A DNA stretch of 64,000 bases from assembly GCF_025717005.1 (NCBI RefSeq), contig NZ_JAOVZU010000004.1:62001-126000 (forward strand). Reading direction: 5' to 3'. Positions 1 to 64,000 of the stretch are shown in pieces. Made by a program: the position numbers and the translations under genes. Below the pieces are notes generated by a model. The model was not told where the DNA came from. It worked only from the letters and a program-made list of their open reading frames with translations, and made no database searches. This DNA is from Actinotalea endophytica (GTDB lineage Bacteria > Actinomycetota > Actinomycetes > Actinomycetales > Cellulomonadaceae). Numbering within the stretch: position 1 is the first letter of the stretch; each line of letters opens with the position of its first letter.

Positions 1-120
1 GACACGACCGCGGCGCTGCAGACGTCCGGCTACGTCGGCATCAACAACTACCTGTCGAGCAGCGCGACGAACACGCCGATCGTGCTCAGCGTCGACGACC
101 TCGCCGTCCGGCTGCCCTGA
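1..120 (+). CDS. C-terminal tail of a secreted LamG-like (jellyroll) domain protein, 5' end outside window
   Basis: Frame 1 is open from the first base and ends at TGA 118-120, giving 39 residues that finish ...VLSVDDLAVRLP. The pattern Y-V-G-I-N-N-Y-L-S-S-S-A-T-N followed by a short beta strand and D-D-L-A-V is what the last strands of LamG/concanavalin-like domains look like in large secreted PKD or glycoside-hydrolase-associated proteins of actinobacteria. The start, signal peptide and all other domains lie upstream of the window, so the catalytic role, if any, cannot be judged. The family call is inference from a short tail. Confidence 0.55.
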   Translation, partial: DTTAALQTSGYVGINNYLSSSATNTPIVLSVDDLAVRLP

Positions 121-127
121 TCGCGCA

Positions 128-151
128 CGCCGACGGGAGCGCGTCCCGGCG
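128..151. terminator. Bulged GC hairpin between convergent genes
   Basis: The arm CGCCGACGGGA and the arm TCCCGGCG pair around a GCGCG loop, with a two-base bulge in the left arm. It lies eight bases after the stop of the plus-strand partial gene and 14 bases past the stop of the minus-strand permease, so it could serve both. There is no T-run, which is usual in high-GC actinobacteria. Confidence 0.4.
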
Positions 152-164
152 ACCCCGACCGGCG

Positions 165-2486
165 TCAGGCAGCCCGTTCCCGGACCACCTGCGCCACGTC
201 GAGGCGCCGGATCGCGCGAGCCGCCGGGATCTGCGACGCCGCCGCGGCGAGGAGCACGCCGAGCGCAGCCAGTCCGAGGACCCACCAGCCGAGGTCGAGC
301 TCGATGATGAACATGTCGCTGTTGAACAGCCCGAGCATGCCCCGCGCGGCGAAGAACCCCGCGACGAGGCCGAACGGCAGGCCCGCGATGATCGCGACGA
401 TGTTCTCCGTGGCGAGCACGCCGGCGGCCCGTCGCACGGTCACCCCGGCGGCGCGCAGCGTCGCCAGCTCGATCGTGCGCTCGACGAGGTTCACCGCCAT
501 GGTGACCTCGATCACCGCGAGCGCCAGCACGCCACCGAGGACCACCACGACGCCGACGAACGCCCAGAACAGGCCCAGGTAGCTCTCGATCATGGTGAGC
601 AGCGCCCGCGTGTCGCTGTAGGCGAGCACGTCGTCCATGGTCGTGATCGTCGAGCGCAGCGCGCTGCGGTCCGCGCCCTCGTCGAACTGGACGAGCAGCA
701 CCTCGGCGGGGTCGGCGACCAACGAGGAGACGGTCTGCCTCGTGCCGTAGACGAGCGTGCCTAGCGGCTCGTCCACGAAGCCCGCGAGGGTGGCGGTCGA
801 CGTCGCGCCTGCCGCGTCCGTGAAGGTCAGGGTGCTGCCGACGGAGACGTCCAGCAGGTCGGCGAGCCTGGCTCCGGCGAGCACGCCGTCGGTCGGCAGC
901 GGCACGTCGGACCCGCCGTCGACGAACCCGTGCATCGCCGTGCCGGGCTCGAAGCCCTGGAGGTCGGTGGCGTAGCTCTTGTCGCCGGAGCTGACTGTGA
1001 CCCGCGCGACGAGCGACGGCTCGACCGTCGTGACGCCGTCGGTCGCGTCCAGCGACGCGGAGACCTGGTCCGTGGTGCCCGGCACCACGACGACCTGCGC
1101 GTCCTCCCGCTGGATCGTGCCGTACTGCGCGTCCAGCGCCGTGATCATCGACGTCATCAGTCCGACCGACGCGAGGACGAGCACGAGCGCGATGACCGAT
1201 CCGAGCATCGTCGCCAGGGTGCGGCGCGGGTTACGCACCACGTCTCGCAGCGCCATCCGGGTGGTGGCCGGCAGCACGCGCAGCCGCGAGACGGCCGCGC
1301 CCCACCAGCCTTGCCCGGCGAGCACCACCTGGTTGCGCATGGCCTCGGCCGGCACGGTCCGCGCGGCGACGAACGCCGGCACGGCCGCGCCGATCGCGCC
1401 GACCACGACGCCCAGCGCGAGCCCGATCACCACGAGGTCGGGGTGCCCGGCCACGACCGTGTCCGGGATGCCGAGCTCGGTCGTGTACTCCTTGGTGATC
1501 AGGACGGTCAACGGCGCACCCAGGGCCGCACCGGTGGCCGATCCGGCCAGCCCGATGAGCAGGCCCTGGAGCACGTAGTGCCAGATCAGGTGTCCGCGTC
1601 TGGCGCCGGCCGCCATCAGCGTGCCGATCACCGGGCGCTCGGAGAGCACCCGCCGGGCGAGCAGCACGTACGCCGCGACGGTGGCTGCGGTGAGGAACAG
1701 CAGCGGGAAGGCGACGGACATCTTGTCGAAGCCGTCGAGGTCGAGGTGCAGGGCCGCGTCCGACGGGTTGTCCTCGCGGGTGAGCACGTCGGTCGCGCCG
1801 GCGGCGCGCACCGCCTCGATCACCGTGGTCCGGTCGGTCCCGTCGAGCAGCGCCAACGCCTCCGTGGGGCCCTGCCCCGACCACGCCCGGACCTGGTCCT
1901 CGGCGGCGAAGACGACCGCGAAGCCGTACGGGTCACCGAGCACCTGCTGCCGGCTCGGCGCCGGCCAGAGGTACTCGGGCGAGATGACGACGCCACGGAC
2001 GGTGACCTCGTGCCAGCCGCTCGGGCTCAGCACCTGCAGGTGGTCGCCCGGTCCCAGGTCGAACGTCGCGGCCGCGTGCTTCTCCAGCAGCACGCCGTCG
2101 GGGTCGTCGGCCGAGAGGTAGTCGCCGTCCACCACGTCCACGTCGTCCACCGCGGGGTGGGCGTCCGCCGGCAACCCGACCAGCCGACCCTGCAGCCGGG
2201 TGCCGCCGATCGTCATGGGCTGGTCCGCCGTGGTCCGCACGATCGCCTCGGCCGCGCCGGCTCCGAGCGCGGCGTCGGCCAGCGCCTGCGGGTCGGTCCC
2301 GCTCGCGACCACGTCGGCGAACCCCAGCCGTTCGTACGTGCCCTCGTAGGACGTGGACAGGTTGCGGAACGCGCCCGCGCTGGCGACGTACATCGCCACG
2401 CCGAGCGCCACCGTGAGCGCGACGGCTCCCACCTGGGTCCGCTGGCGGCGCAGGTCGCGCAGTGCCTTGCGGGTGGTCGCTCTCAC
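165..2486 (-). CDS. ABC transporter permease, FtsX/MacB-type, 773 aa
   Basis: Membrane subunit of an ABC exporter or lipoprotein-release type system, working with the ATPase encoded just upstream. The protein starts with one membrane segment (about residues 18-40) after a basic tail, then a large extracellular region. An FtsX-like block of three segments follows (about 255-390), then a segment near 425-450, a second extracellular region, and a C-terminal FtsX block (about 640-765). This two-FtsX-block layout is common in actinobacterial permeases of unknown substrate. Its start overlaps the ATPase stop by four bases (ATGA), so translation is coupled. The substrate is unknown; the neighbouring TetR suggests inducible efflux. 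Confidence 0.85.
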   Translation of the reverse strand: MRATTRKALRDLRRQRTQVGAVALTVALGVAMYVASAGAFRNLSTSYEGTYERLGFADVVASGTDPQALADAALGAGAAEAIVRTTADQPMTIGGTRLQGRLVGLPADAHPAVDDVDVVDGDYLSADDPDGVLLEKHAAATFDLGPGDHLQVLSPSGWHEVTVRGVVISPEYLWPAPSRQQVLGDPYGFAVVFAAEDQVRAWSGQGPTEALALLDGTDRTTVIEAVRAAGATDVLTREDNPSDAALHLDLDGFDKMSVAFPLLFLTAATVAAYVLLARRVLSERPVIGTLMAAGARRGHLIWHYVLQGLLIGLAGSATGAALGAPLTVLITKEYTTELGIPDTVVAGHPDLVVIGLALGVVVGAIGAAVPAFVAARTVPAEAMRNQVVLAGQGWWGAAVSRLRVLPATTRMALRDVVRNPRRTLATMLGSVIALVLVLASVGLMTSMITALDAQYGTIQREDAQVVVVPGTTDQVSASLDATDGVTTVEPSLVARVTVSSGDKSYATDLQGFEPGTAMHGFVDGGSDVPLPTDGVLAGARLADLLDVSVGSTLTFTDAAGATSTATLAGFVDEPLGTLVYGTRQTVSSLVADPAEVLLVQFDEGADRSALRSTITTMDDVLAYSDTRALLTMIESYLGLFWAFVGVVVVLGGVLALAVIEVTMAVNLVERTIELATLRAAGVTVRRAAGVLATENIVAIIAGLPFGLVAGFFAARGMLGLFNSDMFIIELDLGWWVLGLAALGVLLAAAASQIPAARAIRRLDVAQVVRERAA

Positions 2487-3304
2487 CAGGACACCGCCTC
2501 CGCCGAGGCCGGCTCGTCGTTGCGCTCGACCGACTGCACCCGTCCGTCCACGACCGTGACCACGGTGTCGGCGATCTGGGCGACGGACACGTTGTGCGTG
2601 ACGACCACCACGGTCCGGCCCGCCCGGTTCAGGTCGAGCAGCAGCGCAAGGATCTGCCGACCGGTCGTGAGGTCGAGCGCCCCGGTCGGCTCGTCGGCGA
2701 GGAGCACGTCGGGGTCGGTGGCCAGCGCCCTGGCGATCGCGACCCGCTGCTGCTGGCCGCCGGACAGCTGGGCCGGGAAGTGCTCGGAACGGTCCGCGAG
2801 CCCCACCTGAGCCATCAGCTCGGGCACCCGGCCCGGATCGCCGATCCCGGTCAGCTCCACGATGATCTCGACGTTCTCGCGCGCCGTGAGGGTGGGGACG
2901 AGGTTGAAGAACTGGAAGACGAAGCCGACGTGCTCACGCCGGAAGCCGGCCAGGTCCACCGGGCTGCGGCCCGAGATCTCCTCGCCGGCGACGACGACCG
3001 TGCCCGAGGTCGTCTGCTCGATCCCGCCGACGACGTTCAGCAGCGTGGTCTTGCCGGAGCCGCTCGGCCCGAGCACCACGGTGAACGAACCGGGCGCGAG
3101 CTCGAGGTCGACACCGTCCAGCGCGCGGACCTCCGCGTCGCCGGCACCGAAGACCTTGTGCACGTCGGCCAGCCGGACGCCGCCGCGCGCCGCGCCACCG
3201 TCCCGGGGCCGGGCCTCGGGACGCCGCTCGTCGCCGGACCCGTGCTCCGCCTGCTGCGTGGCGCCATGCCCTCGCTCGTCCGCCGCCTCGTGCCGCCCGC
3301 TCAT
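2483..3304 (-). CDS. ABC transporter ATPase, LolD/MacB family, 273 aa
   Basis: Cytoplasmic ATPase that powers the FtsX-type permease downstream. Walker A is GPSGSGKTT (79-87), the Q-loop Gln is at 131, the signature LSGGQQQR at 180-187, Walker B VLLADEP at 200-206 followed by TGALD, and the H-loop His at 237. The first 42 residues are a hydrophilic, charged extension absent from typical members of this family, so a shorter start further in is possible. No good internal start with a ribosome site is obvious, and the ATGA overlap with the TetR stop supports the start used. It lies between TetR and the permease in one unit. Confidence 0.9.
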   Translation of the reverse strand: MSGRHEAADERGHGATQQAEHGSGDERRPEARPRDGGAARGGVRLADVHKVFGAGDAEVRALDGVDLELAPGSFTVVLGPSGSGKTTLLNVVGGIEQTTSGTVVVAGEEISGRSPVDLAGFRREHVGFVFQFFNLVPTLTARENVEIIVELTGIGDPGRVPELMAQVGLADRSEHFPAQLSGGQQQRVAIARALATDPDVLLADEPTGALDLTTGRQILALLLDLNRAGRTVVVVTHNVSVAQIADTVVTVVDGRVQSVERNDEPASAEAVSW

Positions 3305-3957
3305 CCGTCACCCTCCCCCTCGCCGCCCGGTCCCAGAGCCGACGGGCCGTCGGGCGGCGACGCCACGACCCCGTGGAGATAGGCCTCGACGACACCGGCG
3401 GCCCAGCGCTCGGCGCCCTGCGCACCGAGCGGGTCGACGCCGAGCGCGTCGCGCAGCTGATCCCGCAGCAGGAACACCCCCAGGTCGTTGACCAGCAGGA
3501 ACGCGGCGCGGACCTCGGGGTCGGCGGACGGCCGGAAGACCCCGGCCTCGACCATCCGCTCGGTGACCTCGAGGGTCATCCGGTACCAGCGCCGGAAGAG
3601 CTCGCCACCTTCGCTCGAGACGAGCAGGCGGCGCAGGTACGCGGGAACCGGGGACCCTGGGCCGAGGTGCTCGAGCAGCAGGCCGGCCGATCCGGCCGCG
3701 ATCTCCTGCGCGTCGCCCTGCATCGCGTCGTCGAGACTGCTGAGCATCGACTCGAGCAGATCGGCGACGTGGTCGTCGACCGCTTCGCGCAGCGCCTGCT
3801 TGGTACCGAAGTGGTGCACCACGAGGCCCGGCGAGACGCCCGCCGCGGCGGCGACCTCACGCACGCTCACGGCATCCGGCCCGCGTTCGGCGAACAGCTG
3901 GAGCGCGGTGTCCCGCAGCCGGGTCTTGCCCGGTGGCCACTCGTCGGCTGTACGCAC
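3301..3957 (-). CDS. TetR-family repressor of the adjacent ABC exporter, 218 aa
   Basis: The N-terminal helix-turn-helix (about residues 10-58) has the TetR pattern: TALQLFAERG, then VREVAAAAGVSPGLVVHHFGTK. The rest is an alpha-helical ligand domain. The frame is open further upstream, but the GTG at 3957 fits best: a TATAGT -10 element lies seven bases before it, so the transcript would begin on or next to the GTG (leaderless). Two inverted repeats overlap this promoter, which suggests autorepression. The stop overlaps the ATPase start (ATGA), so regulator, ATPase and permease form one unit. The inducer is unknown. Confidence 0.8.
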   Translation of the reverse strand: MRTADEWPPGKTRLRDTALQLFAERGPDAVSVREVAAAAGVSPGLVVHHFGTKQALREAVDDHVADLLESMLSSLDDAMQGDAQEIAAGSAGLLLEHLGPGSPVPAYLRRLLVSSEGGELFRRWYRMTLEVTERMVEAGVFRPSADPEVRAAFLLVNDLGVFLLRDQLRDALGVDPLGAQGAERWAAGVVEAYLHGVVASPPDGPSALGPGGEGEGDG

Positions 3958-3984
3958 GTACAGCACTATACACTCGTACAGTGC
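3948..3984 (-). promoter_or_regulatory. Promoter and operator-like inverted repeats before the tetR-ABC unit
   Basis: Read on the minus strand, TATAGT (3970-3965) is a good -10 seven bases ahead of the GTG start. One inverted repeat, CTGTACGCACGTACAG (3948-3963), covers the start codon and is perfect except for its two central bases. A second has arms GCACTATAC and GTACAGTGC separated by four bases (3963-3984, 8 of 9 positions pairing) and covers the -10. Both share GTAC cores, as expected of TetR half-sites. No -35 hexamer is visible. Confidence 0.6.
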
Positions 3985-4004
3985 GCGGCGGGCGGTCCCC
4001 GCGG

Positions 4005-4673
4005 TCACGCGCCGCCGACGTCCGGGCCGGCATGCCGGGGCTCCGACCAGCGCAGGAACCAGGCCGCCGCGATGGACGTCACCCAGGCCAGGGCACCAGG
4101 TTCCTCGAACAGGTGCGTGGCGCCGTCGACGACCTCGAGCCGAGCGTTCGGCAGCACCTGCGCCGCCGAGGTGTTCAGCGCGAGCACCTGCGGGTCGTTG
4201 CCGCCCACCACGAGGAGCACCGGGCAGCGCACCCCGGGAAGCGCCGCCTCGGCGAGGTCCGGCCGGCCGCCGCGCGACACCACCGCCGTGACCTGGGGTC
4301 GCCTCGCCGCCGCGATCAGCGCGGCGGCCGCACCCGTGCTCGCCCCGAAGAGCCCCACCCGCAGGCCGGCAGTCCGCGGGTCGGCGCCCAGCCAGTCGAC
4401 CGCGCCGGCCGTGCGCTCGGCGAGCAGCGGGATGTCGAACCTGAGGTGGTGCGTGCGCTCGTCGGCCTCACCCTCCTTCGCGGTGAGCAGGTCGAGCAGG
4501 AGCGTGCCGAGGCCGGCGCGGTTCAGGCCGTGCGCCACCTGGCGGTTGCGCGGGCTGAACCGGCTGCTCCCGCTGCCGTGCGCGAAGGCCACCACCGCGC
4601 GGGCGTCGTCCGGGACCTCGAGGTCACCCTCGAGCACCACGCCGTCGCCGTCGACCCGCACCACCTCGCCCAT
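4005..4673 (-). CDS. Alpha/beta hydrolase, dienelactone-hydrolase-like, 222 aa
   Basis: Small cytoplasmic hydrolase. The nucleophile elbow is G-A-S-T-G with Ser112, the acid is probably Asp160 in GGND, and the base His187 in GATH, a complete triad in the order expected for the family. The N-terminal strand VVAFAHGSGSS carries the oxyanion region. It is the last gene of the acyl-CoA synthetase/2-oxoacid dehydrogenase/ACP operon, nine bases after the ACP stop, so it may hydrolyse an acyl thioester or ester made by that pathway. That role is inference; no substrate is known. Its stop runs into the tetR promoter region. Confidence 0.75.
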   Translation of the reverse strand: MGEVVRVDGDGVVLEGDLEVPDDARAVVAFAHGSGSSRFSPRNRQVAHGLNRAGLGTLLLDLLTAKEGEADERTHHLRFDIPLLAERTAGAVDWLGADPRTAGLRVGLFGASTGAAAALIAAARRPQVTAVVSRGGRPDLAEAALPGVRCPVLLVVGGNDPQVLALNTSAAQVLPNARLEVVDGATHLFEEPGALAWVTSIAAAWFLRWSEPRHAGPDVGGA

Positions 4674-4682
4674 CGCGTCCTC

Positions 4683-4931
4683 CTAGGCCGGGGCGTGCGC
4701 GGTGAGGTACGCGACCGCACCGTCGACCGTGACGATCTCGGCGTAGTCGGACTCCGGGATCTCGACCCCGGTGACCTGGAACAGGCCGATCGCCATGTCG
4801 AGGATGTCCATCGAGTCCAGGTCGAGCTGCTCACGCAGGTCCTCGGCCGGGTCGACGTCGTCCAGGTCGACCTCGGGCGCCACCTGGCCGAGCACGCCCA
4901 GCACGGTCTGCTGCAGGGACGTGGTGTCCAT
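4683..4931 (-). CDS. Stand-alone acyl carrier protein, 82 aa
   Basis: Four-helix acyl carrier protein. The phosphopantetheine site is Ser40 in LDLDSMDIL, and helix III carries the usual acidic run (VEIPESDYAEI). The start ATG at 4931 follows GAGGAGGACGAG. It sits between E2 of a 2-oxoacid dehydrogenase and a hydrolase, and the same operon begins with an AcpS-type transferase that could convert it to the holo form. No ketosynthase or other fatty-acid or polyketide enzyme is nearby, so this ACP probably carries an acyl group made by the complex or by the acyl-CoA synthetase. That is inference from context. Confidence 0.85.
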   Translation of the reverse strand: MDTTSLQQTVLGVLGQVAPEVDLDDVDPAEDLREQLDLDSMDILDMAIGLFQVTGVEIPESDYAEIVTVDGAVAYLTAHAPA

Positions 4932-4941
4932 CTCGTCCTCC

Positions 4942-6303
4942 TCAGAGCCGGTCCGGCTGCTGCAGCAGCCGGTCGATCGCGGCGAGCAGGGCCGCGCCAC
5001 GGTGACCGTCGGTCACCCGGTGGTCGGCCGCGAGCGACGCGGTCGTCACCGGGCGGACCGTGAGCATCCCGTCGACCGCCCAGGCGCGGTCCCGCACCCG
5101 GCCGAAGCCGACCATCGCCACCTGCGGCGGGTTGATCACGGGTTGCACGGCGTCCACACCCTGGTCGCCGAGGTTCGTCACGGTCGCCGTCGGGTCGGAC
5201 ATCTCCGACGAGCGGATCCGCCCGGCCCGCGCCCGGCCCACGAGGTCGTGCAGCGCGGCCATCAGCTCGGTCACCGAGAGGCGGTCCGCGTCGTGGATCG
5301 CCGGAGCGACCAGTCCCCCGCCGCGCAGGGCGATCGCGACCCCGAGGTGCACGTTCTCCGCCGGCCGCAGGGCGTCGTCCAGCCAGTGGCCGTTGAGCTC
5401 GGGGACCTCGCGCAGCGCGAGCGCGACGGCCTTGAGCTGCAGCGCGGCGAGCAGCACCCGGTCGGTGACCGGCACGGATGCGTTGTGCTCGTCGAGCCAC
5501 GTGGTCGCCCGGTGCAGGTCGATGTCCGTCGCGAGGTAGAAGTGCGGGATCTCGCGCTTGGACCGCGCCATCGCCGCAGCGACCGCACGCCGCAGCGCGG
5601 CCTGGCGTTCGGCGCCGCTCAGCGGGGTCACCGGCGTCGCGCCGGTGCCGGGCTCGCCGGACGTCGGCGTGCGCTTCGTCGGCCGCGCCGCCGCCGGCAC
5701 AGTGACCGGCACAGTGATCGGCACAGCCGTCCGGGTCGGTTCGGTCGCCGCGGCCGACCGCGCGGCAGCGAAGTGCTCCACGTCGACCGTGGTCACCGCG
5801 CCACCCGGGCCCGTGCCCGGGACCGTGGCGAGGTCGATGCCGAGAGCCTCTGCGTGCCTGCGGGCCAGCGGCGAGGACGCCACCCGGGTCCCGGCGGGGG
5901 CGCGCGACGGCCGGGCGCGCGGCGCGGGCCCGGGAGCCCGTGACCGCGCGGCGACGTTGACCGGAGCCGGCTCGTCCGCCGGGGCCGGCGCGCGCGGCGG
6001 CCGCGACGCGGCGGTCTTGCGCCCGGTGCGCTGCTCGACGCCGGTGCGTCTGCGCGCAGGAGCCTTCTTCTCCGCCGAGATCGTCGCGAGCGGTGTCCCG
6101 ACCGGGACCCGGTCACCCTCCGGCACGAGGAGCTCGGTCACCACACCGCTGGTGAAGGTCTCCACCTCGATGACCGACTTGTCGGTGTCCACCTCGGCGA
6201 CGATGTCGCCCTTGTCCACGTGGTCCCCGACGGCCACCCGCCAGGCGACCACGGTGCCCTCGTCCATGTCCGCCCCGAGGGACGGCATCCGGAACTCAGC
6301 CAC
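4942..6303 (-). CDS. 2-oxoacid dehydrogenase E2 (dihydrolipoamide acyltransferase), 453 aa
   Basis: Core acyltransferase of a 2-oxoacid dehydrogenase complex. The N-terminal lipoyl domain has the lipoylation Lys42 in [11 protein letters not shown]. An Ala/Pro-rich linker follows, then a peripheral subunit-binding domain ([18 protein letters not shown]). The C-terminal catalytic domain ends with the H-x-x-x-D-G motif at His428-Gly433. There is one lipoyl domain. The GTG at 6303 is chosen because the lipoyl domain starts there and because it overlaps the E1 beta stop by eight bases. No E3 gene is in the window, so a shared E3 must be encoded elsewhere. Acyl specificity is unknown. Confidence 0.9.
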
Positions 6304-7315
6304 TGCCGACCACCTCCAGAGCCGCCGAGACGACGTCCGCGACCTGCGGCACCGCCGCCTGCTCGAGGTGCTTGGCGTACGGGATCGGCACCTCCGCGCC
6401 GCACACCCGCGCCACCGGCGCGTCGAGCTCGTAGAACGCGCCCTCGACGATCCGGGCGGCGACCTCGGCGGACAGCCCTCCGCTGCGCCAGCCCTCGTCG
6501 ACCACGACGGCCCGGTGCGTCCGACGCACCGAGTCGAGAACGGTCGCGTCGTCCAGCGGCCGCAGCGTGCGCAGGTCCACCACCTCGGCGGAGACACCGT
6601 CACCGGCCAGCTCCTCGGCTGCCGCGAGCGCGCGCGGCACCGAACCGCCGTAGGCGATCACCGTCAGGTCGTCACCGGCACGTCGCACCGCCGCGTGGTC
6701 GATCTCGACCGGTCCGGCGTCGGCCGCCAGCTCCCCGGCCACCCCGTACTGCGCACCGTTCTCGAAGATCAGCACCGGGTCCGGGTCCTGCAGTGCCGTC
6801 CAGAGCATGCCGCGCGCATCCGCCAGGGTGCCCGGGGCGAGCACCCTGATGCCCGGGATGTGCGCGTACCAGCCCTCCAGGCTGTGCGAGTGCTGCGCGG
6901 CGAGCTGCCGGCCGGCGCCGGTCGTCATCCGGATCACCAGCGGCACGTTCAGCTGCCCGCCGGACATGTGCAGCATCGTCGCCGCGTTGTTCACGATCTG
7001 GTCCAGCGCGAGCAGGCTGAAGTTGACCGTCATCACCTCGACGATCGGGTGCATGCCGCCGAGCGCGGCCCCGATCCCCGCCCCGACGAAGCCGGACTCC
7101 GACAGCGGCGTGTCCCGCACGCGCTCGGGCCCGAACTCGTCCAGCAGCCCGCGGCTGACGCCGAAGCACCCGCCGTAGCGGCCGACGTCCTCGCCCATCA
7201 GGAACGCGGTCGGGTCGCGCTGCAGCGCGTCGCGCAGGGCCTCGTGGAAGGCCTCGCGGAAGGTCAGGGTCACGGTCGCCTTCTCGGCCGTCCGCTCCTT
7301 CTCGGTCGTCGTCAT
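6296..7315 (-). CDS. 2-oxoacid dehydrogenase E1 beta subunit, 339 aa
   Basis: Transketolase-type pyrimidine-binding subunit that pairs with the E1 alpha upstream to decarboxylate a 2-oxoacid. The N-terminal [18 protein letters not shown] and MGEDVG are typical for this family, as are [18 protein letters not shown] and the C-terminal transketolase domain with [11 protein letters not shown]. Length matches PdhB/BkdB/AcoB proteins (about 325-340 aa). The ATG at 7315 overlaps the E1 alpha TGA by one base. Pyruvate, branched-chain oxoacids or acetoin are all possible substrates; sequence reading alone cannot separate them. Confidence 0.9.
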
Positions 7316-8294
7316 CACACGGCCCTCCGGTACACGTCCTTGGTGAGGTCCTCGACCGGTTCGGGCGTCCCGGCCTCCGCGAACCGCACCGCCTCGTCGA
7401 TCTCGGCGACCACCTCGTCCTCGATGCGGTCCAGGTCGCCGGGCTCGAGCAGACCCGCCGCCGCCAGACGCGCCGTGAACAGGTCGATCGGGTCGCGCTC
7501 GCGCCACCGCTCGACCTCCTCCTTGGAGCGGTAGAGCTCGGGGTCGTACATCGAGTGGGCGCGGAACCGGTACGTGCGGAACTCCAGGAACACCGGCCCG
7601 CCGCCCCCGCGCACCGTGTCGACCGCACGCCGGGCGGCAGCCGCGCAGGCCAGCACGTCCATGCCGTCCACGGCCCACGCCGTGACGCCGTACCCGGACG
7701 CCTTGAGCGCGAGGTCGGTCTCGGACTCCGACCGCTCGAGCGCGGTGCCCATCGCGTAGAGGTTGTTCTCGCAGCAGAACAGCACGGGCAGCGACCACAG
7801 CGCCGCGAGGTTCATCGCCTCGTGGAACTCGCCCTCCGCGACGGCCCCCTCGCCGAAGAAGCACGCTGTCACGCCGTCCCGCCCGGACATCCGGTCGGCC
7901 AGGGCCAGCCCCACCGCGAGCGGCAGGCCGCCGGCGACGATCGCGTTGCCGCCGTAGAACCGGGTCGACGCGTCGAACAGGTGCATCGAGCCGCCACGAC
8001 CGCGACTGCACCCCTCGACCACGCCGAACATCTCGGCCATGATCGACGGCGCACCCACACCTCGGGCCAGCGCGTGGCCGTGCTCGCGGTAGGTCGCCAC
8101 GACCGCGTCGGTCGGGCGCAGGGCACCCATCGCGCCCGCGGCGACCGCCTCCTCGCCGATGTACAGGTGCAGGAAGCCGCGGATCCGCTCCGCGGAGTAC
8201 AGCTCCACGCAGCGCTCCTCGAACCGCCGGATGCGCACCATCTCGTGCAGCAGGCGCAGGGCCTCGCTGCGATCCAGGTCGAGCAGCGGATCTC

Positions 8295-8298
<4 letters not shown>
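7315..8298 (-). CDS. 2-oxoacid dehydrogenase E1 alpha subunit, 327 aa
   Basis: Thiamine-diphosphate-binding subunit. The TPP motif begins G-E-G-A (149-152) and ends at Asn178-Asn179, the usual spacing. R-G-G-S-M-H (101-106) is the conserved loop of the AcoA/PdhA group. At 327 residues it is the short form seen in acetoin-dehydrogenase and PdhA-like E1 alpha, without the long N-terminal extension of BkdA1. It overlaps the acyl-CoA synthetase stop by four bases (ATGA). An AcoA-like role is possible, but no acetoin reductase or acoR-type regulator is near, so substrate is left open. Confidence 0.9.
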
Positions 8299-10060
<1,762 letters not shown>

Positions 10061-10064
<4 letters not shown>

Positions 10065-10495
10065 GACGGATCACCTGTTCCGGCCGCCACGACGACCGCG
10101 ACGGCGTGCGTGGAGTCGTGCGCGAGGCTCAGGCCCCAGCGCTCCAGGCCCTGGTGGCGGGCGGCGGCCCGGGCGGCGCCGTGCAGCCGGACCGTGGGCG
10201 GCCCGCTCACGACGGGGACCTCGACGTCGCGCCAGCCGATCGGCCCGATCCCGGTGCCGAGCGCCTTGGCCACCGCCTCCTTGGCGGCCAGCCGCGCGGC
10301 CAGCCGGCGGGTGTCACCGTGGCACCCGCGCAGCTCGGCCGCGGTGAACACACGCGCCGTGAGGGCCTCACCGCGGCGGTCGACGAGTCCGGCGACCCGG
10401 TCCACCGCGACGACGTCGACGCCGACGGCGAACCGGCGCAGGGGTGACCGTGAGTCGTCGCGCGGCGGCTCGAGATGTCGAACGCTCGCTCTCAT
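10061..10495 (-). CDS. acpS: 4'-phosphopantetheinyl transferase, AcpS type, 144 aa
   Basis: Transfers the phosphopantetheine arm from CoA to the serine of a carrier protein. The Mg-binding Asp lies in [13 protein letters not shown] and the catalytic Glu in [15 protein letters not shown], both in the expected order for AcpS. About 18 residues precede the first motif; the ATG at 10495 has a GGGGGAT stretch before it, while a GTG four codons further out is the alternative. It is the first gene of the operon that also encodes a free ACP, so that ACP is its likely client. It may also be the genome's only AcpS, which cannot be judged here. Confidence 0.85.
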
Positions 10496-10507
10496 CGGAT
10501 CCCCCAC

Positions 10508-10637
10508 AGGAGCCCGTAAGCCCAGCCTCCCTCGCCACGGACCCCGCCGCGAGCGCCCTTGGTCCCCGGGTTTCGCCCGGGCGTCCGCTTCAGTCGTCGG
10601 CGCCCGTGCCGATGTCTCTGGTCGGAAAGGGGGACCG
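10508..10637. other. Divergent intergenic region between acpS and the GDPD gene
   Basis: About 130 bases separate the acpS operon (minus) from the phosphodiesterase gene (plus). It holds a small hairpin with two CCCGGG arms around TTTCG (10565-10581) and the GGAAAGGGGG ribosome site of the downstream gene. I could not find convincing -35/-10 pairs on either strand. Confidence 0.35.
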
Positions 10638-11402
10638 ATGCTCGACGCTTCCTACGGCGACGAGTCGCTGCTCGCCGTCGCGCACCGCGGCGGTGCGGCA
10701 CAGCGCCCGGAGAACACGGTCGCTGCCTTCGAGCACGCCCTGCACCTGGGTTTCCGCCACCTGGAGACCGACGTCCGCGCCACCCGCGACGGCGTGGCCG
10801 TGGCGTTCCACGACCGCACGCTGGACCGGGTCACCGGGCACAGTGGCCGGCTCTCGGACCTGACCTGGGACCAGGCGCGGCGGCTGCGGGTCGCCGGCTC
10901 GGACCCGGTGCCGCGTCTGGAGGACCTCCTCGCGGCGTGGCCCGAGGCCCGGTGGATGCTCGACGTCAAGCAGCCGACCGCCCTCGGGGCGCTCGTGCGT
11001 GCGGTCCGCCGGGCGGGCGCGACCCGTCGGGTGTGCCTCACCGGCACGTGGGACCGCTGGCTCGACGCTGCGCGCGGCGACCTCGGACCGGCGTTGAGCA
11101 TCGCGCTGGGGTGGCGCTCGCTCGGGTCGCTGCTCGCCGGTCGGCCGGTGCACCGGCCGAGCGCGGGCTACGTGCACCTCCCGGTCCGGCTCGGGCGCCG
11201 CTGGGTCCCGACCCCGGGGCTCGTCGCCCGCTCGCACGACCTCGGGCTGCGGGTGATGGTGTGGGGCGCGCACGACGCCCCGACGATGACCCGACTGCTG
11301 GACACCGGCGTCGACGGTCTGATCACCGATCACACGGACGTGCTGCGCGACGTCCTTCGTGCGCGGGGCGCGTGGCGCGGCCCGGCCGACGCGCTCGCGT
11401 GA
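10638..11402 (+). CDS. Glycerophosphodiester phosphodiesterase family protein, 254 aa
   Basis: TIM-barrel GDPD that hydrolyses glycerophosphodiesters to glycerol 3-phosphate plus an alcohol. The signature is intact: HRGG (16-19), RPENT (23-27), E43 and D45 in ETDVRATRDG, and His58 in FHDRTLDRVTG. The C-terminal ITDHTDVLRDVL matches the usual end of the barrel. No signal peptide is visible, so it is cytoplasmic, as in many actinobacterial GDPDs. The start ATG at 10638 has a strong purine-rich ribosome site. It is transcribed away from the acpS operon. Confidence 0.9.
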   Translation: MLDASYGDESLLAVAHRGGAAQRPENTVAAFEHALHLGFRHLETDVRATRDGVAVAFHDRTLDRVTGHSGRLSDLTWDQARRLRVAGSDPVPRLEDLLAAWPEARWMLDVKQPTALGALVRAVRRAGATRRVCLTGTWDRWLDAARGDLGPALSIALGWRSLGSLLAGRPVHRPSAGYVHLPVRLGRRWVPTPGLVARSHDLGLRVMVWGAHDAPTMTRLLDTGVDGLITDHTDVLRDVLRARGAWRGPADALA

Positions 11403-11472
11403 CACGATCATGGCCGGTTCCCTTGCGCCGTGCCGGGCGCGGCCGATCGGTGAGGCGAGGAGGTCCCCCACC

Positions 11473-11817
11473 ATGACCGCTGCCCGCTACGTCGCCCACG
11501 TCGCAACCGACGGAGGCGCCCACGTGTCCGCCGGGTTCGTCACCATCGACGCCGACGGCCATCCGCTGCACCGCGCCGAGCTGCTGGCCGAGGAGCTCGC
11601 GGTGCACGGCTGGCAGCCGCACGACGACGACGAGTCCACCGCGCACGCCCTGGCCGCTGCGGCCGAGGTCGCGCTCGCCGGTCTCGGCTACGAGCGGGAC
11701 GGCGAGGCGATCAGCTGGTACTCCGAGGCGGACCCGATCGGTCGCTGGCGGACCACGACCGGCGCCGAGCTGCGCCCGCTGCCCGAAGCGGCCCTCGAGG
11801 GCGCCGCAGCGGTCTGA
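11473..11817 (+). CDS. Conserved-looking small hypothetical protein, 114 aa
   Basis: I do not recognise the family. The start is supported by a perfect AGGAGG (11458-11463) nine bases before the ATG. The protein is acidic, without signal peptide or membrane segments. Alternating strands ([23 protein letters not shown]) are followed by a helix-rich middle ([17 protein letters not shown]) and a Trp-containing end (GRWRTTTG). It lies alone on the plus strand between GDPD and phosphofructokinase genes, 70 bases after the first. The good ribosome site and full-length codon bias make it a real gene; its function is unknown. Confidence 0.7.
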
Positions 11818-11930
11818 GGCGCGATCCGACCCGCCCGCTCGACCCGGGCGCCACGCTCCACCCGCCCGTCCTTGTGGCGCTCCGCACGGCCCGACAGACT
11901 GGGGTCGGGCTGACCGGGAGGAGTCGAGAG

Positions 11931-13052
11931 ATGGCGAAGCGGATCGGGATCCTCACGGCCGGGGGCGACAGCCCGGGCCTCAACGCCGCGATCCGGGGCT
12001 TCGGCAAGACCGCGATCGGTCACTACGGCTGGGAGCTGCTCGGCTTCCGGGACGGCATCACCGGGCTGGTCAACGACCGCCACACGCCGCTGGACGGCGC
12101 CGCGCTGTCGGGCATCCTGACGATCGGCGGCACGATCCTCGGGACGAGCCGCGACAAGGTGCACAAGTTCCCCACCGACGACGGTCCGACCGACATGGTG
12201 CCGACCGTCGCCGAGATGTTCGAGAAGGAGGACCTGGACGGCCTGATCCTGCTCGGCGGCGGCGGCACCGCGAAGAACGCCAAGCGGCTGATGGACGCCG
12301 GCCTCAACGTGCTGCACCTGCCCAAGACGATCGACAACGACATCGCCCGCACGGACACCAGCTTCGGGTTCGCCACGGCCATGGAGATCGCGACCGAGGC
12401 GCTGGACCGGGTGCACTCGACGGCGCACAGCCACCACCGGATCATCCTCACCGAGATCATGGGACACAACGCCGGGTGGCTGACCCTCGGGGCGGGCCTG
12501 GCCGGCGGCGCCGACGTGATCCTCGTGCCGGAGCTCCCGTACACGGTCGAGAAGGTCGCCGAGACGATCAAGACCCGACTGAGCCGTGGCAGCTCGTTCT
12601 CGGTGGTGGCCGTCGCCGAGGGTGCGCGCGACGTCGACGACACCGCCGACTACGAGGCCGCACGCCTGCTGGTGAAGAACGCCCGCAGCGCCGAGGCCGA
12701 ACGTGCGGCGCGGACCCACCTGGCCAACGTCGAGGACGCCCAGCGCGAGCACACCTTCCGGCTGGCCCGTGAGCTCGAGGCGGCGACCGGTCTGGAGTCC
12801 CGGGTCACGATCCTCGGCTACGTGCAGCGCGGCGGCACACCGTGCGCCGCCGACCGGCTCCTGGCGACCCGGATCGGGGCGGCAGCGGCCGACCTGGTCG
12901 CCGACGGCCAGTACGGCTACATGGTCGCGGCGCGCGGCGAGGGCACCGAGCCGGTACCGCTCGAGGAGGTCGCCGGCAACGTCAAGACCGTGCCGACCGA
13001 CCACGAGTGGGTCTCGGCCGCCCGCAAGATCGGCGTCGGGCTGGGCGACTGA
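11931..13052 (+). CDS. 6-phosphofructokinase, PfkA superfamily with unusual nucleotide loop, 373 aa
   Basis: Phosphorylates fructose 6-phosphate in glycolysis. GGDSPGLN (11-18) and PKTIDND (131-137, with Asp135 as catalytic base) are intact, and [12 protein letters not shown] is the sugar-binding MGR-like segment. The phosphoryl-donor loop, normally GGDGS or GGDDS, reads GGGGT (109-113): the Mg-binding Asp is Gly. The Lys before TIDND is typical of PPi-dependent and group X enzymes, while Gly at the next discriminating site suggests ATP. Donor specificity is therefore open. Start ATG 11931 follows GGGAGGAG; the frame is open further upstream but without a better site. Confidence 0.88.
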
Positions 13053-13092
13053 CGACACAGGCCGGCAACGGTGGCGCTCTAGGCTCTGTCAC

Positions 13093-13506
13093 GTGAGCGA
13101 CCCGAGCCCGCGCGAGCAGCGCCCCGAGCCGGCCACCGAGCCTGCGACCGAACCGGACACCGTGCCGGCCACCGGATCGGCCACGGATCCGGCCGCGGCC
13201 CGGTCGGCGGCCCTGGCCGAGCTCACCACGCTGCGCGCGAGCATCGACAACATCGACGCCGCACTCGTGCACCTGCTCGCCGAGCGGTTCAAGTTCACCC
13301 AGCAGGTCGGTCGGCTCAAGGCGAGGTCCGGGCTGCCCCCGGCGGACAAGGCCCGCGAGCAGGTTCAGGTGGCCCGGCTGCGCGCCCTGGCCGAGGAGTC
13401 CAACCTCGACCCGGCGTTCGCCGAGAAGTGGCTCGCGTTCGTGACCGCGGAGGTCATCCACCACCACGAGCGGATCGCGTCGGAGCACGCCGGCCGGGGA
13501 GACTGA
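13093..13506 (+). CDS. Chorismate mutase, AroQ type, 137 aa
   Basis: All-helical chorismate mutase converting chorismate to prephenate for Phe/Tyr synthesis. The core helix reads RASIDNIDAALVHLLAERF, then VGRLKARSGLPPADKAREQ, with the active-site Arg and Lys pattern of AroQ. The first 40 residues are a low-complexity Pro/Ala/Thr/Glu tail with repeated PATEP units; I kept the GTG at 13093 because it follows the preceding gene closely, but a later start is possible. No signal peptide, so cytoplasmic. It is the stand-alone form and may need DAHP synthase as partner, as known in some actinobacteria; that is inference. Confidence 0.85.
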   Translation: MSDPSPREQRPEPATEPATEPDTVPATGSATDPAAARSAALAELTTLRASIDNIDAALVHLLAERFKFTQQVGRLKARSGLPPADKAREQVQVARLRALAEESNLDPAFAEKWLAFVTAEVIHHHERIASEHAGRGD

Positions 13507-13512
13507 GCCGCC

Positions 13513-13920
13513 GTGCCCGCCGCCCCCCTGCCCGCCGAGATCGCCGCGATCCTGGCCAGGCCCAACCCCGCCGTGATGGGCACCGTCGCCCCCGACGGAC
13601 GTCCGGTCACGGTCGCGACCTGGTACCTCCTGGAGGACGACGGCACGGTGCTGCTCAACCTCGACGCCGGCCGGGCGCGGCTGGCGCACCTGCGCCACGA
13701 TCCGCGGGTCTCGCTCACCGCGCTGGCCGGCGACGACTGGTACACCCACGTGAGCGTGCAGGGCGAGGTGGTCTCGATCACCGACGACGAGGACCTGGCG
13801 GGCATCGACCGGCTCTCCCGGCACTACACCGGCAACCCCTACGCCGTGCGCGACCGCGCCCGGGTGAACGCCCGCGTGCGGGTCGACCGGTGGCACGGCT
13901 GGGGCGCCGCGCGGGCCTGA
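13513..13920 (+). CDS. PPOX-class (pyridoxamine-oxidase-fold) F420- or flavin-dependent protein, 135 aa
   Basis: Split-barrel flavin/F420-binding fold. The opening PNPAVMGTVAPDGRPVTVATWYLLEDDG and the strand RLAHLRHDPRVSLTAL are the usual pattern of actinobacterial PPOX-class proteins that use F420 or FMN for small-molecule reduction. Length (135 aa) fits a single-domain member acting as a homodimer. It begins six bases after the chorismate mutase stop, so the two are probably cotranscribed, though no functional link is evident. The GTG start at 13513 is the only suitable one. Substrate unknown. Confidence 0.8.
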   Translation: MPAAPLPAEIAAILARPNPAVMGTVAPDGRPVTVATWYLLEDDGTVLLNLDAGRARLAHLRHDPRVSLTALAGDDWYTHVSVQGEVVSITDDEDLAGIDRLSRHYTGNPYAVRDRARVNARVRVDRWHGWGAARA

Positions 13921-13991
13921 CCAGCCGGAACGGACCTTCCGGACGAAGGCGGACAGACCCGGACGGCACGACTGGGCCATCCGGGCGAACC

Positions 13992-14078
13992 GCGACCGGC
14001 CCCCTTCAGGGGTCGCCTCCCGCACTCGTACCGTGCTGGTGAGGTCCCTGCGGACCACCCCGTCGTCTCCCTGAAGGG
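13992..14078 (+). promoter_or_regulatory. Mutually exclusive hairpins ahead of a small ORF (attenuator-like leader)
   Basis: CCCTTCAGGG (14002-14011) pairs perfectly with CCCTGAAGGG (14069-14078), whose GAAGGG is also the ribosome site of the 45-residue ORF at 14085. The first arm can instead form a local hairpin (GCGA ... CCCC TTCA GGGG ... TCGC, 13992-14016). The long pairing would hide the ribosome site; the local one would free it. This is seen in the sequence; regulation is inference. Confidence 0.4.
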
Positions 14079-14084
14079 CCCGTG

Positions 14085-14222
14085 ATGAGCACTGCTCTGG
14101 CCAACGCCCTGGCCCGCCTGTCCGGCCTCGAGCTCTCCGAGTCGGCAGCCCTGAGCCTGGCCGCCTCGGGCCGCGCGACCGACGCCGTGCCGACCCAGCC
14201 GGGTGCTGCCGCGCAGTCCTGA
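14085..14222 (+). CDS. Small hypothetical protein, 45 aa
   Basis: ATG at 14085, seven bases after GAAGGG, TGA at 14220-14222. The product begins MSTALANALARLSGLEL and is rich in Ala, Leu and Ser, with an amphipathic helix possible over residues 2-28 and a flexible tail. No signal peptide and no known family. It is preceded by an inverted repeat that includes its ribosome site, which is an argument that it is translated and controlled. It could also be a leader peptide for the GNAT gene 95 bases downstream. Confidence is limited by size. Confidence 0.45.
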   Translation: MSTALANALARLSGLELSESAALSLAASGRATDAVPTQPGAAAQS

Positions 14223-14316
14223 CCGCACCGCGGTCCCCGTGCCCCGCACCCGGGGCCCGTCCGCGCGCACCATCTCCCCCCTCCTGCTCGAGCGGTTCGG
14301 ATGGCACCATGAGCGC

Positions 14317-14910
14317 GTGATCCGTGCCGCCCGCCCCACCGACGCCGACGCCCTCGCCGACGTGTGCCTGCGCACGGCGCTGTCCGGCGAGGACGCGACC
14401 GGGCGCCTGACCGACGACCGCCTGTGGGCGGACCTCTTCGCGCTGCCGTACCTCGAGCTCGAGCCCGACCTGTGCTGGGTCGTCGAGCTCGGCGGATCGG
14501 TCGTGGGCTACCTGGTCGGCACCGCGGACACCGCGGCGTACGCGGAGTCGTTCCGGGACCGATGGCTGCCCCGGCTCGACGGCCGCTACCCGCTGGACCG
14601 CCGCACCGACCCGCTCGAGGACCAGCTGGTCCGCGAGCTGCACGACCCCGAACGGGACCTCCTGCCCGAGCTCGTCGGCTACCCGGCCCACCTGCACGTC
14701 GACCTGCTGGCCCCGGCCCGCTCACGCGGCTGGGGACGCGCGCTGCTCGCCACGTTCTTCTCGGCGGTCCGTGACCGCGGAGTGCCCGGTGTGCACCTCG
14801 CGGTCGCGCCGGACAACCATCGGGCCATGGCCTTCTACTCCTACCTCGGCCTGCGCGAGCTGCCGACGGTGCGCGGCACCTACCTCGTGGCCACGTCCGA
14901 CCTGCTCTGA
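14317..14910 (+). CDS. GNAT-family N-acetyltransferase, 197 aa
   Basis: Acetyl-CoA-dependent acetyltransferase. The first strand-helix VIRAARPTDADALADVCLRT is typical, the acetyl-CoA loop is RSRGWGRALLATFF (motif A, Q/RxxGxG/A), and AVAPDNHRAMAFYSYLGLREL is motif B. A central insert with WVVELGGSVVGYLVGTADT resembles acetyltransferases found beside or fused to O-GlcNAcase-like proteins. The GTG at 14317 starts exactly at the fold. There is no clear ribosome site before it. The 3' end lies inside a 17-bp tandem repeat. Substrate unknown. Confidence 0.82.
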   Translation: MIRAARPTDADALADVCLRTALSGEDATGRLTDDRLWADLFALPYLELEPDLCWVVELGGSVVGYLVGTADTAAYAESFRDRWLPRLDGRYPLDRRTDPLEDQLVRELHDPERDLLPELVGYPAHLHVDLLAPARSRGWGRALLATFFSAVRDRGVPGVHLAVAPDNHRAMAFYSYLGLRELPTVRGTYLVATSDLL

Positions 14911-14943
14911 CGTCCGGCCTGCTCTCACGTCCGACCGGCTCTG
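14893..14943 (+). repeat. Three tandem 17-bp repeats across a stop codon
   Basis: ACGTCCGACCTGCTCTG (14893-14909), ACGTCCGGCCTGCTCTC (14910-14926) and ACGTCCGACCGGCTCTG (14927-14943) stand head to tail. The first copy encodes the last residues of the GNAT protein and two bases of its TGA, so gain or loss of units would leave the coding part intact. It looks like a slippage product. Confidence 0.75.
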
Positions 14944-15055
14944 AGGTTTCACCCGCGTCCCGGGTCACCTGCCGACGCCCTGCGCACTCCCTTCTCCACA
15001 TCACCGCGGCCGACCGGCCGCTCGAGCCGCCCCGCGGCCGACGAAGGAGGGAACC

Positions 15056-15520
15056 ATGCCCGTCGCCACGATCCCCGTCCACCGCTACTCGGTGCAGACC
15101 GGAGCCAACACCGTCCAGCCGTTCTCCTGGATCAAGGTCTCCGGACCGGTCCTCGCGCACGGCATCCAGAACGACGCGACGCTGTACTTCTCGCCGAGCT
15201 ACACCCACCTGAGCGGTCATGTGCTGAACGTCGGCGGCCTGAACTTCGACGGCATCACGGTGATCGCGATGATCCCGTTCTCGGAGTTCGACCGGATGTA
15301 CGACCTGGTGCGCAGCGAGGCGCCGGTGCAGCTCTACTACACCTACGCCTCCGGTACGACGACCACCCGCCAGCTCAACCTCGCGGCCTTCCGGTCCGGT
15401 GACGAGCCTGCGGGCGAGGGTCCCGAGGACGACGACGCCGTGGCCGCAGCGGTCTCGGCCCTGGTCGCGGCGAGCACCGTGGACCTCGCGCCGGCCGTGA
15501 AGGGCACGCGCCGGCGCTGA
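15056..15520 (+). CDS. Hypothetical protein with beta-rich core, 154 aa
   Basis: Strong start: GAAGGAGG is seven bases before the ATG. Residues 1-110 are beta-strand rich (TVQPFSWIKVSGPVLAHG, DATLYFSPSYTHLSGHVL, GGLNFDGITVIAMIPFSEF, APVQLYYTYASGTTTTRQL), like a small barrel or jellyroll. The C-terminus is an acidic linker (GEGPEDDDAVAAA) ending in KGTRRR. There is no signal peptide. I do not recognise the family. It is a single gene between GNAT and a dehydrogenase; context gives no function. Confidence 0.65.
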   Translation: MPVATIPVHRYSVQTGANTVQPFSWIKVSGPVLAHGIQNDATLYFSPSYTHLSGHVLNVGGLNFDGITVIAMIPFSEFDRMYDLVRSEAPVQLYYTYASGTTTTRQLNLAAFRSGDEPAGEGPEDDDAVAAAVSALVAASTVDLAPAVKGTRRR

Positions 15521-15606
15521 CCGGCCACCGACCGGCCCGTCCTCGCCCGCCGGCCCGCGTCGTCGTGCCATCCTCGGACGGTCACCCGTCTCGCCGAGGA
15601 GAGCAC

Positions 15607-16626
15607 ATGCGCGTCGCCCGCCTGCACGGCCCCCGCGACCTGCGGATCACCGACGAACCCGCGCCCGACCCCGGACCGGGCGAGTCCCTGGTCCGGGTCG
15701 AGGCGGTCGGGATCTGCGGGTCGGACCTGCACTGGTGGAGCGAGGGCACCGTCGGCGAGACCGCGCTGAGCGAACCGATGGTGATCGGCCACGAGACCGC
15801 CGGCCGGGTGGTCGGCGGCCCGCTCGACGGCCGCCTGGTCGCGGTCGACCCCGCGATCCCGTGCGGGCGCTGCGAGCGGTGCCTGCAGGGCGACCCGAAC
15901 CTGTGTCCCTCGATCCGGTTCGCCGGCCACGGCCCGACCGACGGCTCGATGCAGGAGCTGATCGCCTGGCCCACCGACCGGCTCGTGCCGCTGTCCGACT
16001 CGTTCACCGCCGTCGACGGCGCGGTGCTCGAACCGCTGGGCGTCGCGATCCACGCGCTCGACCTCGCCCACCTCAAGGTCGGCGACACGGCGGTCGTGGC
16101 CGGGCTCGGCCCGATCGGGCTGCTGCTGGTCCAGCTGCTGCGCTCGGCCGGGGCGGCCCGGGTGATCGGGATCGAGCCGCTCGCGCACCGCCGCGAGGCC
16201 GCGCTCACGATGGGGGCCGACGTGGTCGCGCACCCCGACGACCTGACCGACGACGCGCTCCGGGCGGACCTGCTCGCCGGGCGCGACGGAGCCGACCGCT
16301 GCTTCGAGGTCGCCGGCGAGGACGACGCGATCGCCTCGTGCGTGACGCTCGCCAGGCCCGGCGCACGGGTCGCGCTGGTCGGCATCCCGGCGACCGTCAC
16401 GAGCCACTACCCCGCGGCGCCGACCCGCCGCAAGGGCCTGACCCTCGCGCTGGTCCGCAGGATGAAGGACGTCTACCCGCGCGCGATCTCCCTGGCCGAG
16501 CGCGGCGCGGTCGACGTGCGCGCGGTCGTCACGTCCACCCACGGCCTGACCGACGCGGCGACGGCGCTCGCCGACGCCGCGTCCCGCGCCGGGCTCAAGG
16601 CCGTCGTCACGCCGCAGGTGCGGTGA
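15607..16626 (+). CDS. Zinc-dependent alcohol dehydrogenase, sorbitol/idonate dehydrogenase-like (MDR), 339 aa
   Basis: Medium-chain NAD(P)-dependent dehydrogenase. Catalytic zinc ligands appear as Cys in GICGSDLHWW, the His-Glu pair in GHETAG, and a later Glu in VLEPLGVA. The structural zinc loop has the four cysteines of CGRCERCLQGDPNLC. The Rossmann loop is GLGPIGLLLVQLL. This pattern fits L-idonate 5-dehydrogenase and polyol dehydrogenases. It lies next to, and convergent with, an L-fucose-type locus, so a sugar or polyol substrate is likely, but a strong terminator separates them. Start ATG 15607 follows GAGGAGAG. Confidence 0.85.
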   Translation: MRVARLHGPRDLRITDEPAPDPGPGESLVRVEAVGICGSDLHWWSEGTVGETALSEPMVIGHETAGRVVGGPLDGRLVAVDPAIPCGRCERCLQGDPNLCPSIRFAGHGPTDGSMQELIAWPTDRLVPLSDSFTAVDGAVLEPLGVAIHALDLAHLKVGDTAVVAGLGPIGLLLVQLLRSAGAARVIGIEPLAHRREAALTMGADVVAHPDDLTDDALRADLLAGRDGADRCFEVAGEDDAIASCVTLARPGARVALVGIPATVTSHYPAAPTRRKGLTLALVRRMKDVYPRAISLAERGAVDVRAVVTSTHGLTDAATALADAASRAGLKAVVTPQVR

Positions 16627-16629
16627 GGC

Positions 16630-16666
16630 CGCTCGTCGCACCGCCGCGCGGCCGGTGCGACGAGCG
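16630..16666. terminator. Perfect 13-bp stem terminator between convergent genes
   Basis: CGCTCGTCGCACC (16630-16642) and its exact complement GGTGCGACGAGCG (16654-16666) flank an 11-base loop. It lies between the dehydrogenase stop (16626) and the fucU stop (16676), well placed to end transcripts from both sides. No T-run follows. Confidence 0.8.
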
Positions 16667-16675
16667 ACCCCGCGT

Positions 16676-17092
16676 TCAGGCGGTGCGCACGCCGATCGTC
16701 AGCAGCACGTTCGCGTAGACCCGCGGCTCGCCGGTCGCGACGACCACCGCGACGTCGGGCGTCTTGCACAGGTCGTAGAACTCGAACCGGCCGACCTGGT
16801 TCCACTCGAGGTCGCCGAGGATCTGCCTGAAGCCGGTGTGCGCGGGGACCGGTTCGCCGTCCGGCGGCACCATCACCGCGACGGACTCCAACGGCACCGC
16901 CTCGACGAGCACCTCGAGCACGTCGTCGACCGTGGCCAGCCCGGGCCTGAGGTTGAGGAAGACCCGCTCGGCGGCCGGGTTCACGCCCGTGGAGTGCGGG
17001 TAGTTGCCGTCCGCGACCAGGATGCGCGACCCGTGCCCCGCGGCTGCGACGGCGGCGAGCAGGGGCGGGTGGGTGAGCGGTCCGTTGAGCAC
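16676..17092 (-). CDS. fucU: L-fucose mutarotase (RbsD/FucU family), 138 aa
   Basis: Interconverts anomers of L-fucose so that the isomerase gets its preferred form. The family signature is clear: HPPLLAAVAAAGHGSRILVADGNYPHS near the N-terminus (His and Asp of the active site) and the C-terminal TGEPRVYANVLLTIGV. Length matches FucU (about 140 aa) rather than extended forms. GTG start at 17092 follows GAGGAGAC. It is the last gene of the locus after fucI, the kinase and the LacI regulator, and the presence of FucU supports L-fucose (or a close 6-deoxy sugar) as substrate. Confidence 0.88.
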   Translation of the reverse strand: MLNGPLTHPPLLAAVAAAGHGSRILVADGNYPHSTGVNPAAERVFLNLRPGLATVDDVLEVLVEAVPLESVAVMVPPDGEPVPAHTGFRQILGDLEWNQVGRFEFYDLCKTPDVAVVVATGEPRVYANVLLTIGVRTA

Positions 17093-17156
17093 GGCGTCTC
17101 CTCGGGGTCGGGCCCGGGTGGCCCGGGCGTCGTGCCGGCGCGGGCGCGCCGGGGCG

Positions 17157-18212
17157 TCAACGGGGCGGGGGTGCCGGCTCGACCTGGGCCCGCGCGTCGA
17201 GCGCATCCGCGCCCAGGGTGCTGACCCGTGCGACGACCTGCGGCATCAGGCGCTCGTCGCGGATCTCGTCGCCGGTGAGCAGGCCCTGGACCATCTCGAT
17301 CACCCGGCCGCCGAGCGCGTGGAAGTCCTGGCGCACGGTCGACAGCGGCGGCGGCCACCAGGCGCTGCCGGGGGCGTCGTCGAAGCCCATCACCGCGACG
17401 TCGTCGGGGACCCGTACGCCCGCCTCGTGCAGCGCGCTCAGCAGACCGAGCGCCATCTGGTCGTTCCCGGTGAACACGGCGCGCGGCAACCCCTCGGCGA
17501 GCAGGCGCCGCCCGGCGCGGAAACCTTCGGAGACCTCCCAGGAACGGCCCTCGACGACGGTCGGCTCGACGCCGGCGGCCAGGCACGCCTCGCGGAACCC
17601 GTCGGCCCGGTCCAGCGCGTCCTGCCAGCCGAGATCACCGGTGACGTGCACGAGGTCGCGGTACCCGCAGGACAGCAGGTGCTCGGCGGCCAGCCGCCCA
17701 CCGAGCCGCTGCTCGATGCCCACGGTCGCGATGTCGTCCAGGCCGCCGGGCCCGGCCAGGACCAGCACGGTCGGCGTCTGGGTGACGACCTCCTGCAGCA
17801 CGGGCACCGTGGTCCGGGACTGGGCGAGCACGACGATGCTCTCGACCTGGCGCTGCTCGAGGTAGCGGTAGGCGCCCTGGACGGAGTCCGCCCGGGCGTC
17901 CTGCTCCATCGCGAGCACCAGGAAGTACCCGGCCGCGCGCGCCGCGGTCTCGACCTCGACGAGCGTGTCGACCATGCCGAAGTGTGCACGCGCGGCCACC
18001 AGCACACCGATCGCGCCGGACTTGTTCGACGCGAGCGCGCGGGCGGCGAGGTTGGGGCGGTACCCGAGCGCCTCGACCGCGGCGAGCACCTGGCGCCGCT
18101 TGAGGTCGCTCACCCGGGCTGAGCCGCTGAGCACGCGCGAGACGGTCTGCGGGGACACGCCCGCGACCGCGGCGACGTCGGCCATCACGATCCGGCGCTG
18201 CGGCGCGTTCAC
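17157..18212 (-). CDS. LacI-family regulator of the fucose-type locus, 351 aa
   Basis: The N-terminal helix-turn-helix reads IVMADVAAVAGVSPQTVSRVLSG (about residues 8-30), followed by the hinge helix (RPNLAARALASNKSGAIGVLV). The rest is a periplasmic-binding-protein-like sugar sensor. GTG start at 18212 overlaps the kinase TGA by four bases. The regulator is thus translated with the catabolic genes and would be induced along with them. It likely represses the importer and fucI operon, sensing L-fucose or a derivative; its operator is not proven (see the palindrome at 25332). Confidence 0.9.
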   Translation of the reverse strand: MNAPQRRIVMADVAAVAGVSPQTVSRVLSGSARVSDLKRRQVLAAVEALGYRPNLAARALASNKSGAIGVLVAARAHFGMVDTLVEVETAARAAGYFLVLAMEQDARADSVQGAYRYLEQRQVESIVVLAQSRTTVPVLQEVVTQTPTVLVLAGPGGLDDIATVGIEQRLGGRLAAEHLLSCGYRDLVHVTGDLGWQDALDRADGFREACLAAGVEPTVVEGRSWEVSEGFRAGRRLLAEGLPRAVFTGNDQMALGLLSALHEAGVRVPDDVAVMGFDDAPGSAWWPPPLSTVRQDFHALGGRVIEMVQGLLTGDEIRDERLMPQVVARVSTLGADALDARAQVEPAPPPR

Positions 18213-19615
18213 CGCGCACCTGCCGGCTCGACCACGACCGGCGCGAACGACCGGCGGACCAGATCGGCGCGGTCGGCGCGCGAGCCCAGGCGACCGGTGG
18301 CCTCGAGCTGCACCAGGACGTTGCCGACGCCGCTGGCCTCGGCCGGCCCGGCGACCACCCTCCGGCCGGTCGCGTCGGCCGTGAGCCGGCACAGGAACGG
18401 GGTGCGGGACCCGCCGCCGACCAGGTGCACGGTGCTCACCCGCTGCCCGGCCACCTGCTCCAGTCGCGCGAGCGACCGGGCGTAGGACTCGGCGAGGCTC
18501 TCGAGCACGAGCCGGACGAGGCGGGCCGGGTCCGTGATCCGCACGCCGTGCTGCTGCTCGACGTGGTCGGCCACCCGGTCGGCCATCCGCCCGGGTGCGA
18601 CGAACCGGGGGTCGTCGGGGTCGATCGTCACGCCCGACGACGCTACTCGCTCGGCCTGCGCGACGAGCGCCACGAGGTCGGCGGGGGCGCCGTCGTCACG
18701 CCACTGGCGTACGCACTCCTGCAGGATCCACAGGCCGGTGAGGTTGGCGAGCAGCCGGTTGCCTCCGTCCAGCCGCGCCTCGTTGGTCAGCCCGGCGGCG
18801 AACGCGTCCGGCGTGACCACCGGCGCGGGCGTCTCGAGCCCGACGACGGACCAGCTCCCGGCCGCGACGAACGCGACCCCCTCGCCCTCGGCCGGCATCG
18901 CGTGCACGGCACAGGCCGTGTCGTGCCCGGCGGAGACCACGGCGACCCGGTCGTCCTCGGTCCACCGGCCGCGCACCGTGCCGTCCGCGGTGACCGGGCC
19001 GAGCCATCCGGGCGGCACCCCGTCGGCCGCCAGGACCTGCTCCGACCACCCGGCCGCGCCCGGACGGCACAGCCCGGTGGTGCTCGCGATCGAGCGACCC
19101 CAGCCGGGCCGGCCACCCAGCCGGTGCGCGAACCAGTCGGGCAGGAGCTGCAGGGCCGAAACCCGGTCCAGCTCGCGCCCCTCGGCCAGCTCGGCCGCGA
19201 GCTGGTTCGCCGTGTTGATGTCGGCGGGGTGCACGCCGGTGGCGGCCCAGCGCTGCTCGGCCGACAAGCGGGCGTAGAACGGCGTGGCGATCCGCCCGGT
19301 GCGCGGGTCGCGGTAGGTGTGCCCGGGCCCGACCCGCCGGCCGGCCCGGTCCAGGAGCACGTAGTCCACGCCCCACGTGTCCACCGCGACCGACACGACC
19401 GGCACCGGCGCCGCGCGCACGGCTGCGCGCAGGCCGGCGCCGATCTCGGACTCGAGCCGGTCGAGGTCCCAGGACAGCGCGCCGTCGTGCTCGCGCGCCT
19501 CGTGCGGGAACCGGTGCACCTCGGTCAGGGTCAGGACGTCGTCGCGCACGGTCCCGAGCAGCACCCGGCCCGAGCTGGAACCCAGGTCGACCGCGACCGC
19601 CGCGACGTCGTCCAT
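18209..19615 (-). CDS. Rhamnulokinase/L-fuculokinase family sugar kinase (FGGY), 468 aa
   Basis: ATP-dependent kinase of the FGGY family. VAVDLGSSSGRVLLG (7-21), VAVDTWGVDYVLLD and YRDPRT are typical of the rhamnulokinase (RhaB) branch, and the C-terminal VHLVGGGSRTPFLCRLTADATGR is the ATP-binding segment. Beside FucI and FucU it most probably phosphorylates L-fuculose to L-fuculose 1-phosphate, although by similarity it is closer to RhaB than to FucK. RhaB-type enzymes are known to accept L-fuculose. No aldolase for the product is in the window. It is 37 bases downstream of fucI. Confidence 0.85.
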   Translation of the reverse strand: MDDVAAVAVDLGSSSGRVLLGTVRDDVLTLTEVHRFPHEAREHDGALSWDLDRLESEIGAGLRAAVRAAPVPVVSVAVDTWGVDYVLLDRAGRRVGPGHTYRDPRTGRIATPFYARLSAEQRWAATGVHPADINTANQLAAELAEGRELDRVSALQLLPDWFAHRLGGRPGWGRSIASTTGLCRPGAAGWSEQVLAADGVPPGWLGPVTADGTVRGRWTEDDRVAVVSAGHDTACAVHAMPAEGEGVAFVAAGSWSVVGLETPAPVVTPDAFAAGLTNEARLDGGNRLLANLTGLWILQECVRQWRDDGAPADLVALVAQAERVASSGVTIDPDDPRFVAPGRMADRVADHVEQQHGVRITDPARLVRLVLESLAESYARSLARLEQVAGQRVSTVHLVGGGSRTPFLCRLTADATGRRVVAGPAEASGVGNVLVQLEATGRLGSRADRADLVRRSFAPVVVEPAGAR

Positions 19616-19652
19616 CCCTGCCTGTGCCCTCCCCGAGCTGTTCCGGCCCGGC

Positions 19653-21431
19653 TCAGACCCGCGAGGTCTTGCGCAGCGGACCGTAGGTGGCGCAGGCCCG
19701 GAAGTCGGCGCCCTCGAGGTCGTCGGTGCCGAACGACATCCACGCCTTGGGCCGGAACACCTGCTCGGCCGGCACGTTGTGCATGTTCACCGGGATGCGC
19801 AGCATCGAGGCGAGCGTGAGCATCTCCGAGCCGATGTGGCCGTAGCTGATCGCACCGTGGTTCGCGCCCCAGGCGTTCATCACGTCGTACACCGAGGTGA
19901 ACGCGCCCGAGCCGGTGAGGCGCGGCACGAACCAGGTGGTCGGCCACAGCGGGTCGGTGCGGTCCTCGAGGGTCTTGTTGACGTCCTCGGGCAGGTTCAC
20001 GGTCCAGCCCTCGGCCACCTGCAGCACCGGGCCGAGCCCGCGCACCAGGTTGATCCGGGTCATCGTGACCGGCATGCCGCCGTCGGTGACGAAGTGGGTG
20101 GAGAAGCCGCCGCCGCGGAAGTACTCCTTGTTCGACGGGTGGAACGTGGTGGCGTCCAGGCAGGCAGACACGTCCTCGTCGGTCATCTCCCACCAGGTCT
20201 TGATCACCGGCTCGCCGTCGCGTCGGGCCCGGCCCGAGCCGTCGAGCGTGGTCGCACCGGAGTTGCGCAGGTCGATGATGCCGCCCGCGGCGACCCCCTC
20301 GAGCCGGTGCCCGGTGACCCGCTCGACCGCCTCGGGGCTCCAGTACGTGCGCACGTCGGAGAAGATCTGCGGCGTGTTGGTCAGCAGGTGGCCGAAGAGC
20401 ATCGACACACCGTTGAGCGAGTCGTTCTCGGTGGCCACCAGCGACGGCTGCCGGGTGCCCGACCAGTCGAAGTTCGTGTTGAGGATCGTCTCCAGGAAGT
20501 CACCGTTCGGCTGGTAGTCGGTCCACTGCCGCTGGCCCTGGAAGCCCGCCAGGATCGCGTTGAAGCCGCCCGCCTCCTCGACGAAGCCCTTCGCGGCGAG
20601 CGCGGGGTTGCCGAGCATGAGGTCCCGGCCGATCAGCGCCATCTTGGTGACGAAGTCCCACTGCCGCTCGGCCTCGGCCTCGTCGATCTTGTGGTGGTCG
20701 GGGTTGCGGTCCTCGCCCTGCACGCAGTGCTCGCGCACCCAGGCGCGGGCGACCTCGTACTCGGCGTCGTCGTAGATGCCCTCGTCGATCCGCCGGAGCA
20801 GCTCGATCGACTCGACGTACTCGTTGCGCATCCCGAGGTACTCGGCGAAGAACTCGTCCTTGACCACCGAACCGGCGATGCCCATGCTGACGGCGCCGAT
20901 GGACAGGTAGCTGCGGCCACGCATCTGTGCGACGGCCAGTCCCGCGCGGGCGAACTGCAGCAGGCGCTCGGCGACCTCGTCGGGGATCGACGAGTCGTCG
21001 GCGTCCTGCACGTGGCGGCCGTAGATCCCGTAGGCCGGGATGCCCTTCTGGGCGTGGCCGGCGAGCACGGCGGCGAGGTACACCGCACCCGGGCGCTCGG
21101 AGCCGTTGAAGCCCCACACCGCGTGCGGCATCGACGGGTCCATGTCCATGGTCTCGGTGCCGTAGCACCAGGCCGGGGTCACGGTGACGGTCAGACCGAC
21201 GTCGTTCGCCTTGAACAGCTCGGCGCACGCGGCGGCCTCGTTGACCCGGCCGATCGTGGTCTCGGCGACGATGCACTCGACCGGCTCGCCGTCCGGGTAG
21301 CGCAGGCTCGAGCTGAGCAGCTCGGCTACGGATCGGGCCAGGCCCATGGTCTGGTCCTCGAGGGACTCGCGGACACCCTGGCGGCGTCCGTCGATCGTGG
21401 GTCGGATGCCGATCCGCGGGTGGGTGGACAT
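19653..21431 (-). CDS. fucI: L-fucose isomerase, 592 aa
   Basis: Mn-dependent isomerase converting L-fucose to L-fuculose (also D-arabinose to D-ribulose). Length equals the E. coli enzyme (591 aa) and the sequence is co-linear with the family: [21 protein letters not shown] at the start, [15 protein letters not shown], the metal-binding region with [11 protein letters not shown], and the C-terminal [27 protein letters not shown] at 21431 follows AGGGAGC. It is separated from the upstream importer genes by a hairpin. First catabolic enzyme of the locus. Confidence 0.95.
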
Positions 21432-21539
21432 GGTGCTCCCTGTGTCAGTGCCTTCTCGGTGGCGTTCTCGGACGCTCTGCGGTGCGTTGCCTCGGGCCGC
21501 GAGCTCGGTGTGGTGCGGGTGCGGCTCGCGCCGCCCCCT

Positions 21540-21571
21540 GGCCGGGCCGGGACGCTCGTCCCGACCCGGCC
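21540..21571 (-). terminator. Hairpin between the sugar importer genes and fucI
   Basis: GGCCGGG (21540-21546) pairs with CCCGGCC (21565-21571), and inside it GGGACG pairs with CGTCCC around a two-base loop, with one two-base internal mismatch. It is 40 bases downstream of the binding-protein stop. It could lower read-through into fucI so that the binding protein is made in excess, or protect the 3' end of its mRNA. Confidence 0.6.
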
Positions 21572-21610
21572 GAGGGCGCACCTGGCGGCGCGTCTAGCCG
21601 GGAGTCCCCG

Positions 21611-22624
21611 TCACTCGTAGAGGACGGCCTGGATCTCGGGGTCGTCGATGTTGGTCGAGTCGTACCAGTAGTAGCCGGTGTCGATCGTGGTCGGCAGGTC
21701 CTCGCCGTTGATCGCGGCGACCGCGGCCTTGACGGTCTCGTAGCCGATGCCGACCGGGTTCTGGGTGATCGCGCCGGCCATCAGACCGGACTTGATCGCG
21801 TCGATCTGCGCCTGACCGGAGTCGAAGCCGATCACAATGACCTTGCCGGACATGTTCAGCTCGTTGACGCCGTTGACGATGCCGATCGCCGAACCCTCGT
21901 TGCAGCCGTAGATGCCGACCAGGTCGGGGTTGGCCTGCAGGATCGCCTTGGTGATGTCGGTCGACTTGAGCTGGTCGCCGCCGCCGTACTGGATGTCGAC
22001 GACGTTCATGTCCGGCTCGTTGGACTCCATGTACTCCACGAAGCCGTCCCGGCGCTCGATGCCGGTGATCGACGTCTGGTCGTGGCACACGATCGCGACG
22101 TCGCCGGTGTGGTCGGCGAGCTCGGCCATGTGGGTCGCGGCCTCGGCCGCTGCGGCCTTGTTGTCGGTCGACGCGGTGGTCACCGGGATGTCGGAGTCCA
22201 CGCCCGAGTCGAACGCGACGATCGGGATGCCGGCGGACTGGGCCTGCTCGAGGATCGGGATCGAGGCCTCGGAGTCGAGGGCCGCGAAGCCGATCGCGTC
22301 CGGGTTGGCGTTGAGCGCGGTCTGCAGCTGCTGGAGCTGCTGCTCGACCTCGGCCTCGCTGTCCGGGCCGTCGAAGGTCATCCGAACACCGAGCTCGTCG
22401 GCGGCCTGCTCGGCGCCGAGCTTCACGGCCTGCCAGAACTGGTGCTGGAAGCCCTTCGAGATCAGGGCGACGTAGAGCTCGTCGCCGCTGCCGGCGTCGG
22501 AGCTCGACGAGGAGGAGTCGCCGCCGCTGCTCGCGTCGTCGGTCGTACCACCGCTCGAGCACGCAGCCAGGACCAGGGCGGCCGCCGCCATCACGGCGAC
22601 GCCGGCGAACTTCGTCGTACGCAT
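21611..22624 (-). CDS. Sugar ABC importer, substrate-binding lipoprotein (RbsB-like), 337 aa
   Basis: Periplasmic-binding-type lipoprotein. The signal peptide has a lipobox LVLAAC with Cys22 as the lipidated residue, then a Ser/Gly/Asp-rich linker. The mature part is a Peripla_BP_4-type domain (LYVALISKGFQHQFWQAVKLG; AFDSGVDSDIPVTTASTDN; VIVIGFDSGQAQIDAIKSG). This is the carbohydrate uptake 2 family for pentoses and deoxyhexoses such as ribose, xylose, rhamnose and fucose. With RbsC- and RbsA-type partners upstream and fucI downstream, L-fucose is the best guess. Confidence 0.9.
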   Translation of the reverse strand: MRTTKFAGVAVMAAAALVLAACSSGGTTDDASSGGDSSSSSSDAGSGDELYVALISKGFQHQFWQAVKLGAEQAADELGVRMTFDGPDSEAEVEQQLQQLQTALNANPDAIGFAALDSEASIPILEQAQSAGIPIVAFDSGVDSDIPVTTASTDNKAAAAEAATHMAELADHTGDVAIVCHDQTSITGIERRDGFVEYMESNEPDMNVVDIQYGGGDQLKSTDITKAILQANPDLVGIYGCNEGSAIGIVNGVNELNMSGKVIVIGFDSGQAQIDAIKSGLMAGAITQNPVGIGYETVKAAVAAINGEDLPTTIDTGYYWYDSTNIDDPEIQAVLYE

Positions 22625-22673
22625 AGGTCTGTCTCTCCTTGGGTGTGGGGAACTGCGAAGGGGACGTCCAGGA

Positions 22674-23684
22674 CTAGTGGCCGGCCTCCCTTCGACGACG
22701 GACGTTGTCGGCGAAGACCGCCACGAGGATCACGACCCCGACCGCGACGCGCTGCCACTCCTGCGGGATCGCCATGATCTGCAGGCCGTTGGTGAGCACG
22801 GCCATCAGGAGCGCGCCGATCATCGTGCCGAGGATCGAGGCACGGCCGCCGGACAGCGACGTGCCACCGATCACCACGGCCGCGATCGCCTCGAGCTCGT
22901 ACCCCTGCCCCAGCGCGGGCTGTGCGGAGTTCAGCCGGGCGGCGATCAGCACGCCGCTCAGGCCGGTGAACGTGCCGGCCAGGGTGTAGATCGCGATGGT
23001 CCACCGGCGGGTGTCGACGCCGGAGAGCTGGGTGGCCTCCTCGTTGGAGCCGATCGACAGGGCGTAGCGGCCGATCAGGCCCTTGCTGAGCAGCACCCCG
23101 GCGACCGCGACCGCGGCGAAGAAGATCAGCACCGCGTTCGGCAGGTTCGCGCCGGGGATGATCGAGCCGAGCGAGATGCTGGTGAAGCCGGGGACGTCGG
23201 AGAAGTAGATCGGGTGCGTGTCGGAGATCACCAGCGCCAGCCCGGACGCGGCCATCATCATCGCGAGCGTGGCGATGAACGGCGGGATCCGCAGCACCGC
23301 CACGTTCACACCGTTGACCAGGCCGATCAGCGAGCCGAACGCGATCCCGAGCACGACGCCGAGCACCAGTGGCAGCCCGAGGTAGTCGGGGTTGAGGAAC
23401 ACGGCCGTCATCACCGCGGCGAGCGTCATGCCGGTGCCGACCGACAGGTCGATGCCGCCGGTCGCGATGACGAACGTCGCGCCGAGCGCCATGACGCCGA
23501 CCACCGAGGCCGACAGCAGGATCCCGGTGACGTTGTTCCAGGACAGGAAGGCGTGGCTGGAGACCGAGAAGAAGCCGAACAGCACGATCAGCGCGCCGAA
23601 CGCGAGCAGCTTCTGCAGGTCGAAGCGCTGCCGCCTCGCGACCGTCGGGGCCTTGTCCTCGGTGGGTGCGGTGGCGATGCTCAT
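22674..23684 (-). CDS. Sugar ABC importer permease (RbsC-like), 336 aa
   Basis: Membrane subunit of the importer with eight to ten predicted membrane segments. The signature TFVIATGGIDLSVGTGMTL near residue 75 and YTLAGTFTGLSGVLIAARL followed by AVVIGGTSLSGGRASILGT are hallmarks of the RbsC/RhaP family. ATG at 23684 overlaps the ATPase TGA (ATGA). About 25 hydrophilic residues precede the first membrane segment. A single permease gene suggests a homodimer, as in the ribose system. Confidence 0.9.
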   Translation of the reverse strand: MSIATAPTEDKAPTVARRQRFDLQKLLAFGALIVLFGFFSVSSHAFLSWNNVTGILLSASVVGVMALGATFVIATGGIDLSVGTGMTLAAVMTAVFLNPDYLGLPLVLGVVLGIAFGSLIGLVNGVNVAVLRIPPFIATLAMMMAASGLALVISDTHPIYFSDVPGFTSISLGSIIPGANLPNAVLIFFAAVAVAGVLLSKGLIGRYALSIGSNEEATQLSGVDTRRWTIAIYTLAGTFTGLSGVLIAARLNSAQPALGQGYELEAIAAVVIGGTSLSGGRASILGTMIGALLMAVLTNGLQIMAIPQEWQRVAVGVVILVAVFADNVRRRREAGH

Positions 23685-25201
23685 GCTGCTCCCATGCCTT
23701 CCGTGCGGAACTTGGTCGCGAGCTCCATGATCGACTCCTGGGTCGCCTCGCTGTTGGGGACGATGCCGGTGATCCGGCCCTCGCACATCACCGCGATCCG
23801 GTCCGACAGCCGCAGCACCTCGGGCAGCTCGGACGAGATCATGATGATCGACTTACCCTCGTCGGTGAGGTGGACGAGGAGGTCGTGGATCTCCTGCTTC
23901 GCGCCCACGTCGATGCCGCGGGTCGGCTCGTCGACGATGAGGATGTCGCAGGACCGGGTGAGCCACTTGGCCAGCACGACCTTCTGCTGGTTGCCACCCG
24001 AGAGGTTCTTGGCGAGCTGACGCACCGACGGCGTCTTCACCCGCAGCGCCGCCACCTGCTCCTCGGCCGTGGTGGCGATCTTGGCGTCGTTGATCAGGCC
24101 GACACCGTTGACGAACGAGCGCAGCGTGGACAGCACCACGTTGTTGCTCACGCTCTGGTCAAGCAGCAGGCCGTAGCGCTTGCGGTCCTCGGACAGATAG
24201 CCGATGCCGGCCTCGACCGCCTGGGCCGGGTTGTGGATCGTGGTGGGCTCACCGTCGATCAGGATCTCGCCGGCGCTGCGCCGGTCCGCGCCGACCAGGG
24301 CCCGCGCGACCTCGGTGCGTCCGGCACCCATCAGGCCCGCGAACCCGAGGATCTCGCCTCGGTGCAGCTCGAAGGACACGTCCTTGAGCAGCGCCGCGGT
24401 CGACAGGCCGCGGACCTCGAGCACCGGCGTGCCCCGCTGCCGGCCGGGGTCGGGCCGCTGGTCGGTGTCGATCTTGCGGCCGACCATCATCGCGATGACG
24501 TCGCGGATCGGCGTCTCGGCGGTGGGCACCGTGCCGACCATCTCGCCGTCCCGCAGCACCGTGACCCGGTCGGTGAGCTCCTTGACCTCGTCCATCCGGT
24601 GGGAGATGTAGATGACGCCGGTCTTGGGGGTCACGAAGCCGCGGACCAGCTCGAACAGGGTGTGGATCTCGGAGTCGGTGAGGGTCGCGGTGGGCTCGTC
24701 CATGACCAGGACCCGCGAGTCGAACGAGAGTGCCTTGGCGATCTCGACCATCTGCTGGCGAGCGACCGAGAGCTCCCGCACGACGGTCGCGGGGTCGATC
24801 TTGATCTCGAGGCGGTCGAGCAGCTCCTTCGCGCGGGCGTTGAGCTTGCGGTCGTCGACGGCCATCCGCGCGAAGGCCCGCGGCTCACGGCCCAGGTAGA
24901 TGTTCTGGGCCACCGACAGGTCGGGGACCAGGGTGAACTCCTGGTGGATGATGCTCAGCCCGAGGTGCTGGGCCTCACGCGGTCCCTCGACCTCGACCGG
25001 GGCGCCCTCGAGCAGGATCTCCCCGCCCTCGTCCATCGTGTAGATGCCGGTCAGCAGCTTCATCAGGGTCGACTTGCCGGCCCCGTTCTCGCCGCACAGG
25101 CCGAGGATCTCCCCGTGGTGCAGCGTGAGCGAGACGTCCGACAGCGCCCGCACGCCGGGGAACGACTTCGACACGTTGCGGATCTCGAGCAGCTCTGGCA
25201 C
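23681..25201 (-). CDS. Sugar ABC importer ATPase, duplicated (RbsA/MglA-like), 506 aa
   Basis: Two fused ABC domains. The first has Walker A GENGAGKST (37-45) and Walker B VLVMDEPTA. The second has a degenerate Walker A (GLMGAGRTE) but a good signature LSGGNQQKV and Walker B ILIVDEPTRG. This asymmetry is normal for the family. GTG start at 25201 follows AAGGAG. It is the first gene of the fucose-type locus; transcription must start in the 290 bases upstream. Confidence 0.92.
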   Translation of the reverse strand: MPELLEIRNVSKSFPGVRALSDVSLTLHHGEILGLCGENGAGKSTLMKLLTGIYTMDEGGEILLEGAPVEVEGPREAQHLGLSIIHQEFTLVPDLSVAQNIYLGREPRAFARMAVDDRKLNARAKELLDRLEIKIDPATVVRELSVARQQMVEIAKALSFDSRVLVMDEPTATLTDSEIHTLFELVRGFVTPKTGVIYISHRMDEVKELTDRVTVLRDGEMVGTVPTAETPIRDVIAMMVGRKIDTDQRPDPGRQRGTPVLEVRGLSTAALLKDVSFELHRGEILGFAGLMGAGRTEVARALVGADRRSAGEILIDGEPTTIHNPAQAVEAGIGYLSEDRKRYGLLLDQSVSNNVVLSTLRSFVNGVGLINDAKIATTAEEQVAALRVKTPSVRQLAKNLSGGNQQKVVLAKWLTRSCDILIVDEPTRGIDVGAKQEIHDLLVHLTDEGKSIIMISSELPEVLRLSDRIAVMCEGRITGIVPNSEATQESIMELATKFRTEGMGAA

Positions 25202-25491
25202 GTCACGCTCCTTCGAGTGGCGTCCTCAGCGCAGCGGCAGGCAGGAATGGCAGAGAAAGGACTCTGAGTTCGGCGAGATCCGCAGAAATCGCTCGACTCT
25301 GAGCCTTTTCTGTTCCTTTGTTTGATTGCGCTGCCATGGACTATGGCACGAGGAGGTCGGCGCCTGCAAGCCCCGTTACCAGGTCGTTGCCGATCGACGC
25401 TCGTCGTCCCATGAATGTCCGCGTGGCGCCCGCACGGACATGGCGGTGCGGGCCCGACCGAAGCCTGGCCCGCACCGCCGTCGTCGTGCCG
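25202..25491. promoter_or_regulatory. Upstream region of the sugar locus, with a palindrome at 25332-25348
   Basis: This 290-base stretch holds no gene. TGCCAT (25332-25337) and ATGGCA (25343-25348) form an inverted repeat with five bases between, 130 bases before the ATPase start; it is a candidate operator for the LacI regulator, although it lacks the central CG of classic LacI sites. The run CTTTTCTGTTCCTTTGTTTGA just before it is unusually AT-rich for this DNA and may mark the promoter. No clear -35/-10 pair could be set. Confidence 0.4.
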
Positions 25492-26589
25492 CTACTGGAC
25501 CGACCAACCGCCGTCCGACGGCAGGATCACGCCGGTCAGGTTCGTCCCGTCGTCGCTGAGCAGGAACGTGATCGACGCCGCGAGCTGCTCGGGCATCGCG
25601 ACCGGCGGCAGCGTCTGCATGGCCGGTCCGAGCCGGCGCTGGCCGAGCTCCGAGGCGAAGTTCGCCTGGATGTTGGTGGCCACCGGTCCCGGCGCGACCG
25701 CGTTCACCCGGATGCCCGACGGCGCGTACATGAACGCCGTGCTGCGGGTCAGGCCGACCACCGCGTGCTTGGAGGCCGTGTAGGCCAGCCCGGCCGCGCT
25801 GCCGCGCAGCCCCGCCTCGGACGCGACGTTCACGATCGAGCCGCGCCCGGCGGCGAGCATCGCCGGGAGCACCGCGCGGCTGAGCCGGAACATGCCGTCC
25901 ACGTTGACCGCCATCACGCGCGACCAGACGGCGTCGCTCACCTCGTGCAGCGGCGTGAAGTCGTCCATGATCCCGGCCACGTTCGCCAGGCCGTCGATCC
26001 GCTCACCGGCGGCCTCGACGATCGCCGCGACGTCCTCCTCCTTGGTGATGTCGCCGACGACGGTGACCACTCCCGGCAGCTCGGCGGCGAGCTCCGCGAG
26101 CCGCGGTCCGGAGATGTCCACCGCCACCACCCGACCGCCCTCCCGGGCGACCCGCGCCGCGACCGCGCGGCCGATCCCGGACCCGGCGCCGGTGACGATC
26201 ACCGTCTTCTCCGCGAAACGGCCCGGGACGACGACCTCGACCCACGGCTCCGGGACCGACTCGTCCTCGGCCTCGGGCACCTCGCCGGACGCCTGCCCGG
26301 GCGGCTGCACACCCGCGGGCCCGCCCTCGGCCGACGACCCTGCTGACGACCCGGAGGACGCCGAGGCACCGGTCGGATCGTTCGCGCGGGCCACCATGTC
26401 GGCTATCACGTCGTCGGTCATCCGCCCGCCGCTCATCGAGGCGACCCGCTTGAGCGAGAAGAACCGGACGGGCTTGAGCGCGCTCTCGTCGCGACCGTCC
26501 GCGGCGAGCATGGCGCGCAGGATCGGACCCCCGACGGGGTGCTTGAGCCAGTCGTTGATCGATGACGCGGCGGTGAGCTCGTGAGCCAT
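25492..26589 (-). CDS. SDR-family oxidoreductase with N-terminal extension, 365 aa
   Basis: Classical short-chain dehydrogenase in residues about 125-365: the nucleotide loop is VTGAGSGIGRAVA, the NAG-like motif is NVAGIMDD, and the catalytic Tyr-Lys is in AYTASKHAVVG. Residues 1-65 (SINDWLKHPVGGPILRAML; MSGGRMTDDVIADMV) form an extra helical domain, joined by a Ser/Gly/Pro linker. This domain resembles the tail segment of some family 3 glycosidases, from memory only. Start ATG 26589 follows AAGGAG. Divergent from a TetR gene that probably controls it. Substrate unknown. Confidence 0.85.
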   Translation of the reverse strand: MAHELTAASSINDWLKHPVGGPILRAMLAADGRDESALKPVRFFSLKRVASMSGGRMTDDVIADMVARANDPTGASASSGSSAGSSAEGGPAGVQPPGQASGEVPEAEDESVPEPWVEVVVPGRFAEKTVIVTGAGSGIGRAVAARVAREGGRVVAVDISGPRLAELAAELPGVVTVVGDITKEEDVAAIVEAAGERIDGLANVAGIMDDFTPLHEVSDAVWSRVMAVNVDGMFRLSRAVLPAMLAAGRGSIVNVASEAGLRGSAAGLAYTASKHAVVGLTRSTAFMYAPSGIRVNAVAPGPVATNIQANFASELGQRRLGPAMQTLPPVAMPEQLAASITFLLSDDGTNLTGVILPSDGGWSVQ

Positions 26590-26667
26590 GGGGGGCACTC
26601 CTTGTCGATGCTGAGGCGACGCCGCCTCGCCCCGGCGCAGCCTGCAGGAGCCGCCGCCGGCCTGTCG

Positions 26668-26703
26668 AAACGGACATCGTTGTCCGTTTAGGACTCTAGT
26701 CCT
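26668..26703. promoter_or_regulatory. Two adjacent perfect inverted repeats between divergent SDR and tetR genes
   Basis: AAACGGACA and TGTCCGTTT form perfect 9-bp arms around TCGT (26668-26689), a classic TetR-family operator layout. Directly next to it AGGACT and AGTCCT pair around CT (26690-26703). TTGTCC (26680-26685), 17 bases, then TAGACG (26703-26708) could be the tetR promoter, overlapping both repeats. The site could repress both divergent genes. Confidence 0.75.
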
Positions 26704-26748
26704 AGACGGAGGGGCGGGCCACTCGAGCTCAGGGCCTACGCTGCCACG

Positions 26749-27351
26749 ATGGGCTCGAGCTCGAGGCGGGACGCCGTGCGCAACCGGGCCGCGCTCGTCG
26801 CGGCGGCCGAGGAGGTCTTCCGCGAGGCCGGCGCGACCGCGCCGCTGCACCTCGTGGCCGCTCGGGCGAACCTCGGCCGCGGCACGCTCTACCGCCACTT
26901 CCCCGACCGGGCCGCGCTCGTCGCCGCCGTCTACGAACGTCGGGTCGACGCCCTCGAGGCCCTCGCGCCGACCCTGCCGGCCGAGCGGAGCCTCGAGCAG
27001 CTGGTGGTCGAGATCGCGCACCTGCAGCTCGACGTGCCGGGGCTGCTGTCCGCCGTGCAGGGCTCCGCCGACGCACCGAACCTGCTCGCCGAGGTCGAGC
27101 TGCGCACCCGCGCACTGCTCGACGCCGCGCTGGCCACCGCGCGGGACCTCGCCGAGGTCCGCGACGACGTCACGCTCGACGACGTCCTGCTCACGTTCGC
27201 GATGATCGACGGCGTGATCGCCGGTGAGGCACCGGAGCGGGTGGAGGCCTCGGTGCACCGCGCGCTCCGGCTCGCCCTGCGGGCCCTGCTCAGCACCGAC
27301 CGTCCGCCGCCCGCGCCCCGGCTCGTGGACCGCCCGGACGCCCAGGACTGA
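26749..27351 (+). CDS. TetR-family regulator divergent from the SDR gene, 200 aa
   Basis: Helix-turn-helix in residues about 5-55 (RNRAALVAAAEEVFREAG; ANLGRGTLYRHFPDRAALVAAVY). The C-terminal domain is all-helical, with DDVLLTFAMIDGVIAG as a typical dimer segment. ATG at 26749 is 46 bases after the operator-like repeats. It most probably represses the SDR gene and itself, with a hydrophobic ligand of unknown type. It converges on the YqgE gene with only 22 bases between. Confidence 0.88.
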   Translation: MGSSSRRDAVRNRAALVAAAEEVFREAGATAPLHLVAARANLGRGTLYRHFPDRAALVAAVYERRVDALEALAPTLPAERSLEQLVVEIAHLQLDVPGLLSAVQGSADAPNLLAEVELRTRALLDAALATARDLAEVRDDVTLDDVLLTFAMIDGVIAGEAPERVEASVHRALRLALRALLSTDRPPPAPRLVDRPDAQD

Positions 27352-27373
27352 TCGGGCCGCGCCGTGCCGCCGC

Positions 27374-27931
27374 TCAGTTCAGCCGAGGATCCACCGGTGC
27401 GCCGGCGAACAGCGCGAGATCGCCGCCCTGGCGTCGCAGCACCTGGCTCCACAGCCGCTCCGGCGACCCGCTGAACGGGTCGCGCTCGTCGGCCGCGAGG
27501 ACGAGCCAGTCGCCCCGCGCGATCTCGGCCTCGAGCTGCCCGCCCGACCAGCCGGAGTGGCCCGCGAAGACCCGCAGCTCGCCCAGCCGGCTGGCCACCT
27601 CGTCCGTCGGGGTGTCCAGGTCCACCAGCCCGAACGGTCCGGTCACCCGGTCCACACCCGGAGGCGGCACGCTCCCGTCCGGCACGAGCACCACGCCGAG
27701 CGCACCGTCCAGCCCCACGGGCCCGCCCTGGAACAACCGGCCGGGCGGCGTCGCGAACGGCTGCCAGTCGGGCAGCACCTCGTCGACGTCGACCTCGAGC
27801 GGCCGGTTGATGACGACACCGAACGCGCCGTCGTCACCGTGGTCGAGCAGCAGCACGACGCTGCGGGCGAAGTTCGGGTCCCGCATCCCCGGGGCCGCCA
27901 CCAGCAGGCGACCGGTGAGGGACGAGCTCAT
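27374..27931 (-). CDS. YqgE/AlgH family protein (UPF0301), 185 aa
   Basis: Conserved bacterial protein of unclear biochemical role. SLTGRLLVAAPGMRDPNFARSVVLLLDH at the N-terminus, GVVINRPL, and FAGHSGWSGGQLEAEIARGDW are the family's most conserved stretches. Length is normal. ATG 27931 overlaps the stop of the ion-channel gene (ATGA), so it is the last cistron of a four-gene membrane-protein operon. In other bacteria it is linked to redox or alginate regulation by indirect evidence only. Confidence 0.9.
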   Translation of the reverse strand: MSSSLTGRLLVAAPGMRDPNFARSVVLLLDHGDDGAFGVVINRPLEVDVDEVLPDWQPFATPPGRLFQGGPVGLDGALGVVLVPDGSVPPPGVDRVTGPFGLVDLDTPTDEVASRLGELRVFAGHSGWSGGQLEAEIARGDWLVLAADERDPFSGSPERLWSQVLRRQGGDLALFAGAPVDPRLN

Positions 27932-28506
27932 GACTCCATCATGGTGTCCCCGGGCGGTTCGCGCCCCGGGTCGGTGCCGACCTTCGCCAGCCGCATGCGC
28001 CCCGCCGTCATGATCAGCCGGACCACGGCCGCGACGATCACGACGTTGAGGGCCATCTGCACCGTCACGACGTTCCGGGCCAGCGTCGCCACCGGCGCGA
28101 TGTCGCCGAAGCCGACCGTGGTCAGCACGGCGACGGTGAAGTAGAGAGCGCCGGTGCGGTCCAGCGGCTCGTTGAACTGCCCGGGGTCGATCGACGAGAT
28201 CGTCGAGTACACCGCCGCCACGACGAACACGTAGAGCGGGACGACCACCGCGATCGCCTGGATCGCACGCAGCTGTGGCGTGTCGGACGCCAGGATCGCC
28301 CGCAGCTGGCGCCCGAGCACGGCCAGGAAGGCCAGCCCACCGAGCACGCTCAGCGTCACGGCGGTGCTGTCGCGCGGTGCCGCGGTCGGCGCGAGGAAGT
28401 ACAGCGCGACGATCACGACCCACGTGACGAGCAGCTGGACGACGGCCGCGACCACCGCGCGCCGACGCGCTCCGCGCTCGAGTTCGAACAGTCGGTTCGG
28501 GCTCAT
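27928..28506 (-). CDS. Two-pore-domain-like ion channel (potassium channel family), 192 aa
   Basis: Four membrane segments with one pore loop. The selectivity filter is TVGFGD in LYFTVAVLTTVGFGDIAPV, the consensus of the Ion_trans_2 family, which predicts K+ selectivity. Two segments precede a middle helix pair, then the pore and a last segment (TVQMALNVVIVAAVV). No RCK or other ligand domain is fused; a short charged tail ends the protein. Overlaps FUSC-like gene upstream and YqgE downstream by four bases each. Confidence 0.85.
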   Translation of the reverse strand: MSPNRLFELERGARRRAVVAAVVQLLVTWVVIVALYFLAPTAAPRDSTAVTLSVLGGLAFLAVLGRQLRAILASDTPQLRAIQAIAVVVPLYVFVVAAVYSTISSIDPGQFNEPLDRTGALYFTVAVLTTVGFGDIAPVATLARNVVTVQMALNVVIVAAVVRLIMTAGRMRLAKVGTDPGREPPGDTMMES

Positions 28507-29585
28507 CCGGCGCTCCCCGGGTCGGGCGCGACGTCCTCGTCCGGGCGGTCGCGCGGCCACAGCAGGTAGGTGAAGGCGATCGCGATGGCGGCGCCCACGA
28601 CGGTGTCCAGCAGACGCACCCAGGCCAGGTCGCCGATCCGGCCCGCCGGCGCCCCGACGGCGATCACGGCACCCGCGGTCGTCGCCACGGTTGCGATCAT
28701 CGGCAGCGCCGGCTTGACCACGAAACCGACCACCACCAGCACGCCCGCGACCGCCACCAGCACGAGCGGCGGCACGAGCGCCGAGACGGGCACCAGCAGC
28801 GCGACGGCGAGGACCGTCGCGACCACCCGGAGCAGGGCCAGCTCGATCGGGCTCTTCCCGGTCGGGAGCAGCACCGCGAGCGCGGCGATCAGCACCCACA
28901 GGAGGTCGTGGTTGCCGGTGGCCTCGTAGCCCGCGACCAGCCCGGCGAGCGGGATCGCCCGGCGCAGGCCGTCGTGCACGTGCTCGTCGACGCTCCACAG
29001 CGAGCGCCACATCGACCGCCAGGGTGCCACCGGGCCGGCGAACGGCTGCTCCGGGCGGTCCACCAGCGAGATGACGATCACCACGACCAGGCCGACCACG
29101 GCCCCGAGCGGCGCTCCGGTGCCGAGCGGGTCCCAGCCCTCGACGGCGGGTCCGAAGGCCTTGCCGAGCACGACCGCGAACACGTACGCGAGGGTCGCGG
29201 CGAGGCCGAACGCGGCACCGACCGGGCCCGCGCCCGCGCCGACCGAGGTGAACACCGCGACGGCGGCCATCGCGAGCCCCGCCCACCAGGGGTGGCCACC
29301 GACCGCGACCGCGAGGAGCTCCGCCCCGACGACCGCGACCGCGACCCCGACCGCCACCCTGCGGCGCACCGCGGCGGGAGCGCCGGCCCCGGCGGCGGCG
29401 ACCAGGGCACCCGCCACCGCCGCGATCGCGATCGCGCCCGGGCGCTCGCGGCCGTGCACGACGAGTGCCGCGGTCGCGGCGAGCACCGCGCCGGCCAGGA
29501 CGCCGAGCAGCGGGCGCCAGGTGATCGGTGCGCCCGTCGGCGTGACCCAGCTGCGCCAGTGCAGCACGCCGCCGGCAGGCCTCAC
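28503..29585 (-). CDS. FUSC-like integral membrane protein, 360 aa
   Basis: About ten to twelve membrane segments in two similar halves, Ala/Val-rich, with the conserved second-half start WRSLWSVDEHVHDGLRRAIPLAGLVAG and LLPTGKSPIELALLRVVATV, and FTYLLWPRD at the end. This is the pattern of the fusaric-acid-resistance-like (FUSC/YccS) family, which includes aromatic-acid exporters. Start is the GTG at 29585, overlapping the stop of the AI-2E transporter gene. Substrate unknown. Confidence 0.75.
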   Translation of the reverse strand: MRPAGGVLHWRSWVTPTGAPITWRPLLGVLAGAVLAATAALVVHGRERPGAIAIAAVAGALVAAAGAGAPAAVRRRVAVGVAVAVVGAELLAVAVGGHPWWAGLAMAAVAVFTSVGAGAGPVGAAFGLAATLAYVFAVVLGKAFGPAVEGWDPLGTGAPLGAVVGLVVVIVISLVDRPEQPFAGPVAPWRSMWRSLWSVDEHVHDGLRRAIPLAGLVAGYEATGNHDLLWVLIAALAVLLPTGKSPIELALLRVVATVLAVALLVPVSALVPPLVLVAVAGVLVVVGFVVKPALPMIATVATTAGAVIAVGAPAGRIGDLAWVRLLDTVVGAAIAIAFTYLLWPRDRPDEDVAPDPGSAG

Positions 29586-30820
29586 ACCCCGTCGCCCTCC
29601 GGAGCCTGCGACGGCACCGCGTCGCCGTCGTCGATGTCGTGCTTGAGCCGGTAGACCACCTCGTACGTCGTGCCCGAGTTCTTGATCACGGCCGTGATCA
29701 TCGCCGCCACCGGGAGGGCCATGAAGGCGCCCATCGGGCCGGCGATCGCGCCACCGGCCAGCGCGGCGCCGAACGCCACGGCGCCGTTGAGCTCCATGGT
29801 CTTCGCGGACAACCGGGGGCTCAGCACCAGGTTCTCGACCTGCTGGTACACGGTGGCCCAGGCGAGCAGGACCAGCGCGCTGCCGATGCCCTTGACGCCG
29901 AGCGTCACCAGGATCGGGATCGCGGCACCGATGAACGTGCCGATCACCGGGATGAACTCCGAGACGAAGCCCATGAACAGCGCCATCGGCAACGAGAACA
30001 CCAGCGGCAGGCCGATCACCATCATCACGACGAACGAGAGCGAGCCGTTGATGATCATCAGCAGCAGCCGGGAGTAGAAGTAGCCGCCGGTCTGGTCGAT
30101 CGAGACGTCCGACACCCAGCCGAACTTCTGCTGCCGGGCCGGCGTCATGCGGGACAGCAGGGCGCGCTCGATCCGCGGGTAGTCCGCAGCGATGTAGAAC
30201 GTGAACGAGGCGATCGTGAGCAGGTCGAAGACGACCCCGATGCTCGAGGACACCACGCCGAGGATGTTCCCGGCCCAGCCGGCGAGCGCCTGGCGGAGCG
30301 CGTCGGTGGCGTCGGCGCCGCCGGTCTGGTCGATCAGCGGCACGCCGAACAGGGTCTGACCGAGGTCGTTGAGCTGCGAGATCCAGCCCGGTGCCTGGTC
30401 GCCGACCGCGTTCGCGAACCGCACGATGCCCGGGATCAGCACCGCCACGAGCAGCGCGACGACGATCACCCCGATGACGTACATGAACCCGACGGCCGCT
30501 CCCCTGCGCCAGCCGAAGCGGCGCTGCAGCCGGGTCACCCCGGGGATCAGCGCGAGGGCGAAGAACGTCGAGGTGACGAGCAGCCCGATGAGGTGACGGG
30601 CCTCGTACGCGGCGAACAGCAGGGCGGTGGTCGCCAGCCCCACGGCGACGACCTTCCAGAGCACGATCCAGACGAACCGGTCCAGCCAGGCCAGCTCGGC
30701 CGGCGTGCGGGGCGGCTTCCAGGGCGCGACGCGCGGCGACGAAGCGTCGCCCGGCGTGGCCGGCGGCGGGTCCTCGCCCGGCACGGTGGGCTCGACCTCA
30801 GGGGGCAGTGGCTCGGACAT
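29582..30820 (-). CDS. AI-2E family transporter (PF01594-type), 412 aa
   Basis: Polytopic membrane protein of the AI-2E/PerM family with the typical split arrangement: three N-terminal segments, a soluble amphipathic middle (ISQLNDLGQTLFG), then four or five segments with the family signature FVSEFIPVIGTFIGAAIPI and LSPRLSAKTMELN. A Pro-rich cytoplasmic tail of about 45 residues precedes segment 1. It is the first gene of the operon; ATG 30820 follows GGGAGG. Family members do different jobs (AI-2 release, Na+/H+ exchange), so function is open. Confidence 0.85.
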   Translation of the reverse strand: MSEPLPPEVEPTVPGEDPPPATPGDASSPRVAPWKPPRTPAELAWLDRFVWIVLWKVVAVGLATTALLFAAYEARHLIGLLVTSTFFALALIPGVTRLQRRFGWRRGAAVGFMYVIGVIVVALLVAVLIPGIVRFANAVGDQAPGWISQLNDLGQTLFGVPLIDQTGGADATDALRQALAGWAGNILGVVSSSIGVVFDLLTIASFTFYIAADYPRIERALLSRMTPARQQKFGWVSDVSIDQTGGYFYSRLLLMIINGSLSFVVMMVIGLPLVFSLPMALFMGFVSEFIPVIGTFIGAAIPILVTLGVKGIGSALVLLAWATVYQQVENLVLSPRLSAKTMELNGAVAFGAALAGGAIAGPMGAFMALPVAAMITAVIKNSGTTYEVVYRLKHDIDDGDAVPSQAPEGDGV

Positions 30821-30895
30821 GGCGACCTCCCACCCGAAACGTAGACCCTCGGCCGGGCCGTCCAGGGGAAACAGGCCGGAGGAACTGCAGCCGGG

Positions 30896-32344
30896 TCACA
30901 ACCCGGGGAGCGCCCCGACCTGCCCGTTGCGGATCGCGTCCACCAGCGCGGCATGGTCCCGCTCGTTCTGGTCCGCGTAGGCCTCGGCGAACGCCGCGAG
31001 CGCGCGGGCGACGTTGTCCCCCGATCCCAGGTAGGCCGCGATCGCCACCCGGTCGCCGGACCGCGCATGCGCCCGCGCGAGGGTCTGCCCGCAGACCCGG
31101 CCGTACGCCACCATCGCGGTCGGGTTCATCGTGGCGGGGTCCCAGGACGCCTTCCAGTCGCGCAGCTGCCGCACGTAGAAGTCCCGCTCCACCCCGTCGA
31201 CACCGGCGATCCGCGTCCACCCGAGCGTGATGTCGCTCGCGGCCTGCATCAGCCGTTGCCCCTCGACGACCCGCTGACCGTGCTGGGGGTAGGTGCTCGG
31301 CCCGAGGTGGCGTTCGAGGACCGAGGTCTGCGCCTCCTTCGCCTGGAGGAGCAGCGCGTCGTCGTCGTCACGACCCACCATCAGGACGATCCACGCCCTG
31401 GTGCCGACGCTCCCGACGCCCACCACCTTGCGGGCCGCGTGCGCGTAGTCGAACTGCTCGACGAGGTGACGGCGTTCGCCGGACAGGCTCTCGCGGTACG
31501 CCGCCAGCGCCGATCGCATCCAGGTGTCGAAGTCGAGCCCGGTCGGCGCGAGGTCCTCGACGGGTACCACGAGCGGCGGGTCGGCCATGATCCGGCGGTG
31601 GCCGTCGACGACGGCGGTGAGCCGCGCGGCCGCCTGGGCGGCGTCGCGGCGCCACGCCTTCGCGACGACCTTCCTGGCCTCCTTGGCGGTCCGGCGGTCG
31701 ACCTCGGCGCTGAAGCGCGGCAGATCGGGCTCGACGCTGATCCGGGAGTACCACAGCTCGAGGTTGCCCATCGGTGCGAACTCGGCCATCGCCGTGCGGT
31801 ACCGCTCGACGCATGCGAGCACGACCTGCTGACGCTCGGCATCGGTGAAGCCGTTCGCCCGGCCGGCCACCGCGAGGCTCGCGGCCAGGCGCTTGACATC
31901 CCACTCCCACGGTCCGGGCAAGGTCTCGTCGAAGTCGTTGAGGTCGAAGACGAGCGCCCGCTCGGGCGTGGCCCCGACGCCGAAGTTCGCCAGGTGCGCG
32001 TCACCGCACAGCTGCACGTGCAGGCCGGTCGACGGGGACGCCGCGAGGTCGGCGGCCATGATCGCGGCACCGCCGCGGAAGAAGGCGAACGGCGACGCCA
32101 TCATGCGCCCGTACCGGATCGGCACCAGCTCGGGGACCCGGGAGGCGGACTGCTCCTCGAGCAGCGCGACCGGGTCCTCGCGATCCGCCGGCGGGTCCCA
32201 CGCCGCGAGCGCCGCGCGCGGGACGAGCCGCCGCGCCGCGCGCCCGACGGCGGCGCGCTCGGCCGTGCCGGGCCGCACCCGGGACGGGGGTCCGGAGACC
32301 GTGGCAGAGGTCGGGCCGGCCGGGCCGGGAGATACCGAGGTCAC
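30896..32344 (-). CDS. DUF2252 family protein, 482 aa
   Basis: Large cytoplasmic protein of a family without assigned function. The conserved pieces are RYGRMMASPFAFFRGGAAIMAADLA, LCGDAHLANFG (which resembles the catalytic loop H-x-D-x-x-x-x-N of kinase-like phosphotransferases), and FDLNDFDETLPGPWEWDVKRLAAS (which resembles a metal-binding D-F-D segment). This suggests a kinase-like fold acting on an unknown small molecule; that is inference. GTG start at 32344 is the first in frame. Single gene, divergent from an aldo/keto reductase. Confidence 0.85.
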   Translation of the reverse strand: MTSVSPGPAGPTSATVSGPPSRVRPGTAERAAVGRAARRLVPRAALAAWDPPADREDPVALLEEQSASRVPELVPIRYGRMMASPFAFFRGGAAIMAADLAASPSTGLHVQLCGDAHLANFGVGATPERALVFDLNDFDETLPGPWEWDVKRLAASLAVAGRANGFTDAERQQVVLACVERYRTAMAEFAPMGNLELWYSRISVEPDLPRFSAEVDRRTAKEARKVVAKAWRRDAAQAAARLTAVVDGHRRIMADPPLVVPVEDLAPTGLDFDTWMRSALAAYRESLSGERRHLVEQFDYAHAARKVVGVGSVGTRAWIVLMVGRDDDDALLLQAKEAQTSVLERHLGPSTYPQHGQRVVEGQRLMQAASDITLGWTRIAGVDGVERDFYVRQLRDWKASWDPATMNPTAMVAYGRVCGQTLARAHARSGDRVAIAAYLGSGDNVARALAAFAEAYADQNERDHAALVDAIRNGQVGALPGL

Positions 32345-32586
32345 CGCGCGCCTCCAGACTCACCGCCTCGCGGGACCCACGACGGGATCGGGACCGCGAC
32401 AGTGCGTCGGGCACATTCTCCGCGTGACGGCGCCTCGTGCACAGAGCTCGGACCCGGGCTCGGCGTCGGCCGTCCGACTCGACGGGCCCGACGTGCCCCG
32501 GACGACCCGGTGCGGTGCCACGATGGCAGGGACGCCCGGTCGCGAGCGCCGACCACGTCCCGCAGAGCAGCAAGCGAGGAGCCACC

Positions 32587-33627
32587 GTGACCTACTCCCC
32601 CGCCGCCGACCGCTACGACACGATGACCTACCGCCGCACCGGCCGCTCGGGGCTCGACCTGCCCGTGCTGTCGCTCGGGCTGTGGCACAACTTCGGCGGC
32701 GACCGGCCGCTGGAGACCCAGCGCGCGATCATCCGCACCGCGTTCGACCGCGGCGTCACGCACCTGGATCTCGCGAACAACTACGGACCGCCGTACGGCT
32801 CCGCCGAGACGAACGTCGGGCAGATCCTGCGCGCGGACTTCGCGGCGCACCGTGACGAGCTGGTGATCTCGACCAAGGCCGGCTACGACATGTGGCCGGG
32901 TCCCTACGGCCAGGGCGGCGGGTCACGCAAGTACCTGCTCGCCAGCCTCGACCAGTCGCTGCGCCGGATGGGTCTGGACTACGTGGACATCTTCTACTCC
33001 CACCGGTTCGACGCCTCGACCCCGCTCGAGGAGACCATGGGGGCGCTCGACCACGCCGTGCGCTCCGGCAAGGCGCTCTACGTCGGCATCTCGTCCTACT
33101 CGGCGGCCGACACCCGCCGGGCCGCCTCGATCCTCGCGGACCTCGGCACCCCGCTGCTCATCCACCAGCCGTCGTACTCGATGCTGAACCGGTGGGTCGA
33201 GGAGGACGGCCTGCTCGACGCGCTCGAGGAGGTCGGCGCGGGCTGCATCGCCTTCTCGCCACTGGCCCAGGGCATGCTCACCGACCGGTACCTGAACGGG
33301 GTGCCGGCCGACTCGCGTGCTGCCGAGCACTCGTCGCTGCCCACCGCGCTGCTGTCCACCGACGCGATGGCCCGCGTCCGTGCGCTGAACGAGATCGCGG
33401 CGGACCGCGGCCAGAGCCTCGCCCAGCTCGCGCTCGCCTGGGCGCTGCGCGACGAACGCGTCACCTCGCTCGTGCTCGGCGCGAGCAGCGTGGCCCAGCT
33501 CGAGCAGAACCTCGGGGCGCTGGAGAACCTCACGCTCACCGATGACGAGCTCGCCCGGATCGACCAGCACGCGGTGGACTCCGGCATCGACCTGTGGGCA
33601 CCGTTCCGGCTCGGCGCGACGGGCTGA
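32587..33627 (+). CDS. Aldo/keto reductase, YghZ/Kv-beta-like, 346 aa
   Basis: NADPH-dependent TIM-barrel reductase. The tetrad is visible: Asp in THLDLANNYG, Tyr in the same stretch, Lys in VISTKAGYDMW and His in DIFYSHRFD. The NADPH-binding end is LVLGASSVAQLEQNL. LANNYGPPYGSAE and GGGSRKYLLASLDQSLRRMGLDYVD place it with the L-glyceraldehyde 3-phosphate reductase (YghZ) group. GTG 32587 follows GAGGAG. Precedes an antiporter gene by 24 bases. Confidence 0.88.
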   Translation: MTYSPAADRYDTMTYRRTGRSGLDLPVLSLGLWHNFGGDRPLETQRAIIRTAFDRGVTHLDLANNYGPPYGSAETNVGQILRADFAAHRDELVISTKAGYDMWPGPYGQGGGSRKYLLASLDQSLRRMGLDYVDIFYSHRFDASTPLEETMGALDHAVRSGKALYVGISSYSAADTRRAASILADLGTPLLIHQPSYSMLNRWVEEDGLLDALEEVGAGCIAFSPLAQGMLTDRYLNGVPADSRAAEHSSLPTALLSTDAMARVRALNEIAADRGQSLAQLALAWALRDERVTSLVLGASSVAQLEQNLGALENLTLTDDELARIDQHAVDSGIDLWAPFRLGATG

Positions 33628-33651
33628 CCGGCTGCTCGGCGGGGGTGCGCG

Positions 33652-34911
33652 GTGGGTGTGCTCGCGGCAGTGTTCGCGACCCTCGTGGTCGCGATCACCC
33701 TCGCGTCCCGGCGGCTCGCGCGGCTGTACCTGACCACGCCGATCGCGTTCGTCGGGGCCGGGCTGCTGACCGGCGTCGTGGTCGACGCGGGCACGGCCGG
33801 CGAACCCACCCGGGTGGTCGCCGAGTCGGCACTGGCCCTGGTGCTCTTCCACGACGCGGCCCAGGTCCGGCCCAAGGAGATCGGCCGTGAGCGCGGGCTC
33901 GAGCTGCGTCTGCTGCTGGTCGGGCTGCCCCTGACGATCGGCGTCGGCTACCTGGTGGTCCGCGGCCTGCTCCCCGAGCTCAGCTGGCCGATGGCGCTGC
34001 TCCTCGCGTCGGCCCTGGCACCCACCGACGCCGGCCTGGGCGCGGCGACGGTGCTCAACCCGGTGGTCCCGGTGCGGGTGCGGCGCCTGCTCAACGTGGA
34101 GAGCGGGCTGAACGACGGCCTCGCGACACCGGTCGTGCTGTTCGCGATCGCCGCGAGCCTCGACCTCGAGCACGCGATCAACGACCAGCACCTGGTGCTG
34201 GACGCCCTGACCGAGATCGCGATCGCCCTGCTCGTCGGCGCCGCCGTGGGGCTGGTCGGCGGTCGCGCGGTGCAGGGGTCGGCCGCGCACGGGTGGAGCA
34301 CCGGTGCGGCGCGCGCGACGGCCGCGCTCGCGCTGCCGATCGTCGCGTACGCGGGCAGCGGGGTGCTGCACGGGAACGGCTTCATCGCGGCCTTCGTCGC
34401 GGGGACGGCGTTCGCCTCCGCGACCCCCCGCCTGGGCGACGACGAGGACCTGCTGGCGCTCACCGAGTCCGCCGCCGACCTGCTGACGTTCGCGGTCTGG
34501 TTCTCCTTCGGCCTCGTGCTCGCGACCGCGACCGAGTCGTTGGACTGGCGCAGCGTGCTGTTCGCCGTGCTGTCCCTGACCGTGATCCGGATGGTCCCGG
34601 TGGCGCTGAGCCTGCTCGGCGCCGGCTTCCGGCCACCCACGGTCGCGTTCATCGGCTGGTTCGGCCCGCGCGGCCTCGCGTCCCTGGTGTTCGCGCTCAT
34701 CGCGCTGACCGAGCTCGACGCGGACGACCAGCGCGCGACCGTGGTCGGGGTGATCGCCCTCACGGTGCTGATGAGCGTGGTGCTGCACGGGACGACCGCC
34801 GACCCCTGGGCGCAGCGGTACGGGGCGTGGACCACCCGGGTGCAGCCCGCCGGCGAGATCCGCGAAGCCGCAGCACCCCGCACCCGGTCCCGGATGACGC
34901 GCCAACGTTGA
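33652..34911 (+). CDS. Cation/proton antiporter, CPA1 (NhaP) type, 419 aa
   Basis: About twelve to thirteen membrane segments. The ion-binding region ALAPTDAGLGAATVLNP and NVESGLNDGLATPVVLF carry the conserved Asp residues of CPA1 exchangers, and GWFGPRGLASLVFALIAL is the family's Arg-containing helix. It would exchange Na+ or K+ for protons at the membrane. GTG start at 33652 is close to the aldo/keto reductase stop (24 bases), so the two may be cotranscribed. A short basic tail ends the protein; no RCK domain. Confidence 0.88.
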   Translation: MGVLAAVFATLVVAITLASRRLARLYLTTPIAFVGAGLLTGVVVDAGTAGEPTRVVAESALALVLFHDAAQVRPKEIGRERGLELRLLLVGLPLTIGVGYLVVRGLLPELSWPMALLLASALAPTDAGLGAATVLNPVVPVRVRRLLNVESGLNDGLATPVVLFAIAASLDLEHAINDQHLVLDALTEIAIALLVGAAVGLVGGRAVQGSAAHGWSTGAARATAALALPIVAYAGSGVLHGNGFIAAFVAGTAFASATPRLGDDEDLLALTESAADLLTFAVWFSFGLVLATATESLDWRSVLFAVLSLTVIRMVPVALSLLGAGFRPPTVAFIGWFGPRGLASLVFALIALTELDADDQRATVVGVIALTVLMSVVLHGTTADPWAQRYGAWTTRVQPAGEIREAAAPRTRSRMTRQR

Positions 34912-34968
34912 GCGTCCGGCTCCGGGCGACTCCGGGCGGCTCAGCGGGTCCGTTCGCGGGAGCCCGGG

Positions 34969-35847
34969 TCAGCCGGCGGCGCTGCAGCGCGCGAGCTCGT
35001 CCGCGCTGAGCACGAGGTCCGCAGCCGCTGCGGAGTCCACGATCGAGCTCGCGCGCCGCGCCCCGGGGATCGGGATGACGTGCTCGGAGAGGCTGAGCTC
35101 CCAGGCGAGCACCACCTGCTGCGGGCTCACCCCGTGCCCGGCCGCGATCTCGGCGAACACGCCGAACCGGGAGCCGACGTCCCGCGCGCCGCCACCGGTG
35201 CCGCCGAGCGGGCTCCACGGCAGGAACGCGATCTGCTGGGAGACGCAGTAGCGGAGCTCGTCCTCGGACTGACGGTGGCTCGGCGAGAACTCGTTCTGCA
35301 CGCTGACCAGGCCGCCCGGGCCGAGCACGTCCTGCGCGATCCGGATCTCGTCGAGGTTGGCGTTCGAGATCCCGACGCACCGGACCTTGCCCTCGTCGGC
35401 CAGGGTCTTGAAGTTCCCGACGACCTCGCCGTAGTCCAGCGACCGGTCCGGCCGGTGCCACTGGTAGAGGTCGATCACCTCGACGTCGAGCCGGCGCAAC
35501 GAGGCCTCGACCGCGGAGCGCAGGTAGGCCATCGAGCCGTCCCGGCCCCAGGTCTCGCCGGGGCCGCGCGTGATCCCGCCCTTGGTCGCGACGACGAGCC
35601 CGTCCGGCAGCGGGCCGTAGGCCTTGAGGGCCTTGGCGACGAGCAGCTCGTTGTGGCCGAACGTGTCCCAGGTCGGCGCGTACACGTCGGCCGTGTCCAG
35701 CAGCGTGACGCCGGCGTCCAGGGCGGCGTGGATCGTCGCGACGGCGTCGGCCTCGTCCGGGTACACCTTGTCGTTGTTCATGGACATCGGCATGCAGCCG
35801 AGGCCGATCGGGGAGACCTGAAACGGGCCGAGCGTGCGGGGTGTCAT
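34969..35847 (-). CDS. Aldo/keto reductase, 292 aa
   Basis: NADPH-dependent reductase. Tetrad residues: Asp and Tyr in LLDTADVYAPTWDTFGHNE, Lys in VVATKGGITRG, His in LYQWHRPD. FLPWSPLGGTGGGARDVG and VIPIPGARRASSIVDSAAA form the cofactor end. Start chosen at ATG 35847 (MTPRTLG) rather than the GTG three codons earlier because of the AGGGTG stretch before it. Isolated gene in convergent position to the antiporter; substrate unknown. Confidence 0.87.
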   Translation of the reverse strand: MTPRTLGPFQVSPIGLGCMPMSMNNDKVYPDEADAVATIHAALDAGVTLLDTADVYAPTWDTFGHNELLVAKALKAYGPLPDGLVVATKGGITRGPGETWGRDGSMAYLRSAVEASLRRLDVEVIDLYQWHRPDRSLDYGEVVGNFKTLADEGKVRCVGISNANLDEIRIAQDVLGPGGLVSVQNEFSPSHRQSEDELRYCVSQQIAFLPWSPLGGTGGGARDVGSRFGVFAEIAAGHGVSPQQVVLAWELSLSEHVIPIPGARRASSIVDSAAAADLVLSADELARCSAAG

Positions 35848-35857
35848 GGTCAGCACC

Positions 35858-36412
35858 CTAGGAGCCGGACGGCCCCGCCGCAGGCGAGTTCGCCGGCTGC
35901 CGCCGCCTGACCGGGAGACCGGCTGCGAGCCACGCCTCGAAGCCGCCGATCACGTCGGTGGCGCGGGCCAGACCGAGTGCTCGCAGGCTCGCGGCGGCGA
36001 GGCTCGAGCTGTAGCCCTGGGCGCACAGGACGGCCACGGGCAGGTCGAAGCGAGCGATCGGCAGCCGGGACGGCGCCCTCGGGTCGAGCCGCCACTCGAG
36101 CACGTTGCGGTCGATCACCACGGCGCCCGGCACCTCGCCACCGGAGTCCCGCTGGTGCTGCGGCCTGGTGTCGACCAGCACGATCCGCCCCTCGGCCAGC
36201 AGCGCCGCGGCGGTGCGCGGGTCGAGCCGGTCGAGGCCCGCCCGGGCATCGGCGAGGATCTCGTCGATCGCGCGGCCGTGCCCGACCACCCCGTGCCCGA
36301 CCACCCCGTGCCCGGCCCGGCCACGACCTGCCATGCCGCGCGCCCGCAGCCTCGGACCGCGGCTCGCCCGGCGAGGTCGAGCCGCGCCTCCGGTCCGCGG
36401 GACCGCGGTCAT
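35858..36412 (-). CDS. Single-domain rhodanese, 184 aa
   Basis: Rhodanese fold with the active-site loop CAQGYSSS at Cys130, preceded by the CH2A-like strand VLVDTRPQHQRDSGGEVPGAVVIDRN. It would transfer sulfane sulfur or act as a persulfide carrier. The 45-residue N-terminal tail is Arg/Gly-rich and contains tandem GHGVV units, encoded by a 15-bp DNA repeat; the true start may therefore lie further in, at the ATG at 36334 or a GTG within the repeat. It ends ten bases before the aldo/keto reductase start, with a likely shared transcript. Confidence 0.78.
   Translation of the reverse strand: MTAVPRTGGAARPRRASRGPRLRARGMAGRGRAGHGVVGHGVVGHGRAIDEILADARAGLDRLDPRTAAALLAEGRIVLVDTRPQHQRDSGGEVPGAVVIDRNVLEWRLDPRAPSRLPIARFDLPVAVLCAQGYSSSLAAASLRALGLARATDVIGGFEAWLAAGLPVRRRQPANSPAAGPSGS
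36276..36314 (-). repeat. Tandem 15-bp repeat near the rhodanese start
   Basis: CCGTGCCCGACCACC occurs twice head to tail (36276-36290 and 36291-36305), followed by a partial third copy. In frame it encodes a repeated G-H-G-V-V unit. Fifteen bases keep the frame, so copy number could vary without breaking the gene. Confidence 0.7.
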
Positions 36413-36459
36413 CCGGTCAGGATCGCACCGCGGGCCCGGGCCGGGAAGGCGGACCGGTC

Positions 36460-37185
36460 TCAGGCCGGCACCGCAGCGGGGTGCGGCACGGCCGGCGCTG
36501 CCCCGCGGGTGAGGGGGTCGACGACCTGCGCCGGCACGTCCAGGCCACGGAGGATCAGCCGGAGCGCGAGCGAGATCTCCCACGCGAACAGCGGCAGGGC
36601 CGACAGCGGGGCCCAGGGTGAGTCGTAGCCGTACACCCCGGCCTGGACCAGCAGGTTGGAGACCAGCACGAGCGGCGCACCGACGAACGAGAGCACGGGG
36701 ATCCACCGCGGCACCGACCGGTGGCGGTACAGCACCACGGCGAGCAGCAGCGAGTGGACGACCACGACCAGGCTCGGGCCGATGAAGAACGCCTTGGTGT
36801 AGACCGCCACGAGCGCGCCCCCGACCCCCGCCAGGACGGCGGGCTCGAGCCCGAGCCCGCGCACCGCGACGAGCGCGAGCACGGCGACCGCGCCGAGGAC
36901 GATGCCGCACGCCTCGAGGGTGCGCAGCGCCACGTAGCCCAGGGCGCCGCGCGCGCTGACCCGACGCACCAGGGGGTACAGGGCCACCGCCGTCCCGACC
37001 ACCGCGAGGGCGAGCATGACGTCGAGCATCGCGCCGAGCACGACCGGCGTGGCGGACGCGTCGCCGAGCACCCAGCCCGGGTCGGACCGCATCGGGCCGT
37101 AGAGCGCCACCGCTGCCACCGAGGTCACGTGCGTGACGAAGTAGAGGGCACCGGCGAGTGCTGCGGTTCTGCGGGACGGTGACAT
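36460..37185 (-). CDS. DUF4386-like integral membrane protein, 241 aa
   Basis: Six predicted membrane segments with the pattern of DUF4386: RTAALAGALYFVTHVTSVAAVALYG at the start, LGAMLDVMLALAVVGTAVALYPLVRR, and PRWIPVLSFVGAPLVLVSNLLVQAG. It ends with a cytoplasmic tail. Function unknown. ATG at 37185 follows GAGGAG. It is divergent from a TetR regulator whose two operator-like palindromes lie just upstream, so it is probably the regulated target. Confidence 0.82.
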   Translation of the reverse strand: MSPSRRTAALAGALYFVTHVTSVAAVALYGPMRSDPGWVLGDASATPVVLGAMLDVMLALAVVGTAVALYPLVRRVSARGALGYVALRTLEACGIVLGAVAVLALVAVRGLGLEPAVLAGVGGALVAVYTKAFFIGPSLVVVVHSLLLAVVLYRHRSVPRWIPVLSFVGAPLVLVSNLLVQAGVYGYDSPWAPLSALPLFAWEISLALRLILRGLDVPAQVVDPLTRGAAPAVPHPAAVPA

Positions 37186-37204
37186 CGGGATCTCCTCACC
37201 TTCA

Positions 37205-37256
37205 GGTGTACGGCGTACACCACGTCCTCGGAAGGCTAAGGTGGACGCCGTACACC
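37205..37256. promoter_or_regulatory. Twin TetR-type operators between divergent DUF4386 and tetR genes
   Basis: GGTGTACGGCGTACACC (37205-37221) is a perfect 17-base palindrome. GGTGGACGCCGTACACC (37240-37256) is a second copy with one mismatched pair, its start 35 bases downstream of the first. One lies 20 bases from the DUF4386 start and the other 19 bases from the tetR start, so each divergent gene has its own site. Confidence 0.85.
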
Positions 37257-37274
37257 CGTCAACCCGGAGCAGTG

Positions 37275-38024
37275 ATGCCCACCACCGGAACCGGCAGCCG
37301 CCCCGGCGACCCGCCCGGCCGCACTCCCGCCGGCACCGCTGCCGCCACACCCGCCGGCCGCGCCCGCCTGAACCGCGACATCGTGCTGCGCGCCGCCGTC
37401 GACCTCGCCGACACGGCCGGCATCGACGCCGTGAGCATGCGCAGCCTCGCCGCGGGGCTCGGCGTCGTGCCGATGGCGCTGTACAAGCACGTCGCGAACA
37501 AGGACGAGCTGCTCGACGGCATGGTCGAGGCGGTGGTCGGTGAGATCGAGCCGGCCCGGCGCGACGAGGACTGGAAGGCCTCGCTGCGCCGCCAGGTGCT
37601 CTCGGCCCGGCGAGCCCTCCTGCGACACCCCTGGGCGCCCGCGGTCATCGAGTCCCGACCGGCCCCGACCCCGCGCGTGCTCGACCACCTCGACTCGGTG
37701 CTCGCGACCCTCCGCTCGGGAGGTCTGTCGGTTCCGCTCGCCCACCACGCGATGCACGCGCTCGGCAGCCGGGTCTGGGGGTTCACCCAGGAGGTCTTCC
37801 CGTCGGCGCCGCCGCCCGAGGACCCGGCGCAGCGGGCTCAGCTCGTCGCGGCGATGGCCGCGCGCTGGCCGAACATCGTCGAGTCGGCCGCGGGGGCGGG
37901 CCACGACGCGACCTCGACCGTCGGGGCCGGCTGCGACGACCAGGCCGAGTTCGAGTTCGCCCTGGACCTGCTGCTGGACGGGATCGAACGGCGCCACCGG
38001 GAGGGGTGGACGCCCGCCTCGTGA
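37275..38024 (+). CDS. TetR-family regulator with TetR_C-type domain, 249 aa
   Basis: A Pro/Ala/Gly-rich tail of about 30 residues is followed by the helix-turn-helix (LNRDIVLRAAVDLADTAGIDAVSMRSLAAGLGVVPMALYKHVANKDELLDGM). The C-terminal domain (HPWAPAVIESRPAPTPRVLDHLDSVLATLRSGGLS and ALGSRVWGFTQE) is of the tetracycline-repressor C type common in actinobacteria. ATG at 37275 has a GGAG four bases away. It probably represses itself and the DUF4386 gene through the twin operators. Confidence 0.88.
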   Translation: MPTTGTGSRPGDPPGRTPAGTAAATPAGRARLNRDIVLRAAVDLADTAGIDAVSMRSLAAGLGVVPMALYKHVANKDELLDGMVEAVVGEIEPARRDEDWKASLRRQVLSARRALLRHPWAPAVIESRPAPTPRVLDHLDSVLATLRSGGLSVPLAHHAMHALGSRVWGFTQEVFPSAPPPEDPAQRAQLVAAMAARWPNIVESAAGAGHDATSTVGAGCDDQAEFEFALDLLLDGIERRHREGWTPAS

Positions 38025-38027
38025 CGC

Positions 38028-39077
38028 TCAGGCGTCGAGCATCCGCCGCAGCACCTCGAGGTCCGCGACCTTCCCGGCCAGGTCCGCCGCCGACGGGTGC
38101 ACGGACAACGTCGTGACACCCGACGCGGCGTACGCGCTCAGCCGCTCGGCGACGTGCGCCACGTCCCCGATCAGTGCCGTGCCCGCCACGAGCTCGTCCG
38201 GGACCGCTCCCGCCGCACCGTCCCGGTCCCCGGCCAGGTAGCGATCCTGGACCTGCTCGGCCTGCTCGGCGTAGCCGTACCGAGCGGCCAGGTCCGCGTA
38301 GAAGTTGGCGCCCCGCGCGCCCATGCCGCCGAGGTACAGCGCGAGCCGGCGACGGTGCGCGGCCAGCGCCTGCGCCACCACCGGGCCCGAGCCGATCAGC
38401 AACGGCACCGAGACCTGCACGTCGAGCGGGCCCAGCTCCGGCGCGCGCGTCGCCCGACCCTCCGCGAGCGCGGCGCCGAACGCCTCCTCGGCCCGCTCGG
38501 GCCACCAGAACGCGGGCATCCAGCCCTCGGCGATCTCGGCCGTCCGGGCCACCGACCGCGGCGTCAGCGCGGCGATCGAGACCGGGATGCGCGATCGTCG
38601 CGGGTGGTTGACCAGCGCGATCGGCTTGCCGAGCCCGGTCCCACGGCCGGCCGGCAACGGCACCTGGACCTGACGCCCGGCGAACGACACCCGCTCGCGG
38701 CGCCAGACCGCGCGGCACACCTCGACGGTCTCGGTCACGCGCGTGAGGGGCGCGGTGAACGGAACCCCGTGGAAGCCTTCGACGACCTGCGGACCGGACG
38801 CCCCGATCCCGAGCTCGAACCGACCACCGGAGACGTCGTCCAGGCCCGCAGCGGTCATCGCGAGCGCCGAGGCGGTGCGCGTGTAGACCGACAGGATCGC
38901 GCTGCCCAGGCGCACCCGGGAGGTCACCGCGGCGAGGTAGCCGAGCCGGCTGACCGCGTCGAACGAGTACGCCTCGGCGACCTGCACGAGGTCGGCACCG
39001 ACCCGCTCCGCCTCACGGACCAGGTCGACCGCCGGTGCGAAGTCGTCGGAGTAGTCCAGGACCAGACCCAGTCGCAT
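38028..39077 (-). CDS. Luciferase-like (LLM class) oxidoreductase, probably F420-dependent, 349 aa
   Basis: TIM-barrel luciferase-like monooxygenase/reductase. LGYLAAVTSRVRLGSAILSVYTRTASALAMTAAGLDDVSGGRFELGIGAS is the family core, and the C-terminal ALIGDVAHVAERLSAYAASGVTTLSVHP is the usual end. The pattern fits F420-dependent LLM members of actinobacteria rather than FMN luciferases, which is inference. Start ATG 39077. It converges with the tetR gene with three bases between. Substrate unknown. Confidence 0.85.
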   Translation of the reverse strand: MRLGLVLDYSDDFAPAVDLVREAERVGADLVQVAEAYSFDAVSRLGYLAAVTSRVRLGSAILSVYTRTASALAMTAAGLDDVSGGRFELGIGASGPQVVEGFHGVPFTAPLTRVTETVEVCRAVWRRERVSFAGRQVQVPLPAGRGTGLGKPIALVNHPRRSRIPVSIAALTPRSVARTAEIAEGWMPAFWWPERAEEAFGAALAEGRATRAPELGPLDVQVSVPLLIGSGPVVAQALAAHRRRLALYLGGMGARGANFYADLAARYGYAEQAEQVQDRYLAGDRDGAAGAVPDELVAGTALIGDVAHVAERLSAYAASGVTTLSVHPSAADLAGKVADLEVLRRMLDA

Positions 39078-39103
39078 GCGGTCAACGTAGCGACCGCTGC
39101 GGC

Positions 39104-40699
39104 TCAGGCCCGGTCGACGCCCTGGAAGACCGCGACCGCGGACTTGAGCTGGTCCGACGCCGCGACGAGCCGCGCGGCGTAGTTCCGCACCGGCGTGAGC
39201 CCGGTCTCGGTGCGCGACGCCTGGTCGGACACGTCCTGCATCAGGGCGGACACCCGGCGGCCGTCCTCGGCGGCCAGCCCCACGACGCTGTCGATCTCGC
39301 TCGTGGTCGCGGTCTGCTCCTCGATCGCGCCCGCGATCGACACCTGGTAGCTGTTGATGCTCGCGATGATCTCGGCGATCGACTCGACCGAGCTCACGGC
39401 GGACGTGGTGTCACCGACCAGGGACTCGATCCGGCGGACGATGTCGTCGGACGCCTCGGCGGTGCCCTGCGCGAGGTCCTTGACCTCGGTTGCCACGACC
39501 GCGAAGCCCTTGCCGTTCTCGCCGGCCCGGGCCGACTCGATGGTCGCGTTCAGTGCCAGCAGCTTGGTCTGCTCGGCGATCGTCGTGATGACCCGCACCA
39601 CCTCGCCGATCTCGGCGGACGAGCTGCCGAGCCGCCGGATCGTCTCGCCGGCCGTGCCGGCCACGCCGACCGCGTCGGCCGCGACGCGCGTCGCATCGCT
39701 CGCGTTGGTCGCGATCTCCCGCACGGCCACGTCCATCTGCGACGAGCTCTCGACCAGCGCGGCGAAGCTGCGGGTCAGCGACTCGGCGGCCTCGGTGCCC
39801 TGGCGGGCACGCTCGGACGCGTCCTGCGCGATCTGGGCGATGTCCTGGCTCGCCGCGTCGAGCGCCCGGGCGCCCTCGTCCAGCTCGCCGCTCACCGCGA
39901 TCACGCCGCGCACGACCTCGCTGACCGTGTCGAGCGTGCCGTTGAGCGCCTTCGCGAGCTGCTCGAGCTCGGTCCGGCCGGCGCCCTCGTCCAGACGGGT
40001 CGACAGGTCGCCGTTCTCGAGGGTGCGCGTCACGTTGCGGATCGAGCGCTCGACGTGCCGCGAGATCAGCAGGCCGACGAGGATCAGCACGAGCACCACG
40101 GGGAGCGCCTGGAACGCCAGCTGGTGCCACAGCGCCGCGGTCGCGGCGGTCTGGATGTCGTCGATGTACGCGCCGGTCCCGATCACCCAGCCCCACGGCT
40201 CGAAGACGAGGGAGTAGGCCAGCTTCGGGGACGCCGCGTCGGCGTCCGGCTTCGGGAACCAGTACTCGGTGAAGCCGCCACCGGGCTGCTGCCCGGCCGT
40301 GACGATCTCCTGGATGAACGGGGTGCCGTTGTCGTCGACCTCGGCGAGGAAGTTCTGGCCGACCCGCTCCGGCTTCGTCGGCAGCAGGACGCAGGTGCCC
40401 TCCGTGTCGTACCCGAACAGGTAGCCGTTGGGGTCGAACCGCTGCGCCCCGAGCGCCTCGAGGGCGCGCTGCTGCGCCTCGGCCTCGGTGATGTCACCGG
40501 CCTGCGCCTGCTCCTCGTACATCGCCATGGTCGCCACGCCCTCCTGGACGACCGACTGCAGCGTCATCTCCCGCTCGGCGAGCATCGTGGCGCGCAGCTG
40601 CTGTGCCGACAGCAGCGACAGCACCACGAGGCCGACGAGGCCACTGGCGACGAGGAGCAGCAGCTGCCCCTTGATCGATCGAAGGGTGAAGCGGCGCAT
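39104..40699 (-). CDS. Methyl-accepting chemotaxis protein with single Cache sensor domain, 531 aa
   Basis: Membrane chemoreceptor. Segment 1 at about 12-34, an extracellular sCache domain (about 35-190, with GYLFGYDTEGTCVLLP and WGWVIGTGAYIDD), segment 2 at about 192-214, HAMP, then a long coiled-coil signalling domain. The hairpin tip is canonical: IAEQTKLLALNATIESARAG then ENGKGFAVVATEVKDLA. No C-terminal pentapeptide tether is seen. ATG 40699 follows AGGAGC. Its presence implies a chemosensory array and motility elsewhere in the genome. Small carboxylates are common sCache ligands. Confidence 0.92.
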   Translation of the reverse strand: MRRFTLRSIKGQLLLLVASGLVGLVVLSLLSAQQLRATMLAEREMTLQSVVQEGVATMAMYEEQAQAGDITEAEAQQRALEALGAQRFDPNGYLFGYDTEGTCVLLPTKPERVGQNFLAEVDDNGTPFIQEIVTAGQQPGGGFTEYWFPKPDADAASPKLAYSLVFEPWGWVIGTGAYIDDIQTAATAALWHQLAFQALPVVLVLILVGLLISRHVERSIRNVTRTLENGDLSTRLDEGAGRTELEQLAKALNGTLDTVSEVVRGVIAVSGELDEGARALDAASQDIAQIAQDASERARQGTEAAESLTRSFAALVESSSQMDVAVREIATNASDATRVAADAVGVAGTAGETIRRLGSSSAEIGEVVRVITTIAEQTKLLALNATIESARAGENGKGFAVVATEVKDLAQGTAEASDDIVRRIESLVGDTTSAVSSVESIAEIIASINSYQVSIAGAIEEQTATTSEIDSVVGLAAEDGRRVSALMQDVSDQASRTETGLTPVRNYAARLVAASDQLKSAVAVFQGVDRA

Positions 40700-40854
40700 C
40701 GTTGCTCCTGGGGGGCTGTCGGATCGCGGTCGAGGACGAGTCGACCTTCACGATCGGCAGCCATGCGGGAGCTGTGAGCCGTTGATCGGTTCGGCGCAGA
40801 ACCGCGCTCGGCGGGCCGGCGCGGGCGAGGCCCGACGGGCGGGCGACGGGCGGC

Positions 40855-41532
40855 TCAGAGCGCGGCGATGCTGGTGTCGCCCGCCACCTGGCGCCAGTCG
40901 TCGGCGAAGTCCGCCACGGCGCGCTCGAGGGTCGCGGACGAGTACGCGTCGTGCAGCAGGCGGGGTGCGACGGTCACCACGTGCGCGCCGCTCATCAGCG
41001 CGGCGTTCACCTGCGCGATGCTCGAGAAGCTCGCCGCGAGGATCTTGGTCGCCGAGCCGTGCCGGTCGATCATCTCCGCGAGCGACCCGATCAGCTCGCG
41101 CGCGTTCACGTCGAGGTTCGCGACCCGGTTGTAGTACGGCGCGATGAAGTCGGCGCCGGCCGCGATCGCCATGAACCCCTGGAGCTTGGTGTACACCGCG
41201 GTCGCGGTGACGCCGACGCCCTGGCGCTTGAGGATCTGCATCGCGGCGAGACCCTCCTCGGTGGTCGGCACCTTGACGTAGACCGCCTCGTCGACCTTGC
41301 GCAGGATGGTCTCGGCCTCCTTGACCATGTCGTCGCGGTCGGTCGCCACGACCTGGACGTGCAGGCTCCGCTCGGCACCGATGATGCGGCGGATCTCGCG
41401 GAAGGTGGCGAGCACCTCGCGCTGGCCGTCACGCTTGAGGATGGTCGGGTTCGACGTGACCCCGGTGTACGGGAAGACCTCGCCGAACCGCTCGATGTCG
41501 GCGAGGTTGGTGGTGTCGAACATGTACTCCAC
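40855..41532 (-). CDS. Transaldolase-like / fructose-6-phosphate aldolase (FSA/TalC family), 225 aa
   Basis: Small TIM-barrel aldolase. MEYMFDTTNLADIERF opens like FSA (MxxxxDTAN), followed by TGVTSNPTILKRDG. The Schiff-base Lys87 is in AVYVKVPTTEEG. C-terminal ADFADDWRQV. Length (225) fits the short FSA/TalC type. GTG at 41532 is seven bases after AAGGAG and therefore preferred to the ATG three codons later. It is divergent from the LacI-family gene at 41721; whether it belongs to that regulon is unclear since the LacI box faces the other way. Confidence 0.88.
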   Translation of the reverse strand: MEYMFDTTNLADIERFGEVFPYTGVTSNPTILKRDGQREVLATFREIRRIIGAERSLHVQVVATDRDDMVKEAETILRKVDEAVYVKVPTTEEGLAAMQILKRQGVGVTATAVYTKLQGFMAIAAGADFIAPYYNRVANLDVNARELIGSLAEMIDRHGSATKILAASFSSIAQVNAALMSGAHVVTVAPRLLHDAYSSATLERAVADFADDWRQVAGDTSIAAL

Positions 41533-41685
41533 GGGGGCGCTCCTTGAGCGGTCGTGCGATGGCGCAGCCCCGTTGGTGCCGGATACATCCCATGATAGAC
41601 GAGCGACCCCGAGCCGGTCACGGACCTCCGGCCCAACTCGCCGGGACCCTTGGACGTCGCCGGGACCGGCAGTGGTGGGATGATG

Positions 41686-41700
41686 CACTAAACCGATTCA
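41686..41700 (+). promoter_or_regulatory. LacI-type operator candidate before the lacI gene of the cai/fix-like region
   Basis: CACTAAACCGATTCA matches, in the same orientation relative to the gene, the CACTAAACCGGTT part of the boxes at 59252-59278 and (with one base change) 47477-47503. Its centre is the CG typical of LacI-family sites. It ends 20 bases before the GTG of the regulator, with GAAGGAG between, so it would give autorepression. Confidence 0.65.
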
Positions 41701-41720
41701 ACCCTCGAAGGAGAGAGCAC

Positions 41721-42734
41721 GTGCGTCGCGTCACGATCACGGACGTCGCCCGCCTCGCGGGCGTGTCCAAGGGCGCGGTGTCGTTCGCCCTCAACGGCCG
41801 CCCGGGGGTCTCCGAGGCGACCAGGGAGCGCGTGCTCCAGGCCGCGGCCGACCTCGGCTGGGTGCCCAACGCGGCAGCCAAGGCGCTCTCCGACGGCCGC
41901 AGCCACAGCATCGGCCTCGTGATGAACCGGCCACCGCGCCTGCACGGCATCGAGCCGCTCATCCAGCACTACCTCGAGGGCGTGCAGGACGAGCTCATGT
42001 CGCACGAGACGTCGCTGCTGATCCACGTCGTGCAAGGTCACGAGGCCGAGCTCGCGACCTACCGCGAGTGGGCCCACGGCCGGCGGGTCGACGGCCTGGT
42101 CGTCATCGACCTGCGGGTGGACGACGACCGCCCGCACGCGCTGCGCGCGCTGGACCTGCCCGCGGTCGTGCTCGGCGACCCGCGCTACGCCGACGGCGTG
42201 CCGAGCGTGTGGACCGACGAGCGCGCCGCCGCCGACCAGATCGTCGAGCACCTCGCCTCGCTCGGCCACCGCCAGGTCGCCCGGGTCGGCGACCGCGCGC
42301 TCCTGGCGCACGCCGCGGCGCGCTGCGCGGCGTTCGAGGACTCCTGCGCGGCGGCCGGCATCGACGTCGTCGAGCTCCGCCCGGAGAGCACGCGGCCCGA
42401 GTGCCCGGAGGCCGTACCGGACCTGCTCGCCGACCCCCACCGGCCCACCGCCGTGCTGTTCGAGAGCGACCTCAAGGCCGTCGCGGGGCTGGCGACGATC
42501 CGTGGGCTCGGGCTCTCGGTGCCCGAGGACCTCTCGGTCGTCGCCTGGGACACCAGCGGGATCGGCGAGCTGCTCCACCCGCCGCTCACGTCGCTCGACC
42601 ACGACGGCCGCGCCGCGGGCGCCCGAGCGGTCCGCCTGCTGCTGGACCTGCTCGCCGGCGACACCCCCACGTCCGTGCAGGCGCCGACGCCGCAGCTGCA
42701 GGTGCGCGGCAGCACCGGCCCGGCGCCCGCCTGA
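41721..42734 (+). CDS. LacI-family regulator, candidate controller of the cai/fix-like region, 337 aa
   Basis: Helix-turn-helix at residues about 4-26 (VTITDVARLAGVSKGAVSFALNG), hinge NAAAKALSDGRSHSIGLVM, then a periplasmic-binding-like sensor (Peripla_BP_3 type; VGDRALLAHAAARCAAFED; DLSVVAWDTSGIGELLHPPLTSL). GTG 41721 follows GAAGGAG. It converges on fixX with a 12-base gap. The operator candidate upstream recurs before the two fix/cai transcription units, which is the main reason to assign this regulator to them. LacI members usually sense sugars, but some sense other small acids or nucleosides, so the ligand is open. Confidence 0.88.
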   Translation: MRRVTITDVARLAGVSKGAVSFALNGRPGVSEATRERVLQAAADLGWVPNAAAKALSDGRSHSIGLVMNRPPRLHGIEPLIQHYLEGVQDELMSHETSLLIHVVQGHEAELATYREWAHGRRVDGLVVIDLRVDDDRPHALRALDLPAVVLGDPRYADGVPSVWTDERAAADQIVEHLASLGHRQVARVGDRALLAHAAARCAAFEDSCAAAGIDVVELRPESTRPECPEAVPDLLADPHRPTAVLFESDLKAVAGLATIRGLGLSVPEDLSVVAWDTSGIGELLHPPLTSLDHDGRAAGARAVRLLLDLLAGDTPTSVQAPTPQLQVRGSTGPAPA

Positions 42735-42746
42735 GGCCGCGCGGGC

Positions 42747-43046
42747 TCAGCCCTCGCGGAACGAGACCCCGAAGCCCCCGCGAGGGTAGTGCCAGGACAG
42801 CGCGCCCTCGGGGGCGACCGCGAGGCACGTGCCGCACTCGAGGCACGCCGCGTACTCCACGCCGAGACCGCCGTCCGGCAGCTCGGTGTAGACGTGCGCC
42901 GGGCAGCACCGGGCGATCACGCCGGCACAGCCGGTCGACCGGACCACGTCCTGGTCGACGACGATGTGCGACTCGTCCTCGTCGAGCGCGTACCGGTTGT
43001 GCGCGAGCCGTTCGGGGACCGAACCGACCTGGAGCGCGCCGCTCAC
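42747..43046 (-). CDS. fixX: FixX-type ferredoxin-like protein, 99 aa
   Basis: Small Fe-S protein that pairs with FixC. A cysteine cluster at C-A-G-V-I-A-R-C-C-P-A and C-L-E-C-G-T-C-L matches the FixX pattern (CxxCP ... CLECGTC), predicting one [4Fe-4S] cluster. GTG at 43046 overlaps the fixC stop (GTGA). Last gene of the etfB-etfA-fixC-fixX series. In cai/fix and nitrogen-fixation systems FixX feeds or takes electrons via FixC; here the partner oxidoreductase is probably the CaiA-like dehydrogenase. Confidence 0.88.
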   Translation of the reverse strand: MSGALQVGSVPERLAHNRYALDEDESHIVVDQDVVRSTGCAGVIARCCPAHVYTELPDGGLGVEYAACLECGTCLAVAPEGALSWHYPRGGFGVSFREG

Positions 43047-44332
43047 AGCGCCCGCACCCCCGCCCACAGGTCGGACGCGAGGTCGAGCATCCCCACCGGG
43101 GAGGTGCGCAGCGCGTCCCACGCGACCGAGGCCAGGTGCTTGCGGGGCGTGGTGTCCAGGTCGAACGCTCTGACCATGACGTCCTCCAGGACGGGTCCGT
43201 AGTCGCGGTACATGCGGGGCCGCTCGAGGAACGCCGGCGCCTTCGCGTAGGTGGTGAGGTCCTTGCCGACGAAGCCGGCCATCAGCCGCTCCCGGTACCC
43301 GGCCAGCCCGGCCGCCGAGGTGTCGCCGGCGTCGAGCGCGTCGCCGATCCCACCGGCCGCGGCGATCGCAGAGCCGATCGCGAGGTCCATCCCCCGGACC
43401 GTCAGGCCCGAGTTGATGGTGAGCCCGGCCGCGTCGCCGACCACGACGAGCCCGTCCGTGGCGACCGTGCCGAGCATCCCGAGCCCGCCCTCGGCGACCA
43501 GGTGCGAGCCGTACTCGAGCACCTCGCCGCCGCGCAGGTAGCGCTGCACCGCGGGGTGCTCGCAGTACCGGTCGAACACGTCGGACGCGGATGCGCCCGA
43601 CGCAGCGAGGTCGTCCAGGCGCAGCACGACACCGACGGACAGCGACGTGGCGTTCGTGTACAGGAACCCGCCGCCGCCGATCCCACCGGTCGCCTCCCCG
43701 ACCATCGCCAGCGCCGCACCCTCGTCGCCGACCAGGCCGAACCGGTCGTCGATCGTCTCCCTGGGCAGCGACACGACGGCCTTGACGCCGACCGCGAGCT
43801 GGTTCTGCGCGGGCTTGGGACGCAGCCCGAGGCCGCGCGCCAGGAACGAGTTCACGCCGTCCGCGGCGACCACGACCCGCGCGCTGAGCTCGTCGTCGCC
43901 GGCGACCAGCCCGGTCACCGCACCGGACGGCGAGGTGAGCAACCGGTCCACGCGGACGCCGGGCATCAGGAACACGCCCGCCTCCTCGCACCGCTCGGCC
44001 AGCCAGGCGTCGAACCGTGCGCGGAGCACGGTGTACGCGTTGCCGTCGAGCCGGTCGGAGGTGAGGTCCACGCCGACGGCACCGGTCGAGGTGAGGAACG
44101 TGACCGCGTTACGCACCACGCGCCGCTCGACCGGCGCCGCGGCGGCGAAGTCCGGGAACACCTGCTCGAGCACCCGGCCGTACAGCACCCCACCGGACAG
44201 GTTCTTGGCACCGGGCGCCTCGCCACGCTCGACCAGGACCACCGAGTGCCCCTGCTGCGCGAGCAGGTACGCCGTCACGCAGCCGGCCGGGCCGGCGCCG
44301 ACGACGGCGACGTCGAAGTCGGGCTCGCTCAT
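43043..44332 (-). CDS. fixC: FixC-type electron-transfer-flavoprotein:quinone oxidoreductase-like flavoprotein, 429 aa
   Basis: FAD protein of the ETF-QO/FixC family. FAD loop GAGPAG (12-17), ERGEAPGAKNLSGGVLYG, the middle VVVAADGVNSFLARGLGL and the C-terminal DGLVVVGDAAGLTINSG are hallmarks. At 429 aa and without the C-terminal Fe-S domain of full ETF-QO, it is the FixC form that uses a separate FixX. ATG 44332 overlaps the etfA stop (ATGA). It is membrane-associated at most; no full membrane segments. Confidence 0.92.
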   Translation of the reverse strand: MSEPDFDVAVVGAGPAGCVTAYLLAQQGHSVVLVERGEAPGAKNLSGGVLYGRVLEQVFPDFAAAAPVERRVVRNAVTFLTSTGAVGVDLTSDRLDGNAYTVLRARFDAWLAERCEEAGVFLMPGVRVDRLLTSPSGAVTGLVAGDDELSARVVVAADGVNSFLARGLGLRPKPAQNQLAVGVKAVVSLPRETIDDRFGLVGDEGAALAMVGEATGGIGGGGFLYTNATSLSVGVVLRLDDLAASGASASDVFDRYCEHPAVQRYLRGGEVLEYGSHLVAEGGLGMLGTVATDGLVVVGDAAGLTINSGLTVRGMDLAIGSAIAAAGGIGDALDAGDTSAAGLAGYRERLMAGFVGKDLTTYAKAPAFLERPRMYRDYGPVLEDVMVRAFDLDTTPRKHLASVAWDALRTSPVGMLDLASDLWAGVRAL

Positions 44333-45234
44333 GACTGCAGCGCCGCCGCGAGCGCAGGGACGAAGGTGTACAGGTCGCCGACCACGGCGTAGTCGCACTC
44401 CTTCATGAAGGGCGCGTCGGCGTCGGTGTTGACCGCGACGATCGTGCCGGCGCCGCGGATCCCGACGGTGTGCTGCACCTGCCCGGAGATCCCCAGGGCG
44501 AGGTACACGTCCGGCGTCAGGGTGCGCCCGGAGACACCGACGTAGCGGTCCTTGGGCAGGAAGCCCGACCCCTCGGCGACCGGCCTCGAGCACGCGACGG
44601 CAGCACCCATCGCCTCGGCGAGCCGGTCCACGAGGGCCAGGTCCTCCTTGGCCTTCAGGCCCCGCCCGACCGCGACCACGCGCCGGGCGCCGGCCAGGTC
44701 GACCTGGGGCGCCGAGGACGGGCGGTTCTCCACGACCCTCACGGCGAGGGCCTCGGCGGTGACCTCCTCGACCGGCACGGCGGCACCCGGCTCGGGCACG
44801 CCGCCACCGTCGACGACCAGGCAGACCGGGCCGTCGCAGCGCTCGGTGCGGCGCGCGATCCCGCCGAGCACCTCGCGCTCGACCAGGACCGTGTCGCCGT
44901 CCGTCTCGACGCCGACGGCGCCGACCATCGCCGGCGCACGCAGGGTGGCGGCGACCGCGCCGACCAGCGCGCGGGCCGAAGGGCGGGCCGCGGCGAGCAC
45001 GACGCCGGGCGCGCCGTCCGCGACGACCGCCGCGACCGCGGTGGCGAAGGCCTCGACCGGGGCGTCCCCGGTCTCGCCGAGCCAGAGGCAGCGGTCGACC
45101 CCGGCCGTGGCCGTCGAGGCCGCGAGCTCATGCGGTCCGACGACCACGGCCGCGGTCGGGCGACCGAGGTTCCGTGCGGTGTCCAGCAGCCCGGCCACGC
45201 CGGGCTCGTCCACGATGATCCAGGTGGTGGTCAT
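44329..45234 (-). CDS. fixB: Electron transfer flavoprotein alpha subunit (FixB), 301 aa
   Basis: FAD-binding ETF subunit. The C-terminal FAD domain is clear: AVACSRPVAEGSGFLPKDRYVGVSG, LYLALGISGQVQH-like LALGISGQVQHTVG, and TIVAVNTDADAPFMKECDYAVVGD. ATG 45234 follows GGAGGAGAG. It follows etfB by 17 bases. Together they carry electrons between FixC/X and an acyl-CoA dehydrogenase. Whether the pair is of bifurcating type (extra FAD in FixA) cannot be settled by eye; the FixABCX set makes it likely. Confidence 0.92.
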   Translation of the reverse strand: MTTTWIIVDEPGVAGLLDTARNLGRPTAAVVVGPHELAASTATAGVDRCLWLGETGDAPVEAFATAVAAVVADGAPGVVLAAARPSARALVGAVAATLRAPAMVGAVGVETDGDTVLVEREVLGGIARRTERCDGPVCLVVDGGGVPEPGAAVPVEEVTAEALAVRVVENRPSSAPQVDLAGARRVVAVGRGLKAKEDLALVDRLAEAMGAAVACSRPVAEGSGFLPKDRYVGVSGRTLTPDVYLALGISGQVQHTVGIRGAGTIVAVNTDADAPFMKECDYAVVGDLYTFVPALAAALQS

Positions 45235-45251
45235 GTCTCTCCTCCGAGGGC

Positions 45252-46016
45252 TCAGAGCACGCCGTCGGCGCGCAGGGCGGCGACCAGCTCGCGTGCGGCG
45301 GCGTCAGGGTCGGTGGTGTCGATGCGGCGCCGGCCGCGCTCGGCCAGCGGTACGGGCGCGCGGCCGACCACCTCGGGCTGCGCCGGGAGCTCGCCGGCCA
45401 GCGGCAGCTCGACCACGGGCTTCTTGCCCGCGGCGAGGATGTCCTTCATGCCGGCGACCCGGGGCACCGCGGCGTCGGCCGCGACCGCGAGCACCGCAGG
45501 CCCGTCGACCCGGACGACCTGGCTCCCACTCCCCTGCGCGCGCTCGACGACCAGGGCGCCGCCGTCGGCGGTCACGTCGGCGACCTCGGCGAGGCTCGGC
45601 CAGCCGAGCAGACCGGCGAGCACCGACGGGACCAGGTGGGCGCCCTCGTCGACCGAGGAGTCACCGGCGAGCACGACGCGCACGTCCTCGACCTCACCGA
45701 CCGCCTGGGCGAGCGCGACCGCGGTGGGTGTCGCTCCCGCACCGGACAGCCGCTCGTCCGCGACGACCACGAGCCGGTCCAGCCCGCGCGACAGCGCGGC
45801 CTTGCGGGCCATCGGCGCGGCGATCTCGGGTCCGCCCACGCTCACGCCGACCAGCTCGCAGCCCCAGGCGTCGGCGAGGCGGCGGCCGACCTCGATCGCG
45901 ACCGGGTCGTACTCGCTGACCGCGGGCTTGGCCCGGCTCAGGTCGACCGTGCCGCCGGGCGCGACGGTGGCTTCCTGCGGGTTGGGCGCCCACTTGTGGG
46001 CGACGACGACGGTCAT
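45252..46016 (-). CDS. fixA: Electron transfer flavoprotein beta subunit (FixA), 254 aa
   Basis: Partner of FixB. Starts TVVVAHKWAPNPQEATV, and KPAVSEYDPVAIEVGRRLAD, GAGATPTAVALAQAVG and GWPSLAEVADVTADGGALVVER follow the ETF beta order. ATG 46016 follows AAGGAG. It lies 78 bases downstream of the MFS gene, in the same direction. In known FixAB pairs this subunit binds AMP or a bifurcating FAD. Confidence 0.92.
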   Translation of the reverse strand: MTVVVAHKWAPNPQEATVAPGGTVDLSRAKPAVSEYDPVAIEVGRRLADAWGCELVGVSVGGPEIAAPMARKAALSRGLDRLVVVADERLSGAGATPTAVALAQAVGEVEDVRVVLAGDSSVDEGAHLVPSVLAGLLGWPSLAEVADVTADGGALVVERAQGSGSQVVRVDGPAVLAVAADAAVPRVAGMKDILAAGKKPVVELPLAGELPAQPEVVGRAPVPLAERGRRRIDTTDPDAAARELVAALRADGVL

Positions 46017-46094
46017 CTCAGGCTCCTTCAGGGCGTACGGGGTCCTCCCGCGTGCGGACGCGGGCCGGACGGATGTGGACGGAACGGGACGGCG

Positions 46095-47363
46095 TCAGGT
46101 GCGACGGCGGGAGATCGCGTTGACCACGAGCATGAGCACCGCGATCAGGACGTACGAGCCGGCTGCCACGACCCAGGCGCCGTTGAACGACCCGGTGCGG
46201 TCGTAGATGCTCGCGTACAGGATCGGCGCCAGGGCGGAGAACGCCCCGAGCGAGAACGTGACCAGCGAGTAGATCCGGCTGTAGTCGGCGATGCCGAAGA
46301 AGTGCCGCACGGTGAGCGGCGGCACCACGACCAGGCCGGCGTAGGCGCCGCCGAAGATGAAGCATCCGGCCAGGAAGCCGGTGACCTGGTCACCGCTGGT
46401 GATCACGGTCGCGGCGCCGGCCACACCGAGCGCCGTGGAGACCATCGTGGTCGCGACGACGCCGACGCGGTCGTGCAACCAGCCCAGCCCGAGCTTGCCG
46501 ACGATGCCGCCGATCATGATCGCCGAGACACCGGCGGCACCCGTGGCGGAGGCGATGCCCACCGCGGACGCATGGCTCGGGGTCTGCTGGAGCATCGAGG
46601 CACCGAGGGCGAACAGCCCCGCGAGCACCATGACCATCCAGAACTGCGGCATGCGCACCGCCTGGCGCAGCGAGAACGTCGAGACCGGGGCCGTCGCGGA
46701 CCCCGCCCCCGAGGCCTCCGCCTCCTCCTCGGCCTCCGCACCGTACGGCTTCAGGCCGACCTGCTCCGGCGAGTACCGGATCAGCAGGAGCACCGCGGGC
46801 ACCGACATCAGGAAGCCGATGCCGCCCATGATCGCCCGGGTCTCGCGCCAGCCGATCGAGTCGATCAGTGCGCCGCCGATCGGGTTGACGAACGCCGCGA
46901 CGAGGCTCGCGAACGCGGCGGTGAGGCCGATCGCGAGGCCGTTGCGCCGCCGGAACCAGTTGTTGACCAGCAGCGGGATCGGCACGTAGAGCAGGAAGCC
47001 GAAGCTGATGCCGAGCGCGACGGCCGCGATGTACCAGTGGGTGAGCGAGGTGAACAGCGCGCTCGCCGCGTACGTCCCGGTGCCGAGCGTGAGCGCCACC
47101 GCGAGCACGACCTGCACCTTGAACCGCGGCAGCACCCAGCCGGCGATCGGCAGCGTCGCGGTCATCACCAGCGCGACCACCGTCATGTAGCCGTTCAGGG
47201 CGGCCAGGCTGACGCCGAGCTCCTCGCTGACCGGCTTGAGGTAGATGCCGGCCGAGTTGCCGATCACTCCCACGATGCCGCCGAACATCAGGCAGCAAGC
47301 GACGAGCACCCACCAGGCGCGGTGGACGCGGGTGGTGGTGGGACGGACGTCGACGGTGGACAC
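46095..47363 (-). CDS. MFS transporter, oxalate/formate-antiporter (OFA) type, 422 aa
   Basis: Twelve membrane segments. The opening RAWWVLVACCLMFGGIVGVIGNSAGIYLKPVSEELG is typical for OFA-type carboxylate carriers, as are FGFLLYVPIPLLVNNWFRRRNGLAIG and TVRHFFGIADYSRIYSLVTF. GTG at 47363 follows GAGGAG. First gene of the fix unit, just after the 27-bp box and a strong leader hairpin. It may import the substrate acid or exchange it for the reduced product, in the role played by CaiT in the carnitine system. Confidence 0.85.
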   Translation of the reverse strand: MSTVDVRPTTTRVHRAWWVLVACCLMFGGIVGVIGNSAGIYLKPVSEELGVSLAALNGYMTVVALVMTATLPIAGWVLPRFKVQVVLAVALTLGTGTYAASALFTSLTHWYIAAVALGISFGFLLYVPIPLLVNNWFRRRNGLAIGLTAAFASLVAAFVNPIGGALIDSIGWRETRAIMGGIGFLMSVPAVLLLIRYSPEQVGLKPYGAEAEEEAEASGAGSATAPVSTFSLRQAVRMPQFWMVMVLAGLFALGASMLQQTPSHASAVGIASATGAAGVSAIMIGGIVGKLGLGWLHDRVGVVATTMVSTALGVAGAATVITSGDQVTGFLAGCFIFGGAYAGLVVVPPLTVRHFFGIADYSRIYSLVTFSLGAFSALAPILYASIYDRTGSFNGAWVVAAGSYVLIAVLMLVVNAISRRRT

Positions 47364-47422
47364 CGGCGCTCCTCTCCTCGAGTCCGGCGCGCACGGCGCG
47401 CTCGGGGGCAGATCCTGGGCCT

Positions 47423-47454
47423 GGCCGGCCGGACCGTGGTCGGTCCGGCCGGCC
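47423..47454 (-). promoter_or_regulatory. Perfect 14-bp stem, 4-base loop in the leader of the fix unit
   Basis: GGCCGGCCGGACCG (47423-47436) and its exact complement (47441-47454) enclose TGGT. It sits between the 27-bp box and the MFS start, 60 bases before the GTG. It can stop read-through from the cai unit upstream, or act as a leader structure. T-runs are absent on the downstream side. Confidence 0.7.
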
Positions 47455-47476
47455 GAGAAAAACATATCCCGGCTTC

Positions 47477-47503
47477 AAAACCGGTTTAGCGGGACCTCTG
47501 TCC
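47477..47503 (-). promoter_or_regulatory. 27-bp operator-like box before the fix unit
   Basis: On the plus strand the box reads AAAACCGGTTTAG, C, GGGACCT, CT, GTCC; it matches the box at 59252-59278 in 24 of 27 positions. It contains the perfect palindrome AAACCGGTTT and a second inverted repeat GGAC-N4-GTCC. Its near edge is 114 bases before the MFS start. CG-centred palindromes are typical of LacI-family sites. Confidence 0.75.
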
Positions 47504-47537
47504 TGACATTTCTTTCACGATCACGGAGTGGTGCATT

Positions 47538-48320
47538 TCAGGCGACCGGGGTGCGCGCGGGCGGGGTCGCCGCCTCGCCCGCGAACGCCTGGACGACGTC
47601 GGCGTACCGCCGCGCCTCGTCACCCGTGACCGCCAGGTCGGTGTCCTGCCAGCGCCGGCGCCGCACGCCGACCAGCGCCCAGTCCCGCGCGGTCCCGACG
47701 ATCCGGTCCACCGCGTCCTCCGGACCACGCACCCACGGCGCACCGGACGGCAGGGTGAGCTCGAGCCGCACCGGGGTGTCCGGCAGCTCGAGGCCGTTGA
47801 TCCGGTAGGCGTGCGGCCTGGCCTGCCAGGTCAGGAAGAGCGTGTGGGCGATCCGGTCGGTGACCAGCGGCTCCAGGCCCAGCGCGTCGTACAGGTCCAC
47901 CGAGTGAGCCCACAGCTCCATGAGCCGCGCGGTGGCGAGCGAACGCACCGACATCGGCGGCGCACCGGCCGCCCACGGGACCCGGGCCTTCGGGTCGTTG
48001 TCCAGGAAGGCCACCGCGAGCCGGCAGCGCACCTCGCGCCACCAGTCCAGCAGCTGCGTCCCGGTGCGATCGAGGTAGGCCGTCGCGCTGTACGACTCGT
48101 CGAGCCCGAAGTGCGCATCAGCAAGCTCGTTGACCGATTCACCGTTGCCCTTCATCAGCTCGATCGCGGCCCAGTCATAGGCGGCGATGTGCGCGAGCTC
48201 CTCCTTGAACGTCCAGTCGCAGGTCGCGGCCGGCGCGCTCCACTGGTCCTCGGCGAGCTCGCCGACCAGCGTGTCCACCTGGGCCTGCTCTGCGATGAGG
48301 TCGGTGACGACCCGTTCCAT
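47538..48320 (-). CDS. DinB-fold, mycothiol-dependent maleylpyruvate-isomerase-like protein, 260 aa
   Basis: N-terminal metal-binding four-helix domain (DTLVGELAEDQWSAPAATCDWTFKEELAHIAAYDWAAIELM, with the metal His in LAHIAAYD and the later H in ELWAHSVDLYDAL), then a smaller C-terminal domain. This is the TIGR03084-like branch of the maleylpyruvate isomerase/DinB group found in actinobacteria. Members use or are thought to use mycothiol. ATG 48320 follows AGGAGC. Last gene of the cai-like unit; a role in thiol addition to an unsaturated intermediate is possible but speculative. Confidence 0.8.
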   Translation of the reverse strand: MERVVTDLIAEQAQVDTLVGELAEDQWSAPAATCDWTFKEELAHIAAYDWAAIELMKGNGESVNELADAHFGLDESYSATAYLDRTGTQLLDWWREVRCRLAVAFLDNDPKARVPWAAGAPPMSVRSLATARLMELWAHSVDLYDALGLEPLVTDRIAHTLFLTWQARPHAYRINGLELPDTPVRLELTLPSGAPWVRGPEDAVDRIVGTARDWALVGVRRRRWQDTDLAVTGDEARRYADVVQAFAGEAATPPARTPVA

Positions 48321-48373
48321 GATGTGCTCCTGTCTCGACGCCGCCCCGACGCGCGGGCCGGCGGGCGGGGTCG

Positions 48374-49528
48374 TCAGACCGCGTAGTCCTTGAGGATCGT
48401 GCGGCCGGCGATGTGGATCATGACCTCGTCGGTGCCGCCACCGATCCGCTGCACGCGGGCGTCCAGCCAGAGGCGGGAGACCCGCGCGTCGGTGGTGTAG
48501 CCGATCCCGCCGAGGATCTGCATCGCGTCGTCGATGACCTCGTTGCAGGACTGCGCGCAGTAGAGCTTGGCCAGCGCCGAGTCGACCTGGACGCTCTCGC
48601 CGTTGTCGATCTTCCACGCGGTCCGCATCACCAGGTTCCGCATGTTCTCGATCTTGAGCTTCATCATCGTGATCTTCTCCTGGATCAGCTGGAAGCTCCC
48701 GATCGTGCGGCCGAACTGGACCCGCTGGGTCGCGTACCGGGCCGCGTCGCCGAACGCGCACTCGGCCATGCCGAGCATCGAGGCCGCCATCAGCAGCCGC
48801 TCGACCTCGAAGTTCGCCATCAGCTGCATGAAGCCCGCGCCCTCGACGCCGACCAGGTCCTTCTCCTCGATCTCGACGTTCTCGAGGTAGACCTCGCAGG
48901 TGTCCATCATGTGCCAGCCGATCTTGGACAGCGGCTCGACCGTGACGCCCGGGCTGTCCATCGGGACCCACCACATGGTGAAGGCGGCCTTCTTGCCGGC
49001 GTCGCCCGCCGCCTCGGCGTCACGGGCCAGGCAGAGCATGTACTTCGCGCGCAGCGCGTTGCTCATGAACGTCTTGTGGCCGTTGATGTAGACCTTGCCG
49101 TCCCGCCGGGTGAACGTCGTCGCGATCGCCGAGGAGTCCGACCCCGCCTGCGGCTCGGTGAAGCCGAGCACGAACCCGGGCTTGCCGGCCATCACCTCGG
49201 CCATGCACTGCTCGCGCTGCTCGTCGTTGCCGAACTCGACCATGTCGGCGATCGACAGCGCCTGGCCGAACACGAAGTGCGGGCCGCCCTGCTTGCAGAT
49301 CTCCTCGGCGACCAGCATCAGCGTCACGGTGTCGACCGGTGTGCCGCCGTACTCCTCGGGGACCCCGAGCATGCCGAACCCGCTCTCGATGAGAGCCTCG
49401 ACGAGCTCCTCGGGGTAGCGGTGCTGCTCGTTGCACTCCTTCATGTACTCCTCGGAGCACGAGCGCTCGAGCAGCTCACGCAGGCTCTCGAGCAGCAGCT
49501 CCTGCTCGTCGGTGAGGCTGAAGTCCAT
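48374..49528 (-). CDS. Acyl-CoA dehydrogenase, CaiA-like (enoyl-CoA reductase candidate), 384 aa
   Basis: FAD acyl-CoA dehydrogenase that by my recollection of CaiA (crotonobetainyl-CoA reductase) aligns almost end to end with it: MDFSLTDEQEL, TEPQAGSD, TFTRRDGKVYINGHK, CAFGDAARYATQRVQFG, IGSFQLIQEK, AWKIDNG and RIGGGTDEVM. The C-terminal catalytic Glu of MCAD (in YEGT) is Gly364, but Glu243 in FEVERLLM lies at the alternative helix position used by isovaleryl-CoA dehydrogenase. ATG 49528 overlaps the ligase stop by one base. With FixABCX it would reduce an enoyl-CoA. Confidence 0.88.
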   Translation of the reverse strand: MDFSLTDEQELLLESLRELLERSCSEEYMKECNEQHRYPEELVEALIESGFGMLGVPEEYGGTPVDTVTLMLVAEEICKQGGPHFVFGQALSIADMVEFGNDEQREQCMAEVMAGKPGFVLGFTEPQAGSDSSAIATTFTRRDGKVYINGHKTFMSNALRAKYMLCLARDAEAAGDAGKKAAFTMWWVPMDSPGVTVEPLSKIGWHMMDTCEVYLENVEIEEKDLVGVEGAGFMQLMANFEVERLLMAASMLGMAECAFGDAARYATQRVQFGRTIGSFQLIQEKITMMKLKIENMRNLVMRTAWKIDNGESVQVDSALAKLYCAQSCNEVIDDAMQILGGIGYTTDARVSRLWLDARVQRIGGGTDEVMIHIAGRTILKDYAV

Positions 49529-52221
49529 CAGGTCCTGCCCTTCGTGTCGGGGTCGGCGGCGGCGCCGTCGACGTAGTGGTGCAGCCCGTCCGTCTGCACG
49601 CGCCGGAGCGCGCCGCGGTGGACGAGGTGGTCGAGGTAGGCGAGCGCGTGGCCCGCGGTGAGCCAGCGCAACCCGGGTGACCGGTCCGCCCACACGCCCG
49701 CCTGGAACGGCAGCCCCGCGGCCACCTGGGCCCCGGTGCCGGCCAAGCCGTGGACGACGAGGTCCCGGGTCTGCTCGAGCCGCAGCTCGTGGTGCTCGAT
49801 CAGCGCCGCGGCCCGCGCCGTGGCGTCGCCGCCCGGGCCGTGCCCGGGCAGGACCGTGCGCGCGCCGAGCGCGGCGACCCGGCGCAGCGAGGCGAGGTGG
49901 TCGCCGAGCGCGCCGTCGCTCCCGGTCAGCATCACCGGCGGCGTGATGTGGAACAGCAGGTGGTCGCCGGTCAGCAGGACACCCGCCTGCGGCTGGTGCA
50001 GGCAGATGTGGCCGGGCGTGTGACCGGGCACGGCGACGACCACCCAGCGAACGCCGCCCAGGTCGATCTCGTCGCCGTCCGAGAGCTCGAGCACGGGGTG
50101 CTCGAGCACCGTCTCCGGCGTGGCCCGGCGGACCGTCGCGGCGAACTCGTCGGCGTCCTGCGGCCCGAAGCCCTCGGCCCGGTAGCGCCGCCGCACCGCA
50201 CGCTGCACCTCGCCCCTGGCGAGCTCGTGCAGGTACGCCGCGCCGGCCGCGCCGAGCAGCACCCGGCCACCGGTCCCGACGAGGTGGGCGAGACCGGCGT
50301 GATCGGCGTGCTCGTGGGTGAGCAGCACGTCGATCCGGTCGGCGTCCACACCGAGGTGCTCGAGCGCGCGCAGCAGCACGCCGTGTCCGACGGGAGTGTC
50401 CGAGCCCGGGTCGACGAGCAGGCTGCGCTCGGTGCCGCGCAGCAGGTAGCAGCTCGTCGCCGGCTCCAGGCCGGGCGGGTTCGGCACCTCGATCCGGACG
50501 ACCTCCGGCGCCGCGACCACCCGGGTGATCAGCGGCTCGACGTCGGGGTGGTCGACGAGCGAGGCGCGCACCGCGGCGGCGGCCCGGCACCGGCGCACCA
50601 CGGCGGCCTTGTCGACCTTCCCGGCGTCGTCGCGGCCCAGCGCGTCGAGCAGCTCCATCGACCTGGGCTTCTTGAAGCTCGCGAGCCGTTCCTTGCAGAA
50701 CTCCTGCAGCTCGTCGAGCGTGAGCGACGCCCCGGCCCGCAGCTCGACGGCGACGGCCACCGCCTCGCCGAAGCAGCTGTCCGGCACGCCGTAGACCAGG
50801 CAGTCGGCGACCGCGGGGTGCTCGCGCACGGCGGCCTCGACCTCGCCGACGAAGACGTTCTCGCCCCCGGACTTGATCATGTCGCGCTTGCGGGACCTCA
50901 GGTACACGTACCCCTCGGCGTCCTTGACCATCATGTCGCCGGTGCGCAGCCAGCGGTCCGGCGTCAGGGCCTGCTCGGTGAGGTCCGGCCGGCCGTGGTA
51001 GCCACGCATCGTCGCCAACGAGCGCACCGCGCCCTCGCCGACCACGCCGTCCGGCACCTCACGGCCGTCCTCGTCGACCACGCGGAGCTCGAGGAACGGC
51101 ATCGGCCGGCCGATGCTCGCGGCCCGCGGCACGTCTCGGCTGGCCATCTCCGCGGTGAGCACGAGCGTCGTGCCGAGCCCGCTCTCGGTCTGGCCCCAGC
51201 CGTAGTTGAGCCGGGCGTTCGGGAACCACCGGTGGACGTCTCGGATCATCTGCCGGCTGGTGCCCCCGGCGGACGACTGGACGAGCCGCACCGAGCTGAG
51301 GTCACGGGTCGCGACGTCGGGGTGCGCCATCAGCCGCGTGTAGGTGGTCGGCGGCAGCAGGATCATGTAGCTGACCCGGTGCCGCTCGATCTCGGCGAGG
51401 ATCGCGGCCGCGTCGAAGGACGTGCAGACCACGACGGTCGCGCCGGCCGCGAACGCCATCGTGAACCACGAGTGCCCGCCGTGGTGGTCCATCGGGCACT
51501 GGATGAGCACCACCTTGCTCGCGTCGTCCGCGAGCCCGTTCGAGGCGAGGATGCCCTCGACCTCGACCAGGTCGGCAGCGTGGGTGCGCTCGACGCCCTT
51601 GGGCCGGCCGGTGCTCCCACCGGTGTGCTGGATCCTCGCGACGGCGGCCGCGTCGTGCACGACCGGCGGCACCGGGCCCACCGCAGCGCGGTCGGTGGGA
51701 CACGTGCCACCCGTCACCTCGTCGGCGCACACCACGGTGGTGCCGTCGAGGTCGGCGTCGTCGACCACCGCGGCACAGCACGCGGCGTGCACCAGCACCC
51801 GCGCACCGCTCTCCCGCACCACGTCGGTGACCTCGCGCGCGATCGACCGCACGTTGATCGGGACGGCCGCAGCGCCGAGCCACTGGATCGCGTAGTACAC
51901 CTCGATCAGCGGCGCCCCGTTCGGCAGCAGGTAGGCGACCCGGTCCCCCGCCCGCACGCCGAGGCCGTGCAACGTCGCGGCGAGGTGCTCGATCTCGGCA
52001 CGCACCGTGGCGTAGTCCAGCTCGACGCCCCCGTGCACGATCGCGAGGCGCTCGGGGTGGGCGGCGGCCGCTCGCAGGAACGGCTCGACCGTCGACCCGA
52101 GCAGGTGCATGGTCGGCTGCGTGCCGGCGGCCGGCCCCGTCGCGCTCCACGCCCCGGCACCGTCCGGCGCGACGACGCCTCCGCCCCCCAGCTGCGGAGC
52201 CGTTGTCGTGGACGGGGTCAT
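49528..52221 (-). CDS. CaiC-like acyl-CoA ligase fused to a metallo-beta-lactamase-fold hydrolase, 897 aa
   Basis: Residues about 40-550 are an AMP-forming CoA ligase: phosphate loop TGGSTGRPKG (200-209), GWGQTESG (341-348), hinge LRTGDMMVKDAEGYVYLRSR, and the catalytic Lys535 in DDAGKVDK. Residues about 575-870 are a metallo-beta-lactamase-fold domain with the metal motif H-E-H-A-D-H (636-641) and later metal residues in PGHTPGH, LTGDHLL and LPGHGPG. Such a fusion joins CoA activation with a possible thioester or lactone hydrolase. The frame is unbroken through the junction. ATG 52221 overlaps the crotonase stop (ATGA). Substrate unknown. Confidence 0.88.
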   Translation of the reverse strand: MTPSTTTAPQLGGGGVVAPDGAGAWSATGPAAGTQPTMHLLGSTVEPFLRAAAAHPERLAIVHGGVELDYATVRAEIEHLAATLHGLGVRAGDRVAYLLPNGAPLIEVYYAIQWLGAAAVPINVRSIAREVTDVVRESGARVLVHAACCAAVVDDADLDGTTVVCADEVTGGTCPTDRAAVGPVPPVVHDAAAVARIQHTGGSTGRPKGVERTHAADLVEVEGILASNGLADDASKVVLIQCPMDHHGGHSWFTMAFAAGATVVVCTSFDAAAILAEIERHRVSYMILLPPTTYTRLMAHPDVATRDLSSVRLVQSSAGGTSRQMIRDVHRWFPNARLNYGWGQTESGLGTTLVLTAEMASRDVPRAASIGRPMPFLELRVVDEDGREVPDGVVGEGAVRSLATMRGYHGRPDLTEQALTPDRWLRTGDMMVKDAEGYVYLRSRKRDMIKSGGENVFVGEVEAAVREHPAVADCLVYGVPDSCFGEAVAVAVELRAGASLTLDELQEFCKERLASFKKPRSMELLDALGRDDAGKVDKAAVVRRCRAAAAVRASLVDHPDVEPLITRVVAAPEVVRIEVPNPPGLEPATSCYLLRGTERSLLVDPGSDTPVGHGVLLRALEHLGVDADRIDVLLTHEHADHAGLAHLVGTGGRVLLGAAGAAYLHELARGEVQRAVRRRYRAEGFGPQDADEFAATVRRATPETVLEHPVLELSDGDEIDLGGVRWVVVAVPGHTPGHICLHQPQAGVLLTGDHLLFHITPPVMLTGSDGALGDHLASLRRVAALGARTVLPGHGPGGDATARAAALIEHHELRLEQTRDLVVHGLAGTGAQVAAGLPFQAGVWADRSPGLRWLTAGHALAYLDHLVHRGALRRVQTDGLHHYVDGAAADPDTKGRT

Positions 52222-52988
52222 CGTGACTGACGCCCCGCCCGGAACCGTGCCGCGAGCTCCTTGTGCTCGGCGGTCTGCGCGCAGAACGGCGAGGCGGTGG
52301 ACTCGGCCTCGAGGACCGCGTCCAGGCCGACGTCGGCCGACCCGTTCATGATCCCCTTGGTGACCTGGATGCCGAGCGCGGGCATCGCCGCGACGGCGAG
52401 CGCGAGCTCGAGCGTGCCCTCCCACAGCAGCTCGGGCGCGAGCACCCGGTTGGCGACACCCATCCGGGCGAGGTCCTCGCCGTACAGGGTCCGGTTGGTG
52501 AAGAGGATCTCCTTGGCCGCCTTCTCGCCGACCAGCTCGGGCAGCAGCTTCATGATGCCCATCTCGGGGACGATGCCCAGCGCGCAGAACGCCGGGATCG
52601 CGCGGGCGCGGTCCGACACGCACACCAGGTCGCAGGCGAGCACCAGGCTGAACGCGCCACCGACCGCGTAGCCGTCGACCATCGCGATCACCGGGGTGCC
52701 GATCCGGCGGACCGTGCGGATCGCCCGCAGGTAGCGGCGCAGCTGCGAGCGCCCCTGCTCGACCGTCGGGCCGTCCGGTCCACCCTGCGAGAGGTCGCCG
52801 CCGCTGGAGAACACGTCACCGGCGCCGCGCAGCACGACGACCCGCACCTCGGGATCGGCGTCGGCCTCCTCGAGCAGGTCGCACAACCGGTCCATCATCG
52901 GCGCGCTGATCGCGTTCTTCTTCTCCGGCTGGTCGAGGACCACGACGGCCACGCCGTCCTCGCGCCGGGTCAACGTCACGTGCTGCAC
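52218..52988 (-). CDS. Crotonase-family protein (CaiD position) with altered active site, 256 aa
   Basis: Enoyl-CoA hydratase/isomerase fold. The oxyanion-hole segments are present (VFSSGGDLSQGG, VDGYAVGGAFS). Aligned to rat hydratase and CaiD, the two catalytic glutamates are replaced: Ser114 (in AFSLVL) and Phe134 (in IPAFCALG). Glu142 in GIVPEMG sits where delta3-delta2 enoyl-CoA isomerases keep their base. It may isomerise rather than hydrate. GTG 52988 follows GGAGGAGAG; 13 bases after the upstream flavoprotein stop. The alignment is by eye. Confidence 0.85.
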   Translation of the reverse strand: MQHVTLTRREDGVAVVVLDQPEKKNAISAPMMDRLCDLLEEADADPEVRVVVLRGAGDVFSSGGDLSQGGPDGPTVEQGRSQLRRYLRAIRTVRRIGTPVIAMVDGYAVGGAFSLVLACDLVCVSDRARAIPAFCALGIVPEMGIMKLLPELVGEKAAKEILFTNRTLYGEDLARMGVANRVLAPELLWEGTLELALAVAAMPALGIQVTKGIMNGSADVGLDAVLEAESTASPFCAQTAEHKELAARFRAGRQSR

Positions 52989-53001
52989 AGCTCTCCTCCG
53001 C

Positions 53002-55089
53002 TCAGATCGCGACCGCGGCGCGGTAGCCGGCCTTGGTCGCGTCGGCGATCCGGCCCGGGTCGGCGCAGTCGCCGGCCTCGTGGACCTCGACCCCGGCGGC
53101 GCTCAGCGCCTCGTACAGGCCACGGTTCGCCTCGAACCCCAGCGTGACGGCAACGGTGCGGGCAGATACCCGGACCTCCGTCTCACCCTCGGGCCCGTGC
53201 TGCACCCCGACGAGCCCGTCCGGCGTGATCCTCGTCACGGTGGTCGACTGGTAGGTGGTCACGTTCGCCGCTTCCTTGAAGTCCTTGCGCACGTGGAATC
53301 GTTCGCTCGCGCTCACGTCGTAGGCGATCCGCTTGCCTTCTTCGACGATCGTGGTGGTCCGCCCGGAGTGCATCGCGAGCTCGCCGAGCTCGCAGCCGGG
53401 CAGCCCGCCGCCGATGATCGCGAGCGACCGGGACAGCGGCCACGGGCTGAGCCTCGTCACTCGCCGCGCGAAGCCCGGCGTGTAGTAGAAGCGCAGGAAC
53501 GTCGCCCCGGCGGTCCACAGCAGCCGGTCGAGCAGGCGCTGCTTGCGCGGCGGGGTCGAGTTGAGCATCTGCAGGAAGTCGTGCGACGTGACCACGTTCG
53601 GGCCGTCGGCGCCCGGCACGTCGATCCCCTTGGGCTCGCCGCCGATCGCCACGACCACGGCGTCCGGCTTCACCCGGCGCACCAGCTCGGGCGTCACCGG
53701 GGTGCGCAGCACGACCTTGACCTCGGGGTGCTTGGCGAGCTTGGTCCTGTAGTACCGGAGCAGCCGCTCGTGCATCGGGCTGAAGATCGCGCTCATCTTG
53801 GTCGACCCGCCGACCCGCGGGCCGGCCTCGTAGACGACCACGTCGTGCCCGCGCTCGGCGGCCGTGAACGCGGCCGAGAGCCCGGCCGGGCCGGAGCCCG
53901 CGACCAGGACCTTCTTGCGACTGGTCGTGCGCGGTACCTCGAGCTCGTCCAGCTCGGCGCCGAGGCGCGGGTTCACCGCGCAGCGCTCCAGAGGGAGCCC
54001 CTTGGAGACCACGTCGTCGATGCACCGGTTGCAGCAGATGCACATCGCGATGTCCTCGGGCCGGTCCTCCATGACCTTGCGCGGGAAGGCCGGGTCCGCG
54101 ATCGAGTAGCGCAGGCCGCCGATGACGTCGGCCTTGCCCTCGCGCAGCACGCTCTCCATGACCTCCGGGTCGGTCTCCCGGTAGGCCGTGACGACCGGCT
54201 TGGTGGCGACGGTCTTGATCTTCTCGGAGATCCAGGACCAGTGGCCGTCCGCGATCTGCTTGGTGGTCAGCGGGATGCTCGTCTCGTGCCAGCCGACCGC
54301 GAGGTTGTGCAGGTCGGCACCGGCCGCCTCGAGGTAGGGCACCACCTCGAGCGCCTGCTCGATGGTGTGGCCCTCGCCGATCGGGCTCTTCACGTAGTCG
54401 ACCGGGGACCAGCGCACCAGGATCGGGTAGTCCGGTCCGACCGCGGCGCGGATCTCCTCGATCACCTCGACGGTGAGCCGGACCCGGTTCTCCAGGCTGC
54501 CCCCGTACCGGTCGGTGCGGTTGTTGGTGGCCGGCGAGAGGAAGCGGTTGAGGATGCCTCCGACACCCGCCATCACCTCCACGCCGTCCCAGCCGGCGTC
54601 CTTGAGGATCACGGCGCAGTCCACGAACTGGCGCTTGAAGATCTCGATGTGCTCGAGCGTCATCGCCTTGAACGGGCCCATCATCGGCAGGATCGAGATG
54701 TCCGACGGACCCCAGTCGGTCTCCTCCTCCTGCGCGGTGGACTTCCACTCGTGGACGAAGTACGGCTGACCGACGAGCAGGCCGCCGTGGTCGTGCACGA
54801 CCCGCGCCATCGACCCGAGGTGGTCCAGGCACGACTCGTCGTACGCGCCGGGCAGGCGGTGGTGACCGCGGAAGCCCTCGGGCCGCTCGTGCGGGCTGAC
54901 CGTCTGGCAGATCAGGGCGGTCTGCCCGGCCGCGCGCTGCTCGAGGTAGTTGAGGAACCGCGTCGTCGGGCGGGAGTTCTCGTCGACGTAGCCAACGCCG
55001 GGCGACATCGACGTCGTCATCATCCGGTTCTTCAGGACGACGCCGCCGACCTGGATCGGGGACGACAGGATCGGGAACTGGCTGCCCAT
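53002..55089 (-). CDS. FadH/BaiCD-type NADH:flavin oxidoreductase with Fe-S cluster, 695 aa
   Basis: N-terminal FMN TIM barrel (about 1-340), cysteine cluster C350-C353-C356 with C370 for a [4Fe-4S], then FAD/NAD domains (GSGPAGLSAAF near 397). This is the 2,4-dienoyl-CoA reductase, 2-enoate reductase, BaiCD/BaiH group. Compared with E. coli FadH, the active-site His is kept (His268 in GWHETSIP), but the catalytic Tyr is Gly178 and its Glu neighbour Val176. A different substrate or proton donor is likely. ATG 55089 is preferred over a GTG four codons earlier. First gene after the hairpin at 55231. Confidence 0.87.
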   Translation of the reverse strand: MGSQFPILSSPIQVGGVVLKNRMMTTSMSPGVGYVDENSRPTTRFLNYLEQRAAGQTALICQTVSPHERPEGFRGHHRLPGAYDESCLDHLGSMARVVHDHGGLLVGQPYFVHEWKSTAQEEETDWGPSDISILPMMGPFKAMTLEHIEIFKRQFVDCAVILKDAGWDGVEVMAGVGGILNRFLSPATNNRTDRYGGSLENRVRLTVEVIEEIRAAVGPDYPILVRWSPVDYVKSPIGEGHTIEQALEVVPYLEAAGADLHNLAVGWHETSIPLTTKQIADGHWSWISEKIKTVATKPVVTAYRETDPEVMESVLREGKADVIGGLRYSIADPAFPRKVMEDRPEDIAMCICCNRCIDDVVSKGLPLERCAVNPRLGAELDELEVPRTTSRKKVLVAGSGPAGLSAAFTAAERGHDVVVYEAGPRVGGSTKMSAIFSPMHERLLRYYRTKLAKHPEVKVVLRTPVTPELVRRVKPDAVVVAIGGEPKGIDVPGADGPNVVTSHDFLQMLNSTPPRKQRLLDRLLWTAGATFLRFYYTPGFARRVTRLSPWPLSRSLAIIGGGLPGCELGELAMHSGRTTTIVEEGKRIAYDVSASERFHVRKDFKEAANVTTYQSTTVTRITPDGLVGVQHGPEGETEVRVSARTVAVTLGFEANRGLYEALSAAGVEVHEAGDCADPGRIADATKAGYRAAVAI

Positions 55090-55230
55090 GGGTCGAGGCA
55101 CCTCTCGTCGGACCCGCCGGTCGGCGCGTGCGCGGACATGACGGGGTAGGGATTCGGTAGGTCGGGGGAATCGCGGTCCCGGTGACCGGCTGTCCCGAGG
55201 AACGGCCGGTCAGCGGAGCAGCGGTTCGGG

Positions 55231-55265
55231 GCCGGTCGGCCCGCCCGAGCGACGGGCCGACCGGC
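55231..55265 (-). terminator. Perfect 13-bp stem after the MFS gene, inside the cai-like run
   Basis: GCCGGTCGGCCCG (55231-55243) and CGGGCCGACCGGC (55253-55265) pair exactly around a nine-base loop. It is 54 bases past the MFS stop and 142 bases before the flavoprotein start. It may split the run into two units or attenuate. The 230-base gap 55090-55319 holds no gene and no third copy of the 27-bp box. Confidence 0.75.
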
Positions 55266-55319
55266 TGGGGCGCTCGTGGGCGCCCGAACGGGGACCGGGA
55301 AGGGGTCCCCTCGTCGGCC

Positions 55320-56606
55320 TCAGCCGACGAGCTCCTCCTGCTTGGCCGTCGAGGTCTTCCAGACCTTGGGGCCGGCAGAGGCGATGTAGGGCACCGCGAG
55401 CGCGATGACCAGGTAGAACACGATGACCAGGATGAACGCGGGGCTGAGGGATCCGGTGATGTCGTAGATCTGCGCGTAGACCAGGGCCGCGAGGCCGGAG
55501 AACACCAGGATCGACGTGGAGACCCAGGAGTAGACCTCGGAGTAGTGCATCGTGCCGAACGCCTGGCGGGCGAGCATCGGGGTGACGATCGTCAGCGCCG
55601 CGAACGCGATGCCGAACAGGCCCATGCCGAGGTAGAACATCCCGGTGTTCGAGCCCGCCTGGAACGCGAGGGTCAGACCCGCGGCGCCCGCGACGCCGGC
55701 GATGATGCCGGTGGTCTTGGTGCCCAGCAGGTCGCTCAGCCAGCCGAGCAGGAACTTGCCGACCATCGAGCCGATCATGATGATCGACACGGCCATGGCA
55801 CCGGCCGTCGCGCCGAGGTCGCCGTTGGCGGCGTACGACGGGATCTGCTGGAAGAACGCCGCGCCCATGACGAACAGGCCGCCGACGAGCATGAGCAGGT
55901 AGAACGCGGGCGACTTCTTCGCCTGGCCGAGGGTGGCACCCTCCTCGACGACCGTCGCCGTCGCTCCGTCAGTGGTCTTGGCGACCGTCTCGGCGCCCCA
56001 GGGCAGCACGCCCATCGAGGCGGGCGACTTCCGGACGAAGATGACCGTGAGCAGCGTCGCGAAGATCGTCATGACGACACCCATCCACAGACGCGCGTAC
56101 TGCCAGCCGTGGTTGGCGATCAGGCTCTGGCCGATCGGGCTCGCGAGCGCCGCGGTACCCGACAGGACGCCACCTGCGATGCCCATCGCGAGGCCCGCGC
56201 CCTTGGCGAACCAGGCGCTGATCAGCGTCGGCGCCGCGAGGAACATGAAGAACGCGCAGCTGATGCCGTAGATCACGCCGTAGGCCGCCCACTGCCACGG
56301 CTGGTCCGCGTAGGCGGTCCAGATCGTCGCGAGGCCGTAGACCAGCACCGACGCGGTGAGCAGCCAGCGCGGGTTGTACTTGGCCATCAGCTTGCCCGCG
56401 AGCGGCGTGAACAGCGCGCCGACCCACGGCTGGAGCGTCATGTACAGGGTGGCCTCGGTCCGGGTCCAGCCGAACTCGTCCATGACCGGCTTGATGAAGA
56501 TGCCCGAGGTGTTGCCGATGATGCCGACCGGCAGGGCGTAGAACCCGATGCAGGCCACGAGGATGAGCCAGGCGTAGCTCGACCCCTTCGATTGCTTGGT
56601 TGTCAC
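55320..56606 (-). CDS. MFS transporter, oxalate/formate-antiporter (OFA) type, 428 aa
   Basis: Twelve membrane segments; second OFA-like carrier of the region. SSYAWLILVACIGFYALPVGIIGNTSGIFIKPVMDEFG parallels the start of the carrier at 46095, as do FMFLAAPTLISAWFAKGAGLAMG and FGTMHYSEVYSWVSTSI. GTG 56606 follows AAGGGG. It is 50 bases downstream of the first CaiB-like gene. Two related but diverged carriers suggest separate import and export tasks or two substrates. Confidence 0.87.
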   Translation of the reverse strand: MTTKQSKGSSYAWLILVACIGFYALPVGIIGNTSGIFIKPVMDEFGWTRTEATLYMTLQPWVGALFTPLAGKLMAKYNPRWLLTASVLVYGLATIWTAYADQPWQWAAYGVIYGISCAFFMFLAAPTLISAWFAKGAGLAMGIAGGVLSGTAALASPIGQSLIANHGWQYARLWMGVVMTIFATLLTVIFVRKSPASMGVLPWGAETVAKTTDGATATVVEEGATLGQAKKSPAFYLLMLVGGLFVMGAAFFQQIPSYAANGDLGATAGAMAVSIIMIGSMVGKFLLGWLSDLLGTKTTGIIAGVAGAAGLTLAFQAGSNTGMFYLGMGLFGIAFAALTIVTPMLARQAFGTMHYSEVYSWVSTSILVFSGLAALVYAQIYDITGSLSPAFILVIVFYLVIALAVPYIASAGPKVWKTSTAKQEELVG

Positions 56607-56656
56607 GGTGGTTGACCCCTTGATCTCGCAGTGAAATGGCGAAACGTGGTGCTCCG

Positions 56657-57865
56657 TCAGGAGCCGAGAACTCCCTTGGCAGTCAGATCAGCGACCTCCT
56701 CGTCGGTGAAGCCGTGCTCAGCAAGGACGGACGTGGTGTCGAAGCCGTAGGGCGCGCCGCCCCGGACCGTCTTGCTGGGGCGCTTGGCGAACCGGGGCAC
56801 GGGAGTGGCCCCCGTGATCTCCTCGCCGGACTGCAGGTCGGTCCAGGTCTCGAAGACGCCTCTCGCCCGGTAGTGCGAGTTCTCCTGCATCCGCGCGTAG
56901 TCCATGATCGGGCTGATCGCGACGCCGAGCGGAGCGAGGATCTCCTCGACCTCGGCGACCGTGCGCTCCTCGCAGAAGGCGTCGAGCTTCTCGGTGAACT
57001 TGCGGGCCCGCTCGGGCTTGTCCCGGGTGATCGACTGGATCGGCCCGTCGAAGTCGGGGTCGTCACCGAGGCCGAAGAGCTCGACCATGGCACGCACGGC
57101 GCCGGCCCCGCCGACGGCGATGAAGACCCATCCGTCCTTGCACGGCTGCGTGCCCTTGCACGCGCCGACGGTGTCCAGGTTGCCCATCCGCGGCGCCTGC
57201 TTGCCCTTGTTGAGGCCGTCGGTCAGGTACGAGGCCTGGACGCGCACGAGCGACTCGAACTGGGCCAGGTCGATGCTCTCGCCCTCGCCGGTCTCGCGGG
57301 CCCGGATGACGCCGGCCAGGGCCGCCCAGGCACCGAACAGCCCGGTGAGGAAGTCGCCCATGTAGGGCTTGGTGACGTAGGGCGGGAGTGGGTCGGGGAA
57401 GCCGTTGATCGCCATGTAGCCGCTGAACGCCTGGCCGATCGAGTCGAACGACGCACGGCGCAGGTAGGACGGGTCGCCGGTCTGCCCGAAGCCGGAGACG
57501 TGCACGATCACGAGTGCGGGGTTGACCTCCCACAGCACCTCGTCGGTCAGGCCCCACTTCGCCCACGTCCCGCCGCGGCCGGACTCGACGAGCAGGTCGG
57601 CGTCCTTGATCAGCCGGAACAGGACCTCCTTGCCCTCGGGTGTGGGGATGTTCAGCGCCATGGAGCGCTGGTTGCGCCGCTCCATGGACCAGGACTGCGG
57701 CCACAGGCGGTACATGTCCTGCACCTTGGGGCTCTCGAGCTGGATCACGTCCGCGCCCTGCTCGGCGAAGAGCTCGCACAGGAACGGGCCGGCGATCACC
57801 GACGCGGCGTTGATCACCTTGAGGTTCTGCAGGTTCCCGAACCCGTTGCCGTCGACGTCCTTCAT
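56657..57865 (-). CDS. CaiB/family III CoA-transferase, 402 aa
   Basis: Family III CoA-transferase (formyl-CoA transferase/CaiB group). VINAASVIAGPFLCELFAEQGADVIQLE is the CoA-binding start, VIVHVSGFGQTGDPSY is conserved, and the nucleophile is Asp171 in KPYMGDFLTG. C-terminal RGVFETWTDLQSGEEITGATPVPRF fits CaiB. ATG 57865 follows GAGGAGG. It is 20 bases after the second CaiB-like gene. It would move CoA from the reduced product to the incoming acid, saving ATP after initial activation by the ligase. Confidence 0.9.
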   Translation of the reverse strand: MKDVDGNGFGNLQNLKVINAASVIAGPFLCELFAEQGADVIQLESPKVQDMYRLWPQSWSMERRNQRSMALNIPTPEGKEVLFRLIKDADLLVESGRGGTWAKWGLTDEVLWEVNPALVIVHVSGFGQTGDPSYLRRASFDSIGQAFSGYMAINGFPDPLPPYVTKPYMGDFLTGLFGAWAALAGVIRARETGEGESIDLAQFESLVRVQASYLTDGLNKGKQAPRMGNLDTVGACKGTQPCKDGWVFIAVGGAGAVRAMVELFGLGDDPDFDGPIQSITRDKPERARKFTEKLDAFCEERTVAEVEEILAPLGVAISPIMDYARMQENSHYRARGVFETWTDLQSGEEITGATPVPRFAKRPSKTVRGGAPYGFDTTSVLAEHGFTDEEVADLTAKGVLGS

Positions 57866-57885
57866 CTGTTCCTCCTCGGACCGGC

Positions 57886-59124
57886 TCAGGCGCCGGTGGT
57901 CTCTTCGTAGTCGCGCCGGGTCAGGTGACCGGCCGCGTACATGCGGTCCCGGACGTCGTCGGCGACGCCCAGCTCGGCGAGCACGTCGTCGTTGTCCATG
58001 CCCACGGTGGGCGCACCGCGCCACACCTGACCAGGGCGCCCGGCGACCTCGGGCACGACCTTGACCCCGGGGATCGGGGTCGCGCCGTCCGCGGCGGTCC
58101 ACTCGGTGAGCACGCCGCGCGCCACGTAGTGCGGGTGGGTGCGGGCGGCCTCGTAGTCCATCAGTCGCGAGCACGGCACCCCGGCGGAGGCGAGCTCCTC
58201 CTCGACCTGGGCGGCGGTGCGCGTCGCGATCCACTCGGCGAACCGGGTCTCGAGGACCTCGGCGGCGGGGGTGTCGACGGGCACGAACGTCGCGCCCTCG
58301 GGGAACAGCTCGCTGCCGTACTCCAGGCCGAGGACCGCGAGGGTGCGGCGCACCACACCGGCGCCGAGCACGAGGAGGTAGACCTCCTCACCGTCCGCGC
58401 ACGCATAGGTGCCGTACACGGCGCAGATCCGGCTGTGGCTGCCCTCGCGCACGTAGTCCAACCCGTAGCGCAGGTAGTCGGTCGGGTAGTTCGCCTGCAT
58501 CCGCATCATCAGCTCGAACTGCGCGATGTCGATGCTCTCGCCACGCCCGGTCGTGCCCCGCCGGACGAGCGCCGCGTTGGCCATGCCGAAGGCGTACATC
58601 GCGGCGGCGTAGTCGGCCGGGAACGGCATCGCCGGCATCGAGGGCAGGCCGGGCACCCCGTTCATCCGCATCGCGCAGCCGAAGGCCTGGGCGATCGGGT
58701 CGTAGCTCGCGCGGGAGACGTAGGCAGGGTCGCCGGTCTGCCCGAAGCCCGAGATGTGGGCGATGACGAGCCGAGGGTTGCGCTCCCACAGCACCTCGTC
58801 GGAGAGCCCGAGTGAACGGAACCGCCCGCCCACCGAGGCCTCGACGAGAACGTCGGTCGTCTCCATCAGACGCAGGAACACCTCACGACCGTCCGGCTCG
58901 AGGTAGTTCATGGACAGGCTGCGCATGTTGCGCCGGTCCTGCTGCCAGGCGCCCGAGCGTCGTGCGACGCGGGAGGAGTCGATCGCCTTGGGGTTCTCGA
59001 TCCAGATGACGTCCGCCCCGTGCTCGGCGTACAGCTGACCGGCGAACGGTGCGGCGACCGACTGGCCGATCATCACCACCCGCAGGTCGGGCAGGAGGCC
59101 GAAGTCGGGACGGGTCGTGGTCAA
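57886..59124 (-). CDS. CaiB/family III CoA-transferase, closest to CaiB, 412 aa
   Basis: Second CoA-transferase, and the one closer to E. coli CaiB in my recollection: LPDLRVVMIG, EVFLRLMETTDVLVEAS, RLVIAHISGFGQTGDP, YVARGVLTEW and PGQVWRGAPTVGMD. Nucleophile Asp171 in PFPADYAAAM. The start is uncertain: the TTG at 59124 gives the normal length and has AGAGGTGG eight bases before it; an ATG at 59184 is in frame but has no ribosome site. First gene of the cai-like unit, downstream of the 27-bp box. Confidence 0.88.
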   Translation of the reverse strand: MTTTRPDFGLLPDLRVVMIGQSVAAPFAGQLYAEHGADVIWIENPKAIDSSRVARRSGAWQQDRRNMRSLSMNYLEPDGREVFLRLMETTDVLVEASVGGRFRSLGLSDEVLWERNPRLVIAHISGFGQTGDPAYVSRASYDPIAQAFGCAMRMNGVPGLPSMPAMPFPADYAAAMYAFGMANAALVRRGTTGRGESIDIAQFELMMRMQANYPTDYLRYGLDYVREGSHSRICAVYGTYACADGEEVYLLVLGAGVVRRTLAVLGLEYGSELFPEGATFVPVDTPAAEVLETRFAEWIATRTAAQVEEELASAGVPCSRLMDYEAARTHPHYVARGVLTEWTAADGATPIPGVKVVPEVAGRPGQVWRGAPTVGMDNDDVLAELGVADDVRDRMYAAGHLTRRDYEETTGA

Positions 59125-59190
59125 CGGATGCCACCTCTCGGAACGCAGGCGCGCGCCAGCGCCGGCCGGCACGGCACGCGACATGGTGAA

Positions 59191-59212
59191 CCACGACCCG
59201 GGGTGGTCGTGG
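59191..59212 (-). promoter_or_regulatory. Inverted repeat in the leader of the cai-like unit
   Basis: CCACGACC (59191-59198) and GGTCGTGG (59205-59212) pair around six bases. It lies between the 27-bp box and the first gene, the same relative place as the 14-bp stem at 47423-47454 in the fix leader. Confidence 0.5.
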
Positions 59213-59251
59213 CTACTGCTCGGTGGATCCGAGAAAGAGGCTAGCGAGAGG

Positions 59252-59278
59252 AAAACCGGTTTAGTGGGACCTGGGTCC
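59252..59278 (-). promoter_or_regulatory. 27-bp operator-like box before the cai-like unit
   Basis: Plus-strand order: AAAACCGGTTTAG, T, GGGACCT, GG, GTCC; 24 of 27 positions equal the box at 47477-47503. It contains AAACCGGTTT and GGACC/GGTCC inverted repeats. Its near edge is 128 bases before the TTG start of the first CoA-transferase gene. TGACATT follows nearby on the plus strand at both boxes (47504-47510, 59289-59295). Confidence 0.75.
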
Positions 59279-59322
59279 TCCCGACCCATGACATTGAAGA
59301 AATGGCTCGGAAGGGGACCTTC

Positions 59323-61305
59323 TCAGGCGAGCTGCTGCCCCCACCAGCGCAGCACGTGCTCGAACCGCGCCCGTCGGTGGCTCGGCCGGCCGGATCGACT
59401 CAGCTCGTGTCCCTCCCCCGGGAACAGCAGCAGCTCGGCGGGCACGCCGCGACGCTTGAGCTCGACGAACCAGCGCTGCCCCTGCTCCACCGGGCACCGC
59501 CAGTCCTGCTCGGAGTGGATCACCAGGGTCGGGGTTCGGACCTCGGCCACGTGCGCCATCGGCGACTGCGCCGCGACCGCCGCGGCACCGTCCTCGCTGC
59601 CGGAGTCCCCGAGGTACTCCAGCCCGAAGAACCACCCGATGTCGCTCGAGCCGACGAAGCTGACCGGGTCGAGGAAGCCGCGCTCGACGATCGCCCCCGC
59701 GAACCGGTGCGTGCGCGTGGTGAGCCACGCCGTCAGGTAGCCACCGTAGGAACCACCCATCACCCCGACCCGCTCCGCGTCCAGCGGTGCGTCGTCCGCG
59801 TCCAGCACGGCGTCGAGCAGCGCGAGCACGTCGTCGGCGTCGACGGTTCCGAAGGCACCCCGGATCGCGCGGCCGTGCTCGGCCCCGTACCCGGCCGAAC
59901 CCCGCGGGTTGCCGTGCACCACCGCGTAGCCGGCCCCGACCGCCACCTGGACCTCGTCGAACACCGCCGACGTGTACTGCGCGAACGGACCGCCGTGGAT
60001 CATCAGCAACGTCGGGTAGGGCCCCGGCCCGAAGGTCTCGGCGTCCGGGAGGGTCAGCCAGCCGTGCACCGGGTAGCCGTCCGGAGCGGTCGCCGTGACC
60101 GTGCGCGGGATGCGGAGCCGGTCGCGCAGCGGCGCGGACAGGTCGGTGAGCGCCGTGGACGCACCGTCGACGATCGCGACCACCTCTCCGGCGGTCGCCG
60201 GGCCGGCCACCGACGCGGCGACCACACCCGGCGCGGCCACCGCCCCCATGACCACCGCCGGGCCGTCGACCAGCACGCGCGGCTCGGACGCGCCGTCGGC
60301 CGGCACGGCCAGCAGCACGACGTCCCCGCGGCGCTGGTCCGCGACGAGCACGTCGTCGCCGTGCAGCGCGAGCACGCCCGGGGCCAGGTCCGTCACCTCC
60401 GGGTCGGTGATCCGGCGAAGCGGGCCGGGCTCACCCGCACCGGACAGCTCGAGCCGGTAGAGCGCGGTCTGGGCGGCGACGAACGCGAGCCCGTCCGGGC
60501 CGAGGTCCTGGGCGAGCAACCACACCGCGTCGGCACCCGGCTGCACCGCGACCACGCCCAGGGTCGACCCGGAGCCCGCATCGGTCAGGGGTCGCGGCTC
60601 GGCCGCGGTGTCGACGTCGACGAGGACCGCGTCGGAGCGCAGGTCGTTCTCCCGCCCCGCGTGCACGGCAGCGACCGCGACCACGTGCCGGCCGTCCGGC
60701 AGCCAGCGCGGCGCGGTGACGTCGCGGTCGCCCTCGGTGATCCGGCGCGGCGTCGGCGGCGCGGCGATCGGCGCGCCGCGGTCCAGGCCGTCGGGCAGGT
60801 CCACCACGAACAGGTGCCGGCGGCGGTCCCGCGTGAAGCCGACGCCGTCGGAGCGGTACTGGAACTCGGTGATGTGCCGGGGGGCCTCGGCCGACGGGTC
60901 ACCGTCGGACACGTAGCGGCCCTCGTCAGGGACCCGGGCGACGTAGACCAGGCGGCGGCTGTCCGGCGACCACTGCGCCTCCGCCACCCCGAGCGGGGCG
61001 TCGGTCAGCCGCACGGCCTCGCCGCCCGAGGCCTCCACCACGTGCAGCTGAGGCTTGCCCTTGGCCGGCGCGCGCAGGAAGGCGATCCACCGCCCGTCCG
61101 GCGACCACACCGGCGCGGTGTCCCGATGCCCGCGGGTGAAGCGCCGGGCCGGCGCCGAGCCGTCCACAGGCACCCGCCAGAGGTGGCCGACGTACTCGTC
61201 CGCGTCGAGGTCGGGGTGGACGACGGAGACCACGACGGTGGTGCCGTCCGGGGAGATCGCAGGGGTGCCGGGCGTGTGCAGGAGCGGGAGGTCGTCAGGG
61301 TTCAC
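59323..61305 (-). CDS. S9 family prolyl-oligopeptidase/acylaminoacyl-peptidase-like, 660 aa
   Basis: Beta-propeller N-terminal domain (about 1-400, with repeats such as APVWSPDGRWIAFL and AEAQWSPDSRRLVYV) and C-terminal alpha/beta-hydrolase peptidase domain. Catalytic Ser519 in GGSYGGY, Asp601 in HSEQDWRCP and His633 in GEGHELSRSG. No signal peptide, so cytoplasmic peptidase of short peptides or acylated amino acids. ATG at 61305. It ends 44 bases from the 27-bp box but is upstream of the cai-like unit on the same strand. Confidence 0.9.
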   Translation of the reverse strand: MNPDDLPLLHTPGTPAISPDGTTVVVSVVHPDLDADEYVGHLWRVPVDGSAPARRFTRGHRDTAPVWSPDGRWIAFLRAPAKGKPQLHVVEASGGEAVRLTDAPLGVAEAQWSPDSRRLVYVARVPDEGRYVSDGDPSAEAPRHITEFQYRSDGVGFTRDRRRHLFVVDLPDGLDRGAPIAAPPTPRRITEGDRDVTAPRWLPDGRHVVAVAAVHAGRENDLRSDAVLVDVDTAAEPRPLTDAGSGSTLGVVAVQPGADAVWLLAQDLGPDGLAFVAAQTALYRLELSGAGEPGPLRRITDPEVTDLAPGVLALHGDDVLVADQRRGDVVLLAVPADGASEPRVLVDGPAVVMGAVAAPGVVAASVAGPATAGEVVAIVDGASTALTDLSAPLRDRLRIPRTVTATAPDGYPVHGWLTLPDAETFGPGPYPTLLMIHGGPFAQYTSAVFDEVQVAVGAGYAVVHGNPRGSAGYGAEHGRAIRGAFGTVDADDVLALLDAVLDADDAPLDAERVGVMGGSYGGYLTAWLTTRTHRFAGAIVERGFLDPVSFVGSSDIGWFFGLEYLGDSGSEDGAAAVAAQSPMAHVAEVRTPTLVIHSEQDWRCPVEQGQRWFVELKRRGVPAELLLFPGEGHELSRSGRPSHRRARFEHVLRWWGQQLA

Positions 61306-61903
61306 GGCTCGGCACGTTACGCCTTCGCGACGCGCGGGCGGGCATCGACGGGGAGCTCGGCCGTCACGTCGGCGTGGTTGCCGGACACCAGCCCGACGCC
61401 GCGCAGGGCGGTGGTCCGCGAGGTCAGCCTCGAGCTCGAGACAGGGGCTCGCGGCCGAGACAGAGGCTCGCGGCCGAGACAGGGGCTTGCGGCCGAGACA
61501 GGGGCGCAGACACCCCTACCTGGGCACGAAGCCCCTACCTGGGCACGAAGCCCCTACCTGGGCACGAAGAGCCCCTACCTGGGCACGGAGCCCCTACCTG
61601 GGCACGGAGCCCCTAGCTGGGCACGGAGCCCCTACCTCGGCGAATAGCCCCTACCTCTACGCGCGAACGGTGCAGGCCGCGCCTCGGCGCCTCGCCGGTC
61701 TGCGCGAACGCGCCTGCACAGGGTGGGCGCCAGGTCCCGGGGTGCACTGGTCTCGCACGTGAGACCGGCACCTCCGGGCAAGGTCGTCGGGCGGCCGCCC
61801 GCTCGGCTTGTTGCCGGCTGATCACCCTGAACGGACGCACCCAGCGCGGCGGGTGCTCGACCCCATCCGCTCGATGCCAGGGACGAGCCTCGGGTCCGAC
61901 GGC
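61306..61903. other. 598-bp gene-free region with tandem repeats
   Basis: No convincing gene on either strand. Most of the first half is taken by 19-bp tandem repeats (see 61438-61656). The second half has ordinary base composition and no recognisable RNA gene; the promoter of the S9 peptidase must lie at its left edge, but I could not place it. Confidence 0.6.
61438..61656. repeat. Two adjoining families of 19-bp tandem repeats
   Basis: Family A, GAGACAGGGGCTCGCGGCC, has three full copies (61438, 61457, 61476) and a partial fourth at 61495. Family B, CCCCTACCTGGGCACGAAG, follows at 61513 with seven copies (61513, 61532, 61551, 61572, 61591, 61610, 61629) and a partial eighth at 61648; a two-base AG insert separates copies three and four. 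Both families have exactly 19-base units, although their sequences differ. Confidence 0.9.
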
Positions 61904-62842
61904 TCAGGTCCAGGGACGCGCCGACCGCGCCGCCCAGTAGTCCCCGGCGGGCTCGGCCCCGCCCAGCGCCTCGGCGATCAGGGCGCCGTCGGGTGCGAGC
62001 CCGGCCGCGGCCACGTGGGAGGCCAGCTGCTCCGGCGTGGCCGCCCCGGACAGCACCCGCCACGCCCACGGTCGGGCGAGCGCCGCGGCGATCGCGAGCC
62101 GGTCCAGCTCGATCCCGGCCCGCCGCGCGACCGACGCCGCATGCGGTGCACGCTCACCGGCACCGACCAGCCGCCCGTTCGCGACCGACTCCTTGACCAC
62201 GACCTGCGCCCCGGCCGCGGCGGCCTCGGCGGCGGCCGCGCCGACCGACGGCTCGAGCAGGTTCCAGGTCACCTGGAACGCGGTGAACAGCGGAGCGCCG
62301 TCGACCTCGACGTCCAGCGCGGCGCGCACCGCGTCCGACTGGTGCGGGCCGGAGGTCGAGATGCCGACCCGGACGCCCTCGTCGCGCACCGCCGCGAGCG
62401 CGCGGTGCAGCCCGGGGTCCGCGAGGGCACCGGAGTCGAGCGTCGCGGAGTGCACCAGGTATCTGCCGAGGTTGCTGCCGAGCAGGTCACGGGTCAGCGG
62501 CCACTGCTCGCGGAACGCGGCGACGGAGTGGTCCTTGATCTCGTGGACCTGCGCGGCCATGTCCCAGTCGCCGACGTACCGGTACCCCCACTTCGACCCG
62601 ACCTCGACGTCCCGGTGGCCACGGGCCGCCAACCAGTGCGCGGCGAACTCCTCGGCACGGCCGTAGGAGCGGGCGACGTCGACGTAACGGATCCCCGCGG
62701 CGTAGGCGGCGTCGAGCAGCTCGTGCGTGCGGGCCTCCAGCTCGGCCGGCGAGCGCTGCCCGCCGAGGTCCGCGTCACGACCGACGGTGATGTACGCCGG
62801 CCGGCCGATCGCGGCCAGGCCGAGCCCGAGTCGTGAGGTCAT
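61904..62842 (-). CDS. Aldo/keto reductase, 312 aa
   Basis: NADPH-dependent reductase family. RYVDVARSYGRAEE carries Asp and Tyr, GSKWGYRYVGDW the Lys, and YLVHSATLDSG the His. The second half (VRVGISTSGPHQSDAVRAAL; QVTWNLLEPSVG; VVVKESVANGRLVG) is that of D-threo-aldose-dehydrogenase-like members. ATG 62842 starts at MTSRLGLGL; ribosome site weak. Single gene with no clear partners. Substrate unknown. Confidence 0.85.
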   Translation of the reverse strand: MTSRLGLGLAAIGRPAYITVGRDADLGGQRSPAELEARTHELLDAAYAAGIRYVDVARSYGRAEEFAAHWLAARGHRDVEVGSKWGYRYVGDWDMAAQVHEIKDHSVAAFREQWPLTRDLLGSNLGRYLVHSATLDSGALADPGLHRALAAVRDEGVRVGISTSGPHQSDAVRAALDVEVDGAPLFTAFQVTWNLLEPSVGAAAAEAAAAGAQVVVKESVANGRLVGAGERAPHAASVARRAGIELDRLAIAAALARPWAWRVLSGAATPEQLASHVAAAGLAPDGALIAEALGGAEPAGDYWAARSARPWT

Positions 62843-62985
62843 CGGGGACCATCCTGCCCCGGTCCGCCCCCGGGCGCGCCCCACCTCGGCCGATCTGGCA
62901 CGCGTCCTGGCGCAGGACGACGCCCGACTCGCCGTGGGACCGCGAAGGGCGGCGGCCGGTCGGCCGCCGCCCCCGCCGTTGCTGC

Positions 62986-63717
62986 TCAGGCGTTGCCGCT
63001 GGAGACCCCGCCGTCGGTGCTCGAGCCGCTGTCGGTCGAGCCGTCGTCGGTCGAGCCCGGCCCGTGGCCACCGCGGCCGGGGCCGCCGTCGCCGTGTCCA
63101 CCGCCACCGGTGTGCGCGGTCACGGTCGCCAGGTCGGCCGACACGTCGTAGAACACCGGCTCACCGCCGGAGGTCCCGATCGCGTCGTACGACCCGTCCG
63201 GGTCCTGCCGCACCTCGGTGATCTGCGCGTCGGCATCCTGCGCCTGCACCGCCGCGATCACCTTGTCCGCCTCGTCACCGGTCACCGCGGTGTCCTGCGA
63301 GGCGCCCGGGCCACCGTCGCCGTGGCCGCCACCGCCGGTGCGGGCGGTCACGGTCGCCAGGTCGGCCGACACGTCGTAGAACACCGGCTCACTGCCGGAG
63401 GTCCCGATCGCGTCGTACGACCCGTCCGGGTCCTGCCGGACCTCGGTGATCTGCGCGTCGGCATCCTGCGCCTGCACCGCGGCGATCACCTTGTCCGCCT
63501 CGTCACCGGTCACCGCGGTGTCCTGCGAGGCACCTCGCTCGGGGCGTGTCCCGTCGGTCGAGCTGTCGGTCGAGCCGTCGGCAGCGGCGTCCGACGAGGC
63601 CGTGACGGCCGCGGACGGGCTGTCGGTCTGGGCCAACGCAAGGCTGGCCCCGCCCAGGGTGATCGCCGCGGCAGCGGCAGCAGTGCCGACCGCCAGGCCG
63701 GCGCGTCGCTTGGACAT
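62986..63717 (-). CDS. Secreted protein with two near-identical PepSY-like repeats, 243 aa
   Basis: Signal peptide of about 30 residues (basic start, Ala-rich core ending SLALA-QTD). A Ser/Thr/Asp linker follows. Residues 63-138 and 139-214 are 76-residue repeats (TAVTGDEADKVIAAVQAQDA then DPDGSYDAIGTSG and FYDVSADLATVTA), differing at very few positions. Each resembles a PepSY-type unit as in small secreted actinobacterial proteins. A Gly/His/Ser/Asp-rich tail ends it. ATG 63717 follows GGAGGAGC. Exported; function unknown. Confidence 0.8.
   Translation of the reverse strand: MSKRRAGLAVGTAAAAAAITLGGASLALAQTDSPSAAVTASSDAAADGSTDSSTDGTRPERGASQDTAVTGDEADKVIAAVQAQDADAQITEVRQDPDGSYDAIGTSGSEPVFYDVSADLATVTARTGGGGHGDGGPGASQDTAVTGDEADKVIAAVQAQDADAQITEVRQDPDGSYDAIGTSGGEPVFYDVSADLATVTAHTGGGGHGDGGPGRGGHGPGSTDDGSTDSGSSTDGGVSSGNA
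63076..63531 (-). repeat. Direct duplication of 228 bp inside the secreted protein gene
   Basis: Two head-to-tail units of 228 bases (63304-63531 and 63076-63303) are almost identical at DNA level, including synonymous positions. That points to a recent in-frame duplication or to ongoing homogenisation. Confidence 0.85.
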
Positions 63718-63833
63718 GAGCTCCTCCAATTTCCCCGGCGAATGTCGCCGGAATCAGAAGGAGGTTGCGTTCCGGGTATATGCAGGGCCTGCCAGATACC
63801 TGATGTGGTGCTGTGGATCCACGCCGATGCCTG

Positions 63834-64000
63834 TCACGCGGTACCGGTGCGCCGGAACCGGACCGGGCGTCCGTGGTCCTCGCGGAGCCACGGCCAGAAC
63901 GCCCACGTCATCAGCAGGGCCGCAGCCGCTCCGGCGACGGCGCCGAACACGGCATCGGACAGCCAGTGGGCGTTGATCAGCGTGCGCTGCCAGATCATGC
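63834..64000 (-). CDS. C-terminal part of a PAP2-superfamily phosphatase, 5' end outside window
   Basis: Minus-strand frame open from the window edge to TGA at 63836-63834. The last 55 residues include RTLINAHWLSDAVFGAVAGAA, which matches the PAP2 signature HWxSDVxxG near the C-terminus of lipid phosphatases, then a membrane segment (AALLMTWAFWPWL) and a basic tail. The first signature motifs lie beyond the window. Probably a membrane-bound phosphatidic-acid or undecaprenyl-pyrophosphate phosphatase type; exact substrate unknown. Confidence 0.7.
   Translation of the reverse strand, partial: MIWQRTLINAHWLSDAVFGAVAGAAAALLMTWAFWPWLREDHGRPVRFRRTGTA

Follow-up and report, generated by a model that had tools for sequence, protein, structure and literature searches.

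The question that this locus of Actinotalea endophytica raises is what a row of CaiB-like transferases, a ligase, a dehydrogenase, a crotonase and FixABCX is doing together, and whether it amounts to a carnitine pathway or to something else. The window is the whole stretch analysed, 64,000 nucleotides long. Its positions 42747-59184 carry 13 genes in a row on the minus strand, to which all coordinates below refer, running from CaiB-type CoA-transferase no. 1 to FixX with intergenic gaps of -4 to 230 bases. Family-model searches found every gene family named by the first-pass annotation, all on the minus strand, but its ten-gene set has to be enlarged to 13 genes, likely forming two transcription units because the 174 bases that separate the TIGR03084 gene from MFS carrier 2 hold a terminator-like site (47484-47469). 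The site comes from a consensus scan alone, in which the scanned stretch had 4 such sites against 2.6 expected by chance. A single ten-gene operon was dropped as a description, given the 13 genes and the terminator-like site. This site parts FixABCX from the core, and was counted against one joint module; MFS carrier 2 directly precedes FixABCX.

Transferase no. 1 (57886..59184, PF02515 at 283 bits, with a start picked by eye in a longest ORF that runs to 59289) and transferase no. 2 (56657..57865, PF02515 at 295 bits) are both class III, and hence not of the YdiF type. E. coli CaiB is the nearest solved structure to both, at 299 and 252 bits against 113 and 134 for the next family, which along with the presence of FixABCX would speak for a variant carnitine/crotonobetaine pathway. 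We find that variant barely credible. The two proteins reach 367 and 348 bits on the NCBIfam L-carnitine CoA-transferase model, below its cut-off of 413, and a tree that carries long-branch warnings unites E. coli CaiB with the CaiBs of cai clusters in a clade that leaves both out, at 100/99 support. Pfam matches to the 13 genes include no CaiT, CaiE or CaiF, and two MFS carriers stand where a betaine carrier might be, as the first-pass annotation had it; no betaine carrier is among the family matches, and the crotonase is without the CaiD glutamates. Because the genome has a separate cluster that passes the CaiA model (695 bits; cut-off 540) and the CaiB model (641.5; cut-off 413), both missed here, the present set is probably not the cai pathway, which upholds an earlier suspicion that the substrate is not carnitine. 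The ligase of that separate cluster also misses its CaiC cut-off, scoring 597.9 where 651 is needed.

The acyl-CoA dehydrogenase (48374..49528) had been labeled CaiA-type, a label that does not survive. It passes the YdiO equivalog PRK12341 with 655 bits over a cut-off of 537 and falls below the CaiA equivalog (424.7 bits, cut-off 540), with 55% identity to E. coli YdiO and 44% to CaiA. FixA, an ETF-beta-type subunit (45252..46016, PF01012), and FixB, an ETF-alpha-type subunit (44329..45234, PF00766 and PF01012), have as best models PRK12342 (YdiQ) at 143 of 338 bits and PRK11916 (YdiR) at 197 of 528 bits, both short of the cut-off. The same is the case for the ETF:quinone oxidoreductase-like FixC (43043..44332), whose best model is the YdiS-type PRK10015 at 399 of 466 bits, and which is 44% identical to E. 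coli YdiS and 41% to E. coli FixC. The ferredoxin-like FixX (42747..43046) has 41% identity to E. coli FixX and 33% to YdiT.

The FadH/NCR-type iron-sulfur flavoprotein (53002..55089) combines an old yellow enzyme (OYE) domain, PF00724, with the FAD/NAD domain PF07992. The nearest solved structures are NCR (6qkg, 295 bits) and FadH (1ps9, 245 bits), and the sequence reads VGG where EGY is expected, with His252 retained. Glu164 and Tyr166 of FadH are both absent in 9/9 copies of the flavoprotein (here and for the crotonase, the counts leave out genome G856, where the locus is split over two contigs and neither gene was seen), while Tyr166 is kept in all 15 other OYE loci fetched. Glu164 of FadH is a proton donor, and OYEs that have no Tyr can be isomerases, as with EasA of ergot. 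Because the OYE proton donor is lost, simple enoyl or dienoyl reduction by this protein is disfavored. The catalytic Tyr is termed invariant in PMC6502838.

The crotonase (52218..52988, PF00378) had been given the place of CaiD, a role hard to keep when both hydratase glutamates, at positions that we take from the usual numbering, are replaced in 9/9 copies, one by A or S and the other by F; CaiD has both. Its best solved match is the Thermus-type enoyl-CoA hydratase/isomerase (3hrx and 6sl9-6slb), which we take to be PaaG with its Asp136, and a Glu of the crotonase sits where the Thermus-type enzyme has its Asp, giving an isomerase-like active site. A FadH-like route, in which dienoyl-CoA would become a 3-enoyl ester for the isomerase and then the dehydrogenase to act on, is attractive given such a crotonase and is retained as one option only; as a simple story it was set aside, both FadH proton donors being gone. 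Beta-oxidation of polyunsaturated fatty acids by an auxiliary set of the FadE/FadH/isomerase type would use just this combination of dehydrogenase, FadH-like protein and isomerase-like crotonase, but we hold it very unlikely in view of those same losses, 9/9 here against Tyr166 kept in 15/15 elsewhere, of two CaiB-type transferases and OFA carriers that do not suit fatty-acid use, and of the dedicated regulation seen in the Eggerthellaceae (below).

A likeness to the bile-acid bai operon had also been suggested, and does not hold up well. The OYE, CoA-transferase, ligase and MFS genes do resemble bai pieces, and the two OFA/monocarboxylate-type MFS carriers, no. 1 at 55320..56606 and no. 2 at 46095..47363 (both PF07690), match the bile-salt MFS model weakly at 93 and 89 of 400 bits; on the SfMCT-like model they score 132.7 and 129.5 of 320 bits. 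A bai-like pathway for a bile acid or steroid acid is nonetheless highly improbable: the flavoprotein reaches 304 bits on the BaiCD equivalog where 825 is the cut-off, none of the 13 genes matches a hydroxysteroid dehydrogenase or a BaiE-type protein, and the BaiCD clade, according to PMC11722256, retains the catalytic Tyr that this flavoprotein is without.

The ligase gene (49528..52221) encodes in a single frame an AMP-forming acyl-CoA ligase, PF00501 at residues 50-409 and PF13193 at 460-535, fused to a metallo-beta-lactamase-fold domain, PF00753 at 588-794. It scores 198.6 bits against the 651 of the CaiC cut-off. The predicted lactamase-fold structure resembles TTHA1429, LACTB2 and PqsE, and its metal-binding residues, as we presume them to be, are invariant in 7 copies. 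The copies in G871 and G856 come without this domain, so it is not essential.

The gene at 47538..48320 encodes a putative metal enzyme of the MDMPI/DinB fold, passing TIGR03084 with 262.5 bits over a cut-off of 248; H44, E135 and H139, presumably metal ligands, are invariant in 8 copies, and the MDMPI_C domain gets 15.4 of 29.5 bits. The description of this protein as mycothiol-enzyme-like stands as far as the family model goes, but does not extend to mycothiol use by the Eggerthellaceae copies, which is unlikely judging from MshA, the one mycothiol gene used for the genome check. MshA is above cut-off in none of 10 Eggerthellaceae searched, 9 of them with the module, 7 of the 10 giving weak sub-cut-off matches. 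It is above cut-off in all 3 genomes searched of the window's genus, and the window genome has MshA, so mycothiol use is possible for the window's own protein.

The first-pass annotation had proposed a synteny search beyond the window, and that search is what lifts the set above chance, since eight genomes from a different family have the core in the same order. The core is found in nine genomes, at 43-67% identity, of one distant family, which we take to be Eggerthellaceae; the order is the same in eight, and the ninth is the split G856. G860, a tenth hit, has a looser cluster whose fetched stretch gave no OYE match, and we leave it out of the copies. The dehydrogenase has 62-67% identity to the 9 Eggerthellaceae copies, transferase no. 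1 has 62-65% to those in G750, G856 and G871, transferase no. 2 has 58-61% to the Eggerthellaceae caiB2, and MFS carrier 1 has 50-55% to the nearest carrier of each copy; the G863 contig starts near the module, leaving caiB2 and the adjoining carrier outside the sequence seen. Among 396 genomes of the phylum, the core is only in the window genome and two Eggerthellaceae, a scan of named genomes gave 4 matches, all distant, and a plasmid search with the flavoprotein gave 488 records, none reaching 60% identity. Transfer into the window's lineage is likely because no core copy is present in 149 other genomes of its family (150 with the window genome). The dehydrogenase tree gives no supported placement for the window's copy.

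The electron-delivery genes have a different history. FixAB lie downstream of the module in 5/9 Eggerthellaceae copies, and within the stretches fetched were not found near the module in the other four (G782, G750, G871 and G856). In G850 and G863, FixCX are within the gene row and belong to a lineage other than that of the FixC in the window, which means that core and FixCX were paired more than once. In the window, the core adjoins a FixABCX set of which the FixC belongs with the host's own lineage, grouping on the FixC tree with genus and order mates at support 100/100.

In the Eggerthellaceae, the sigma-54 gene rpoN is within about 1.1 kb of the module in 9/9 genomes, and is the only sigma-54 factor found in 6 of them. 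Sites of the -24/-12 sigma-54 type, by the consensus as we take it to be, lie upstream of the transferase, carrier, dehydrogenase and FixA genes in a comparison of 8 genomes, G856 left out. These sites, like the gene content, the synteny and the active-site changes, are direct observations. FixA is preceded by the module's type of site in 5/5 Eggerthellaceae genomes with FixAB nearby, which bears out the earlier idea of a CoA pathway dedicated to double-bond chemistry and linked to ETF and FixCX. The window set shares the core genes with this sigma-54-controlled module but neither rpoN, which has no match in the window genome, nor the sites, none of which appears at 42001-62000 with at least 12 of 13 matches. 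Probably, then, the core was acquired from an Eggerthellaceae-like source minus its sigma-54 control.

Our preferred reading, which we consider rather probable on sequence grounds, is a dedicated ETF-linked CoA-thioester redox module for one unsaturated carboxylic acid, with a core common to the window and the Eggerthellaceae. Every reaction in it, the direction, the substrate and the chemistry of the flavoprotein are what we infer. OFA-type carriers would import the acid, export the product, or both; the initial CoA ester would come from the ligase, after which the CaiB-type transferases would hand CoA on from the product to fresh substrate. The crotonase would shift the C=C bond with no water added, and the YdiO-type dehydrogenase would reduce the 2-enoyl-CoA, or make it if run backwards, its electrons carried by FixAB in exchange with the quinone pool via FixCX. 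A second hydride transfer would fall to the Tyr-less flavoprotein, which might carry out a redox isomerization or act on a ring or diene, and the lactamase-fold domain may hydrolyze the product thioester. In Eggerthellaceae, which are anaerobes, the direction is probably reductive.

Oxidative use, with a cyclic acid desaturated or aromatized as a carbon source and FixABCX passing electrons from the dehydrogenase on to quinone, is unlikely. A YdiO-type dehydrogenase and an OYE with no proton donor would suit dehydrogenation or isomerization, FixCX could feed quinone, and the nearest solved OYE, NCR, acts on a ring-CoA ester (PMC6502838). Set against this are the crotonase without hydratase residues, the lack of any ring-cleavage match in the set or of a Pfam match to thiolase or hydroxyacyl-CoA dehydrogenase among the 13 genes, and the anaerobic life of the other hosts.

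A bolder version of this reading has the Eggerthellaceae running an undescribed anaerobic CoA-linked electron sink, for which they keep sigma-54 essentially as a pathway-specific regulator and whose Tyr-less OYE carries out new chemistry; an actinomycete then acquired it, shed the sigma-54 control and paired it anew with FixABCX of its own lineage. That whole chain we offer tentatively, as we lean against every part being right at once. No description of this gene set appears in titles and abstract openings among the literature matches listed, which is weak evidence of novelty. If true, the reading provides a bounded, regulated gene set for finding a metabolism of Eggerthella-type bacteria, a natural OYE family that does without the residue called invariant in PMC6502838, and a redox module that switched electron-delivery partners in moving between distant Actinomycetota.

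Among known systems, the bai operon has a loose likeness of gene types, with the BaiCD cut-off far off and the family matches showing no further bai-defining gene. The FadH/2-naphthoyl-CoA reductase family of OYEs shares the domain plan, the Fe-S cysteines and His252 with the window flavoprotein, which differs by small residues for Glu164 and Tyr166 and by CX2CX2C where FadH has CX2CX3C. E. coli caiTABCDE-fixABCX has the same general plan of ligase, class III transferase, dehydrogenase, crotonase and FixABCX, although FixABCX is the sole cai feature found in the window set among those tested. E. coli ydiFO-ydiQRST-fadK is alike in its YdiO-type dehydrogenase (55%, over cut-off), FixABCX and acyl-CoA ligase; PMC10318755 labels YdiO an enoyl-CoA reductase and calls the role of YdiQRST unclear. 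The ydi operon uses a YdiF-type transferase where the window set has the CaiB type, the window FixX is closer to E. coli FixX than to YdiT, and the window set goes beyond ydi with its OYE, crotonase, lactamase-fold fusion, TIGR03084 protein and OFA carriers.

At positions 42747-59184 of the window (positions 62001-126000 of contig C15 in the 4.25-Mb genome, here G000), 13 consecutive genes lie on the minus strand. They encode, in order, two CaiB-type transferases, an MFS carrier, an OYE-type flavoprotein, a crotonase, a ligase, an acyl-CoA dehydrogenase, a TIGR03084 protein, a second MFS carrier, FixA, FixB, FixC, and FixX. The first-pass annotation had named the transferases, ligase, dehydrogenase, crotonase, and FixABCX as families sharing one strand, and all are found. 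Neighbouring genes are separated by -4 to 53 bases, with three exceptions of 230 ahead of the flavoprotein, 174 ahead of the second carrier, and 78 ahead of FixA. Just past FixX are a plus-strand LacI-type regulator (41544-42734) and a fructose-6-phosphate aldolase-type gene (40855-41688), probably unrelated sugar genes, and outside the cluster is a chemoreceptor with a single Cache domain (39104-40699).

Active-site residues were compared in nine copies each of the crotonase and flavoprotein, the window's and eight from a distant family that we take to be Eggerthellaceae. In 9/9 crotonases both hydratase glutamates are replaced (by A/S and F), and a Glu stands at the position of the Asp of the best solved match. 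In 9/9 flavoproteins small residues replace FadH Glu164 and Tyr166, with His252 kept. Of the other OYE loci fetched (L007-L019, L072, L073; 15 in total), every one keeps the Tyr and 14 the Glu too; the second, more distant OYE of G000 (L036:589-2544), which is BaiCD/mycofactocin-like, has Trp at the Tyr166 position. An excerpt of PMC6502838 describes the OYE tyrosine as invariant, and one of PMC11722256 as conserved in the clade of BaiCD and steroid reductases. Because catalytic residues are replaced in every copy, neither a hydratase role, as implied by the earlier placement of the crotonase in the CaiD position, nor the FadH/BaiCD label can be assumed for these proteins. Since no thiolase or hydroxyacyl-CoA dehydrogenase match is present among the 13 genes, and no crotonase with hydratase residues, the set is not a full beta-oxidation route; the missing enzymes may be encoded elsewhere in the genome.

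The ligase reading frame runs on into a metallo-beta-lactamase domain whose metal-binding residues are invariant in the 7 copies compared. Its structure model (mean pLDDT 82) resembles TTHA1429, LACTB2, and PqsE, suggesting a putative thioesterase; the TIGR03084 model is poorer (mean pLDDT 67).

An Eggerthellaceae ligase as query (E ≤ 1e-120) finds matches in 10 of the 246 genomes searched from its class, nine with the module and one (G860) with a looser relative, in which L070-L071 hold FixCX, MFS, a ligase lacking the lactamase domain, two CaiB-type transferases, dehydrogenase, and FixAB. The window ligase finds only its own genome among 150 of its family (1e-100), and itself plus two Eggerthellaceae among 396 of the phylum (1e-90); the flavoprotein, searched in the order (297 genomes) and class (296), finds beyond itself only relatives at 32-38%. 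Eggerthellaceae copies are identical to the window's at 62-67% for the dehydrogenase, 57-61% for the flavoprotein, 56-58% for TIGR03084, 51-58% for the crotonase, 43-49% for the ligase, and 58-61% for transferase no. 2. Only three of the genomes searched, G750, G856, and G871, encode a close partner of transferase no. 1 (62-65%), and there, just like the window's, it adjoins transferase no. 2; other copies are at most 48%. The dehydrogenase tree places the window copy without support, so the case for transfer stands on distribution and synteny. In the FixC tree, the window protein and those of genus and order mates form a single clade (100/100), in which its closest neighbours come from cai-type clusters in G654 and G678, at a fork that is not firm (87/98). 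The FixC encoded inside the gene rows in G850 and G863 belongs to a different lineage, so pairing of the module with FixCX arose at least twice.

All nine module-bearing Eggerthellaceae have an rpoN above cut-off that lies downstream of the TIGR03084 gene at a distance of about 0.3-1.1 kb, the sole one found in six, and a sigma-54 activator gene comes next in the three examined (G543, G871, G750). No rpoN match was found in G000, its genus mates G654 and G659, or G860. Across 11 stretches there are 41 sigma-54-type sites that match at 12 or 13 of 13 positions, versus 1.84 expected from roughly dinucleotide-preserving shuffles; none is in the window stretch, G860, or stretch L069 of G856, whose other piece, L076, has three. 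When the threshold is lowered to at least 11 matches, the eight genomes compared have sites 36-225 bases upstream of caiB2 (7/7), caiB1 (7/7), FixA (5/5), the nearer carrier (7/8), the other carrier (6/7), the dehydrogenase (7/8), and the flavoprotein gene (1/8), and are absent upstream of crotonase, ligase, and TIGR03084 (0/8 each), FixC (0/2), and a second caiB1 type (0/2), counts that are not independent because four of the eight genomes are from one genus.

We considered whether the module is a cai pathway, and rejected this. At 655 bits its dehydrogenase is over the cut-off of the YdiO model (537), and at 425 it is under that of CaiA (540); its transferases score 367 and 348 against the carnitine CoA-transferase model (cut-off 413). 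A separate cai-type set about 210 kb off (L036:4392-13896; C15, about 329-339 kb) passes the cut-offs for CaiA (695) and CaiB (641.5); its CaiC-like ligase is under its own (598 of 651), and it has its own FixABCX-type genes. Within or close to that set are MFS carriers, a MaoC-type match, and a LuxR-type regulator; the ORFs scanned there included no betaine carrier. In a tree with long-branch warnings, E. coli CaiB and three CaiBs from cai clusters form a clade (100/99) that excludes the module transferases. The module is not cai, in keeping with the earlier view that the substrate is probably not carnitine. Genus mates G668, G667, G654, and G659 and order mate G686 have ydi-like sets (L037, L038, L039, L041, L042) in which a YdiF-type transferase, a dehydrogenase, and FixABCX are accompanied, in most cases, by a ligase. 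Compared with E. coli, the module FixA, FixB, and FixC are closer to YdiQ, YdiR, and YdiS of ydi; its FixX is closer to FixX of fix than to YdiT.
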